Origin: Arenicola marina
Taxonomy: Eukaryota; Annelida; Polychaeta; Arenicolidae
Length of the DNA: 64,000 bases
NCBI GenBank assembly: GCA_964019135.1
Contig: OZ025255.1
Coordinates: 7,998,001-8,062,000 of the forward strand
Reading direction: 5' to 3'
Shown: positions 1 through 64,000 of the stretch, piece after piece
Position numbering within the stretch: the first letter of the stretch is position 1
Layout: the number at the start of each line of letters is the position of its first letter
Notes under the pieces: model-generated
What the model was told of the DNA's origin: nothing
The model's database searches: none
Seen by the model: only the letters and a program-made list of their open reading frames with translations
Position numbers and translations under genes: made by a program

Positions 1-436
1 CCTCGGATAGCTGACTGAACAGCAAGACGTTGTGACGATCGAGTTTTGTTTTTTTAAGCTTTTCTTTAACAATAAACGTTGATTTTATACCTTTCAGGCC
101 ATAGGCCCATGGTATCAGTTCAGTACAAAGTGCAATTGTGACGAGTTTAGTTTCTTGGAGAGCCGAGTTGACTCTTTCCAGCATGGATGGCCAGCTGACT
201 CCTTAAGTGCTGACGCCCACTGGGCGCTCTATGCAGAGCGGCGGCGGCGGAACCGAGCTAGGCGATTCGGACGCATCTTGCTGAAGTTCATTCTGTTTTC
301 TGATTAGCTGAAATGTCGACGGCACGCCGACCGACGACCGAAAAGTAGAACATGTCCCATCTCAACGCGGAGCCGCAACGGCACCGCGTCAAAAACTCAA
401 CTGTTCTATTTTTCGCGTCAGTTACTTCGACGCGCC

Positions 437-475
437 GCATAAGTGCTAACGCTCACTGGACGCGTTTGCGGCGCG
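437..475. repeat. Short dispersed repeat AGTGCTAACGCTCACTGGAC
   Basis: The same block recurs at about 1285-1313 (AGTGCTAACGCTCATTGGAC) and, more diverged, at about 206-226 (AGTGCTGACGCCCACTGGGC), each followed by a GCG-rich stretch. Probably fragments of a SINE. Confidence 0.5.
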
Positions 476-1857
476 ACGACGGAACTGACGCAGGACCAAA
501 AATATAGAACAGGGGAGTTTAAATGCTGCCCCCACCACTCCCCCCCCCCACCCCCGCCCCCTCGCAAGTCCGATGGTGCAAATCGGAGTTCTCTCTGGCC
601 CTCCACTGTCACTTTGCGAAGCTAATGGAAAGCCGGTGTTATTTAGGGCAATGTTATTTAAGGCAATCACTGGCGGTGTGATAGCAAGACTGTTTTTTTA
701 ATACTTGGGGTTCCCGCAGGAACATGCATGGTTGCGAGATGTCTATGAGTGACGGTCTCTTGAGAAAAAAAAACTTTCTCCTTAATTGAGGCCTTAGGGG
801 AAGCAGGACACATGTCCGGTTAGGGGAATCGGTTCAAATTGCCCCAGGGATGGAAAGGGTTGTTACAGCCAGCCAGGGCTGAAAATAAACTGTGGCAAAA
901 ATGGTGTTGTTGTAGTCTTTTCGTTGGTGGCTCCAAATACCAAGAATTAACATCCCAGTTATCCTTGACTCTGCACCGATTGTTACGGCGGAAACAGAGA
1001 AACACACACATAGTTATAGTTATATTTCTCACAGGTTCGGTTGTGCGCCGTTTACAGATCAATGAGGGAGGAATTACGCAACACATGGGACATATATACT
1101 GCTCAATCCTCCCGATGACATTGTATATACCTGCCTAAAGATAATACTGTACGTGGGCTTCCTTGAGTCGCCATACCAAGTCGTCGGGTGCAGCAGGTGC
1201 CAGCTAGGCTGCGATTTCGATACCATCGGTGCACGGCGGACTCGTGTGTTAGCGCCCCTGCTAGCGCCCGACCGCTGGACGCGTTAGTGCTAACGCTCAT
1301 TGGACGCGTTACAGGGTCCATATGGCTTCATGCTGTGCAATTTGGGGGATTGAGGTCTCAACGGGTTTGAAGGTTTGGGCGTGTTTGGGGCTCCCTTTGG
1401 CTTAATAACTGTGGAATAAAATCGACTGGACACTTCCTAAGTTGGTCATCATTTGTGGACTAGGAGGTATCGTTTGTGAGATATGACCAAAATGACAAAT
1501 CAGCCAATATTATATTTGCGGACTGAAATTGCGGGCTAGATGCAGCCGCATTCGCTAGGTGGCGCTCCATTCCTCCGTTAAGATACCATGAACCCCCTGG
1601 TGGAGTGAGTCAAAGACAGGGAGTCTGAGAGTGGTCTTCCTGGTCGGTCTGCCCGTCCGGTATCCTTCCGAAAAAATAAAGATTAGGCCTAAACGTCTAA
1701 ACAGGTAGGGGACCCAGGTAGGCCCTGTACTTTCAGTGAGGTGGACACCACTAGTAATGGGAATGATCCAAAGAATATGATAATAAAGGGATAAAATGAT
1801 TGCTCCAATCCGACACTTGGCAATCACGCAAGTAAACAATGATTGTCACGGGCCGAT

Positions 1858-1945
1858 TGTCACTCATCACTGTCAGTGTCACTGACAGTGACACTGACAG
1901 TGACACTCCAACACTGCGAGTGAAACTGTCAAGTGTCAGTGTCAG
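1858..1945 (+). repeat. TGACAG/TGTCAC palindromic microsatellite
   Basis: ACTGTCAGTGTCACTGACAG and GACACTGACAGTGACACTCC form a 6-bp-period repeat that can fold on itself. A short related piece is at about 3022-3045. Confidence 0.8.
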
Positions 1946-2043
1946 TGGGTGCATTTCTTTGGGCCAGGTTCAGTATCCCGCCTAGCCCTGACGCATGGCC
2001 CTCACGACCTGAACCCTAACGGGGGTGTAAGGGCCATGCCATA

Positions 2044-2645
2044 CACATGGTCAAAAAAGTAGCATTGCATCACCCAGCTCGCTTCGATGAATGATAGTCG
2101 ATTATGACGACGAACCTACCTCTCCTAATCGCCTCGACCCTCTTCTTTAGACATTACTTGGACCATAGGATGCATTCATTTTAAAGTTTGTTCTCTACTT
2201 CTTAAACATCAATGACATTTTCGTCGGTCATTAACGGTTTCCCTCCGTGCCGCTTCAAATTTGTCTAGGCGGTTGCCGCGACTCGTTTGTTGACATCTGG
2301 TAATACACCCGACAGTCTCCGTATGGCAGCGCCACTAATTCTTGTTTTGTGTCTATAGTCGTGCGTGCGTTTTTGACGCAACTAGCGGCGCCGCCATGCG
2401 GATGATGTCTGTTTTATTGCGTGGTCAATTTTGAAGCATCAGAGAGGAAAGCCGTTAACAACCGATGAAAATATCATTCATGTGCAAGTAATAGAGAGCA
2501 AACTTTAAAATGAATGCATCCTAGGGTCCAAGTAATGTGTAAAGAAGAGGGTCGCGGCGAGTTAGAGAGGTAGGCTCACTGTCATAATCGACAATCATTC
2601 ATCGAAGTAAGCTTAGTTATGCATTACTACTTTTTTAACCATGTG
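2044..2645. mobile_element. Palindromic MITE with TA target duplication, about 602 bp
   Basis: The ends CACATGGTCAAAAAAGTAG and (reverse complement) CACATGGTTAAAAAAGTAG are flanked by TA at 2042-2043 and 2646-2647. The inverted arms extend about 200 bp with good match (for example CGATGAATGATAGTCGATTA versus the complement of TAATCGACAATCATTCATCG). Weaker pairing (GTATGGCAGCGCC versus GGCGCCGCCATGCGG) continues almost to the centre near 2345. TA duplication suggests a Tc1/mariner-type mobiliser. No transposase is present. Confidence 0.88.
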
Positions 2646-2647
2646 TA

Positions 2648-3235
2648 TTGCTTGACCCTTCTGCCTATCAGCTTGTTGTCAGAAGGGTCAAGTTCACTGG
2701 GCTATATCCCGCCTGGTTCGGTATCCCGCCCCAGGCCTGCAACACGTGTCATAACTACACGTGTCAGGGAACTTTCGAGTGTTCAGATAGGATAACTAAG
2801 CTTATTCCAATGAAATGCATACACCGTTCATATCCAGTACACATAGTTAGGGCCCTGAAACCAACCTACTATATAATCACCTTTCAATCAGCTGCCATCT
2901 TCTCCTGAATGTCCTGTACTGTTTTGAACTCGGCACATCAGCATACTGCATATTTGTTTGCATACCCATACCCGGGTGAGTGCATATTCACTCTACCCGT
3001 GTTACCAAAGAAATAAGCCTAATGTCACTGTGTCAGTGTCACTGGGTATGTTTTTTTTTGTCTGTTTGACATTTCTTTCGGCCATGACCGATAGGTCTAC
3101 ACTGAATGTCAATGAAATGTTCTCACTATTCATATCCAGTGTCCCATGCGGAGATGCCTCACCTCTATCTATCATAATGGCACCATATAAATACATGGAT
3201 CGGAAAGGGTCTCAATATCATGTATTTTATGTAAG
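2648..3235. other. No gene seen
   Basis: Unique-looking AT-rich DNA. TATCCCGCC blocks near 2705 and 2725 echo one near 1974 on the other side of the MITE. Confidence 0.6.
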
Positions 3236-3320
3236 GATGGCAAAGGGAACTTCCCCTTTGGTCCAAGGGGCTTGGTGTCTTTTATCCACTGGGCCTGGGT
3301 TGAGATATCACCCTCCACCC
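3236..3320. mobile_element. Dispersed SINE fragment, copy A
   Basis: Shares AAGGGAACTTCC, TTTGGTCC and GGTGTCTTTTATCCACTGGG with 6090-6160. Both flank the LTR element, one on each side. Confidence 0.6.
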
Positions 3321-3389
3321 TTTTCCCAAATTGACTGCGACCTCGCAGTGACCGGCACCATGCACCAGCCGTCAACTTTGATGTATACT

Positions 3390-5990
3390 TGTGGTATTTC
3401 TCCACCGTAACCCAATGGTTAAGGGAACAGAGAAACACCTGTGCAATTAATTTATACCTCTCACACAGCCAGGTTTGTTTCTGCGGTTTAGGTGTTTACT
3501 AACGGGAGAAACTCAACAAACGCTGGGATTAGAATTTCAGACCGATCCCTTTTATTCTATGATATACTAAATTCCCCTTAATCAAATATAAATACAACTT
3601 GTCACAAGTTCCTACCAGGGAGTCGGCGATCACTCTTGTCTGGCAGTCCCCTTCCAAAGGGTTCTAAAAAATGCGGAATCCGACTGTCTTTCTGACTGCC
3701 AGCCTTCCTTTCCAAAATCTAATGTCGGAACTACAGACAACAAGCATTGTTGGTTTGGTAATGCGCAAGGTTTCCAGGAGACCTACGTCATCCACTGGGG
3801 ATTCCATCTCGACGCGTTCCCAAAGCATAGATTTACGTAACCAATAATGAAACTAATAAACTAATACCCGGAATGCTACACTCCCCCTCCCTTTAAATGG
3901 TTCGCCCCTGAACACCAATCCTAACTTAAGAAAACAGAGGTATTTAAATCGCGTATCACATAAAATACAACATAAAATCTGCACAAAAGTTCAAAGTTTG
4001 TCGGGCGACTCCACGACGGTTGCTGGTGGCGACGTCGCGATGGCTGGCTGGGCGACGTCGTTGTCGAGACTGGGGGCCGATGTTCTGGCCTGCCCCAGCC
4101 CGACGCTGCTGGCTGTTCTGAGCGACGTCGCCGGTGCGACTGGGGCCGACGTGATGGCCTGCCCAGCCTGGCGCTTCGATCAAGGTTCGGATGCGAAGCG
4201 CCGTGCGTCGTGGATATCGTTCCACAAGCGACGCACGCTGCCGTAGTCCGCGTCCAGCACCCGGAACTGAGCGTGGGTGAGCTCCCGGCCGGTCGCTGTG
4301 ACACGTGGCTCGGGAAGCGGGTCCATGGGGTGCTGCGCACTGTCCAGTGTCTGAGCGACGACCCCGAGCAGCTCGAAACCTTCCTGCTGACTCATGGGTC
4401 GCACTGGCTGAGCTGCTGCGTCCCTCGGTCTGGTTCCTGGGCTCCTGCCCTCCAGGTCGCATTTTCTGCTTGCGATGCCTAGAGCTGGCGGGTCAGTACC
4501 TGCAGCTGCTGGTGCAGCCTCCGCATGGCCATGTTGGCGGCGGCCTCTGTCTCTAACTGACCCGCCCTATACCCATGGGCGTACAGTTGCTGCCTCCGCT
4601 GAAGGGTGGCAGCGGCACTGGAGCGGACGCGGCCGAGGGACGTCCGAGCGTCCTCCAAGGCCGACTCCAGGGACTCTTGTAAGTCCTGGGTCGGGGGCAT
4701 ACCCGGACGCTCGGGCCAGTCGGAGGAGACTGGTGCGCAGTCCCGTGGTGGGGGCGCCTGAGCCTGCTCACGCGAGTAGTCTGGCCGCTGGCGTCCTGGT
4801 TCCTCTCGTGGGGTTCTCCCTGCTGCGTCGGACGCCTGCAAAGAGATAGAAGAGGGACCGGCGGCCGCCGCCGTGATCGGCGGTGCCGCGGCCTGTCCGG
4901 GAGTCGGACTTGCTACCCGAGGGTGAGCTGTAGCTGCCACCTTGGCAGGCGGGGCCGCCACCTTGGCAGGCGGGGCCGCCACCTTGGCAGGCGGGGCCGC
5001 CACCTTTGCAGGCGGGGCCGCCACCTTGGCAGGCGAGGCCGCCACCTTACCAGGTGGGGCCACAGCTGTTCCCTTCGGCAGAGACACCGAGCGGGCCCTC
5101 GCACCGACAACGCCGGACGTCGTCTCGGGAACCGGGCCTGCTACGGGCTCACTGGGCTGCCTGGGGTACCGGCAATCGGTGGCAGCGAACGCACATGAGG
5201 CAGTGGACGTATACGGACGTCCTTTGGGTTTTGACCTCGCAGGCGCCTTACCCGTCAGACGGGCAGGCGGCACAGGGCGTTTTCCCGTGGTTGTCTCGAT
5301 GCGATCTTGCCATGCCGGAAAGTAACCCCAGGGTGCGGCATAGGCCATGATCTCGGCGCGTCCAGCCAGGGGCTTAGTCCCTTGAAACCGGGGTTGGCTC
5401 TTGGAGGGGTCCACGGAGGGCCGGGCCGAGAGATATCACAGTGGTGCCGTGACCCGATGGTTACGGGAACAGAGAAACACCTGTGTAATTAATTTGTACC
5501 TCTCACACAGCCAGGTTCGTTTCTGCGGTTTAGGTATTTACCAACAGGAGCAACTCAGCAAACGCCGGGATTAGAATTTCAGACCGATCCCTTTTATATG
5601 ATATACTAAATTCCCCTTAATCAAATATAAATACATCTTGTCACAAGCTCCTATCGGTGATTCGGCGGTTACTCTTGTCTGGCAGTCCCCTTCCGAAGTG
5701 ATCTAAATTACGCGGAATCCGAGTCTTTCTGACTGCCGGCCTTTCTTTCTAATGTCGGAACTGCAGACGACAAGCGTCGTTGCTTTGATAACGCGCGAGG
5801 TTTCCAGGAGACCTACGTCATCCACTGGGGATTCCGTCTCGACGCGTTCTCAAAGCACGGATTTACGTAACCAATAATGAAACTAATAAACTAATACCCG
5901 GAATAGTACATACTGGCCATGTCCTCTGGCTCAGGGTAGTTTCGACAACCCCGGTCCGTTTCCATCGGCACCAAATGTGGTATTTCTAGT
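3390..5990 (-). mobile_element. Old LTR-flanked retroelement remnant, non-autonomous, minus orientation
   Basis: Two direct repeats of about 470-490 bp (about 3390-3880 and about 5440-5910) bracket about 1.5 kb. On the minus strand they start TGTAGC/TGTACT after the polypurine tract GGGAGGGGGAG (3881-3891), as expected for a 3' LTR edge. The repeats differ at about 8-10 percent of positions by eye, so the insertion is old. A further LTR-end trace and a primer-site-like TGGTGCCG lie at 5965-5987, suggesting recombination or nesting. No reverse transcriptase or integrase is seen. Treated as a broken fossil. Confidence 0.7.
4479..5414 (-). other. Pro/Ala-rich open stretch inside the LTR element (unrecognised, gag-like position)
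   Basis: An open minus-strand stretch between the two LTRs. It is rich in Pro, Ala, Arg and Gln, carries a 7-residue tandem (APPAKVA, a 21-bp DNA repeat at about 4938-5065) and ends in a Gln/Leu-rich, possibly coiled-coil segment. Position and composition are compatible with a gag remnant, but I recognise no domain. It belongs to the fossil element. Confidence 0.4.
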
Positions 5991-6014
5991 CCCAGGCCCG
6001 AATGGATGCAGAAA

Positions 6015-6097
6015 GTTCCCTACCCGACCCGGCGGGATTCGAACCGGCGACCCTTCGCATCCAGGGCGAACACCTAACGCATTAGACCAAAGGGAAC
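6015..6097 (-). mobile_element. tRNA-like SINE head with a perfect terminal stem
   Basis: On the minus strand TGGTCTAATGCGTTAGG resembles an A box and GGTTCGAATCC is a perfect B box. An anticodon-like hairpin (TTCGC-CCTGGAT-GCGAA) lies between them. The ends form a perfect inverted repeat (AAGTTCCCT at 6013-6021, AGGGAACTT at 6091-6099). There are about ten extra bases between the T-arm and the 3' stem, so it is not a standard tRNA. SINE-derived is most likely. Confidence 0.6.
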
Positions 6098-6165
6098 TTC
6101 CTTTTTGGTCCGAGGCTCCTGGTGTCTTTTATCCACTGGGCCTGGGCCAAGATTTCACAGGTATC
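6090..6165. mobile_element. Dispersed SINE fragment, copy B
   Basis: Second copy of the sequence at 3236-3320, directly beside the tRNA-like head at 6015-6097, which suggests both belong to one SINE family. Confidence 0.6.
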
Positions 6166-6473
6166 CTTAGAGACCTTATCAGAGCCAACATCCCTGTAGC
6201 TTGGCATCCTCCAATCTCTCTCCAAGCAAGCACCTCCTTAACTCAACACAAGCAGAAATGACCTATGCATTTTAATGCATCTATCCAATCCATATAGTTT
6301 ATTTAAAAAAAAAACTAAATGCTATGCTTTGACACCAACCATCCTGATTCACTAAGACAGAATCATCCCTAGCGGCCCAGACAATCTGGGAGGCTGTGCC
6401 AACCATTAATTATGCTACACCCCAGCTTGGGAGGCCTGAAAATATTATCCTCACATTTTCGATATTTTAGCAG
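6166..6473. other. Region just upstream of JAK exon 1
   Basis: About 300 bp with TTTATTTAAAAAAAAAAC and a final TTTTCGATATTTTAGCAG, a good polypyrimidine-AG acceptor candidate before the exon that contains the start codon. If used, the promoter lies further upstream. Confidence 0.45.
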
Positions 6474-6484
6474 GACATGTCAGA

Positions 6485-7000
6485 ATGTTCCGGACGAAGA
6501 GTGTTGAACCCGAGTTTCCCAAAGGGCTCATCATCTTCAAGCAGCACGATGTCCACACTCCCAAAGACATGTGCTTCGTCTCCTACCCGATCGACACGCA
6601 CTACCAGGCGGAAGACCTCTGCCTTGACATGGCCGCCAGGCTGGGCATCAGCTCGCTGGGGTGCCAGTTCTTTGCCCTGTACGACGTGGCGCGCGAGGTC
6701 TACCTGGCACCCAACAGCTCCGTGGAGGCTGCCGACGGCGAGTGCCGCAAGTACAGCTTCAAGATGCGCCTCCAGCTGCCGGCGGACCGCGTGCACAACC
6801 TCGACCCCGGCGCCCTGGACTACCTGTACCTGCAGTGTCGCCAAGACTTCCTCGAGGACCGCATCACCTACACAGACAGCACCAAGATTGGCCAGGAGCA
6901 CCAGCTAGGGCTGGTCGTCACCGACATGGTGCGCTACGGCAAGGAAAAGCAGCTCAGCCTGGATAAACTGCTGAAGGAGGACCCAGAGCACTTCATGCCA
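6485..7000 (+). CDS. JAK: JAK exon 1: FERM F1/F2, residues 1-172
   Basis: This exon encodes the start of the FERM domain that binds the receptor box1 region. The stretch AEDLCLDMAARLGI followed by FALYDVAREVYLAPNSS matches the JAK FERM pattern (in vertebrate JAKs, AEE-C--A---GI then FALY/FALM and WYPPN-like). It ends at CCA before a GTCAGT donor. An acceptor-like TTTTAGCAG lies at 6465-6473, so the exon may begin at 6474 with a short 5' UTR. The ATG at 6485 has A at -3. An out-of-frame ATG at 6477 is rejected because only the 6485 frame gives JAK homology. Confidence 0.9.
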
Positions 7001-10000
7001 GTCAGTCAATACCTTTCGTTTACTTTGCATTATGCCGTGTTATAAATATATGTGGGTGTTAATTAAGCATTAATCTTAAAATTGTGTCTGTTGTGATGTC
7101 TGTATTAGGTCGGAACATTATTTTCTTGAGGCTCATCAAGTGAACTTATGGCTCACATCTGAATATCGTTATTCAACAAATATTATTCAAGGACTATGAT
7201 AGATTCTATTAAGTGGAGCTCGGTTGTAAAGTCATCTGCTGATGTATTCTATTTTATTTCGTACAGATCAGTTTCAAAAGTATGTTCAAGGGAATTCTGG
7301 AAAAGAAACGCCTGAAGTCGAACTTTAAGCCTCACGTGGAGACTCAGTATGAAAAGTTTCGAAACACGGATGTTTCTCGGGTAAAGCTGACATTTCTATT
7401 GTGGCTACTCAAGCGGCTGGACCATTACGACAAGGAGGAGTTCTCGCTGGCTGATGGCACAAAAGTGGTAGTCTGTCCCTACCACGAGAAATATGCAGGA
7501 ATATATAGGGTCACTAAGGCGGTAAGTCTTTATTAGCCGTAGATGCTAGGGAATCGGACGGATATATTCCGATGCATCTTAGAAGCCAGGGACAGACATT
7601 AGCTTTGGATGTCGCCTGTCCTGTCGGGCACGTGATGTTGAGATTGACCTGCCCCCCTGAGTATGTACCTGTCCTATCAAATTGAGAAACAACTAAGAAA
7701 CGATTTATTTATTGTGCTTTTTACAAGGATTTTCGACGATTTTGCAAAAGTGAGCGCCTGTTACTGATCACACATTTTTTCGATGTTCTATTGTTGTGGC
7801 CAAACGATGAAAGCTACCGAGCAGTTCTCGTTCGCTTTGAGCAACGCGTGCAGGTTGTTTGCTCAGTGTAACTGCTGAACATTGCTAAATAGCTAGAGAT
7901 CACAGTCTAAATATTTACCCTCCCCGTCGGGCATACAACCAGATTTCGGACCTGTCCGACCATGTAATTCAAGTGTGGCACGATATAGCCTTACAGGCTG
8001 AAAGTGCCGTTAAACCCCAGTCAAATGAATGTAATTCAACTGTCCCGGAAAACCGGACAGTCGGTTATGTTTCTCCCTGAAAGCACTGGTTTGGTTGCAG
8101 TTGGATTGATCAGTGTGTATGTGGTGGCTGTGAGATCGTTCAGGGCGCCTCTCCGCGTCAAAGCTCGTGTATGTAGATGATTGACTGGTCCTGCGTGTGG
8201 AAGTAAAGTTCGCCAATGTCGCAATAGGTGATTACTATTGCAGGTTTTAATACATGGAAATATCTTCTCCCCTCTGATTTGTCCTACACACATGGGACGT
8301 GACACTCTCCCGTGACCTTTCTTTTCTATTTGCAGGGAGAATTTGGATTTTGTAGCATCGAGGATCTGATGGACATCAGCGTGATAGAGAACCCATCCAC
8401 TACCTCATATGTGTCAGTGCTGCTCAACAGAAAGGAGGGTCCCCCAATGGTGAGTCCTGCTAGGGCGCCGTGATTGACAGTGTCAACAGGACGGAGGGTC
8501 CCCAATGGTGAGTCCTGCTAGGGCGCCGTGATTGACAGTGTCAAGAGGACGGAGGGTCCCCCAATGGTGAGTCCTGCTAGGGCGCCGTGATTGACAGTGT
8601 CAACAGGAAGGAGGGTCCCCCAATGGTGAGTCCTGCTAGGGCGCCGTGATTGACAGTGTCAACAGGAAGGAGGGTCCCCCAATGGTGAGTCCTGCTAGGG
8701 CGCCGTGATTGACAGTGTCAACAGGACGGAGGGTCCCCCAATGGTGAGTCCTGCTAGGGCGCCGTGATTGACAGTGTCAACAGGAAGGAGGGTCCCCCAA
8801 TGGTGAGTCCTGCTAGGGCGCCGTGATTGACAGTGCCAAGAGGAAGGAGGGTCCCCCAATGGTGAGTCCTGCTAGGGCGCCGTGATTGACAGTGTCAACA
8901 GGACGGAGGGTCCCCCAATGGTGAGTCCTGCTAGGGCGCCGTGATTGACAGTGTCAACAGAAAGGAGGGTCCCCCAATGGTGAGTCCTGCTAGGGCGCCG
9001 TGATTGACAGTGCCAAGAGGAAGGAGGGTCCCCCAATGGTGAGTCCTGCTAGGGCGCCGTGATTGACAGTGTCAAGAGGACGGAGGGTCCCCCAATGGTG
9101 AGTCCTGCTAGGGCGCCGTGATTGACAGTGTCAACAGGAAGGAGGGTCCCCCAATGGTGAGTCCTGCTAGGGCGCCGTGATTGACAGTGTCAACAGGAAG
9201 GAGGGTCCCCCAATGGTGAGTCCTGCTAGGGCGCCGTGATTGACAGTGTCAACCGGACGGAGGGTCCCCCAATGGTGAGTCCTGCTAGGGCGCCGTGATT
9301 GACAGTGTCAAGAGGACGGAGGGTCCCCCAATGGTGAGTCCTGCTAGGGCGCCGTGATTGACAGTGTCAACAGGACGGAGGGTCCCCCAATGGTGAGTCC
9401 TGCTAGGGCGCCGTGATTGACAGTGCCAAGAGGACGGAGGGTCCCCCAATGGTGAGTCCTGCTAGGGCGCCGTGATTGACAGTGTCAACAGGACGGAGGG
9501 TCCCCCAATGGTGAGTCCTGCTAGGGCGCCGTGATTGACAGTGTCAACAGGAAGGAGGGTCCCCCAATGGTGAGTCCTGCTAGGGCGCCGTGATTGACAG
9601 TGCCAAGAGGAAGGAGGGTCCCCCAATGGTGAATCCTGCTAGGGCGCCGTGATTGACAGTGTCAACAGGACGGAGGGTCCCCCAATGGTGAGTCCTGCTA
9701 GGGCGCCGTGATTGACAGTGCCAACAGGACGGAGGGTCCCCCAATGGTGAGTCCTGCTAGGGCGCCGTGATTGACAGTGTCAACAGGACGGAGGGTCCCC
9801 CAATGGTGAGTCCTGCTAGGGCGCCGTGATTGACAGTGTCAACAGGACGCAGGGTCCCCCAATGGTGAGTCCTGCTAGGGCGCCGTGATTGACAGTGCCA
9901 AGAGGAAGGAGGGTTCCCCAATGGTGAGTCCTGCTAGGGCGCCGTGATTGACAGTGTCAACCGGACGGAAGGTCCCCCAATGGTGAGTCCTGCTAGGGCG

Positions 10001-13000
10001 CCGTGATTGACAGTGTCAACCGGACGGAGGGTCCCCCAATGGTGAGTCTTGCTAGGGCGCCGTGATTGACAGTGTCAACCGGACGGAGGGTCCCCCAATG
10101 GTGAGTCCTGCTAGGGCGCCGTGATTGACAGTGTCAAGAGGAAGGAGGGTCCCCCAATGGTGAGTCCGGCTAGGGCGCCGTGATTGACAGTGCCAAGAGG
10201 AAGGAGGGTCCCCCAATGGTGAGTCCTGCTAGGGCGCCGTGATTGACAGTGTCAACCGGACGGAGGGTCCCCCAATGGTGAGTCCTGCTAGGGCGCCGTG
10301 ATTGACAGTGTCAACAGGACGGAGGGTCCCCCAATGGTGAGTCCTGCTAGGGCGCCGTGATTGACAGTGTCAACAGGACGGAGGGTCCCCCAATGGTGAG
10401 TCCTGCTAGGGCGCCGTGATTGACAGTGTCAAGAGGACGGAGGGTCCCCCAATGGTGAGTCCTGCTAGGGCGCCGTGATTGACAGTGTCAACAGAAAGGA
10501 GGGTCCCCCAATGGTGAGTCCTGCTAGGGCGCCGTGATTGACAGTGTCAACAGAAAGGAGGGTCCCCCAATGGTGAGTCCTGCTAGGGCGCCGTGATTGA
10601 CAGTGCCAAGAGGAAGGAGGGTCCCCCAATGGTGAGTCCTGCTAGGGCGCCGTGATTGACAGTGTCAACCGGACGGAGGGTCCCCCAATGGTGAGTCCTG
10701 CTAGGGCGCCGTGATTGACAGTGTCAACCGGACGGAGGGTCCCCCAATGGTGAGTCCTGCTAGGGCGCCGTGATTGACAGTGCCAAGAGGAAGGAGGGTC
10801 CCCCAATGGTGAGTCCTGCTAGGGCGCCGTGATTGACAGTGTCAAGAGGAAGGAGGGTCCCCCAATGGTGAGTCCGGCTAGGGCGCCGTGATTGACAGTG
10901 CCAAGAGGAAGGAGGGTCCCCCAATGGTGAGTCCTGCTAGGGCGCCGTGATTGACAGTGTCAAGAGGACGGAGGGTCCCCCAATGGTGAGTCCTGCTAGG
11001 GCGCCGTGATTGACAGTGTCAAGAGGACGGAGGGTCCCCCAATGGTGAGTCCTGCTAGGGCGCCGTGATTGACAGTGCCAAGAGGAAGGAGGGTCCCCCA
11101 ATGGTGAGTCCTGCTAGGGCGCCGTGATTGACAGTGTCAACAGGAAGGAGGGTCCCCCAATGGTGAGTCCTGCTAGGGCGCCGTGATTGACAGTGTCAAC
11201 CGGACGGAGGGTCCCCCAATGGTGAGTCCTGCTAGGGCGCCGTGATTGACAGTGTCAACCGGACGGAGGGTCCCCCAATGGTGAGTCCTGCTAGGGCGCC
11301 GTGATTGACAGTGTCAACCGGACGGAGGGTCCCCCAATGGTGAGTCCTGCTAGGGCGCCGTGATTGACAGTGCCAAGAGGAAGGAGGGTCCCCCAATGGT
11401 GAGTCCTGCTAGGGCGCCGTGATTGACAGTGCCAAGAGGAGGGAGGGTCCCCCAATGGTGAGTCCTGCTAGGGCGCCGTGATTGACAGTGTCAACAGGAC
11501 GGAGGGTCCCCCAATGGTGAGTCCTGCTAGGGCGCCGTGATTGACAGTGTCAACAGGAAGGAGGGTCCCCCAATGGTGAGTCCTGCTAGGGCGCCGTGAT
11601 TGACAGTGCCAAGAGGAAGGAGGGTCCCCCAATGGTGAGTCCTGCTAGGGCGCCGTGATTGACAGTGTCAACAGGAAGGAGGGTCCCCCAATGGTGAGTC
11701 CTGCTAGGGCGCCGTGATTGACAGTGTCAAGAGGAAGGAGGGTCCCCCAATGGTGAGTCTTGCTAGGGCGCCGTGATTGACAGTGTCAACCGGACGAAGG
11801 GTCCCCCAATGGTGAGTCTTGCTAGGGCGCCGTGATTGACAGTGTCAACAGGAAGGAGGGTCCCCCAATGGTGAGTCCTGCTAGGGCGCCGTGATTGACA
11901 GTGTCAACCGGACGGAGGGTCCCCCAATGGTGAGTCCTGCTAGGGCGCCGTGATTGACAGTGTCAAGAGGAAGGAGGGTCCCCCAATGGTGAGTCCGGCT
12001 AGGGCGCCGTGATTGACAGTGCCAAGAGGAAGGAGGGTCCCCCAATGGTGAGTCCTGCTAGGGCGCCGTGATTGACAGTGTCAAGAGGACGGAGGGTCCC
12101 CCAATGGTGAGTCCTGCTAGGGCGCCGTGATTGACAGTGTCAAGAGGACGGAGGGTCCCCCAATGGTGAGTCCTGCTAGGGCGCCGTGATTGACAGTGCC
12201 AAGAGGAAGGAGGGTCCCCCAATGGTGAGTCCTGCTAGGGCGCCGTGATTGACAGTGTCAACAGGAAGGAGGGTCCCCCAATGGTGAGTCCTGCTAGGGC
12301 GCCGTGATTGACAGTGTCAACAGGAAGGAGGGTCCCCCAATGGTGAGTCCTGCTAGGGCGTCGTGATTGACAGTGTCAACAGGACGAAGGGTCCCCCAAT
12401 GGTGAGTCTTGCTAGGGCGCCGTGATTGACAGTGTCAACAGGAAGGAGGGTCCCCCAATGATGAGTCCTGCTAGGGCGCCGTGATTGACAGTGTCAACAG
12501 GACGGAGGGTCCCCCAATGGTGAGTCCTGCTAGGGCGCCGTGATTGACAGTGTCAAGAGGAAGGAGGGTCCCCCAATGGTGAGTCCTGCTAGGGCGCCGT
12601 GATTGACAGTGCCAAGAGGAAGGAGGGTCCCCCAATGGTGAGTCCTGCTAGGGCGTCGTGATTGACAGTGTCAACAGGACGGAGGGTCCCCCAATGGTGA
12701 GTCCTGCTAGGGCGCCGTGATTGACAGTGTCAACAGGACGAAGGGTCCCCCAATGGTGAGTCTTGCTAGGGCGCCGTGATTGACAGTGTCAACAGGAAGG
12801 AGGGTCCCCCAATGATGAGTCCTGCTAGGGCGCCGTGATTGACAGTGTCAACAGGACGGAGGGTCCCCCAATGGTGAGTCTTGCTAGGGCGCCGTGATTG
12901 ACAGTGTCAACAGGACGAAGGGTCCCCCAATGGTGAGTCTTGCTAGGGCGCCGTGATTGACAGTGTCAACAGGAAGGAGGGTCCCCCAATGGTGAGTCCT

Positions 13001-16000
13001 GCTAGGGCGCCGTGATTGACAGTGTCAACAGGACGGAGGGTCCCCCAATGGTGAGTCCTGCTAGGGCGCCGTGATTGACAGTGTCAACAGGACGGAGGGT
13101 CCCCCAATGGTGAGTCCTGCTAGGGCGCCGTGATTGACAGTGTCAACAGGACGGAGGGTCCCCCAATGGTGAGTCTTGCTAGGGCGCCGTGATTGAGGCT
13201 GTGTATTGGCTATATATATATATATAATATATGTATTATGGTTGTGCATTGCAGAAGGTGGGCTTTAAGCGGAAGGACCAGGCCCTGTCGTTCGTGGCAC
13301 TGCTGGACTCGTACTACCGTCTGACGGAGGACCACCACCACCACCTCTGTGTCAGCGTCCACTCCCCGCTCCTCACCCGCCTCAGGCGAATCTGCTCGCA
13401 CGGACCGGCAGGGTACGTACAGTGACGCCCCCCCCCCTCGCACGGACCGGCAGGGTACGTACAGAGTGACCCCCCGCGCAACCCCCCGCCCCCTTCTCCC
13501 AGACCGTACAGTGACCCCCTACCAAACCTCCAAACCCGCTCACGGACTGTACAGTGAAACCCGCCGGCACGCACCGGCAGGGTACGTACAGTGACGCCCC
13601 CCCCCTCGCACGGACCGGCAGGGTACGTACAGAGTGACCCCCCGCGCAACCCCCCGCCCCCTTCTCCCAGACCGTACAGTGACCCCCTACCAAACCTCCA
13701 AACCCGCTCACGGACTGTACAGTGAAACCCGCCGGCACGCACCGGCAGGGTACGTACAGTGACGCCCCCCCCCTCGCACGGACCGGCAGGGTACGTACAG
13801 AGTGACCCCCCGCGCAACCCCCCGCCCCCTTCTCCCAGACCGTACAGTGACCCCCTACCAAACCTCCAAACCCGCTCACGGACCGTACAGTGAAACCCGC
13901 CGGCACGCACCGGCAGGGTACGTACAGAGTGATCCGCCACCCAAGCCCCCGCCCCCGCTCTCGGACCTTGCAGTAACCCGCCCCGTCCGGCTAGTATCCC
14001 TGTATGTCTCCCCTACCGATGGCCGGTCCGGCTGTTATCCCTATATGTCTCCCCTACCGATGGCCCGTCCGGCTATTCCCTGTGTCTCCTATGTTCTGTC
14101 CGTCCGCCAAGTTTAAGCTGAGTACAGTCTATGAAGCGTTCTTGACCGTTGTAGGTTGGCGTGGTGCAGACAAAGACTGGTGGAGAAGCACAAAGAAAAC
14201 AAAGCCTACAACTACATGTTGAAGCAGCGCAGTGGGGATCTCGGCTCGTGAGTATTGCTTGCAATATTATGGCTGGGCCAACAAAATCATACCAATGATG
14301 ATGCAATCACATCAATAACACGAGGAAAGAAATATATCATGGTTGCTGCCAACAAAGAAATGGGGCCAAGCATATCTCTATAGGTGACGGCGGATTTAAT
14401 GTTTCGGAATTAAATAACTCCAAGATGTGTTCAAGATGGACGCCATTTGTTCACGATGGACGCCATTTGTTCAAGATGGACGCCATTTGTTAAAGGTAGA
14501 CGCCATTTGTTCAAGATGGACGTCATTTGTTAAAAATGGACGCCATTTGTTCAAGATGGACACCATTTGTTCAAGATGGATGCTATTTGTTGCATTTGTC
14601 GTAGAATGGACGGAGGCAGCCGCTGTATTTTTTCTTACTCGTGGACGGGCATTGCACGGAAATTAATTCTGCATGTCTGAAAGCAATCTAATGGCGTATT
14701 GAACCGGACGTTATCAGCTTGAGGCAAGAAATACTGATACGCGGAGCATGAATCTATATGATACGTCAATAAGTATCGAGCGAGAGAGAAACTCAAGTGG
14801 CGACCGGAACGATTTTGTCATGACCAATACTTTATTATTTGAATCGAAATAAGGTGAATTTTTCCGCGTGGCTGAGAGCAGCACTCACTATCAATTAACT
14901 TCTGGACGCCATTTTAGGAGGCAGTACTATGCGCTCTACGAAACTGTCGCAGCTAGCGTTTATAATACATGTTTTACACTTTAATCAATATTGTAATGTG
15001 TTTTATTCCCCGTTATCGATCAATGTTAATGTAGTCGTTGACGAGGCCTAATTATAGGCTCTCGACCGTAAACACTTCGTTGAGCCCTGGGGGACCCAGC
15101 GGTAACACGTGCATCTATCTTGAGATTGAGTGTCACATGATCAGCATTTATTGTCGTCCAGGGCGCCAGTGGCCTGTACCGCGGTCCGCTAGTTGCTTTC
15201 CCCTATTACCGCCCATCACCCATTCCCCCGGGCTGTTGGCTGGCACGATCATTTGGCTGTCACACTGACTCTATATGCAGCCGCCCTGGTAAGCCACACG
15301 ATTGGCGGGTTGTCAGATTGAGGTCTGGATTAATCGGTTCTTGCTCGCTTGGACAGCCTAACCCAGTCGAACAAGTCACACGCATCCAAATCACTCATAA
15401 GTCGCTCGCGAGATGGAGCCACCGATGACCAAATTTTCTCAAGCTTCTGCTTCCCGGCAAACGGCTCATGTTGAACATCGTTGACTGTGATGGCTGTGCT
15501 GGACCTAACATACGCGATACAGGACTTGTAAATACCCACCATCTTGGGAAAAACATTATTGGCACAAATTGTCTTTTAACTTTTCCTTTACGTAGATGAC
15601 AATATCAAATGGACAAATTGTCCACAGAATATGCGATTATGACATCTTGACGCTGGGTAAAGACAAAAATATTACCCAGAATGCATTAAACATGCAGTGG
15701 CGCCTCACAATGGAATAGTTTGAACTTCGATTTGCGCTTGCACGAGACTCCAGAATCTGAAGACGGTCCCCATTATTACAGCTTACCAGGAGGTTTATTT
15801 CGGTATCGAGTGCCGTAGAAACCTCGTGGAACAGTGGTGCCATCTGGGGACAGAAATCGTCACCCAGTACCAAAACGTGCCCTGTACACAGAGGGCAGCA
15901 TTGTGCTACACGGTGTACGAAATCCGGCAGTGATGTGAAACGAAGCCATACTGTCTTGTTGTTTGAACAAGCTAATGCAGAGGTTTTGTCACAACAGTGG

Positions 16001-19000
16001 AGATAGACCTAGCTCTATTGCTAAGCAGGCTGGGCTGCAGATCAGCAGGTCGTGGGTTTGCGCTCTGGCACCTGCACCTGCGGCCAGTTTTCTCCAATCC
16101 CATGTCATTAAGCCGGCTGAGTTTATCGGCTCACTATAGCCTTTTTGTGCACAAAAGTGGCCCACAACATTAAAATTTCGTCCCAACCACATACATACTT
16201 GGAAGAATCCATTTAGATTTGTCCTGTGTAGCTGTCCTATCCTTCACGTGGCCAAATGCGGTCTAGAATACCAATGGCATTTCCCTCGCGAAATGGGGAA
16301 TCCATCTTCCGTTGGACCTCCTTTGATCGCGACCAAAGAGGATCTCACTGTTGCCAGTCACTCTTCATGAATGGACAGCATTGATAGCAGCCGTAGCTAT
16401 GGCGACCGCGTGCCTGTCACTGGCGCCAACCACAGTCTTATTCAGTCCTTTTTTATTCAGACTTTTTGCTTGACATGAATTGAGAAAAGGTGTCTGCTGA
16501 TGCGTAGAACAATAATTCTTCTCTCTGTTTAGCGACTGAAGCGACAAACCTATGCGCCATGTTGAGAATATATACCTGATCATTGCTTCTATGTAGTGTA
16601 ATGCCTCTTATATGTCGTCGGTCTCCATCTTAAAAGATGACTGCCTTCCACCCATGTCATGTTGCTAGCGTAAGGTGGTGTCATTTTTTGAACAATTCGA
16701 CTAACAAATTCCTAATCTGAACACCTATAACCGTCACCGCGCCGTAAGTGCCGGAGCATATAAACAACTTTTATAAACAGTTGACGTATTTTCCACATGA
16801 AGTAACAACTAAATTATTACTTTATGACTTAACTAAAGTTACTCATACAGCAATATTTTTGAACAAACTTTTATAATGTTTTGAATGCAAATGATGTATT
16901 TAGTTTCTTAGTGTATAAGACGTTTATTGTACGTAATATCTTTTTTTTTTGACTGGAAGTGATGTATTTATTTTCTTAGTGTTTAAGAAGACACTTACGC
17001 AATTGTACGCAATAAACGACAGGCCATGTTGTTAAGCCCCCTTATGATAACATTTCGTATGTGGTTAACCTCCACACAGTTAGATAATGTTTCCAAAACA
17101 TTTCTCCAAATGAGTCAGAAAATCATCAACATAAAAAAATGCGGAAAATCATGAAAATCAAGTTTGGGAATATCATAAAAATTAGGATTGAAATGAAAAT
17201 CATAAAACTAAAGATTCGGAAAATAATAAAAATAGAAACGTTTGGAAAGTCTTAAAAATCAAAACATTCTGCAAATTATATGAGCATACTGTCTTCAAAA
17301 TAATGAATGCGTATTAAGAACATAAGATACAGTCATTAACTGGGACTCCGCTCGTGCAGGTTTCTGCTGATCTACCTGGAGGAGGGCGCCACCAGTTCGA
17401 CCTACTTTGAGATCCACCGGCTGCCCTCGGGCGCCTACCAGATAGGCGTCACGGACGAGCCGATCTTTAAGACCATGCAGGAGCTGTTAGCCCACTACCG
17501 GAGCGAGAGTGGCGGCATTCTCCTCAACCAGTGTGTCCGGCCCTTCGCCCCACGTGAGTATGTGTGGGCTGTACCCCTGGCGGAGTGCGGACCCCGTCTG
17601 GCCGTCAACTGTATGACTAGCTGTATGGCTCACAGTTTGGTTGTAACTGTGGCTCTAGTTATGACTTTAAAACTGTGACTCTAGTCAGGGCATTACATGT
17701 GGCTCTAGTGTTGTCACCAACTTAAAGGATCTAGTTATGCCATAAATGCCAGCTTTGGTGAAGTGAATCACTGTGTTACTACAGTTATATGTGTGTCATT
17801 AACTTTTATGATAGTTCTGACATTAATTCCGCATATATTTTTGTCAATAATTTCGGATAATTTTTTGTCAATAATTCCGGATATTTTTTATTCACTAATT
17901 ACGGATATATTTTTGTCACTAATGCCGGATATGTCTTTGTCAATTATTCCGGATATGCTTTTGTCAATTATTCCGGATATATTTTTGGCAATAATTCTGG
18001 ATATAGTTATATATTAAGTGTGTCTGCGTTTGGGGGCCATTCGCTTAAGGTTCTAACTGTTTTGTTTTTTTACTGACTATGATGTTATGTTGCCCCCCAC
18101 CCTCCACCCCCAGTTGACCCCGCCCTCTACCCCTGCCGGAGAGGTGGTCGCCAGGGTGAGGATCGAGCTGAGGAGAGTAGACCGGACGATCCTGCCGGGT
18201 TGGACGTCAAGTTCCTGAAGAACATCACCGTTATAGACCTACTAGGTCAGCCCTCTCCGTCACATACTCCCGTAGTACATGGAAATATGGACTCTTTGCG
18301 CCACCGTAACATCTAACTTAAAGCAGCTTACTTACGTGCGCCATCTTAGATTTGTTTAAATTTTAGAATCAAGACTAAAACTATCTCAAAACTATGATGC
18401 AGATGTTTTATCTCATTAAGTATGTAAAACAACCATTTCAACATAAAACTGCGCGGACTATTTTATCGCGCGTGGACGTCCTAGCGAGTTGCGGTCGACA
18501 TCACACAGGATACCGAACAACGACCATGCGCGCAGTTTCTTCCAATTATTGGAGAAGGCTATGATATTTACAGAACCTGTAGCGGACTCAAAGAATATCA
18601 GAAGAGATCTGTAGGTTTTTATATTGTAACCAATCCGCTACAGCACTACAGTAGAAATTATTGTACATCGACACAAATTCCAAAGCACATGCACAATAGT
18701 TCCAGTATCCTTATCGCTAGAAGTACAGGTTTAAAAGAAAAATCCATGGTTTTAATTTTCCTTATTCTAAGTCAATAATTTACGAGGCATTTGTTTGTAA
18801 AGTTATGTTGAAACACGTTACTCGCTGTGTCCGTTGACAGTTGAATGTATCGCTTACAAATGTAGGAGTGGCGCTTGGCCTGTCGTATTGGTTGCAGGAC
18901 AAGGGAGGATGACGGAGGTACATCTGGCGAAACAGCAGGAACAGGAAGTCGCTGTCAAGCAACTGCGTCTGGACGGCGACTTACAGGTCAGTGACCTTGT

Positions 19001-22000
19001 AACGGATGGCCTAGTCAGAGAACGATTTAATGGATAGCCTCGGCAGAAAACGATTTAATAAATAGCCTAGGCAGAGAACGATTTAATTGATAGACTAGGT
19101 AGAAAGCGATTTATTATATAGCGAAGGCAGAGACGACTTGATAGATAGATAATAAGAACGATTTAATATATAGACTAGGCAGAGAGCGATTTAATATATA
19201 GACTAGGCAGAGAGCGATTTAATAGATAGGCTTGGCCGAGAGCGATTAAATAGATGGACTAGGCAGAGAAAGATTTAATATATAGACTAGGCAGAGAGCG
19301 ATTTAATAGATGGACTAGGCAGAGAACGATTTAATATATAGACTAGGCAGAGAGCGATTTAATATATAGACTAGGCAGAGAGCGATTTAATAGATGGACT
19401 AGGCAGAGAACGATTTAATATATAGACTAGGCAGAGAGCGATTTAATATATAGACTAGGCAGAGAGCGATTTAATAGATGGACTAGGCAGAGAACGATTT
19501 AATAGATAGGCTTGGCAGAGAGCGATTTATTATATAGCGAAGGCAGAGACGACTTGATAGCTAATAAGAACGATTTAATATATAGACTAGGCAGAGAGCG
19601 ATTTAATAGATGGACTAGGCAGAGAACGATTTAATATATAGACTAGGCAGAGAACGATTTAATAGATAGACTTGGGAGAGAGCGATTTAATTGATGGACT
19701 AGGCAGAGCACAATTTAATATTTAGAACGATTTAATAGGTTGCCTAAGCAAAGAACCATTTACTGGATCACCTGGGCAAAAAATTAGTTAATTTATAGGT
19801 TGGACACGTAAAACTTAATAGATGTCCGATTTTAAGATTGATTGGATAGATATCATAGAAAAAAAAGAGTTAATATATAACTTGGGCGTGGCCTGGGTAA
19901 ACAACGACTTAATAGATAGTTGAGGCAAGGAAGATTTTAATGGATATTTTAATTGAAAAGCTAGCTTAGGCAACAGATATAATAGCATAGGCATACCACC
20001 ACTACAACATGTAACATAGGCATATCATCACTGCAACGGATAGCACAGGCACACCCACCACTGCAACAGATCTGCTGGATATGTCAGTTACAATCTACAG
20101 ACCGTGTATTTCATGTTTCACCACAGAATATTTGTGCTCTCATTAACATTATATCCCCGTGACCCCTCGATACAGTGGCCGTGGGAGCCTAGTTCGGCCC
20201 TCGTGTGCACAAACAACGGCAAAAAACCCACAAATAATTGCAATGACTGTGGGCGCCTTTACTGTTACCCCTGATGTTGGTTTCCTTCCAGAGTTTGTGC
20301 ACGGCTGTCCATTGCTGCGCCACGTGGCGCCACCCTTGTATCGCCCGCGTCTTTGGGGTGTGCCTGTCCAACCCCTTCAGGGTGGTGCTGGAGCTGGGCG
20401 ACCTGGGCCCGCTGGACAAGTACCTGAAGGAACAGCGCCATCTACTGGAGCCCTACCTCCCGGGCGTCGCCAGCCAACTGGCCCAAGCCGTCTTCTATCT
20501 GGTCAGAGGCTACTCTACTACTGTCTGGTGCCTTGGTTTGGTTTCAGTAGGCGGTCTGTGGATCACGCATGTGGCTGTTGTTGAATATGTGCTCTGATTG
20601 GCCAGTCCAAGCGGCCGGTGCGGGGTCCGAATCCCGCCCGTGCCAAATGATTATATTTGTGCGGGATAAAGATCTCATGTCTTTCGTCATACGAATATGG
20701 GGTTACAACACTGGTTAAAACATCCTACATAAATCAACCAATTAACCTATGTAGGTCATGACGGGACATTGGGAAGGATCAAGGTAGTGTGAAGCCACGT
20801 CGTTGGGTGTCACTACCCACTACCCTGTGCGAAAACCAAAAAAAAAACCACTCGGATCCTTCTCCTGTACAAGTATAAACGTTTGCGCAAATGGGGTGCG
20901 AACCACGCACCGGCCGCTTGGGCTGGCCTATCAGAGCACACTGAACCCCGCACCGGCCGCTTGGGCTGGCCTATCAGAGCACACTGAACCACACACCGGC
21001 CGCTTGGGCTGGCCTATCAGAGCACACTGAACCACGCACCGGCCGCTTGGGCTGGCCTATCAGAGCACACTGAACAACGCACCGGCCGCTTGGGCTGGCC
21101 TATCAGAGCACACTGAACCACACACCGGCCGCTTGGGCTGGCCTATCAGAGCACACTGAACCACACACCGGCCGCTTGGGCTGGCCTATCAGAGCACACT
21201 GAACCGCGCACCGGCCGCTTGGGCTGGCCTATCAGAGCACACTGAACCGCGCACCAGCCGCTTGGGCTGGCCTATCAGAGCACACTGAACCCCGCACCGG
21301 CCGCTTGGGCTGGCCTATCAGAGCACACTGAACCCGGCACCGGCCGCTTGGGCTGGCCTATCAGAGCACACTGAACCACGCACCGGCCGCTTGGGCTGGC
21401 CTATCAGAGCACACTGAACCACACACCGGCCGCTTGGGCTGGCCTATCAGAGCACACTGAACCCCGCACCGGCCGCTTGGGCTGGCCTATCAGAGCACAC
21501 TGAACCCCGCACCGGCCGCCCGGGCTGGCCTATCAGAGCACACTGAACCACGCACCGGCCGCTTGGGCTGGCCTATCAGAGCACACTGAACCACGCACCG
21601 GCCGCTTGGGCTGGCCTATCAGAGCACACTGAACCCCGCACCGGCCGCTTGGGCTGGCCTAGCAGAGCACACTGAACCCCGCACCGGCCGCTTGGGCTGG
21701 CCTATCAGAGCACACTGAACCCCGCACCGGCCGCCTGGGCTGGCCTATCAGAGCACACTGAACCCCGCACCGGCCGCTTGGGCTGGCCTATCAGAGCACA
21801 CTGAACCCCGCACCGGCCGCTTGGGCTGGCCTATCAGAGCACACTGAACCCCGCACCGGCCGCTTGGGCTGGCCTATCAGAGCACACTGAACCCCGCACC
21901 GGCCGCTTGGGCTGGCCTATCAGAGCACACTGAACCCCGCACCGGCCGCTTGGGCTGGCCTATCAGAGCACACTGAACCACGCACCGGCCGCTTGGGCTG

Positions 22001-25000
22001 GCCTATCAGAGCACACTGAACCCCGCACCGGCCGCTTGGGCTGGCCTATCAGAGCACACTGAACCCCGCACCGGCCGCTTGGGCTGGCCTATCAGAGCAC
22101 ACTGAACCACGCACCGGCCGCTTGGGCTGGCCTATCAGAGCACACTGAACCACGCACCGGCCGCTTGGGCTGGCCTATCAGAGCACACTGAACCACGCAC
22201 CGGCCGCTTGGGCTGGCCTATCAGAGCACACTGAACCACGCACCGGCCGCTTGGGCTGGCCTATCAGAGCACACTGAACCCCGCACCGGCCGCTTGGGCT
22301 GGCCGGGCAGAGCACACTGAACCCCACACCGGCCGCTTGGGCTGGCCTATCAGAGCACACTGAACCCCGCACCGGCCGCTTGGGCTGGCCTATCAGAGCA
22401 CACTGAACCCCGCACCGGCCGCTTGGGCTGGCCTATCAGAGCACACTGAACCCCGCACCGGCCGCTTGGGCTGGCCTATCAGAGCACACTGAACCACGCA
22501 CCGGCCGCTTGGGCTGGCCTATCAGAGCACACTGAACCACGCACCGGCCGCTTGGGCTGGCCTATCAGAGCACACTGAACCACGCACCGGCCGCTTGGGC
22601 TGGCCTATCAGAGCACACTGAACCACGCACCGGCCGCTTGGGCTGGCCTATCAGAGCACACTGAACCCCGCACCGGCCGCTTGGGCTGGCCGGGCAGAGC
22701 ACACTGAACCCCACACCGGCCGCTTGGGCTGGCCTATCAGAGCACACTGAACCACGCAGCGGCCGTTTGGGCTGGCCTATCAGAGCACACTGAACCACGC
22801 AGCGGCCGTTTGGGCTGGCCTATCAGAGCACACTGAACCCCGCACCGGCCGCTTGGGCTGGCCGGGCAGAGCACACTGAACCCCACACCGGCCGCTTGGG
22901 CTGGCCTATCAGAGCACACTGAACCACACACCGGCCGCTTGGGCTGGCCTATCAGAGCACACTGAACCCCGCACCGGCCGCTTGGGCTGGCCGGGCAGAG
23001 CACACTGAACCCCACACCGGCCGCTTGGGCTGGCCTATCAGAGCACACTGAACCACGCACCGGCCGCTTGGGCTGGCCTAGCAGAGCACACTGAACCCCG
23101 CACCGGCCGCTTGGGCTGGCCTATCAGAGCACACTGAACCACGCACCGGCCGCTTGGGCTGGCCTATCAGAGCACACTGAACCACGCACCGGCCGCTTGG
23201 GCTGGCCTATCAGAGCACACTGAACCACGCACCGGCCGCTTGGGCTGGCCTATCAGAGCACACTGAACCACGCACCGGCCGCTTGGGCTGGCCTATCAGA
23301 GCACACTGAACCGCGCACCAGCCGCTTGGGCTGGCCTATCAGAGCACACTGAACCACGCACCGGCCGCTTGGGCTGGCCCATCAGAGCACACTGAACCCC
23401 GCACCGGCCGCTTGGGCTGGCCTATCAGAGCACACTGAACCCCGCACCAGCCGCTTGGGCTGGCCTATCAGAGCACACTGAACCACGCACCGGCCGCTTG
23501 GGCTGGCCTATCAGAGAACACTGAACCACGCACCGGCCGCTTGGGCTGGCCTATCAGAGCACACTGAACCACGCACCGGCCGCCTGGGCTGGCCTATCAG
23601 AGAACACTGAACCACGCACCGGCCGCTTGGGCTGGCCTATCAGAGCACACTGAACCACGCACCGGCCGCTTGGGCTGGCCTATCAGAGCACACTGAACCA
23701 CGCACCGGCCGCTTGGGCTGGCCTATCAGAGCACACTGAACCACGCACCGGCCGCTTGGGCTGGCCTATCAGAGCACACTGAACCCCGCACCGGCCGCTT
23801 GGGCTGGCCGGGCAGAGCACACTGAACCCCACACCGGCCGCTTGGGCTGGCCTATCAGAGCACACTGAACCACGCAGCGGCCGTTTGGGCTGGCCTATCA
23901 GAGCACACTGAACCACGCACCGGCCGCTTGGGCTGGCCTATCAGAGCACACTGAACCACGCACCGGCCGCTTGGGCTGGCCTATCAGAGCACACTGAACC
24001 ACGCACCGGCCGCTTGGGCTGGCCTATCAGAGCACACTGAACCGCGCACCAGCCGCTTGGGCTGGCCTATCAGAGCACACTGAACCACGCACCGGCCGCT
24101 TGGGCTGGCCCATCAGAGCACACTGTACCCCGCACCGGCCGCTTGGGCTGGCCTATCAGAGCACACTGAACCCCGCACCAGCCGCTTGGGCTGGCCTATC
24201 AGAGCACACTGAACCACGCACCGGCCGCTTGGGCTGGCCTATCAGAGAACACTGAACCACGCACCGGCCGCTTGGGCTGGCCTATCAGAGCACACTGAAC
24301 CACGCACCGGCCGCTTGGGCTGGCCTATCAGAGCACACTGAACCACGCACCGGCCGCCTGGGCTGGCCTATCAGAGCACACTGAACCACGCACCGGCCGC
24401 CTGGGCTGGCCTATCAGAGCACACTGAACCGCGCACCAGCCGCTTGGGCTGGCCTATCAGAGCACACTGAACCACGCACCGGCCGCTTGGGCTGGCCTAT
24501 CAGAGCACACTGAACCCCGCACCGGCCGCTTGGGCTGGCCTATCAGAGCACACTGAACCCCGCACCGGCCGCTTGGGCTGGCCTATCAGAGCACACTGAA
24601 CCACGCACCGGCCGCTTGGGCTGGCCTATCAGAGCACACTGAACCACGCACCGGCCGCTTGGGCTGGCCAAGCAGAGCGGAGTTTTTTCGTTAGCTGCGT
24701 TCCTGCTGGACCGGAGGCCTGGTCCTAAAGTCTCACGGGTCTGCACTATGCTAGTACTTTTAGTGTTAGTAGTGCTGGTACTCCCCCTAAGTTACAGCAG
24801 GTACATGTGCTGATGTTGCGCTGTGCCATTGCCGACCTTTGATCATCTTTGCGTCGACGTTAATTAATGTATTGAGTACTACCATTGGGCCCAAACAGTC
24901 AGTTTTATGGCTTACCAGAAACTTGTGTTAATCGATCTGGTAACATATTAATCGCAAATATTCAAGTTACTCCTACCGCTGTTTTGTCCCTTGAGAAACG

Positions 25001-28000
25001 TTTTAGATATTTTGACTGGCAGGACAGGATTTAGACTGCTCCAATATAAGATAAGATAAGATAAGATAAAGTTTTATTTAACGTCGGTATGTAAAAGTCA
25101 ACAATAAACATTAGCATTATTGAGTGCTATTGACCGACAATGTTAAAATGACATGATCTGATGATGTAATGTGTCTGTATGGTTTGTCTTGTTGGTCTGC
25201 CTGCAGGAGGACGCGAACTCGAAACTGCCCACTGACCAGCGCTGTTACCACGGTAGCATCCGCTGCAGGAACGTCCTGGTGTTCAGCCACAGTAAAGATG
25301 AGCTGTCGGTGAAGCTGGGTGACCCCGGCATGGTGCACGCGTGCAACAGACTGCCCTCCAGCCACGTCGACAACGTGGAGAGGTGGGTCGTGCGGCCGCA
25401 TTGATAACGATAAATACATACGGAGTGAGCCGCCCGGGACCTCAGAGGGTGGTTGTATATTCAGGTCTTTTGGTCATATCGCGTCAATGGGAGCAGGGAG
25501 GGAGAGTGGAGCCATGTCCCCCGGGGGGTAACCCGCTACTCTTTGCGAAGAAGGACATGGGATCTGTATCCTGCGACCACACGGACATGGCCACAGCGGG
25601 GTGCGAACCACCGATCCACGTGACGTTAGGCTCTCGGGCGGCTGAGGCTTCAGAGGTGGCGTACGCGACTGCAGACCAACCGCTGACGGCTTCAATGATG
25701 GAGGGATTTATGTTTTATGCCACCTTTGGGAACACATGGGCCAAAGAACCCGTATGATAAAACTAAGAAAGGATGAAACGGCCTCCTGAGATGGGGGCAA
25801 CAGGCGAAGCTATTGGTGCTGGGTTCGATTCCAAGCCCGGGCACCTGCCCTGGGGCATGTTCAATCCATTTATTGCCCCACGAGCACCTAGCCCGGGCAC
25901 CTGCTCTGGGGCAGGTTTAATCTAAGCCCGGGCACCTGGTCTGGGGCATGTTTAATCCATTTATCGCCCCTGGAGCCCCAAGCCCGGGCACCTGGTCTGG
26001 GGCATGTTTAATCCATTTATCGCCCCAGGAGCACCTAGTTTAGCCCTTGCGTGCAGCTAAAAACGCCAATTCAATTTGATCCTGCCATCTGTGGGTCTGC
26101 AGTCGAGAGCACCACCTAGCGCCCGCGGCGGGCACTGTGTCTGTGGTCCGTGTCCTCGCTTTGTCTCATTGTCTCTAGTATGGTGCCTGGGCCCGGTTTA
26201 ACCAATGTGTACACGAAGATGGGGCTAAACACCAATGAACCTGTCCATCAGCGCATAAAGAGATGTCTTGGACGTAACTTACGTAATACCCTATTTTCGG
26301 CGATATAAGTCAATGGGAAATTCGGACCTCATGGTGTTGGCGTTAAATGCTCTCTGTTCGTTTCAGGATGCCGTGGTTAGCCCCGGAGTGCTACCAGAAC
26401 CTGCAACATATGACGATCTTCAGAGACATCTACGCCCTGGGCATTACACTGTGGGAGGTGTTTGCCCTCGGGGAGCGGCCCTTCTCAAACCTCGACGTGG
26501 CCGAGGTCAGTCAACGAACATCTCGGTTGATGATTTTGCCCTGTTTTCACAATATATGGCTATCTCAGCTCAGTGTCTGGCTTTCTCTTATTGTCGCAAT
26601 ATGGCAATCCCAGTATTTGGCTTGATCAGATTGTCGCAATAAATTAAACACTGCATTTAGCATTCCATTACTGTCGCAATAAATGCAAATCCTGGGAATT
26701 GGCTGGCCCTTGTCGCAATAAAGCTCGGTATTGACTTTTAAAAGCTAGAAGTTTGTCTTTCCATTATTGTCACAATAATTGAGAATCCCCGCAGTTCACT
26801 TCATTTGTGATTGCAATAGTCAGTGTTGTGTCTAGTGCACGGGAATGCGGGATTTCCGCGTTTTAGAAGGCTGTGGCGCAAAATTAGCAGTCAACGCGCC
26901 AGCACTTCAAGTCAGCATTTTATTGGCGCACATTTGAGAACACGCCGCAGGCCTTGACGTTTCAATCAGAAGCATCCTTGCTGACATCAGAGATTATGTA
27001 AGGTAGAGATAGCCGACTCCGCCGTATTTGGCCGTGCACATCTATCCGCCCGTGGCGGGTGAGGAGCGGATGAAACGACTGCGAAAAGTGTAGTAGACGA
27101 CACTACCAATAATATCTTGTTATTTTTTCATATGGCGTAGTTTAATGGTGAGGGTATAAAAAACTATTTTGGCTCGAGTAGCTAGCAAAATGTTCCGACC
27201 CGGCGTGCCCATGCCCCAGTGCCCAAGCCTCTCCTTCCCAGGCCCCAGTCGCCGTGGATTTGACCAAGCGTGTTCTCTCCACCCCCTACAGATCAAGTCC
27301 CTGGTGCGGAAGGGCCAGACGCTGCGGATGCCGCCCAGCTGCAGCGGCGTGCTGTACATTGTCATGGCGCGCTGCTGGGACCTGGTGCCCGACAACCGCA
27401 TCACCGCCAAGGAAATAGTCCGCAACGTCCGCAACCTGACCGTCCAGGGTACGAACCGGGGGCTTACGACCAGCAGGCAGGGTGTGGGGTGGGGGGGTGG
27501 TACGGTGGGCTCGGCTGGAGGGGGGAGGCACAGGTCTGGCAGGTGCGGGCGGGGTAAAGGGGAGATGGAGGGGGGAGGGAGGGCGGCTTGGAGGGGGGGT
27601 GGTGTGAGAGGGAGGGCGGCGTGGATGGGGAGAGAGGGCCGGCTGGAGGAGGGGGGGGGGCGGGGCAAAGTAAATGGGAGAAAGAGGGGGGAGGGTACAA
27701 TAGATTAATATTTTATATATTAACTTTGGTGTGTTCTTATTTTTCATTCTAAGATGGAGGATGAATTGAAAGGGATCGCCAGGGATCGCGTGGCGAGTGT
27801 GTTTGATGACGTCAGTGACGTGGCGGGTGTGCTTGATGACGTCAGTGACGTGGCGGGTGTGTTTGATGACGTCAGAGACGTAGCGGGTGTGTTTGATGAC
27901 GTCAGTGACGTGGCAGGTATGCTTGATGACGTCAGTGACGTGGCGGGTGTGCTTGATGACGTCAGTGACGTGGCGGGTGTGCTTGATGACGTCAGTGACG

Positions 28001-31000
28001 TGGCGGGTGTGTTTGATGACGTCAGAAACGTGGCGGGTGTGCTTGATGACGTCAGTGACGTGGCGGGTGTGTGATGAAATCAGTGACATGGCGGGATTGT
28101 TTGATGTCGCCAGAGACGTGACGGGTGTGTTTGATGACGTCAGATACGTGGCAGGTGTATTTGATGATGTCAGTGACGTGGCAGGTGTTTGATGGCGTCA
28201 GTAATGTGACTGGTGTGTTTGATGATGTCAGAGACGTGGCGGGTGTGTTTGATGACGTAAGTGTTGTGGCGGGTGTGTTGATGGCGTCAGAGACGTGGCG
28301 GGTGTGTTTGATGACGTCAGAGACGTGGCGGGTCTGCTTGACGTCAGTGACGTGGCGGGTGTGTTTGATGACGTCAGAGACGTGGCGGGTGTGTTTGATG
28401 ACGTCAGTGACGTGGCAGGTGTATTTGATGACGTCACTGACGTGGTGGGTGTTTGATGACGTCAGTGACGTGGCGGGTGTGTTTGATGATGTCAGAGACG
28501 TGGCGGGTGTGTTTGATGACGTCAGTGACGTGGCTGGTGTGTTTGATGACGTCAGAGACGTGGCGGGTGTGCCTGACGACGTCAGTGACGTGGCGGGTGT
28601 GCTTGATGACGTCAGTGACGTGGCGGGTGTGTTTGATGACGTCAGTGACGTGGCGGGTGTGTTTGATGACGTCAGTGACGTGGCGGGTGTGTTTGATGAC
28701 GTCAGAAACGTGGCGGGTGTGCTTGATGACGTCAGTGACGTGGCGGGTGTGTGATGAAATCAGTGACATGGCGGGATTGTTGGATGACGCCAGAGACGTG
28801 ACGGGTGTGTTTGATGACGTCAGATACGTGGCAGGTGTATTTGATGACGTCAGTGACGTGGCAGGTGTTTGATGGCGTCAGTGATGTGACTGGTGTGTTT
28901 GATGATGTCAGAGACGTGGCGGGTGTGTTTGATGACGTAAGTGTTGTGGCGGGTGTGTTGATGGCGTCAGAGACGTGGCGGGTGTGTTTGATGACATCAG
29001 AGACGTGGCGGGTCTGCTTGACGTCAGTGACGTGGCGGGTGTGTTTGATGACGTCAGAGACGTGGCGGGTGTGTTTGATGACGTCAGTGACGTGGCAGGT
29101 GTATTTGATGACGTCACTGACGTGGTGGGTGTTTGATGACGTCAGTGACGTGGCGGGTGTGTTTGATGATGTCAGAGACGTGGCGGGTGTGTTTGATGAC
29201 GTCAGTGACGTGGCGGGTGTGTTTGATGACGTCAGAGACGTGGCGGGTGTGCCTGACGACGTCAGTGACGTGGCGGGTGTGCTTGATGACGTCAGTGACG
29301 TGGCGGGTGTGTTTGATGACGTCAGTGACGTGGCGGGTGTTTGATGACTTCAGTGACGTGGCCGGTGTGTTTGATGACGTCAGTGACGTGGCGGGTGTTT
29401 GATGACGTCAGTGACGTGGCGGGTGTGTTTGATGACGTCGGAGACGTGGCGGGTGTGTTTGATGACGTCAGTGACGTGGCAGGTGTATTTGATGACGTCA
29501 CTGACGTGGTGGGTGTTTGATGACGTCAGTGACGTGGCGGGTGTGTTTGATGATGTCAGAGACGTGGCGGGTGTGTTTGATGACGTCAGAGACGTGGCGG
29601 GTGTGCCTGATGACGTCAGTGACGTAGCGGGTGTGTTTGATGACGTCAGGGATGTGGCGGGTGTGCCTGATGACATCAGTGACGTTGCGGGTATGCTTGA
29701 TGACGTCAGTGACGTGGCGGGTGTGTTTGATGACGTCAGTGACGTGGCGGGTGTGCGTATTGTTTCAGGCGAGCAGCCCGACGAGGCCTACAGCCACCCC
29801 CAGTGGAACAACGCCAGGGTGCAGCCCCCCAACCACCCCCAGCCCCACACCCCGGACGGCGGGGAGGGGGCGTCCGGAGGCTTGGGTCTGGGCGACGGCG
29901 GGGACGGGGCGGGCGCCCGGGGGGCCGGCGGCGGCACCCTCAACTCGGCCCAGTCCTGCCCTTCGCCCTCGGACAGCAGCTTCGGGAGCGCCATGCCGTT
30001 ACTGGCCGGTGGCGCCCCCTCGCGGACCTCCCTGCTGTCGGTGGCCACCGTGTCCACCGTGCTGTACGCAGAGAACGGCCGCCTCCCCGGGCCGCGTGCC
30101 GACCGCCAAGGTACGTACGCCACGCCACGCCACCCGCCTACCCACTGGGGGTCGAGGTGGGGGGCCGGTAGGGGGCCGGTAGGGGTGGGTCGGGGTGGGG
30201 GGCCGGTAGGGGCCGGTAGTTTTGGGTCGGGGTGGGGGGCCTCTTACGGTGCCCGTAGGGGAGGGTCGGGGTGGGGGGCCGGTAGTGGGCCGGTGGGGGT
30301 GGGTCGGGTGGGGAGCCGGTGTGTACAGCTCTAGTACAGACCTGCGCCCGGTGTCCCGTCACCCTGGGTCTGCACATAACTTGGTCTGCTACCACCCTGG
30401 GTCTGCACATAACTTGGTCTGCTACCACCCTGGGTCTGCGCATAACTTGGTCTGCGCATAACATGGTACCACCCAGGGTCTGCACATAACTTGATCTGCT
30501 ACCACCTTGGGTCTGCACATAACTTGGTCTGCGCGTAACATGGTACCACCCTGGGTCTGCACATAACTTGGTCTGCTACCACCCAGGGTCTGCACATAAC
30601 TTGTTAGCTGTGAAGTAGTGCCCCCAGCTCGGCGTACACCCCCCTGTTGCCCCGTGTTGCAGGGGATGCTGGTCGGCCGCTGCCCGAGGTACCCCAGCAG
30701 ACCAACCTCCCCGGCGACCTGGACCACACCTCCCTCACCCTCGACATGAAGAACCCGGATCATAAACTCGGAGACGTAAGTGACGTCATCTTCCTGGGCG
30801 TGGCGCCGTAACCCGAAATGAATTTGTGTTTCATGCCACCTTTGTGCACACAAGGGCTAGCCTGGGCCAAGGAACCACCCGGGAAGATGAATGGTGAATG
30901 GATGAAACAAGCCCCAGATGGTGGCCGCGCCCGGATTCGAACCCAGGACCTGTTGCTCTGCGGTGTTTTAGCGCTAAGTACTATGACCGGGAGGTCCCTT

Positions 31001-34000
31001 TCAATGCTGAAGACCGTACTAATACGTTGGTGAACAACATATCCACCTACCGGAGGTCTTTTCGCTATTAAAGCATCTATATACTTTTTTTATTCTATGC
31101 TATACTAACCCCCCCCCCCCATCCTTTAAGTTAAAGCTGCTCATACAGTTTGTTCGCATGAGAATCATTTTCGTTCAGGTGAAAATCATTTATTGAAGTC
31201 ATCCTTGCATACAGACAATGCTATAGTGTAAAAAGGGATGTTTTTAGAGACATGTTCGGTAGGGGCGCGCCAAAGGGGCGTTTTTCTGTGCTACGTCATC
31301 AAACTGCACTGTTTACCACGTACACTCCTTGTAGATATGTGAATGTAGAGTTAGCACTGAAACAGGTCAAACAAAGAATCCAGGTCATATCTGCAAAACT
31401 ATCTAAAATTCATTATTCAGAAAGAAAAATGTTTTATGGAGGCTCCGTTTGGCTGTCTAATAACCAATGGTATGTGACCGTTTGGCTGTCTAATAACCAA
31501 TGGTATGTGACCGTTTGGCTGTCTAATAACCAATGGTATGTGACCGTTTGGCTGTCTAATAACCAATGGTATGTGACCGTTTGGCTGTCTAATAACCAGT
31601 GGTATGGGACCGTTTGGCTGTCTAATAACCAATGGTATGTGACCGTTTGGCTGTCTAATAACCAATGGTATGTGACCGTTTGGCTGTCTAATAACCAATG
31701 GTATGTGACCGTTTGGCTGTCTAATAACCAATGGTATGGGACCGTTTGGCTGTCTAATAACCAGTGGTATGGGACCGTTTGGCTGTCTAATAACCAATGG
31801 TATGTGACCGTTTGGCTGTCTAATAACCAATGGTATGTGACCGTTTGGCTGTCTAATAACCAGTGGTATGGGACCGTTTGGCTGTCTAATAACCAATGGT
31901 ATGTGACCGTTTGGCTGTCTAATAACCAATGGTATGTGACCGTTTGGCTGTCTAATAACCAGTGGTATGGGACCGTTTGGCTGTCTAATAACCAATGGTA
32001 TGTGACCGTTTGGCTGTCTAATAACCAATGGTATGTGACCGTTTGGCTGTCTAATAACCAATGGTATGGGACCGTTTGGCTGTCTAATAACCAATATTAT
32101 GGGACCGTTTGGCTGTCTAATAACCAATGGTATGTGACCGTTTGGCTGTCTAATAACCAATGGTATGTGACCGTTTGGCTGTATAATAACCAATGGTATG
32201 TGACCGTTTGGCTGTCTAATAACCAGTGGTATGGGACCGTTTGGCTGTCTAATAACCACTGGTATGGGACCGTTTGGCTGTCTAATAACCAATGGTATGT
32301 GACCGTTTGGCTGTCTAATAACCAATGGTATGTGACCGTTTGGCTGTCTAATAACCAGTGGTATGGGACCGTTTGGCTGTCTAATAACCAGTGGTATGGG
32401 ACCGTTTGGCTGTCTAATAACCAGTGGTATGGTACCGTTTGGCTGTCTAATAACCAATGGTATGTGACCGTTTGGCTGTCTAATAACCAATGGTATGGGA
32501 CCGTTTGGCTGTCTAATAACCAATGGTATGTGACCGTGTAGCTGTCTAATAACCAGTGGTATGGGACCGTTTGGCTGTCTAATAACCAATGGTATGTGAC
32601 CGTTTGGCTGTCTAATAACCAATGGTATGTGACCGTTTGGCTGTCTAATAACCAGTGGTATGGGACCGTTTGGCTGTCTAATAACCAGTGGTATGGTACC
32701 GTTTGGCTGTCTAATAACCAATGGTATGTGACCGTGTAGCTGTCTAATAACCAGTGGTATGGGACCGTTTGGCTGTCTAATAACCAATGGTATGTGACCG
32801 TTTGGCTGTCTAATAACCAATGGTATGTGACCGTTTGGCTGTCTAATAACCAATGGTATGTGACCGTTTCATGATTTGATGTCACTGTACCATGGCTCCT
32901 TGGGCAATCTGTGTACAAAGGTGGCACCAAATGCCAATTCATCCACCAAAACAAACAATGCGTGGGATCTGATCGGCAGTGTCTCTCCGGTCGTGACAGG
33001 GCCACTACGGCGAGGTCTACAAGGGGCTGTACCACAACCCGATGGGCAACTGGGTCGCCGTGGCCATCAAGCGCCTCAAGCCGCAGATGTACCGCAAGCA
33101 CGCGATGGACTTCGAGCGGGAGTTCACCATGATGAAGCGACTCAAGCATGAACGCATCGTCCAGATCATAGGGCAGTGTCCGCAGCGGAACGAAGGTAAG
33201 GCTGTGGTGGTAGACCGGCCATAGACCACATCGTCCAGATCATAGGGCAGTGTCCGCAGCGGAACGAAGGTAAGGCTGTGGTGGTAGACCGACCATAGAC
33301 CACATCGTCCAGATCATAGGGCAGTGTCCGCAGTGGAACGAAGGTAAGGCTGTGGTGGTAGACCGACCATAGACCACATCGCCCAGATCATAGGGCAGTG
33401 TCCGCAGCGGAACGAAGGTAAGGCTGTGGTGGTAGACCGACCATAGACCACATCGTCCAGATCATAGGGCAGTGTCCGCAGCGGAACGAAGGTAAGGCTG
33501 TGGTGGTAGACCGGCCATAGACCACATCGCCCAGATCATAGGGCAGTGTCCGCAGCGGAACGAAGGTAAGGCTGTGGTGGTAGACCGACCATAGACCACA
33601 TCGTCCAGATCATAGGGCAGTGTCCGCAGTGGAACGAAGGTAAGGCTGTGGTGGTAGACCGGCAATAGACCACATCGCCCAGATCATAGGGCAGTGTCCG
33701 CAGCGGAACGAAGGTAAGGCTGTGGTGGTAGACCGGCCATAGACCACATCGCCCAGATCATAGGGCTGTGTCCGCAGCGGAACGAAGGTAAGGCTGTGGT
33801 GGTAGACCGGCAATAGACCACATCGTCCAGATCATAGGGCAGTGTCCGCAGTGGAACGAAGGTAAGGCTGTGGTGGTAGACCGGCCATAGACCACATCGC
33901 CCAGATCATAGGGCAGTGTCCGCAGTGGAACGAAGGTAAGGCTGTGGTGGTAGACCGGCCATAGACCACATCGCCCAGATCATAGGGCAGTGTCCGCAGC

Positions 34001-37000
34001 GGAACGAAGGTAAGGCTGTGGTGGTAGACCGGCCATAGACCACATCGCCCAGATCATAGGGCAGTGTCCGCAGTGGAACGAAGGTAAGGCTGTGGTGGTA
34101 GACCGGCAATAGACCACATCGCCCAGATCATAGGGCAGTGTCCGCAGCGGAACGAAGGTAAGGCTGTGGTGGTAGACCGGCAATAGACCACATCGCCCAG
34201 ATCATAGGGCAGTGTCCGCAGCGGAACGAAGGTAAGGCTGTGGTGGTAGACCGGCCATAGACCACATCGCCCAGATCATAGGGCAGTGTCCGCAGCGGAA
34301 CGAAGGTAAGGCTGTGGTGGTAGACCGGCAATAGACCACATCGCCCAGATCATAGGGCAGTGTCCGCAGCGGAACGAAGGTAAGGCTGTGGTGGTAGACC
34401 GGCCATAGACCACATCGCCCAGATCATAGGGCAGTGTCCGCAGTGGAACGAAGGTAAGGCTGTGGTGGTAGACCGGCAATAGACCACATCGCCCAGATCA
34501 TAGGGCAGTGTCCGCAGCGGAACGAAGGTAAGGCTGTGGTGGTAGACCGGCAATAGACCACATCGCCCAGATCATAGGGCAGTGTCCGCAGTGGAACGAA
34601 GGTAAGGCTGTGGTGGTAGACTGACCATAGACCACATCGTCCAGATCATAGGGCAGTGTCCGCAGCGGAACGAAGGTAAGGCTGTGGTGGTAGACCGGCA
34701 ATAGACCACATCGCCCAGATCATAGGGCAGTGTCCGCAGCGGAACGAAGGTAAGGCTGTGGTGGTAGACCGGCAATAGACCACATCGCCCAGATCATAGG
34801 GCAGTGTCCGCAGTGGAACGAAGGTAAGGCTGTGGTGGTAGACTGACCATAGACCACATCGCCCAGATCATAGGGCAGTGTCCGCAGCGGAACGAAGGTA
34901 AGGCTGTGGTGGTAGACCGACCATAGACCACATCGTCCAGATCATAGGGTAGTGTCCGCAGCGGAACGAAGGTAAGGCTGTGGTGGTAGACCGACCATAG
35001 ACCACATCGCCCAGATCATAGGGCAGTGTCCGCAGTGGAACGAAGGTAAGGCTGTGGTGGTAGACCGGCCATAGACCACATCGCCCAGATCATAGGGCAG
35101 TGTCCGCAGCGGAACGAAGGTAAGGCTGTGGTGGTAGACTGACCATAGACCACATCGCCCAGATCATAGGGCAGTGTCCGCAGCGGAACGAAGGTAAGGC
35201 TGTGGTGGTAGACCGACCATAGACCACATCGTCCAGATCATAGGGCAGTGTCCGCAGTGGAACGAAGGTAAGGCTGTGGTGGTAGACCGACCATAGACCA
35301 CATCGCCCAGATCATAGGGCAGTGTCCGCAGCGGAACGAAGGTAAGGCTGTGGTGGTAGACCGACCATAGACCACATCGTCCAGATCATAGGGCAGTGTC
35401 CGCAGCGGAACGAAGGTAAGGCTGTGGTGGTAGACCGGCCATAGACCACATCGCCCAGATCATAGGGCAGTGTCCGCAGCGGAACGAAGGTAAGGCTGTG
35501 GTGGTAGACCGACCATAGACCACATCGTCCAGATCATAGGGCAGTGTCCGCAGTGGAACGAAGGTAAGGCTGTGGTGGTAGACCGGCAATAGACCACATC
35601 GCCCAGATCATAGGGCAGTGTCCGCAGCGGAACGAAGGTAAGGCTGTGGTGGTAGACCGGCCATAGACCACATCGCCCAGATCATAGGGCTGTGTCCGCA
35701 GCGGAACGAAGGTAAGGCTGTGGTGGTAGACCGGCAATAGACCACATCGTCCAGATCATAGGGCAGTGTCCGCAGTGGAACGAAGGTAAGGCTGTGGTGG
35801 TAGACCGGCCATAGACCACATCGCCCAGATCATAGGGCAGTGTCCGCAGTGGAACGAAGGTAAGGCTGTGGTGGTAGACCGGCCATAGACCACATCGCCC
35901 AGATCATAGGGCAGTGTCCGCAGCGGAACGAAGGTAAGGCTGTGGTGGTAGACCGGCCATAGACCACATCGCCCAGATCATAGGGCAGTGTCCGCAGTGG
36001 AACGAAGGTAAGGCTGTGGTGGTAGACCGGCAATAGACCACATCGCCCAGATCATAGGGCAGTGTCCGCAGCGGAACGAAGGTAAGGCTGTGGTGGTAGA
36101 CCGGCCATAGACCACATCGTCCAGATCATAGGGCAGTGTCCGCAGCGGAACGAAGGTAAGGCTGTGGTGGTAGACCGACCATAGACCACATCGTCCAGAT
36201 CATAGGGCAGTGTCCGCAGTGGAACGAAGGTAAGGCTGTGGTGGTAGACCGACCATAGACCACATCGCCCAGATCATAGGGCAGTGTCCGCAGCGGAACG
36301 AAGGTAAGGCTGTGGTGGTAGACCGACCATAGACCACATCGTCCAGATCATAGGGCAGTGTCCGCAGCGGAACGAAGGTAAGGCTGTGGTGGTAGACCGG
36401 CCATAGACCACATCGCCCAGATCATAGGGCAGTGTCCGCAGCGGAACGAAGGTAAGGCTGTGGTGGTAGACCGACCATAGACCACATCGTCCAGATCATA
36501 GGGCAGTGTCCGCAGTGGAACGAAGGTAAGGCTGTGGTGGTAGACCGGCAATAGACCACATCGCCCAGATCATAGGGCAGTGTCCGCAGCGGAACGAAGG
36601 TAAGGCTGTGGTGGTAGACCGGCCATAGACCACATCGCCCAGATCATAGGGCTGTGTCCGCAGCGGAACGAAGGTAAGGCTGTGGTGGTAGACCGGCAAT
36701 AGACCACATCGTCCAGATCATAGGGCAGTGTCCGCAGTGGAACGAAGGTAAGGCTGTGGTGGTAGACCGGCCATAGACCACATCGCCCAGATCATAGGGC
36801 AGTGTCCGCAGTGGAACGAAGGTAAGGCTGTGGTGGTAGACCGGCCATAGACCACATCGCCCAGATCATAGGGCAGTGTCCGCAGCGGAACGAAGGTAAG
36901 GCTGTGGTGGTAGACCGGCCATAGACCACATCGCCCAGATCATAGGGCAGTGTCCGCAGTGGAACGAAGGTAAGGCTGTGGTGGTAGACCGGCAATAGAC

Positions 37001-40000
37001 CACATCGCCCAGATCATAGGGCAGTGTCCGCAGCGGAACGAAGGTAAGGCTGTGGTGGTAGACCGGCAATAGACCACATCGCCCAGATCATAGGGCAGTG
37101 TCCGCAGCGGAACGAAGGTAAGGCTGTGGTGGTAGACCGGCCATAGACCACATCGCCCAGATCATAGGGCAGTGTCCGCAGCGGAACGAAGGTAAGGCTG
37201 TGGTGGTAGACCGGCAATAGACCACATCGCCCAGATCATAGGGCAGTGTCCGCAGCGGAACGAAGGTAAGGCTGTGGTGGTAGACCGGCCATAGACCACA
37301 TCGCCCAGATCATAGGGCAGTGTCCGCAGTGGAACGAAGGTAAGGCTGTGGTGGTAGACCGGCAATAGACCACATCGCCCAGATCATAGGGCAGTGTCCG
37401 CAGCGGAACGAAGGTAAGGCTGTGGTGGTAGACCGGCAATAGACCACATCGCCCAGATCATAGGGCAGTGTCCGCAGTGGAACGAAGGTAAGGCTGTGGT
37501 GGTAGACTGACCATAGACCACATCGTCCAGATCATAGGGCAGTGTCCGCAGCGGAACGAAGGTAAGGCTGTGGTGGTAGACCGGCAATAGACCACATCGC
37601 CCAGATCATAGGGCAGTGTCCGCAGCGGAACGAAGGTAAGGCTGTGGTGGTAGACCGGCCATAGACCACATCGCCCAGATCATAGGGCAGTGTCCGCAGT
37701 GGAACGAAGGTAAGGCTGTGGTGGTAGACCGGCAATAGACCACATCGCCCAGATCATAGGGCAGTGTCCGCAGCGGAACGAAGGTAAGGCTGTGGTGGTA
37801 GACCGGCAATAGACCACATCGCCCAGATCATAGGGCAGTGTCCGCAGTGGAACGAAGGTAAGGCTGTGGTGGTAGACTGACCATAGACCACATCGCCCAG
37901 ATCATAGGGCAGTGTCCGCAGCGGAACGAAGGTAAGGCTGTGGTGGTAGACCGACCATAGACCACATCGTCCAGATCATAGGGTAGTGTCCGCAGCGGAA
38001 CGAAGGTAAGGCTGTGGTGGTAGACCGACCATAGACCACATCGCCCAGATCATAGGGCAGTGTCCGCAGTGGAACGAAGGTAAGGCTGTGGTGGTAGACC
38101 GGCCATAGACCACATCGCCCAGATCATAGGGCAGTGTCCGCAGCGGAACGAAGGTAAGGCTGTGGTGGTAGACTGACCATAGACCACATCGCCCAGATCA
38201 TAGGGCAGTGTCCGCAGCGGAACGAAGGTAAGGCTGTGGTGGTAGACCGACCATAGACCACATCGTCCAGATCATAGGGCAGTGTCCGCAGTGGAACGAA
38301 GGTAAGGCTGTGGTGGTAGACCGACCATAGACCACATCGCCCAGATCATAGGGCAGTGTCCGCAGCGGAACGAAGGTAAGGCTGTGGTGGTAGACCGACC
38401 ATAGACCACATCGTCCAGATCATAGGGCAGTGTCCGCAGCGGAACGAAGGTAAGGCTGTGGTGGTAGACCGGCCATAGACCACATCGCCCAGATCATAGG
38501 GCAGTGTCCGCAGCGGAACGAAGGTAAGGCTGTGGTGGTAGACCGACCATAGACCACATCGTCCAGATCATAGGGCAGTGTCCGCAGTGGAACGAAGGTA
38601 AGGCTGTGGTGGTAGACCGGCAATAGACCACATCGCCCAGATCATAGGGCAGTGTCCGCAGCGGAACGAAGGTAAGGCTGTGGTGGTAGACCGGCCATAG
38701 ACCACATCGCCCAGATCATAGGGCTGTGTCCGCAGCGGAACGAAGGTAAGGCTGTGGTGGTAGACCGGCAATAGACCACATCGTCCAGATCATAGGGCAG
38801 TGTCCGCAGTGGAACGAAGGTAAGGCTGTGGTGGTAGACCGGCCATAGACCACATCGCCCAGATCATAGGGCAGTGTCCGCAGTGGAACGAAGGTAAGGC
38901 TGTGGTGGTAGACCGGCCATAGACCACATCGCCCAGATCATAGGGCAGTGTCCGCAGCGGAACGAAGGTAAGGCTGTGGTGGTAGACCGGCCATAGACCA
39001 CATCGCCCAGATCATAGGGCAGTGTCCGCAGTGGAACGAAGGTAAGGCTGTGGTGGTAGACCGGCAATAGACCACATCGCCCAGATCATAGGGCAGTGTC
39101 CGCAGCGGAACGAAGGTAAGGCTGTGGTGGTAGACCGGCAATAGACCACATCGCCCAGATCATAGGGCAGTGTCCGCAGCGGAACGAAGGTAAGGCTGTG
39201 GTGGTAGACCGGCCATAGACCACATCGCCCAGATCATAGGGCAGTGTCCGCAGCGGAACGAAGGTAAGGCTGTGGTGGTAGACCGGCAATAGACCACATC
39301 GCCCAGATCATAGGGCAGTGTCCGCAGCGGAACGAAGGTAAGGCTGTGGTGGTAGACCGGCCATAGACCACATCGCCCAGATCATAGGGCAGTGTCCGCA
39401 GTGGAACGAAGGTAAGGCTGTGGTGGTAGACCGGCAATAGACCACATCGCCCAGATCATAGGGCAGTGTCCGCAGCGGAACGAAGGTAAGGCTGTGGTGG
39501 TAGACCGGCAATAGACCACATCGCCCAGATCATAGGGCAGTGTCCGCAGTGGAACGAAGGTAAGGCTGTGGTGGTAGACTGACCATAGACCACATCGTCC
39601 AGATCATAGGGCAGTGTCCGCAGCGGAACGAAGGTAAGGCTGTGGTGGTAGACCGGCAATAGACCACATCGCCCAGATCATAGGGCAGTGTCCGCAGCGG
39701 AACGAAGGTAAGGCTGTGGTGGTAGACCGGCCATAGACCACATCGCCCAGATCATAGGGCAGTGTCCGCAGTGGAACGAAGGTAAGGCTGTGGTGGTAGA
39801 CCGGCAATAGACCACATCGCCCAGATCATAGGGCAGTGTCCGCAGCGGAACGAAGGTAAGGCTGTGGTGGTAGACCGGCAATAGACCACATCGCCCAGAT
39901 CATAGGGCAGTGTCCGCAGTGGAACGAAGGTAAGGCTGTGGTGGTAGACTGACCATAGACCACATCGCCCAGATCATAGGGCAGTGTCCGCAGCGGAACG

Positions 40001-43000
40001 AAGGTAAGGCTGTGGTGGTAGACCGACCATAGACCACATCGTCCAGATCATAGGGTAGTGTCCGCAGCGGAACGAAGGTAAGGCTGTGGTGGTAGACCGA
40101 CCATAGACCACATCGCCCAGATCATAGGGCAGTGTCCGCAGTGGAACGAAGGTAAGGCTGTGGTGGTAGACCGGCCATAGACCACATCGCCCAGATCATA
40201 GGGCAGTGTCCGCAGCGGAACGAAGGTAAGGCTGTGGTGGTAGACTGACCATAGACCACATCGCCCAGATCATAGGGCAGTGTCCGCAGCGGAACGAAGG
40301 TAAGGCTGTGGTGGTAGACCGACCATAGACCACATCGTCCAGATCATAGGGCAGTGTCCGCCGTGGAACGAAGGTAAGGCTGTGGTGGTAGACTGACCAT
40401 AGACCACATCGTCCAGATCATAGGGTAGTGTCCGCAGCGGAACGAAGGTAAGGCTGTGGTGGTAGACTGACCATAGACCACATCGCCCAGATCATAGGGC
40501 AGTGTCCGCAGCGGAACGAAGGTAAGGCTGTGGTGGTAGACTGACCATAGACCACATCGCCCAGATCATAGGGCAGTGTCCGCAGCGGAACGAAGGTAAG
40601 GCTGTGGTGGTAGACCGACCATAGACCACATCGTCCAGATCATAGGGCAGTGTCCGCAGCGGAACGAAGGTAAGGCTGTGGTGGTAGACCGGCAATAGAC
40701 CACATCGCCCAGATCATAGGGCAGTGTCCGCAGTGGAACGAAGGTAAGGCTGTGGTGGTAGACTGACCATAGACCACATCGCCCAGATCATAGGGCAGTG
40801 TCCGCCGTGGAACGAAGGTAAGGCTGTGGTGGTAGACCGGCCATAGACCACATCGCCCAGATCATAGGGCAGTGTCCGCAGCGGAACGAAGGTAAGGCTG
40901 TGGTGGTAGACTGACCATAGACCACATCGCCCAGATCATAGGGCAGTGTCCGCAGCGGAACGAAGGTAAGGCTGTGGTGGTAGACCGACCATAGACCACA
41001 TCGTCCAGATCATAGGGCAGTGTCCGCAGTGGAACGAAGGTAAGGCTGTGGTGGTAGACTGACCATAGACCACATCGTCCAGATCATAGGGCAGTGTCCG
41101 CAGTGGAACGAAGGTAAGGCTGTGGTGGTAGACTGACCATAGACCACATCGTCCAGATCATAGGGCAGTGTCCGCAGTGGAACGAAGGTAAGGCTGTGGT
41201 GGTAGACCGGCCATAGACCACATCGTCCAGATCATAGGGCAGTGTCCGCAGTGGAACGAAGGTAAGGCTGTGGTGGTAGACCGGCCATAGACCACATCGC
41301 CCAGATCATAGGGCAGTGTCCGCAGTGGAACGAAGGTAAGGCTGTGGTGGTAGACTGACCATAGACCACATCGTCCAGATCATAGGGCAGTGTCCGCAGC
41401 GGAACGAAGTTAAGGCTGTGGTGGTAGACTGACCATAGACCACATCGTCCAGATCATAGGGCAGTGTCCGCAGCGGAACGAAGGTAAGGCTGTGGTGGTA
41501 GACCGGCCATAGACCACATCGCCCAGATCATAGGGCAGTGTCCGCAGTGGAACGAAGGTAAGGCTGTGGTGGTAGACTGACCATAGACCACATCGTCCAG
41601 ATCATAGGGCAGTGTCCGCAGTGGAACGAAGGTAAGGCTGTGGTGGTAGACCGGCCATAGACCACATCGCCCAGATCATAGGGCAGTGTCCGCAGTGGGT
41701 AAGGCTGTGGTGGTAGACTGACCATAGACCACATCGCGCAGATCATAGGGCAGTGTCCGCAGTGGAACGAAGGTAAGGCTGTGGTGGTAGACCGGCCATA
41801 GACCACATCGCCCAGATCATAGGGCAGTGTCCGCAGTGGAACGAAGGTAAGGCTGTGGTGGTAGACCGACCATAGACCACATCGCCCAGATCATAGGGCA
41901 GTGTTCGCAGCGGAACGAAGGTAAGGCTGTGGTGGTAGACTGACCATAGACCACATCGCCCAGATCATAGGGCAGTGTCCGCAGTGGAACGAAGGTAAGG
42001 CTGTGGTGGTAGACTGACCATAGACCACATCGTCCAGATCATAGGGCAGTGTCCGCAGCGGAACGAAGGTAAGGCTGTGGTGGTAGACCGACCATAGACC
42101 ACATCGCCCAGATCATAGGGCAGTGTCCGCAGCGGAACGAAGGTAAGGCTGTGGTGGTAGACTGACCATAGACCACATCGCCCAGATCATAGGGCAGTGT
42201 CCGCAGCGGAACGAAGGTAAGGCTGTGGTGGTAGACCGACCATAGACCACATCGCCCAGATCATAGGGCAGTGTCCGCAGTGGAACGAAGGTAAGGCTGT
42301 GGTGGTAGACTGACCATAGACCACATCGTCCAGATCATAGGGCAGTGTCCGCAGCGGAACGAAGGTAAGGCTGTGGTGGTAGACCGACCATAGACCACAT
42401 CGCCCAGATCATAGGGCAGTGTCCGCAGCGGAACGAAGGTAAGGCTGTGGTGGTAGACCGGCCATAGACCACATCGCCCGGATCATAGGGCAGTGTCCGC
42501 AGTGGAACGAAGGTAAGGCTGTGGTGGTAGACCGGCCATAGACCACATCGTCCAGATCATAGGGCAGTGTCCGCAGTGGAACGAAGGTAAGGCTGTGGTG
42601 GTAGACTGACCATAGACCACATCGTCCAGATCATAGGGCAGTGTCCGCAGCGGAACGAAGGTAAGGCTGTGGTGGTAGACCGGCAATAGACCACATCGCC
42701 CAGATCATAGGGCAGTGTCCGCAGCGGAACGAAGGTAAGGCTGTGGTGGTAGACCGGCAATAGACCACATCGCCCAGATCATAGGGCAGTGTCCGCAGCG
42801 GAACGAAGGTAAGGCTGTGGTGGTAGACCGGCCATAGACCACATCGCCCAGATCATAGGGCAGTGTCCGCAGCGGAACGAAGGTAAGGCTGTGGTGGTAG
42901 ACCGGCCATAGACCACATCGCCCAGATCATAGGGCAGTGTCCGCAGTGGAACGAAGGTAAGGCTGTGGTGGTAGACCGGCAATAGACCACATCGCCCAGA

Positions 43001-46000
43001 TCATAGGGCAGTGTCCGCAGCGGAACGAAGGTAAGGCTGTGGTGGTAGACCGGCCATAGACCACATCGCCCAGATCATAGGGCAGTGTCCGCAGTGGAAC
43101 GAAGGTAAGGCTGTGGTGGTAGACCGGCCATAGACCACATCGCCCAGATCATAGGGCAGTGTCCGCAGTGGAACGAAGGTAAGGCTGTGGTGGTAGACCG
43201 GCCATAGACCACATCGCCCAGATCATAGGGCAGTGTCCGCAGTGGAACGAAGGTAAGGCTTTGGTGGTAGACTGACCATAGACCACATCGTCCAGATCAT
43301 AGGGCAGTGTCCGCAGCGGAACGAAGGTAAGGCTGTGGTGGTAGACCGACCATAGACCACATCGTCCAGATCATAGGGCAGTGTCCGCAGCGGAACGAAG
43401 GTAAGGCTGTGGTGGTAGACCGACCATAGACCACATCGTCCAGATCATAGGGCAGTGTCCGCAGCGGAACGAAGGTAAGGCTGTGGTGGTAGACCGGCCA
43501 TAGACCACATCGCCCAGATCATAGGGCAGTGTCCGCAGTGGAACGAAGGTAAGGCTGTGGTGGTAGACCGGCAATAGACCACATCGTCCAGATCATAGGG
43601 CAGTGTCCGCAGTGGAACGAAGGTAAGGCTGTGGTGGTAGACTGACCATAGACCACATAGCCCAGATCATAGGGCAGTGTCCGCAGCGGAACGAAGGTAA
43701 GGCTGTGGTGGTAGACCGGCAATAGACCACATCGCCCAGATCATAGGGCAGTGTCCGCAGCGGAACGAAGGTAAGGCTGTGGTGGTAGACCGGCCATAGA
43801 CCACATCGTCCAGATCATAGGGCAGTGTCCGCAGTGGAACGAAGGTAAGGCTGTGGTGGTAGACCGGCAATAGACCACATCGCCCAGATCATAGGGCAGT
43901 GTCCGCAGCGGAACGAAGGTAAGGCTGTGGTGGTAGACCGGCAATAGACCACATCGCCCATATCATAGGGCAGTGTCCGCAGCGGAACGAAGGTAAGGCT
44001 GTGGTGGTAGACCAGCAATAGACCACATCGTCCAGATCATAGGGCAGTGTCCGCAGTGGAACGAAGGTAAGGCTGTGGTGGTAGACTGACCATAGACCAC
44101 ATCGCCCAGATCATAGGGCAGTGTCCGCAGCGGAACGAAGGTAAGGCTGTGGTGGTAGACCGGCAATAGACCACATCGCCCAGATCATAGGGCAGTGTCC
44201 GCAGTGGAACGAAGGTAAGGCTGTGGTGGTAGACCGGCCATAGACCACATCGTCCAGATCATAGGGCAGTGTCCGCAGTGGAACGAAGGTAAGGTTGTGG
44301 TGGTAGACCGGCAATAGACCACATCGCCCAGATCATAGGGCAGTGTCCGCAGCGGAACGAAGGTAAGGCTGTGGTGGTAGACCGACCATAGACCACATCG
44401 CCCAGATCATAGGGCAGTGTCCGCAGCGGAACGAAGGTAAGGCTGTGGTGGTAGACCGGCAATAGACCACATCGCCCAGATCATAGGGCAGTGTCCGCAG
44501 CGGAACGAAGGTAAGGCTGTGGTGGTAGACCGGCAATAGACCACATCGCCCAGATCATAGGGCAGTGTCCGCAGCGGAACGAAGGTAAGGCTGTGGTGGT
44601 AGACTGACCATAGACCACATCGCGCAGATCATAGGGCAGTGTCCGCAGTGGAACGAAGGTAAGGCTGTGGTGGTAGACCGGCCATAGACCACATCGCCCA
44701 GATCATAGGGCAGTGTCCGCAGTGGAACGAAGGTAAGGCTGTGGTGGTAGACCGACCATAGACCACATCGCCCAGATCATAGGGCAGTGTCCGCAGCGGA
44801 ACGAAGGTAAGGCTGTGGTGGTAGACCGGCCATAGACCACATCGCCCAGATCATAGGGCAGTGTCCGCAGTGGAACGAAGGTAAGGCTGTGGTGGTAGAC
44901 CGGCAATAGACCACATCGTCCAGATCATAGGGCAGTGTCCGCAGTGGAACGAAGGTAAGGCTGTGGTGGTAGACCGGCAATAGACCACATCGTCCAGATC
45001 ATAGGGCAGTGTCCGCAGCGGAACGAAGGTAAGGCTGTGGTGGTAGACCGGCCATAGACCACATCGCCCAGATCATAGGGCAGTGTCCGCAGTGGAACGA
45101 AGGTAAGGCTGTGGTGGTAGACCGGCCATAGACCACATCGCCCAGATCATAGGGCAGTGTCCGCAGTGGAACGAAGGTAAGGCTGTGGTGGTAGACCGGC
45201 CATAGACCACATCGTCCAGATCATAGGGCAGTGTCCGCAGTGGAACGAAGGTAAGGCTGTGGTGGTAGACTGACCATAGACCACATCGTCCAGATCATAG
45301 GGCAGTGTCCGCAGCGGAACGAAGGTAAGGCTGTGGTGGTAGACCGGCCATAGACCACATCGCCCAGATCATAGGGCAGTGTCCGCAGCGGAACGAAGGT
45401 AAGGCTGTGGTGGTAGACCGGCAATAGACCACATCGCCCAGATCATAGGGCAGTGTCCGCAGCGGAACGAAGGTAAGGCTGTGGTGGTAGACCGGCCATA
45501 GACCACATCGCCCAGATCATAGGGCAGTGTCCGCAGCGGAACGAAGGTAAGGCTGTGGTGGTAGACCGGCCATAGACCACATCGCCCAGATCATAGGGCA
45601 GTGTCCGCAGTGGAACGAAGGTAAGGCTGTGGTGGTAGACCGGCAATAGACCACATCGCTCAGATCATAGGGCAGTGTCCGCAGCGGAACGAAGGTAAGG
45701 CTGTGGTGGTAGACCGGCCATAGACCACATCGCCCAGATCATAGGGCAGTGTCCGCAGTGGAACGAAGGTAAGGCTGTGGTGGTAGACCGGCCATAGACC
45801 ACATCGCCCAGATCATAGGGCAGTGTCCGCAGTGGAACGAAGGTAAGGCTGTGGTGGTAGACCGGCCATAGACCACATCGCCCAGATCATAGGGCAGTGT
45901 CCGCAGTGGAACGAAGGTAAGGCTTTGGTGGTAGACTGACCATAGACCACATCGTCCAGATCATAGGGCAGTGTCCGCAGCGGAACGAAGGTAAGGCTGT

Positions 46001-49000
46001 GGTGGTAGACCGACCATAGACCACATCGTCCAGATCATAGGGCAGTGTCCGCAGCGGAACGAAGGTAAGGCTGTGGTGGTAGACCGACCATAGACCACAT
46101 CGTCCAGATCATAGGGCAGTGTCCGCAGCGGAACGAAGGTAAGGCTGTGGTGGTAGACCGGCCATAGACCACATCGCCCAGATCATAGGGCAGTGTCCGC
46201 AGTGGAACGAAGGTAAGGCTGTGGTGGTAGACCGGCAATAGACCACATCGTCCAGATCATAGGGCAGTGTCCGCAGTGGAACGAAGGTAAGGCTGTGGTG
46301 GTAGACTGACCATAGACCACATCGCCCAGATCATAGGGCAGTGTCCGCAGCGGAACGAAGGTAAGGCTGTGGTGGTAGACCGGCAATAGACCACATCGCC
46401 CAGATCATAGGGCAGTGTCCGCAGCGGAACGAAGGTAAGGCTGTGGTGGTAGACCGGCCATAGACCACATCGTCCAGATCATAGGGCAGTGTCCGCAGTG
46501 GAACGAAGGTAAGGCTGTGGTGGTAGACCGGCAATAGACCACATCGCCCAGATCATAGGGCAGTGTCCGCAGCGGAACGAAGGTAAGGCTGTGGTGGTAG
46601 ACCGGCAATAGACCACATCGCCCAGATCATAGGGCAGTGTCCGCAGCGGAACGAAGGTAAGGCTGTGGTGGTAGACCGGCAATAGACCACATCGTCCAGA
46701 TCATAGGGCAGTGTCCGCAGTGGAACGAAGGTAAGGCTGTGGTGGTAGACTGACCATAGACCACATCGCCCAGATTTTAGGGCAGTGTCCGCAGCGGAAC
46801 GAAGGTAAGGCTGTGGTGGTAGACCGGCAATAGACCACATCGCCCAGATCATAGGGCAGTGTCCGCAGTGGAACGAAGGTAAGGCTGTGGTGGTAGACCG
46901 GCCATAGACCACATCGTCCAGATCATAGGGCAGTGTCCGCAGTGGAACGAAGGTAAGGCTGTGGTGGTAGACCGGCAATAGACCACATCGCCCAGATCAT
47001 AGGGCAGTGTCCGCAGCGGAACGAAGGTAAGGCTGTGGTGGTAGACCGACCATAGACCACATCGCCCAGATCATAGGGCAGTGTCCGCAGCGGAACGAAG
47101 GTAAGGCTGTGGTGGTAGACCGGCAATAGACCACATCGCCCAGATCATAGGGCAGTGTCCGCAGCGGAACGAAGGTAAGGCTGTGGTGGTAGACCGGCAA
47201 TAGACCACATCGCCCAGATCATAGGGCAGTGTCCGCAGTGGAACGAAGGTAAGGCTGTGGTGGTAGACTGACCATAGACCACATCGTCCAGATCATAGGG
47301 CAGTGTCCGCAGTGGAACGAAGGTAAGGCTGTGGTGGTAGACTGACCATAGACCACATCGTCCAGATCATAGGGCAGTGTCCGCAGCGGAACGAAGGTAA
47401 GGCTGTGGTGGTAGACCGGCAATAGACCACATCGCCCAGATCATAGGGCAGTGTCCGCAGTGGAACGAAGGTAAGGCTGTGGTGGTAGACCGACCATAGA
47501 CCACATCGTCCAGATCATAGGGCAGTGTCCGCAGTGGAACGAAGGTAAGGCTGTGGTGGTAGACCGGCCATAGACCACATCGCCCAGATCATAGGGCAGT
47601 GTCCGCAGTGGAACGAAGGTAAGGCTGTGTTGGTAGACTGACCATAGACCACATCGCCCAGATCATAGGGCAGTTTCCGCAGTGGAACGAAGGTAAGGCT
47701 GTGGTGGTAGACTGACCATAGACCACATCGCCCAGATCATAGGGCAGTGTCCACAGTGGAACGAAGGTAAGGCTGTGGTGGTAGACCGGCAATAGACCAC
47801 ATCGCCCAGATCATAGGGCAGTGTCCGCAGCGGAACGAAGGTAAGGCTGTGGTGGTGGACTGACCATAGACCACATCGCCCAGATCATAGGGCAGTGTCC
47901 GCAGCGGAACGAAGGTAAGGCTGTGGTGGTAGACCGACCATAGACCACATCGCCCAGATCATAGGGCAGTGTCCGCAGCGGAACGAAGGTAAGGCTGTGG
48001 TGGTAGACCGACCATAGACCACATCGCCCGGATCATAGGGCAGTGTCCGCAGCGGAACGAAGGTAAGGCTGTGGTGGTAGACCGACCATAGACCACATCG
48101 TCCAGATCATATGGCAGTGTCCGCAGTGGAACGAAGGTAAGGCTGTGGTGGTAGACCGGCAATAGACCACATCGTCCAGATCATAGGGCAGTGTCCGCAG
48201 CGGAACGAAGGTAAGGCTGTGGTGGTAGACCGACCATAGACCACATCACCCAGATCATAGGGCAGTGTCCGCAGCGGAACGAAGGTAAGGCTGTGGTGGT
48301 AGACCGGCAATAGACCACATCGTCCAGATCATAGCGCAGTGTCCGCAGTGGAACGAAGGTAAGGCTGTGGTGGTAGACCGGCCATAGACCACATCGCCCA
48401 GATCATAGGGCAGTGTCCGCAGTGGAACGAAGGTAAGGCTGTGGTGGTAGACCGTCCATAGACCACATCGTCCAGATCATAGGGCAGTGTCCGCAGCGGA
48501 ACGAAGGTAAGGCTGTGGTGGTAGACCGACCATAGACCACATCGCCCAGATCATAGGGCAGTGTCCGCAGCGGAACGAAGGTGAGGCTGTGGTGGTAGAC
48601 CGGCCATAGACCACATCGTCCAGATCATAGGGCAGTGTCCGCAGTGGAACGAAGGTAAGGCTGTGGTGGTAGACTGACCATAGACCACATCGTCCAGATC
48701 ATAGGGCAGTGTCCGCAGTGGAACGAAGGTAAGGCTGTGGTGGTAGACCGGCAATAGACCACATCGCCCAGATCATAGGGCAGTGTCCGCAGTGGAACGA
48801 AGGTAAGGCTGTGGTGGTAGACCGGCCATAGACCATATCGTCCAGATCATAGGGCAGTGTCCGCAGTGGAACGAAGGTAAGGCTGTGGTGGTAGACTGAC
48901 CATAGACCACATCGTCCAGATCATAGGGCAGTGTCCGCAGTGGAACGAAGGTAAGGCTGTGGTGGTAGACTGACCATAGACCACATCGTCCAGATCATAG

Positions 49001-52000
49001 GGCAGTGTCCGCAGTGGAACGAAGGTAAGGCTGTGGTGGTAGACTGACCATAGACCACATCGTCCAGATCATAGGGCAGTGTCCGCAGTGGAACGAAGGT
49101 AAGGCTGTGGTGGTAGACCGGCCATAGACCACATCGCCCAGATCATAGGGCAGTGTCCGCAGTGGAACGAAGGTAAGACTGTGGTGGTAGACCGGCAATA
49201 GACCACATCGCCCAGATCATAGGGCAGTGTCCGCAGTGGAACGAAGGTAAGGCTGTGGTGGTAGACCGGCCATAGACCACATCGCCCAGATCATAGGGCA
49301 GTGTCCGCAGTGGAACGAAGGTAAGGCTGTGGTGGTAGACTGACCATAGACCACATCGTCCAGATCATAGGGCAGTGTCCGCAGTGGAACGAAGGTAAGG
49401 CTGTGGTGGTAGACCGACCATAGACCACATCGCCCAGATCATAGGGCAGTGTCCGCAGCGGAACGAAGGTAAGGCTGTGGTGGTAGACTGACCATAGACC
49501 ACATCGTCCAGATCATAGGGCAGTGTCCGCAGCGGAACGAAGGTAAGGCTGTGGTGGTAGACTGACCATAGACCACATCGTCCAGATCATAGGGCAGTGT
49601 CCGCAGCGGAACGAAGGTAAGGCTGTGGTGGTAGACCGACCATAGACCACATCGTCCAGAGAAGGTATGGCTACCAATAATAATACCAATAAGGCTGCCA
49701 GCACCAATAAGCGATACCAATAAGGCTGCCAGTGCCAATAAGCGATACCAAGAAGCGATACCGATAAACGTTACCAATAAGCGATACCAATAAACGATAC
49801 CAAGAAGCGATACCAATAAACGATACCAATAAACGATACCAATAAACGATACCAATAAACGATACCACGAAGCGATACCAATAAACGATCGGCACGCAAT
49901 TGTAAACATAATTTGTGTCTCTAAGGTCTTAAATTACGGGCCTCTCGTCGTTCAAGGACCACATTATATGCAAACAAACGGTCCGGTCCTGATCGCGGTG
50001 GTAGAGAGCGATGGAGTTGCTGAGACTGTCGCCATGGCTCCATTGCAGATTGCCCCATGCTGCTGGTGATGGAGTACGTGCCCAAGAAATCCCTGAAGCA
50101 TTTCCTCAGGCGGAAGAACGTCCCCAAGATACCCTCCTCCGAGAGGGTGCGCTTCGCCAAGGAAATCGCGGAGGTACGTGCCGGGGAGCCGTGAGGTGGG
50201 GGTCGATGGGTGTGGAGGCGGGGTCTGGGAGAGTGGGGCGGGGGTGCAAGTAAGTTGTTCGTAAGTGTAGGTGAGGGGGTGTGGGGGGGGCGGCGCGGGC
50301 CGGTGGGGGGGGGGGGGGCGAGGGGATGATGGTAAAGGCACGGTGTGGGCTAAGGGGTGGGGTTCGGTGGGTGTAAGTAGCCTGTGGGGGTGGGGTGTCG
50401 GGGGCTGGCGGGGTGGCGAGGGGATGACCATAAAGGATGATCGTTGCGCTTGGGTTGGTTCTGCGAATGGAGGGGTACCCCCACTGTGACTGATGTTTGC
50501 CTGTTGTAGGGTATGGAGCACCCCCACTGTGACTGATTTTTGCCTGTTGTAGGGTATGGAGTACCTCCACTGTGACTGATGTTTGCCTGTTGTAGGGTAT
50601 GGAGTACCCCCACTGTGAATGATGTTTGCCTGTTGTAGGGTATGGAGTACCTCCACTGTGACTGATGTTTGCCTGTTGTAGGGTATGGAGTGCCTTCACT
50701 GTGACTGATGTTTGCCTGTTGTAGGGTATGGAGTACCTTCACTGTGACTGATGTTTGCCTGTTGTAGGGTATGGAGTACCTCCACTGTGACTGATGTTTG
50801 CCTGTTGTAGGGTATAGAGTGCCTCCACTGTGACGGATGTTTGCTGTTGTAGCGTATGGAGTACCTTCACTGTGACTGATGTTTGCCTGTTGTAGGGTAT
50901 GGAGCGACGGATATTTGCCTGTTGTAGTGTATGGAGTACCTCCACTGTGACTGATGTTTGCCTGTTGTAGGGTATGGAGTACCTTCACTGTGACTGATGT
51001 TTGCCTGTTGTAGGGTATGAAGTACCTCCACTGTGACTGATGTTTGCCTGTTGTAGGGTATGGAGTACCTTCACTGTGACTGATGTTTGCCTGTTGTAGG
51101 GTATGGAGTACCCCCACTGTGACTGATGTTTGCCTGTTGTAGGGTATGGAGTGACATTCACTGATGTTTGCCTGTTGTAGGGTATGGAGTACCCCCACTG
51201 TGACTGATGTTTGCCTGTTGTAGGGTATGGAGTGACAGTCACTGATGTTTGCCTGTTGTAGGGTATGGAGTACCTCCACTGTGACTGATGTTTGCCAGTT
51301 GTAGGGTATGGAGTACCTCCACTGTGACTGATGTTTGCCTGTTGTAGGGTATGGAGTACCTCCACTGTGACTGATGTTTGCCTGTTGTAGGGTATGGAGT
51401 ACCTTCACTGGTACTGAGGTTTGCCTGTTGTAGGGTATGGAGTACCTTCACTGGTACTGATGTTTGCTTGTCGTAGGGTATGGAGTGACAGTCACTGATG
51501 TTTGCCTGTTGTAGGGTATGGAGCGACGGATATTTGCCTGTTGTAGTGTATGGAGTACCTCCACTGTGACTGATGTTCGCCTGTTGTAGGGTATGGAGTA
51601 CCTTCACTGTGACTGATGTTTGCCTGTTGTATGGTATGGAGTACCTTCACTGTGACTGATGTTTGCCTGTTGTAGGGTATGGAGTACCTCCACTGTGACT
51701 GATGTTTGCCTGTTGTAGGGTATGGAGTACCTCCACTGTGACTGATGTTTGCCTGTTGTAGGGTATGGAGTACCTTCACTGTGACGGATATTTGCCTGTT
51801 GTAGGGTATGGCGTACCTCCACTGTGACTGATGTTTGCCTGTTGTAGGGTATGGAGTACCTTCACTGTGACTGATGTTTGCCTGTTGTAGGGTATGGAGT
51901 ATCTTCACTGTGACTGATGTTTGCCTGTTGTAGGGTATGGAGTACCTCCACTGTGACTGATGTTTGCCTGTTGTAGGGTATGGAGTACCTCCACTGTGAC

Positions 52001-55000
52001 TGATGTTTGCCTGTTGTAGGGTATGGAGTACCTCCACTGTGACTGATGTTTGCCTGTTGTAGGGTATGGAGTACCCCCACTGTGACTGATGTTTGCCTGT
52101 TGTAGGGTATGGAGTACCTCCACTGTGACTGATGTTTGCCTGTTGTAGGGTATGGAGTGCCTTCACTGTGACTGATGTTTGCCTGTTGTAGGGTATGGAG
52201 TACCTTCACTGTGACTGATGTTTGCCTGTTGTAGGGTATGGAGTATCTTCACTGTGACTGATGTTTGCCTGTTGTAGGGTATGGAGTACCTCTACTGTGA
52301 CTGATGTTTGCCTGTTGTAGGGTATGGAGTACCTCCACTGTGACTGATGTTTGCCTGTTGTAGGGTATGGAGTACCTCCACTGTGACTGATGTTTGCCTG
52401 TTGTAGGGTATGGAGTACCCCCACTGTGAATGATGTTTGCCTGTTGTAGGGTATGGAGTACCTCCACTGTGACTGATGTTTGCCTGTTGTAGGGTATGGA
52501 GTACCTTCACTGTGACTGATGTTTGCCTGTTGTAGGGTATGGAGTACCCCCACTGTGACTGATGTTTGCCTGTTGTAGGGTATGGAGTGACATTCACTGA
52601 TGTTTGCCTGTTGTAGGGTATGGAGTACCCCCACTGTGACTGATGTTTGCCTGTTGTAGGGTATGGAGTGACAGTCACTGATGTTTGCCTGTTGTAGGGT
52701 ATGGAGTACCTCCACTGTGACTGATGTTTGCCAGTTGTAGGGTATGGAGTACCTCCACTGTGACTGATGTTTGCCTGTTGTAGGGTATGGAGTACCTCCA
52801 CTGTGACTGATGTTTGCCTGTTGTAGGGTATGGAGTACCTTCACTGGTACTGAGGTTTGCCTGTTGTAGGGTATGGAGTACCTTCACTGGTACTGATGTT
52901 TGCTTGTCGTAGGGTATGGAGTGACAGTCACTGATGTTTGCCTGTTGTAGGGTATGGAGCGACGGATATTTGCCTGTTGTAGTGTATGGAGTACCTCCAC
53001 TGTGACTGATGTTCGCCTGTTGTAGGGTATGGAGTACCTTCACTGTGACTGATGTTTGCCTGTTGTATGGTATGGAGTACCTTCACTGTGACTGATGTTT
53101 GCCTGTTGTAGGGTATGGAGTACCTCCACTGTGACTGATGTTTGCCTGTTGTAGGGTATGGAGTACCTCCACTGTGACTGATGTTTGCCTGTTGTAGGGT
53201 ATGGAGTACCTTCACTGTGACGGATATTTGCCTGTTGTAGGGTATGGCGTACCTCCACTGTGACTGATGTTTGCCTGTTGTAGGGTATGGAGTACCTTCA
53301 CTGTGACTGATGTTTGCCTGTTGTAGGGTATGGAGTATCTTCACTGTGACTGATGTTTGCCTGTTGTAGGGTATGGAGTACCTCCACTGTGACTGATGTT
53401 TGCCTGTTGTAGGGTATGGAGTACCTCCACTGTGACTGATGTTTGCCTGTTGTAGGGTATGGAGTACCTCCACTGTGACTGATGTTTGCCTGTTGTAGGG
53501 TATGGAGTACCCCCACTGTGAATGATGTTTGCCTGTTGTAGGGTATGGAGTACCTCCACTGTGACTGATGTTTGCCTGTTGTAGGGTATGGAGTGCCTTC
53601 ACTGTGACTGATGTTTGCCTGTTGTAGGGTATGGAGTACCTTCACTGTGACTGATGTTTGCCTGTTGTAGGGTATGGAGTACCTCCACTGTGACTGATGT
53701 TTGCCTGTTGTAGGGTATAGAGTGCCTCCACTGTGACGGATGTTTGCTGTTGTAGCGTATGGAGTACCTTCACTGTGACTGATGTTTGCCTGTTGTAGGG
53801 TATGGAGCGACGGATATTTGCCTGTTGTAGTGTATGGAGTACCTCCACTGTGACTGATGTTTGCCTGTTGTAGGGTATGGAGTACCTTCACTGTGACTGA
53901 TGTTTGCCTGTTGTAGGGTATGAAGTACCTCCACTGTGACTGATGTTTGCCTGTTGTAGGGTATGGAGTACCTTCACTGTGACTGATGTTTGCCTGTTGT
54001 AGGGTATGGAGTACCCCCACTGTGACTGATGTTTGCCTGTTGTAGGGTATGGAGTGACAGTCACTGATGTTTGCCTGTTGTAGGGTATGGAGTACCCCCA
54101 CTGTGACTGATGTTTGCCTGTTGTAGGGTATGGAGTGACAGTCACTGATGTTTGCCTGTTGTAGGGTATGGAGTACCTCCACTGTGACTGATGTTTGCCA
54201 GTTGTAGGGTATGGAGTACCTCCACTGTGACTGATGTTTGCCTGTTGTAGGGTATGGAGTACCTCCACTGTGACTGATGTTTGCCTGTTGTAGGGTATGG
54301 AGTACCTTCACTGGTACTGAGGTTTGCCTGTTGTAGGGTATGGAGTACCTTCACTGGTACTGATGTTTGCTTGTCGTAGGGTATGGAGTGACAGTCACTG
54401 ATGTTTGCCTGTTGTAGGGTATGGAGCGACGGATATTTGCCTGTTGTAGTGTATGGAGTACCTCCACTGTGACTGATGTTCGCCTGTTGTACTGTATGGA
54501 GTACCTTCACTGTGACTGATGTTTGCCTGTTGTATGGTATGGAGTACCTTCACTGTGACTGATGTTTGCCTGTTGTAGGGTATGGAGTACCTCCACTGTG
54601 ACTGATGTTTGCCTGTTGTAGGGTATGGAGTACCTCCACTGTGACTGATGTTTGCCTGTTGTAGGGTATGGAGTACCTTCACTGTGACTGATGTTTGCCT
54701 GTTGTAGGGTATGGAGTATCTTCACTGTGACTGATGTTTGCCTGTTGTAGGGTATGGAGTACCTCCACTGTGACTGATGTTTGCCTGTTGTAGGGTATGG
54801 AGTACCTCCACTGTGACTGATGTTTGCCTGTTGTAGGGTATGGAGTACCTCCACTGTGACTGATGCTTGCCTGTTGTAGGGTATGGAGTACCTCCACTGT
54901 GACTGATGTTTGCCTGTTGTAGGGTATGGAGTACCTCCACTGTGACTGATGTTTGGCTGTTGTAGGGTATGGAGTACCCCCACTGTGACTGATGTTTGCC

Positions 55001-58000
55001 TGTTGTAGGGTATGGAGTACCTCCACTGTGACTGATGTTTGCCTGTTGTAGGGTGTGGAGTACCTCCACTGTGACTGATGTTTGCCTGTTGTAGGGTATG
55101 GAGTACCTCCACTGTGACTGATGTTTGCCTGTTGTAGGGTATGGAGTACCTCCACTGTGACTGATGTTTGCCTGTTGTAGGGTATGGAGTACCCCCACTG
55201 TGACTGATGTTTGCCTGTTGTAGGGTATGGAGTACCTCCACTGTGACTGATGTTTGCCTGTTGTAGGGTATGGAGTACCTCCACTGTGACTGATGTTTGC
55301 CTGTTGTAGGGTATGGAGTACCTTCACTGACGGATATTTGCCTGTTGTAGGGTATGGAGTACCTCCACTGTGACTGAAGTTTGCCTGTTGTAGGGTATGG
55401 AGTACCCCCACTGTGACTGATGTTTGCCTGTTGTAGGGTATGGAGTACCTCCACTGTGACGGATGTTTGCCTGTTGTAGGGTATGGAGTACCTTCTCTGT
55501 GACTGATGTTTGCCTGTTGTAGGGTATGGAGTACCTCCACTGTGACTGATGTTTGCCTGTTGTAGGGTATGGAGTACCTCCACTGTGACTGATTTTTGCC
55601 TGTTGTAGGGTATGGAGTACCTCCACTGTGACTGATGTTTGCCTGTTGTAGGGTATGGAGTACCTCCACTGTGACTGATGTTTGCATGTTGTAGGGTATG
55701 GAGTACCTTCACTGTGACGGATATTTGCCTGTTGTAGGGTATGGAGTACCTCCACTGTGACTGATGTTTGCCTGTTGTAGGGTATGGAGTACCTTCACTG
55801 TGACGGATATTTGCCTGTTGTAGGGTATGGAGTACCTCCACTGTGACTGATGTTTGCCTGTTGTAGGGTATGGAGTACCCCCACTGTGACTGATGTTTGC
55901 CTGTTGTAGGGTATGGAGTACCTCCACTGTGACGGACGTTTGCCTGTTGTAGGGTATGGAGTACCTTCGCTGTGACTGATGATTGCCTGTTGTAGGGTAT
56001 GGAGTACCTCCACTGTGACTGATGTTTGCCTGTTGTAGGGTATGGAGTACCTCCACTGTGACTGATGTTTGCCTGTTGTAGGGTATGGAGTACCTCCACT
56101 GTGACTGATGTTTGCCTGTTGTAGGGTATGGAGTACCTCCACTGTGACTGATGTTTGCCTGTTGTAGGGTATGGAGTACCTTCACTGTGACGGATATTTG
56201 CCTGTTGTAGGGTATGGAGTACCTCCACTGTGACTGATGTTTGCCTGTTGTAGGGTATGGAGTACCCCCACTGTGACTGATGTTTGCCTGTTGTAGGGTA
56301 TGGAGTACCTCCACTGTGACTGATGTTTGCCTGTTGTAGGGTATGGAGTACCTCCACTGTGACTGATGTTTGCCTGTTGTAGGGTATGGAGTACCTTCAC
56401 TCTGACGGATATTTGCCTGTTGTAGGGTATGGAGTACCTTCACTCTGACGGATATTTGCCTGTTGTAGGGTATGGAGTACCTCCACTGTGACTGATGTTT
56501 GCCTGTTGTTGGGTATGGAGTACCCCCACTGTGACTGATGTTTGCCTGTTGTAGGGTATGGAGTACCTCCACTGTGACTGATGTTTGCCTGTTGTAGGGT
56601 ATGGAGTACCCCCACTGTGACTGATGTTTGCCTCTTGCAGGGTATGGAGTACCCCCACTGTGACTGATGTTTGCCTGTTGTAGGGCATGAAGTACCCCCA
56701 CTGTGACTGATGTTTGCCTGTTGTAGGGTACGGAGTACCTCCACTGTGACTGATGTTTGCCTGTTGTAGGATATGGAGTACCTCCACTGTGACTGATGTT
56801 TGCCTGTTGTAGGGTATGGAGTAACCCCACTGTGACTGATGTTTGCCTGTTGTAGGGTATGGAGTACCTCCACTGTGACTGATGTTTGCCTGCTGTATCG
56901 TATGGAGTACCCCCACTGTGACGGATGTTTGCCTGTTGTAGGGTATGGAGTACCTTCTCTGTGACTGATGTTTGCCTGTTGTAGGATATGGAGTACCTCC
57001 ACTGTGACTGATGTTTGCCTGTTGTAGGGTATGGAGTACCCCCACTGTGACTGATGTTTGCCTGTTGTAGGGTATGGAGTACCTCCACTGTGACTGATGT
57101 TTGCCTGTTGCAGGGTATGGAGTACCCCCACTGTGACGGATGTTTGCCTGTTGTAGGGTATGGAGTACCTCCACTGTGACTGATGTTCGCCTGTTGTAGG
57201 GTATGGAGTACCTTCACTGTGACGGATATTTGCCTGTTGTAGGGTATGGAGTACCTCCACTGTGACTGATGTTTGCCTGTTGTAGGGTATGGAGTACCCC
57301 CATTGTGACTGATGTTTGCCTGTTGTAGGGTATTGAGTACCTTCACTGTGACGGATATTTGCCTGTTGTAGGGTATGGAGTACCTCCACTGTGACTGATG
57401 TTTGCCTGTTGTAGGGTATGGAGTACCTTCACTCTGACGGATATTTGCCTGTTGTAGGGTATGGAGTACCTCCACTGTGACTGATGTTTGCCTGTTGTTG
57501 GGTATGGAGTACCCCCACTGTGACTGATGTTTGCCTGTTGTAGGGTATGGAGTACCCCCACTGTGACTGATGTTTGCCTGTTGTAGGGTATGGAGTACCT
57601 CCACTGTGACTGATGTTTGCCTGTTGTAGGGTATGGAGTACCTCCACTGTGACTGATGTTTGCCTGTTTTAGGGTATGGGGTACCTCCACTGTGACTGAT
57701 GTTTGCCTGTTGTAGGGCATGGAGTACCCCCACTGTGACTGATGTTTGCCTGTTGTAGGGTATGGAGTACCCCCACTGTGACTGATGTTTGCCTGTTGTA
57801 GGGTATGGAGTACCTCCACTGTGACTGATGTTTGCCTGTTGTAGGGTATGGAGTACCCCCACTGTGACTGATGTTTGCCTCTTGCAGGGTATGGGGTACC
57901 CCCACTGTGACTGATGTTTGCCTGTTGTAGGGCATGAAGTACCCCCACTGTGACTGATGTTTGCCTGTTGTAGGGTATGGAGTACCTCCACTGTGACTGA

Positions 58001-60032
58001 TGTTTGCCTGTTGTAGGATATGGAGTACCTCCACTGTGACTGATGTTTGCCTGTTGTAGGGTATGGAGTACCCCCACTGTGACTGATGTTTGCCTGTTGT
58101 AGGGTATGGAGTACCTCCACTGTGACTGATGTTTGCCTGCTGTATCGTATGGAGTACCCCCACTGTGACGGATGTTTGCCTGTTGTAGGGTATGGAGTAC
58201 CTTCTCTGTGACTGATGTTTGCCTGTTGTAGGATATGGAGTACCTCCACTGTGACTGATGTTTGCCTGTTGTAGGGTATGGAGTACCCCCACTGTGACTG
58301 ATGTTTGCCTGTTGTAGGGTATGGAGTACCTCCACTGTGACTGATGTTTGCCTGTTGCAGGGTATGGAGTACCCCCACTGTGACGGATGTTTGCCTGTTG
58401 TAGGGTATGGAGTACCTCCACTGTGACTGATGTTCGCCTGTTGTAGGGTATGGAGTACCTTCACTGTGACGGATATTTGCCTGTTGTAGGGTATGGAGTA
58501 CCTCCACTGTGACTGATGTTTGCCTGTTGTAGGGTATGGAGTACCCCCATTGTGACTGATGTTTGCCTGTTGTAGGGTATGGAGTACCTTCACTGTGACG
58601 GATATTTGCCTGTTGTAGGGTATGGAGTACCTCCACTGGGACTGATGTTTGCCTGTTGTAGGGTATGGAGTACCCCCACTGTGACTGATGTTTGCCTGTT
58701 GTAGGGTATGGAGTACCTCCACTGTGACGGATGTTTGCCTGTTGTAGGGTATGGAGTACCTTCTCTGTGACTGATGTTTGCCTGTTGTAGGGTTTGGAGT
58801 ACCGCCACTGTGACTGATGTTTGCCTGTTGTAGGGTATGGAGTACCTCCACTGTGACTGATGTTTGCCTGTTGTAGGGTATGGAGTACCTCCACTGTGAC
58901 TGATGTTTGCCTGTTGTAGGGTATGGAGTACCTCCACTGTGACTGATGTTTGCCTGTTTTAGGGTATGGGGTACCTCCACTGTGACTGATGTTTGCCTGT
59001 TTTAGGGTATGGAGTACCCCCACTGTGACTGATGTTTGCCTGTTGTAGGGTATGGAGTACCTCCACTGTGACTGATGTTTGCCTGTTGTAGGGTATGGAG
59101 TACCTCCACTGTGACTGATGTTTGCCTGTTGTAGGGTATGGAGTACCTCCACTGCGACAGATGTTTTCCTCTTGTAGGGTATGGAGTACCTCCACTGTGA
59201 CAGATGTTTGCCTCTTGTAGGGTATGGAGTACCTCCACGCCAATAAGATCGTTCACCGGGATCTGGCCACACGTAACATTCTCGTCACCGAATCGTTTCA
59301 CATGAAGATCAGCGACTTCGGTTTGTCGAGGAAGCTGGAGAATGAAATGAACTACTATCGCAGCACGCCCAACAAGGAAATCCCGGCCCTGTGGTGAGTA
59401 TTAGGGACTGTGCTACTTGAGTCATCCAGAAAAGCTAGACTGCCAAATGGGGTCTCCTTGCCTTGCCCGGGATATGAATTAACCACAGGTTCTCAACTTA
59501 GTGGTAAACGTCTTCAGTGCCGCGACAGAGTTCCGCGGTGTCCCGGTATACACACGTTTGCCATATCACTGGCTTATAGAATTATATTCTGATAGAATGA
59601 AACAATCGAGTTTAAGTAAAGATTCGGTCAGCCATTATGGTTTCTAATCTTCCACTGTATGTGTTGTTGTGTTGTAATAGCGAGGTGTGTCCCTCTCCCT
59701 ACAGGAGCTCCATCGAGGGGCTGAGTCACGGCAAGTTCACGATGAAAGGGGACGTCTGGAGCTTCGGGGTCACGCTGTGGGAGATCTTCAACAACGGCAA
59801 CGACCCCGTGTACCCCGGGGTCAAGGGGGTCCCCGAGCTCATAGAGGCCATCAAGGCGGGTAAACGGTTGCCAGGCAACCCGGACTGGCCCGAGGGGATC
59901 TACGCCTTTATGTGCACGTGTTGGAAGGAAGACCCGCACGATCGCAAGGAATTTGTCGACATCGTAGCCACCATGCTAGACACCGAGCGACAGCTGTCAG
60001 CCGCCAACGTGGAGCCCGGCCCCGCCGTGTGA
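6485..60032 (+). CDS. JAK: Janus kinase (JAK) non-receptor tyrosine kinase, 18 coding exons
   Basis: Joined exons: 6485-7000, 7267-7521, 8336-8449, 13255-13412, 14155-14247, 17360-17553, 18114-18245, 18841-18986, 20292-20501, 25207-25382, 26367-26505, 27292-27448, 29769-30110, 30663-30775, 33000-33195, 50049-50173, 59221-59393, 59705-60032. All introns are GT-AG, phases agree throughout, and the sum is 3567 nt (1188 residues plus TGA). Domain order is FERM (about 1-340), SH2-like (about 345-445), pseudokinase JH2 (about 480-763), a low-complexity linker (764-910) and kinase JH1 (about 911-1175). That order is diagnostic of JAKs, which sit on cytokine-receptor tails and phosphorylate receptors and STATs. 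JH1 has GDGHYG, VAIK, HRDLATRN, DFG and a YY activation pair. JH2 has HGS and DPG in place of HRD and DFG. The start at 6485 has A at -3 but lies just inside a possible exon, so an upstream exon is possible. Confidence 0.93.
7267..7521 (+). CDS. JAK: JAK exon 2: FERM F2/F3, residues 173-257
   Basis: 255 nt, phase 0 at both ends. It starts after GTACAG and ends at GCG before GTAAGT. It is rich in Lys/Arg (KKRLKSNFK) and continues FERM, ending in YAGIYRVTKA. That matches the F3 strand of JAKs, where a GIQW-type segment precedes the exon that carries the SIED-like loop. Confidence 0.88.
7522..8335. other. Intron 2
   Basis: Ordinary intron, about 0.8 kb, with one possible SINE tail (7970-8045) and no other structure seen. 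Confidence 0.8.
7970..8045. mobile_element. Possible SINE/retroposon tail in intron 2
   Basis: GTGTGGCACGATATAGCCTT then AAGTGCCGTTAAACCCCAGT resembles the conserved tail type found at the 3' ends of many invertebrate SINEs. No tRNA head is obvious here. Confidence 0.3.
8336..8449 (+). CDS. JAK: JAK exon 3: FERM F3, residues 258-295
   Basis: 114 nt, phase 0 at both ends, after TTTGCAG and before GTGAGT. It encodes GEFGFCSIEDLMDISV and ends GPPM, matching the JAK segment before the ALSFV motif (JAK2: FPNIIDVSIKQ ... KPLEIEL). The last 26 nt (8424-8449) together with the first 33 intronic nt form the unit of the 59-bp array that follows. Confidence 0.88.
8424..13195 (+). repeat. 59-bp minisatellite spanning the exon 3 donor, about 81 copies
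   Basis: Each unit holds 26 nt of exon 3 (from TCAACAG to CCAATG), the donor GTGAGT and 27 further intronic nt (CCTGCTAGGGCGCC and so on). The period is 59: successive 60-base lines slip by one base. The first unit is the real exon end. Variation is mostly at ACAGGA/AGAGGA/ACCGGA, CGGAGG/AGGAGG and TGTC/TGCC. Nearly every unit keeps GTGAGT; a few have ATGAGT or GTGAAT. The array fills almost all of intron 3. Confidence 0.97.
13255..13412 (+). CDS. JAK: JAK exon 4: FERM end / FERM-SH2 linker, residues 296-348
   Basis: 158 nt, following TTGCAG and ending in a split Gly codon before GTACGT. QALSFVALLDSYYRLTED closely matches the JAK signature ALSFV-L-DGYYRLTAD. An HHHH run follows, and CSHGPAG corresponds to the NCHGPIS start of the SH2-like domain. 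The 3' end of the exon is repeated in the downstream array. Confidence 0.92.
13394..13927 (+). repeat. 168-bp compound repeat carrying the exon 4 donor
   Basis: The exon 4 end GCACGGACCGGCAGG plus donor GTACGTACAG recurs about seven times. The starts of the larger C-rich units, at 13441, 13609 and 13777, are exactly 168 bp apart. Each 168-bp unit contains two donor copies plus CCCCCGCGCAACCCC-type sequence and TACAGTGA modules. Confidence 0.9.
13978..14100 (+). repeat. Short degenerate repeat, about 3 copies
   Basis: CCGTCCGGCTA followed by TATGTCTCCCCTACCGATGG recurs about three times with a spacing near 43 bp, just upstream of exon 5. No function is visible. Confidence 0.7.
14155..14247 (+). 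CDS. JAK: JAK exon 5: start of SH2-like domain, residues 348-379
   Basis: 93 nt, following GTTGTAG and ending in a split Ser codon before GTGAGT. It encodes the first SH2 helix (RLVEKHKENKAYNYML), occupying the place of the ISKLKKAGNQTG region of JAK2. Phases join both neighbours exactly. Confidence 0.85.
14424..14600 (+). repeat. 20-bp minisatellite, about 8 copies
   Basis: The unit TTCAAGATGGACGCCATTTG recurs about eight times with small changes in the exon 5-6 intron. It is open in one plus frame because stops are absent by chance. Confidence 0.9.
14601..15324. other. Intron 5, first part
   Basis: No gene. TCGACCGTAAACACTTCGTT to CCGCGGTCCGC (about 15060-15190) is GC-richer than its surroundings and may be an old retroposon fragment. 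Confidence 0.5.
15325..16590 (-). pseudogene. Decayed minus-strand coding-like stretch in intron 5, unrecognised
   Basis: Several minus-strand open segments have protein-like composition rather than repeat composition: one around 15330-15542 with KQKLEKIWSSVAPSRERLMS, one around 15700-15990 with DDFCPQMAPLFHEVSTALDT, and one around 16365-16500 with GASDRHAVAIATAAINAVHS. The last resembles a motif I associate with proteins of mobile elements, but I cannot name the family. A SINE interrupts the stretch at 16005-16190. It could be a decayed mobile element or a gene fragment; it looks non-functional. Confidence 0.35.
16005..16190 (+). mobile_element. Decayed SINE in intron 5
   Basis: GCTGGGCTGCAGATCAGCAGGT precedes a degenerate B box (GTCGTGGGTTTGCGCTC). 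A body GTGCACAAAAGTGGCCCACA then ATTAAAATTTCG follows. The GTGCACA...AAG block recurs in the SINE at 30838. Confidence 0.5.
16591..17359. other. Intron 5, last part: AT-rich
   Basis: AT-rich DNA. A degenerate repeat of AAAATCATGAAAATCA / AAAATCATAAAACTAA type lies at about 17120-17270. No gene. Confidence 0.6.
17360..17553 (+). CDS. JAK: JAK exon 6: SH2-like domain core, residues 379-444
   Basis: 194 nt between CGTGCAG and GTGAGT. FLLIYLEE occupies the place of the JAK YVLRCS strand. The FLVR arginine is absent: Ile383 or Tyr384 stands there, depending on alignment. FEIHRLPSGAYQIG, then FKTMQELLAHYRSESGGI and LLNQCVRP, fit the later SH2 strands and helix B. The domain is expected to work as a structural FERM-SH2 receptor-binding module rather than a phosphotyrosine reader. 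Confidence 0.88.
17820..18012 (+). repeat. 24-bp AT-rich minisatellite, about 8 copies
   Basis: TTTTTGTCAATAATTCCGGA and variants recur about every 24 bp between exons 6 and 7, about 100 bp before the exon 7 acceptor. Confidence 0.85.
18114..18245 (+). CDS. JAK: JAK exon 7: SH2-JH2 linker, residues 444-488
   Basis: 132 nt, after CCCCCAG and ending with a single-base partial codon before GTCAGC. It encodes a charged disordered linker (RGGRQGEDRAEESRPDD) and then FLKNITVIDLL, corresponding to the IRNEDLIFNESL strand that opens JH2. It is the least conserved coding exon, and its acceptance rests on phase, splice sites and position. Confidence 0.75.
18246..18840. other. Intron 7
   Basis: Unique-looking sequence. 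A second AG near 18865 could compete with the exon 8 acceptor but breaks the phase. Confidence 0.7.
18841..18986 (+). CDS. JAK: JAK exon 8: JH2 N-lobe, residues 488-536
   Basis: 146 nt, after GTTGACAG and before GTCAGT. The acceptor at 18840 is the one whose phase fits exon 7; a second AG just before the SGAWPVV segment would break phase. The glycine-rich loop is degenerate (SGAWPVV). QEVAVKQL carries the beta-3 lysine, Lys527. Poor loop glycines suit a pseudokinase. Confidence 0.78.
19011..19725 (+). repeat. 28-29-bp minisatellite after exon 8, about 24 copies
   Basis: The unit is built of AGGCAGAGAGCGATTT then AATATATAGACT. It starts about 25 nt downstream of the exon 8 donor but does not include the junction. 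Two larger blocks resemble each other (19110-19200 and 19520-19600, both with GCGAAGGCAGAGACGACTTG). Confidence 0.85.
19726..20291. other. Intron 8, last part
   Basis: Decayed echoes of the 28-bp array (TTAATAGAT) to about 19945, then unique sequence. A GTGTGCACAAAC block near 20203 resembles the SINE body at 30848. Confidence 0.5.
20292..20501 (+). CDS. JAK: JAK exon 9: JH2 hinge region, residues 537-606
   Basis: 210 nt, phase 0 at both ends, after CCTTCCAG and before GTCAGA. HPCIARVFGVCLSNPFRVV then LELGDLGPLDKYLKE aligns with JAK2 HKHLVLNYGVCVCGDEN ... FVKFGSLDTYLKK. The residue at the position of JAK2 Val617 is Leu561. QLAQAVFYL matches the QLAWAMHFL helix. Confidence 0.9.
20589..20660 (+). 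mobile_element. tRNA-derived SINE head, plus orientation
   Basis: GGCCAGTCCAAGCGGCCGG is A-box-like and GGGGTCCGAATCCC is B-box-like (pol III internal promoter). It lies just after exon 9. About 37 of 40 bases match the reverse complement of the unit of the adjacent 43-bp array. Confidence 0.65.
20860..20945 (-). mobile_element. tRNA-derived SINE head, minus orientation, at the start of the 43-bp array
   Basis: On the minus strand GTGGTTCGCACCCC is a B box and CCAGCCCAAGCGGCCGG precedes it as an A-box-like block. The array that follows repeats this part. A related head (GCGGGGTGCGAACC on the plus strand) is at 25596-25612. Confidence 0.6.
20904..24672 (-). repeat. 43-bp minisatellite derived from a SINE head, about 88 copies
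   Basis: The plus-strand unit contains GAACCACGCACCGGCCGCTT then GGGCTGGCCTATCAGAGCAC and ACT, exactly 43 bp. It fills most of intron 9. Variants (CCCGCACC, GGGCAGAGC, AGCGGCCGTTT) recur as blocks, for example around 22280-22760, 22760-23060 and 23800-23900. The unit equals the A-box part of a tRNA-derived SINE read on the minus strand, with a trace of the B box (GGTTC). Confidence 0.95.
24673..25046. other. Intron 9, last part
   Basis: Unique-looking intronic sequence between the 43-bp array and the (GATAA)n tail. Nothing recognised. Confidence 0.6.
25047..25135 (+). mobile_element. Possible retroposon tail with (GATAA)n
   Basis: A short ATAAG/GATAA microsatellite is followed by AGTTTTATTTAACGTCGG. 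Such microsatellite-anchored ends are common at non-LTR element tails. No coding remnant is visible. Confidence 0.35.
25207..25382 (+). CDS. JAK: JAK exon 10: JH2 pseudo-catalytic loop, residues 607-665
   Basis: 176 nt, after CTGCAG and before GTGGGT. HGSIRCRNVLVF (from residue 621) corresponds to HGNVCAKNILL of JAK2: the catalytic Asp of HRD is Ser623 here. LGDPGM replaces DFG with DPG (645-647), as in JAK pseudokinases. Both substitutions are the clearest evidence for JH2. Confidence 0.93.
25500..25700 (-). mobile_element. tRNA-derived SINE fragment, minus orientation
   Basis: GCGGGGTGCGAACCACC on the plus strand is the reverse complement of a B box (GGTTCGCACCCC). It shares this block with the SINE head near 20900. 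It lies within intron 10. Confidence 0.5.
25780..26050 (+). repeat. SINE-related degenerate tandem, about 4 copies
   Basis: GCTGGGTTCGATTCCAAGCC (B-box-like) is followed by about four repeats of AGCCCGGGCACCTG, CTGGGGCATG and TTTAATCCATTTATCGCCCC, spaced about 45-60 bp. This looks like a SINE body that became tandem. Confidence 0.65.
26367..26505 (+). CDS. JAK: JAK exon 11: JH2 C-lobe, residues 665-711
   Basis: 139 nt, after TTTCAG and before GTCAGT. RMPWLAPECYQN matches JAK RIPWVPPECIEN. ALGITLWEVFALGERPFSNLD matches [21 protein letters not shown], except that the usual D-W-S before FG is reduced to RDIYALG. Confidence 0.92.
26550..26810 (+). repeat. Degenerate TTGTCGCAATAAA repeat, about 5 copies
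   Basis: TATTGTCGCAATA and close variants recur every 45-65 bp in intron 11. No function is visible. Confidence 0.6.
26811..27291. other. Intron 11, last part
   Basis: Nothing recognised apart from a short GC-rich patch near 27040. Confidence 0.6.
27292..27448 (+). CDS. JAK: JAK exon 12: end of JH2, residues 712-764
   Basis: 157 nt, after CCCTACAG and ending with a single G before GTACGA. LRMPPSC then VMARCWDLVPDNRITAKEIVRNVRNL is the standard kinase C-terminal pattern (C-W--P--RP-F--I---L), with Arg retained in DNRIT. Confidence 0.92.
27449..27779 (+). other. Intron 12, G/purine-rich start
   Basis: 27475-27695 is strongly G-rich on the plus strand (runs of GGGGGG and GGAGGGAGGG) and can be expected to favour G-quadruplex or triplex structure. 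No gene. Confidence 0.6.
27780..29758 (+). repeat. 30-bp minisatellite with CRE palindromes, about 65 copies
   Basis: The unit is GTTTGATGACGTCAGTGACG then TGGCGGGTGT. Most units contain the perfect CREB/ATF palindrome TGACGTCA followed at once by the half-site TGACG. A larger block is duplicated: the odd sequence GTGTGATGAAATCAGTGACA occurs near 28069 and near 28749, about 680 bp apart. The array ends 10 nt before exon 13. Because 30 is a multiple of three, several frames are open on both strands; these are not genes. Confidence 0.95.
29769..30110 (+). CDS. JAK: JAK exon 13: low-complexity JH2-JH1 linker, residues 764-878
   Basis: 342 nt, after GTTTCAG and before GTACGT, in phase with both neighbours. 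It encodes a Pro-rich part (PPNHPQPHTP), then a Gly/Ala-rich part (ASGGLGLGDGGDGAGARG), then Ser-rich sequence. The known JAK JH2-JH1 linker is only a few tens of residues, so this exon makes it unusually long and probably disordered. The reading frame stays open upstream into the 30-bp array. Confidence 0.82.
30125..30325 (+). other. G-rich repeat (GGGTCGGGGTGGGGGGCCGG) in intron 13
   Basis: GGGGCCGGTAGGGG and GGGTCGGGGTGGGG modules recur about six times right after exon 13. Four-run G tracts are frequent, so G-quadruplex potential is high. Confidence 0.7.
30335..30605 (+). repeat. About 33-bp minisatellite, about 8 copies
   Basis: CACCCTGGGTCTGCACATAA then CTTGGTCTGC recurs with length variants in intron 13. 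Confidence 0.85.
30663..30775 (+). CDS. JAK: JAK exon 14: end of linker and first half of JH1 P-loop, residues 878-915
   Basis: 113 nt, after GTTGCAG and before GTAAGT, phase 0 at its 3' end. It ends NPDHKLGD. The next exon begins GHYGEV, so the GxGxxG nucleotide loop (G914, G916, G919) is split by the 2.2-kb intron. The position matches FLQQLGKGNFG of JAK2. Confidence 0.85.
30825..31010 (-). mobile_element. tRNA-derived SINE in intron 14, minus orientation
   Basis: The plus strand has GGATTCGAACCC, the complement of a perfect B box (GGGTTCGAATCC). Toward 30840 come GTGAATGGATGAAACAAG and TTCATGCCACCTTTGTGCAC, body sequence also seen near 25710 (ATGCCACCTTTGGGAACACA). The tRNA-like head spans about 30925-31005. 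Confidence 0.7.
31011..31443. other. Intron 14, between SINE and 33-bp array
   Basis: Unique-looking DNA with a C-run near 31110. Nothing recognised. Confidence 0.6.
31444..32868 (+). repeat. 33-bp minisatellite, about 43 copies, open on both strands
   Basis: The unit is GACCGTTTGGCTGTCTAATA then ACCAATGGTATGT; successive GACCG blocks are 33 bp apart. Since 33 is divisible by three, it yields long spurious frames (plus: 11-residue repeat WLSNNQWYVTV; minus: 11-residue VIRQPNGHIPL). It lies in intron 14 and has no splice junction in the unit. Confidence 0.95.
33000..33195 (+). CDS. JAK: JAK exon 15: JH1 N-lobe, residues 916-981
   Basis: 196 nt, after GTGACAG and before GTAAGG. It encodes the rest of the P-loop, VAVAIKRL with the ATP-binding Lys939, and FEREFTMMKRLKHERIV with the alpha-C Glu956. 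The final 40-41 nt of the exon are the left half of the 74-bp unit that repeats for the next 16.5 kb. Confidence 0.93.
33155..49660 (+). repeat. 74-bp minisatellite spanning the exon 15 donor, about 223 copies, 16.5 kb
   Basis: The unit joins about 40 nt of exon 15 (ATCGTCCAGATCATAGGGCA, GTGTCCGCAGCGGAACGAAG) to 34 nt of intron beginning GTAAGGCTGTGGTGG. The first unit is the genuine exon end. Variants are mainly CGTCC/CGCCC, CAGCGG/CAGTGG and CCGGCC/CCGACC/CCGGCA/CTGACC. The donor GAAG|GTAAGG is kept in almost all units, with rare exceptions near 41410 and 48585. One unit near 41695 lacks seven bases. The array ends within ATCGTCCAGA. Confidence 0.97.
49665..49890 (+). repeat. 13-bp repeat CGATACCAATAAA
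   Basis: CGATACCAATAAA and variants (AAGAAG, AAGCGA) recur about 17 times immediately after the 74-bp array, before exon 16. Confidence 0.9.
50049..50173 (+). CDS. JAK: JAK exon 16: JH1 hinge, residues 981-1022
   Basis: 125 nt, after CATTGCAG and before GTACGT. LLVMEYVPKKSLKHFLRR matches JAK2 LIMEYLPYGSLRDYLQK (hinge and alpha-D). It ends AKEIAE, which joins to GMEYLH of the next exon as in QICKGMEYLG. Confidence 0.92.
50174..50467 (+). other. Intron 16 start, G-rich
   Basis: G-rich plus strand (GGGTGTGGGGGGGGCGGCGC; GGTGGGGGGGGGGGGCGAGG) between the exon 16 donor and the 43-bp array. High G-quadruplex potential; no gene. Confidence 0.65.
50468..59238 (+). repeat. 43-bp minisatellite spanning the exon 17 acceptor, about 203 copies, 8.8 kb
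   Basis: The unit is 25 intronic nt ending in the acceptor (TGATGTTTGCCTGTTGTAG) and the first 18 nt of exon 17 (GGTATGGAGTACCTCCAC). The last unit is the genuine exon start at 59221. Variants include CTCC/TTCC/CCCC, GACTGATG/GACGGATA, and short units (GAGTGACAGTCACTGATG; GAGCGACGGATA). Almost every unit keeps a pyrimidine-rich stretch and TTGTAG. Long minus-strand frames, one over 1100 codons, are artefacts. Confidence 0.97.
59221..59393 (+). CDS. JAK: JAK exon 17: JH1 catalytic loop and activation segment, residues 1023-1080
   Basis: 173 nt, after CTCTTGTAG and before GTGAGT. It contains HRDLATRN (catalytic Asp1036, Asn1041), DFG (Asp1054) and the JAK-typical tandem activation tyrosines Tyr1067-Tyr1068, followed by IPALW. 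The first 18 nt of the exon are the right end of the 43-bp array unit. Confidence 0.94.
59421..59545 (-). mobile_element. Possible decayed SINE head in intron 17
   Basis: GCCCGGGATATGAATTAACC resembles a worn B-box complement, and TTAGTGGTAAACGTCTTCA resembles the A-box side of the SINE near 30950. Weak. Confidence 0.3.
59705..60032 (+). CDS. JAK: JAK exon 18: JH1 C-lobe and C-terminus, residues 1080-1188
   Basis: 328 nt after CCTACAG, ending at TGA 60030-60032. KGDVWSFGVTLWEIF and LPGNPDWPEGIYAFMCTCWKEDPHDRKEF give helices F to I. Where JAKs have WYAPES this protein has WSSIEG, so APE reads SIE with Glu1084 kept. The last 8 codons (NVEPGPAV) lie inside the first unit of the 45-bp array. Confidence 0.93.
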
Positions 60033-61212
60033 CGGCAGCTGTAGGCCGACCACGAGGCGCCCGACCACGTGGCGCCCGGACCCGCCGTGTGACGGCAGCT
60101 GTAGGCCGACCACGTGGAGCCCGGCCCCGCCGTGTGACGGCAGCTGTAGGCCGACCACGAGGCGCCCGACCACGTGGCGCCCGGACCCGCCGTGTGACGG
60201 CGGCTGTAGGCCGACCACGTGGAGCCCGGCCCCGCCGTGTGACGGCAGCTGTAGGCCGACCACGAGGCGCCCGACCACGTGGTGCCCGGACCCGCCGTGT
60301 GACGGCAGCTGTAGGCCGACCACGTGGAGCCCGGCCCCGCCGTGTGACGGCAGCTGTAGGCTGACCACGTGGAGCCCGGCCCCGCCGTGTGACGGCAGCT
60401 GTAGGCCAACCACGAGGCGCCCGACCACGTGGCGCCCGGACCCGCCGTGTGACGGCAGCTGTAGGCCGACCACGTAGAGCCCGGCCCCGCCGTGTGACGG
60501 CAGCTTTAGGCTGACCACGTAGAGCCCGGCCCCGCCGTTTGACGGCAGCTGTAGGCCGAACACGAGGCGCCCGACCACGTGGCGCCCGGACCCGCCATGT
60601 GACGGCAGCTGTAGGCTGACCACGTGGAGCCCGGCCCCGCCGTGTGACGGCAGCTGTAGGCTGACCACGTGGAGCCCGGCCCCGCCGTGTGACGGCAGCT
60701 GTAGGCTGACCACGTAGAGCCCGGCCCCGCCGTGTGACGGCAGCTGTAGACTGACCACGTGGAGCCCGGACCCGCCGTGTGACGACAGCTGTAGGCCGAC
60801 CACCAGGAGCCCGACCACGTGGCGCCCGGACCCGCCGTGTAACGGCAGCTGTAGGCCGACCACGTGGAGCCCGGACCCGCCGTGTGACGACAGCTGTAGG
60901 TTGACCACGTGGAGCCCGGCCCCGCCGTGTGACGGTAGCTGTAGGCTGACCACGTGGAGCCCGGACCCGCCGTGTGACGACAGCTGTAGGCTGACCACGT
61001 TGAGCCCGGCCCCGCCGTGTGACAGTAGCTGTAGGCTGACCACGTGGAGCCCGGACCCGCCGTGTGACGACAACTGTAGGCTGACCCCGTGGAGCCCGGC
61101 CCCGCCGTGTGACGGTAGCTATAGGCTGACCACGTGGAGCCCGGACCCGCCGTGTGACGGCAGCTGTAGGCTGACCACGTGGAGCCCGGCCCCGCCGTGT
61201 GACGACAGCTCT
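60008..61212 (+). repeat. 45-bp minisatellite seeded on the stop codon, about 25 copies
   Basis: The unit is ACGTGGAGCCCGGCCCCGCC then GTGTGACGGCAGCTGTAGG and CTGACC. The first copy is the last eight codons plus TGA of the JAK gene and the start of its 3' UTR. Some units carry an inserted CGAGGCGCCCGACCACGTGG block. If the transcript runs through it, this is 3' UTR. Confidence 0.95.
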
Positions 61213-61734
61213 AGTACAACATCCGAGCCTGTACAGACCCTAACCCACAGTGAAATCAGTCACAACACGTTGTGCGATTTTGCCTTTCCCACCCGGTGTG
61301 GACAAATGAACGAATATCATATCATAAACATTAATTTATTCACGTATAAGACAACATGGTGCTCAGGATTATAACGTGTTTTTATCGCGGAAACATGGCT
61401 GCGTCGTGTTCAAGTTCATATGCCCTGGGCGTTCACTGAGAGGCCACTAGTACGGCTGTGGCCGCAGAGTGGCGCTGCGATAGGAGTGGGTCGAGGGCTG
61501 CGGCTCTCTCCGATAACTCTCCGTTAGGGGGAGCTCTGCGATAGGACCATGTGAATGTGGTGTGAGAGATACTGCCATTAAGATTATAGCGGGGACTGGT
61601 GTGAATGTGACAAAAGTTGGCTATCAGCCTTAGCCAGTGACTTTACCATAGAGCCATGACAAGGCACATTATCACGTAGCAGGCCCTTACAAAACCTCAT
61701 CACCGACTAACCCTGCATGGGACATATGCTACAT
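61213..61734. other. Downstream of the stop-codon array
   Basis: Unique-looking sequence, possible JAK 3' UTR or flank. No gene seen. Confidence 0.5.
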
Positions 61735-62290
61735 CACAAGGTACATTATCACATAGCAGAGCCTTGTCAAAGGCTTCTTCACCAAACCGAACTTAATCAA
61801 CTACAATATCACCAGGCAGATCTTTATAAACTACATCACCCCGCAGACGTTTATCAACTGCATCACCAAGCAGACATTTTGTCAACTACATCACCAAGCA
61901 GACCTTTTGTCAACTACATCACCAAGCAGACCTTTTATCAACTGTCTTCACCCCGCAGACGTTTATAAGCTACATCACCACGCAGACCTTTATCAACTAC
62001 ATCACCAAGCCAACTTTTATCAACTACATCTTCACCACGCAAACCTTTTATCAACTGTCTTCACCCGCAGACGTTTATAAACTACATCAGCAAGCAGTCC
62101 TTTATAAACTTCATCACTAAGCAGACTTTTATCAACTACATCACCAAGCAGACCTTTTATCAACTGTCTTCACCCCGCAGACGTTTATAGACTACGTCAG
62201 CAAGCAGACCTTCAACTACATCTTCACCACGCAGACCTGTTATCAACTGTCTTCACCAAGCAGATCTTTATAAACTACATCACCTAGCAG
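61735..62290 (+). repeat. Degenerate about 28-bp minisatellite, about 18 copies
   Basis: TCAACTACATCACCAAGCAG then ACCTTTTA, with many substitutions (CCCCGCAGACGTTTATAA, CTGTCTTCACC). More diverged than the other arrays, so probably older. It may lie in the JAK 3' UTR. Confidence 0.85.
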
Positions 62291-62550
62291 AGCCTTGTCC
62301 AATACATGCCGAGTATAATATAACCGTGTAGAACTTAAGGTATAGAATGAGGTATATTATCACCAAACAGAGCTGATTAACGTGTGTTACCACCACAGAG
62401 TTTGCATTATCAATCTCACCTGACGGATAACCCTCTAGAGAGGATTGTAAATATTGCCCGACCAAGTGCTTATACTGTCATCGAATCATCCGTGATCACA
62501 GTCATATTTGCTATTTGTCTTTCTTATTGTGAGCACAAAGGTATATATTT

Positions 62551-62588
62551 AATAAATTTATGAAGATTACCTGTAGATATTTAATAAA
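62551..62588 (+). terminator. Candidate polyadenylation signals (AATAAA)
   Basis: AATAAA occurs at 62551-62556 and 62583-62588, with others at 62884-62889 and 62937-62942. If one is the JAK poly(A) signal, the 3' UTR is about 2.5-2.9 kb and includes two minisatellites. The hexamer is common in AT-rich DNA, so this is weak. Confidence 0.25.
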
Positions 62589-62615
62589 TATATGAAGTTT
62601 ACCGGTATATATTTA

Positions 62616-62882
62616 AAGTTACTATTTCAACAAATTTTGCGGCGGGGTTGTTCCGTCAGATCACGTGAGGCGCCGCGGCTGTTGGAACAGCTGTAAACAC
62701 TGTATAACACTCTGCCTTAAGGAGGCGCTGCCAGTCGCGAATCCTGGCCAATAACGAACGTTAGTCGTTGGCGCTCGCCCTGGCGGAGATTACTTCATGC
62801 GTGTTACGTCACTGTACAAACGTTTTTTCTCCGCCAGATTTGGATCACAATGAATGTTTACTTTTTGTTGTAATAGTAACTT
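62616..62882. mobile_element. Second TA-flanked MITE, about 267 bp
   Basis: The ends AAGTTACTATTTCAACAAA and (reverse complement) AAGTTACTATTACAACAAA differ at one base and are flanked by TA at 62614-62615 and 62883-62884. On both sides lies the same host sequence type (ATATGAAG, TTTACCGG/ATTACCGG, TATATAT), so it interrupted an existing short repeat. The inside includes TCACGTGA and GGCCAAT, with no coding frame. Confidence 0.8.
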
Positions 62883-62889
62883 TAATAAA

Positions 62890-63349
62890 TATATGAAGAT
62901 TACCGGTATATATCTCTATTATACAGCAATCAGGCTAATAAAATGAAACAAAATCTACTGGCGTTTCTTCTCATTGCCTAATTATTATATACGTTGCTAC
63001 CAACTTGGCGAGGTAGGAGGTGGGGGGCTGTAGAACCCGGTCCCTGCGAGGTCGGAGATTCGGGGGCAACGAAATCACGGAATCCTGAAGGAGCTAAGAA
63101 GAAAATACTTTGGGAATTGCAAGTATGTGGGGGGTCGGGACTGCGTAAATAAACATAGAGGGTTACAGAACTGTACACTTAGCCCGTCACCCACCATATG
63201 CCTAACATGACCATTCAGAATAAATAACTAGACGACGCTTTTCTGTTGTGAACATTATTTCTAACAAGTGCAAACAGATATGCAGTCCCCAATAAAAACA
63301 AACGAGCCGGTACATTCCGGTGAACGACAGAAACGTTGGTGACACATTG
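62890..63349. other. Downstream flank
   Basis: No gene or repeat recognised between the second MITE and the 41-bp array. Confidence 0.5.
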
Positions 63350-64000
63350 ATACAACAGTGGCGTACCATCAAGTGTATTCGTTGGTGCACAATCATGGGT
63401 ACACTTTGGCGTACCCTATTCGTTGGTGTACAATCATGGATACACTTTGGCGTACGCTATTCGTTGGTGTACAATCATGTGAACACGCGAGCGTACGCTA
63501 TTCGTTGGTGTACAATCATGTGAACACGCGAGCGTACGCTATTCGTTGGCGTACGATCATGTGAACACGCGGGCGTACGCTATTCGTTGGTGTACAATCA
63601 TGTGAACACGCGGGCGTACGCTATTCGTTGGCGTACAATCATGGATACACTTTGGCGTACGCTATTCGTTGGTGTACAATCATGTGAACACGCGGGCGTA
63701 CGCTATTCGTTGGCGTACGATCATGTGAACACGCGAGCGTACGCTATTCGTTGGCGTACGATCATGTGAACACGCGAGCGTACGCTATTCGTTGGTGTAC
63801 AATCATGTGAACACGCTGGCGTACGCTATTCGTTGGCGTACAATCATGTGAACACGCGGGCGTACGCTATTCGTTGGCGTACGATCATGTGAACACGCGA
63901 GCGTACGCTATTCGTTGGTGTACAATCATGGATACACTTTGGCGTACCCTATTCGTTGGTGTACAATCATGGATACACTTTGGCGTACGCTATTCGTTGG
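63350..64000 (+). repeat. 41-bp minisatellite running off the window end, about 16 copies
   Basis: The unit is GTGAACACGCGAGCGTACGC then TATTCGTTGGTGTACAATCA and T; the GAACACGCG block at 63481 recurs at 63522. A second version has GGATACACTTTGGCGTACGC. Two versions (GTGTAC and GCGTAC after CGTTGG) alternate. The array continues past 64000. Confidence 0.95.

Follow-up and report, generated by a model that had tools for sequence, protein, structure and literature searches.

Minisatellite arrays across splice sites and the stop codon of a JAK-type kinase gene in Arenicola marina

Amphioxus genes contain so-called mirage minisatellites, which are the closest described systems to the arrays studied here. 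They were reported from Adh3 and the globin genes BflGb6 and BflGb9 (PMC3087553), and a second account adds troponin C and PGBD5 (PMC3902484). Mirages are built of tandem units that lie across an exon-intron boundary, and units with donors as well as units with acceptors have already been published (PMC3087553). AG/GT signals occur in many units, the authentic section adjoins its copies, the copies of a cluster show concerted evolution, and splicing is said to proceed undisturbed by the repeats (PMC3087553, PMC3902484). The copy numbers given for two of these genes are few: two haplotypes of BflGb6 have 6 and 3 units, and PGBD5 has three copies of a 108 bp unit. The variable internal tandem repeats of primate-specific human genes likewise include minisatellites at exon-intron boundaries, which splicing may remove and which are tied to new introns and to alternative splicing in segmental duplications (PMC2812944). 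The polyubiquitin gene UBC offers another comparison, because its tandem dual-specific splice sites place a splice motif once in each unit, and AGGT at the ubiquitin monomer boundaries can act as donor or acceptor (PMC10809524).

In this study, we analysed a 64,000-nt stretch of Arenicola marina DNA (the window), which contains no Ns. It carries a JAK-type tyrosine kinase gene at 6485..60032 on the + strand, identified by its joined CDS, Pfam and the PDB entry 7t6f_A. The coding exons lie at 6485-7000, 7267-7521, 8336-8449, 13255-13412, 14155-14247 and 17360-17553 (exons 1-6), 18114-18245, 18898-18986, 20292-20501, 25207-25382, 26367-26505 and 27292-27448 (exons 7-12), and 29769-30110, 30663-30775, 33000-33195, 50049-50173, 59221-59393 and 59705-60032 (exons 13-18). 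Joined, these 18 exons give a 3510-nt CDS whose sole stop is terminal, and 17/17 introns are GT-AG. Pfam returned eight matches on the protein, including FERM_F1, FERM_F2, two PK_Tyr_Ser-Thr stretches and a Jak1_Phl match that is barely above the cut-off; the combination of FERM, pseudokinase and kinase that characterizes a JAK kinase is found in the encoded protein by Pfam. An SH2 model is absent from the eight matches, while the region where an SH2-like domain would be expected falls inside residues 285-749, the part aligned with 7t6f_A. Two PDB sequences fell under E 1e-60, and the better one, 7t6f_A, is listed merely as 'Tyrosine-protein kinase'; we take it to be mouse JAK1. A kinase-domain search of genome_contigs gave 28 pattern matches but no relative, and a 40-base array-unit pattern had 0 matches in viral_contigs.

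Tandem Repeats Finder (TRF) gave 67 rows, which were merged by hand into 26 arrays, and 20 of them lie within the gene span 6485-61214, where arrays make up 41,162 of 54,730 bp. Five arrays, all on the + strand like the others named here, bear a boundary of the gene. The donor-3 array (8424..13196) has 81 units of 59 bp, 80 of them full, and begins with 26 exonic nt at the donor of exon 3. The donor-4 array (13395..13927) is a 168-bp compound of 41-42 bp sub-units on the exon 4 donor with 18 exonic nt. The donor-15 array (33155..49660) holds 224 units of 74 bp (223 full) on the exon 15 donor and includes 41 exonic nt. The acceptor-17 array (50475..59238) contains 207 units of 43 bp (206 full) and ends on the exon 17 acceptor with 18 exonic nt; its consensus unit combines a branchpoint-like CTGAT, a pyrimidine tract and AG. 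The stop array (59988..61214) is 15-nt modular (45/60 bp), and its exonic part is the final 45 nt of the CDS. Large arrays are also found inside introns. Intron 9 has a 43-bp array without a boundary (20900..24678), whose unit is an inverted copy of the single-copy sequence at 20588-20626, and intron 14 has a 33-bp array (31445..32869), likewise without a boundary, 130 nt from exon 15. The 30-bp array of intron 12 (27789..29755) stops 13 nt short of exon 13, and the 28-bp array of intron 8 (19011..19720) begins 24 nt past donor 8. The original prediction had named the same five boundary arrays in an 18-exon kinase gene; all five are present by TRF and the gene model holds. Its exonic pieces were right for donor 3 (26 nt) and acceptor 17 (18 nt), close for donor 4 (about 20 instead of 18) and donor 15 (40 instead of 41), and wrong for the stop codon, where about 27 nt had been given instead of 45. 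The authentic exon end is indeed the first or last unit of each array, as it had stated, but this is automatic once an array contains the boundary.

All five arrays have units of minisatellite size (59, 168, 74, 43 and 45 bp), and in four of them (donors 3, 4 and 15 and acceptor 17) the unit lies across an exon-intron boundary, at a donor or an acceptor, as in mirages. These four arrays are mirages in the structural part of the definition, and their regular splicing is predicted from the sequence. Mirages are further characterized by lengths that are unstable between alleles or somatic cells, of which the block repeats inside the JAK arrays would be an indirect sign. The kinship to the amphioxus mirages is one of kind only, and to this extent the link drawn in the original prediction was correct (PMC3087553, PMC3902484). 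The JAK gene differs from them in the 81, 224 and 207 units of its three largest boundary arrays, in having five such arrays in one gene and in having one on the stop codon. Compared with published mirages whose numbers were given, size, five arrays per gene and the stop-codon case are new in degree. The human variable internal tandem repeats, unlike the JAK arrays, are short, with a mean of 30 bp x 4 and 160 bp (PMC2812944). Of the boundary types for which novelty had been suggested, donors and acceptors were already in print; for the stop codon the basis is thin, as we found no stop-codon minisatellite among the matches listed from openly licensed literature, which is a weak negative.

Splice sites were scored with a matrix built from the 17 introns of this gene, with the lower quartile as the threshold. 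The donor-3, donor-4 and donor-15 arrays contain 78, 7 and 219 copies of their authentic donor 9-mers, the authentic ones included, and these 9-mers of exons 3, 4 and 15 are absent from the window outside their arrays. At the threshold, the same arrays hold 78, 7 and 221 donor-like sites and 0 acceptor-like sites, and the acceptor-17 array holds 197 acceptor-like and 0 donor-like sites. Because each array has one kind of splice site, none of these arrays contains a complete pseudo-exon at that threshold. The JAK arrays resemble UBC in carrying a splice motif once per unit, but each of them scores as a single kind, whereas the AGGT of UBC can serve as either (PMC10809524). The one-sidedness is in itself weak evidence, with about 300 bp of independent donor-unit sequence and 0.3 acceptors expected in it at a background of 1/kb. 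Among the acceptor decoys, 20 of 181 score at least as high as authentic acceptor 17, and therefore site strength alone does not explain the choice. Translation past the donor is stopped in frame at codon 8 (donor 3), 5 (donor 4) or 10 (donor 15), so decoys further down meet a stop too, and the nearest 5 decoys of acceptor 17, which were the only ones translated, all lead into an in-frame stop. With the exon-side splice sites, the JAK reading frame is open. Given the open frame and the read-through stops, production of the protein should depend on the exon-side site. We infer that the authentic exon-side sites are those used, as the open reading frame requires, and exon definition would presumably be what selects them.

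The stop array follows the same principle at a different boundary. TRF placed its start at 60000, and a read-out in 15-nt modules moves it to 59988, so that unit 1 (59988-60032) is in frame and comprises the last 15 CDS codons, RQLSAANVEPGPAV followed by TGA. After the stop come 78 modules in the same register as unit 1. Because the 15-nt modules keep the frame of the CDS, we considered a coding origin or translation of this array, which was rejected: 10 of 23 variant types among the copies are synonymous (0.31 expected, P 0.18), which is no excess, and none of the stops of the units, 24 of TGA type and 24 TAG, has been lost, although one reads TAA. At the threshold, the stop array is free of donor- and acceptor-like sites. 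What its unit contains is the end of the CDS and not an exon-intron boundary, so it works like mirages, with extra copies outside the coding part, yet it is not classed as one.

Exonic and intronic pieces of the units were compared in the donor-3, donor-15 and acceptor-17 arrays. Per site, the exonic piece of donor 3 has 0.42 distinct variant types and the plain intronic piece 0.11; the corresponding values are 0.66 and 0.33 for donor 15 and 1.78 and 1.56 for acceptor 17. Mismatch rates are mixed (exonic versus intronic, 0.052 versus 0.006 for donor 3, 0.022 versus 0.034 for donor 15 and 0.061 versus 0.045 for acceptor 17), and coding constraint leaves no sign in the array copies. We also looked for older mirages in 9 of the 26 arrays by aligning the 60-nt flank on either side with the array's own units. 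One of the 18 flanks reached P <0.02, the right side of the 28-bp array, which is a plain continuation of that array; the flank left of a 24-bp array gave P 0.032. An origin as eroded mirages is thus not demonstrated for the 28-bp array at donor 8, whose exon-side flank has no detectable homology to the unit, or for the 30-bp array at acceptor 13, where this is true of both flanks.

On balance, we think it probable that these arrays are minisatellites sheltered by splicing, on the assumption of normal splicing and neutrality. A chance tandem duplication over an exon edge would leave one full junction on the exon side, with the additional copy falling on the side of the intron. As long as splicing kept to the exon-side site, this copy would leave with the intron and the change would be near neutral; a duplication across the stop codon would set its extra copies past the stop, with a likewise near-neutral effect. 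A short array could then grow by block duplication, through unequal exchange, slippage or conversion, to tens or hundreds of copies, and the rate at which births hit junctions may be about that expected by chance. The array anatomy, the decoy counts, the stop copies without sign of coding constraint and the block repeats described below are direct observations in favor of this reading. In its neutral form, however, it offers no reason for the larger size of the boundary arrays (P 0.003-0.0065), and the placement of large arrays is above neutral expectation (P 0.003-0.004, wholly exonic seeds excluded). The exonic piece of donor 15 is also less varied than the intronic one by mismatch rate. Explanations by biased birth, biased growth or chance overlap with shelter by splicing, as they concern how often births hit junctions.

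To model chance, each array was collapsed to one seed of its own period and placed in the collapsed gene, which is about 14.5 kb long and contains 35 boundaries. The original prediction held the coincidence hard to explain by chance in about 54 kb, but the background is the collapsed sequence, because a seed could land only there. All placement and size P values are post hoc and come from one gene in a window chosen for looking odd. Among all 20 gene arrays, five hold a boundary where 2.1-2.2 are expected (P 0.045-0.051), or 2.5-2.6 with wholly exonic seeds excluded (P 0.087-0.093); for the 26 arrays of the whole window, 1.6-1.8 are expected (P 0.019-0.030). For arrays of at least three copies, in the window or the gene, P is 0.006-0.034; counting splice sites alone raises it to 0.054-0.094. 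The all-array excess of births at junctions is therefore borderline, modestly above chance. A sensitivity run with seven settings gave P 0.045-0.087 for the base setting with all sizes, and the other all-size settings ranged over 0.03-0.25: 0.071-0.13 with 11 weaker arrays added, 0.078-0.14 without the donor-4 array, 0.095-0.15 for splice sites only (stop array out), 0.17-0.25 with the stop and donor-4 arrays both out, and 0.029-0.063 with donor 4 as a 42-bp seed. Such values would suit ordinary chance in a repeat-ridden gene that has many arrays, many exons and short unique introns. The large arrays fit it poorly: a boundary lies in five of the nine arrays of at least 500 bp, where 1.1-1.4 would be expected (P 0.0015-0.0033, or 0.0029-0.0044 with a slightly different collapse; 0.003-0.004 with wholly exonic seeds excluded), and in four of the seven of at least 1000 bp (P 0.002-0.004). 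The excess at 500 bp or more persists for splice sites only, with the stop array out (4/8, P 0.0065-0.011), and P falls to 0.0001-0.014 in all size and copy settings when the boundary must have 10 nt or more of the unit on both sides. We regard chance as the full account as doubtful, though a serious contender. A feature of the DNA or of transcription that made exon edges favored birth sites for tandem repeats could produce the excess among large arrays, of which seven of nine hold a boundary or have one no more than 25 nt away (P 0.0008-0.0013); mirages, too, are reported in several unrelated amphioxus genes (PMC3087553, PMC3902484). A birth bias should enrich small arrays as well, but 0/11 arrays below 500 bp hold a boundary, and the all-array test is borderline. 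Hairpin-driven instability was tried as a driver and rejected, as 8/8 folded unit consensuses, four of them from boundary arrays and with donor 4 left out, show no folding advantage over shuffled sequences (z -0.67 to 1.29). R-loop type skew was rejected as well, because GC skew, judged by eye, has no common sign or pattern in the boundary arrays (0.19, -0.32, 0.16, 0.24, -0.01) and four large others (-0.15, 0.49, 0.17, 0.40). A junction hot spot is thus unlikely, and a preference of births for junctions is not established: over all arrays it is weakly supported.

The clearer signal is the size of the boundary arrays, which points to growth or persistence and not to birth. They measure 16506, 8764, 4773, 1215 and 533 bp, against 3779 down to 40 bp for the other 15 gene arrays (exact rank-sum P 0.0027; period-weighted 0.0065); copy number differs as well (P 0.015-0.016; period-weighted 0.015), and periods are longer in boundary arrays (P 0.005). 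Births could thus be random and arrays on splice sites or the stop codon could grow larger or last longer. Binding of U1 or U2, or co-transcriptional splicing, might for example protect or stimulate arrays. Five arrays of one gene in a post hoc comparison carry this difference, and large arrays without a boundary exist (3779, 1967, 1425 and 710 bp). The idea that only junction-bearing arrays persist does not hold in that form, since 15 of the 20 gene arrays have no boundary. Five arrays (donor-3, donor-15, acceptor-17, intron 9 and intron 14) were split into units and coded by variants. The longest exact recurrent blocks are 28 units long for donor 15 and 25 units long for acceptor 17, and in both giants the transcript-5' half is block-homogenized and the 3' half holds unique variants: block-repeat coverage is 0.86 vs 0.14 (donor 15) and 0.81 vs 0.19 (acceptor 17), and singleton units number 3 vs 22 and 3 vs 23 (Fisher P <=0.0001). 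The exon is 5' of the donor-15 array and 3' of the acceptor-17 array; the polarity is thus independent of the exon and could follow transcription or replication. This polarity comes from two of the five split arrays. The singleton bias is absent in donor 3 (8 vs 7), intron 9 (6 vs 3) and intron 14 (1 vs 2); of these three, only intron 9 has block runs, in its 5' half (coverage 0.37 vs 0), and donor 3 shows neither polarity nor long runs. Biased growth or persistence seems rather unlikely overall, and it is improbable that splicing or transcription steers growth such that splice-site and stop arrays become larger than others in the gene and expand in a polar way along the transcript, whichever side the exon is on. 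The exact 28- and 25-unit recurrences could also be duplicated haplotype segments, and one published mirage was misassembled in a genome draft (PMC3087553). Inflation of copy numbers or of whole arrays by the assembler is nevertheless very unlikely, with 44 and 55 distinct unit types among the 223 and 206 full units of the donor-15 and acceptor-17 arrays, and an error in copy number would leave the boundary in the unit. Finally, the arrays might mark introns made by tandem duplication of an AG-GT segment, a model published for the amphioxus globins (PMC3087553), and the donor-15 array has AAGGTAAGG, hence AGGT, 219 times. Such an origin should leave the same repeat at both intron ends, but no intron shows both: when the exon edges (30 nt) of 34 junctions were compared with up to 1500 bp of their own introns, only donors 3, 4 and 15 and acceptors 17 and 7 shared sequence, all at the floor P of 0.005. 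We regard this origin as extremely improbable. The acceptor 7 match is weak (score 24 against 22 for the best of 200 shuffles) and could be chance among 34 junctions.

Shelter by splicing remains the reading that we prefer, and the larger size of the boundary arrays and the polarity of the two giants are more interesting leads than a junction hot spot. With the collapsed-seed null model one can ask if exon edges give rise to repeats or just tolerate them. Provided that its expression is normal, the gene would be a natural stress test of splice-site choice, with 219 identical donor 9-mers in one array and 197 acceptor-like sites in another. Splicing rules may favor the closest sites across an intron or may define the exon. 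By the reading frame, the exon-side sites alone fit the protein among the donors of intron 15 and the acceptors of intron 16, and, by this reasoning, a rule favoring the closest sites across the intron would fail here, whereas exon definition would pass.

The two giant arrays of the JAK-type kinase gene, made of 74-bp units on the exon 15 donor (33155-49660) and 43-bp units on the exon 17 acceptor (50475-59238), are both block-homogenised in the transcript-5' half, and their singleton variants lie mostly in the 3' half (3 in the 5' half vs 22 in the 3' half for the former, 3 vs 23 for the latter). The same 5'/3' polarity is seen in both, even though their exons lie on opposite sides. In the stop-codon array (59988-61202), the 15-nt register of the CDS frame is held through 78 modules 3' of the stop.

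The CRE-type TGACGTCA palindrome occurs 45 times in the window, and 44 of these copies are inside the 30-bp intron-12 array (27789-29755), while the remaining one is at 30781, directly 3' of donor 14. The same array holds 50 donor-like sites at the lower-quartile threshold of the matrix from the 17 introns of the gene. The intron-9 array (20900-24678) has a 43-bp unit that is an inverted copy of a single-copy stretch (20588-20626) lying about 270 bp upstream, with 95% identity over 39 nt.

Upstream of the gene, an inverted repeat has 242-nt arms (2029-2270 and 2419-2660) that are 83% complementary and separated by a 148-nt spacer. Two direct repeats of about 0.5 kb each (3405-3880 and 5447-5910), about 2.04 kb apart, share 88-92% identity across three ungapped pieces and enclose a minus-strand open frame of 318 aa; together, repeats and frame may represent a small LTR-type element.
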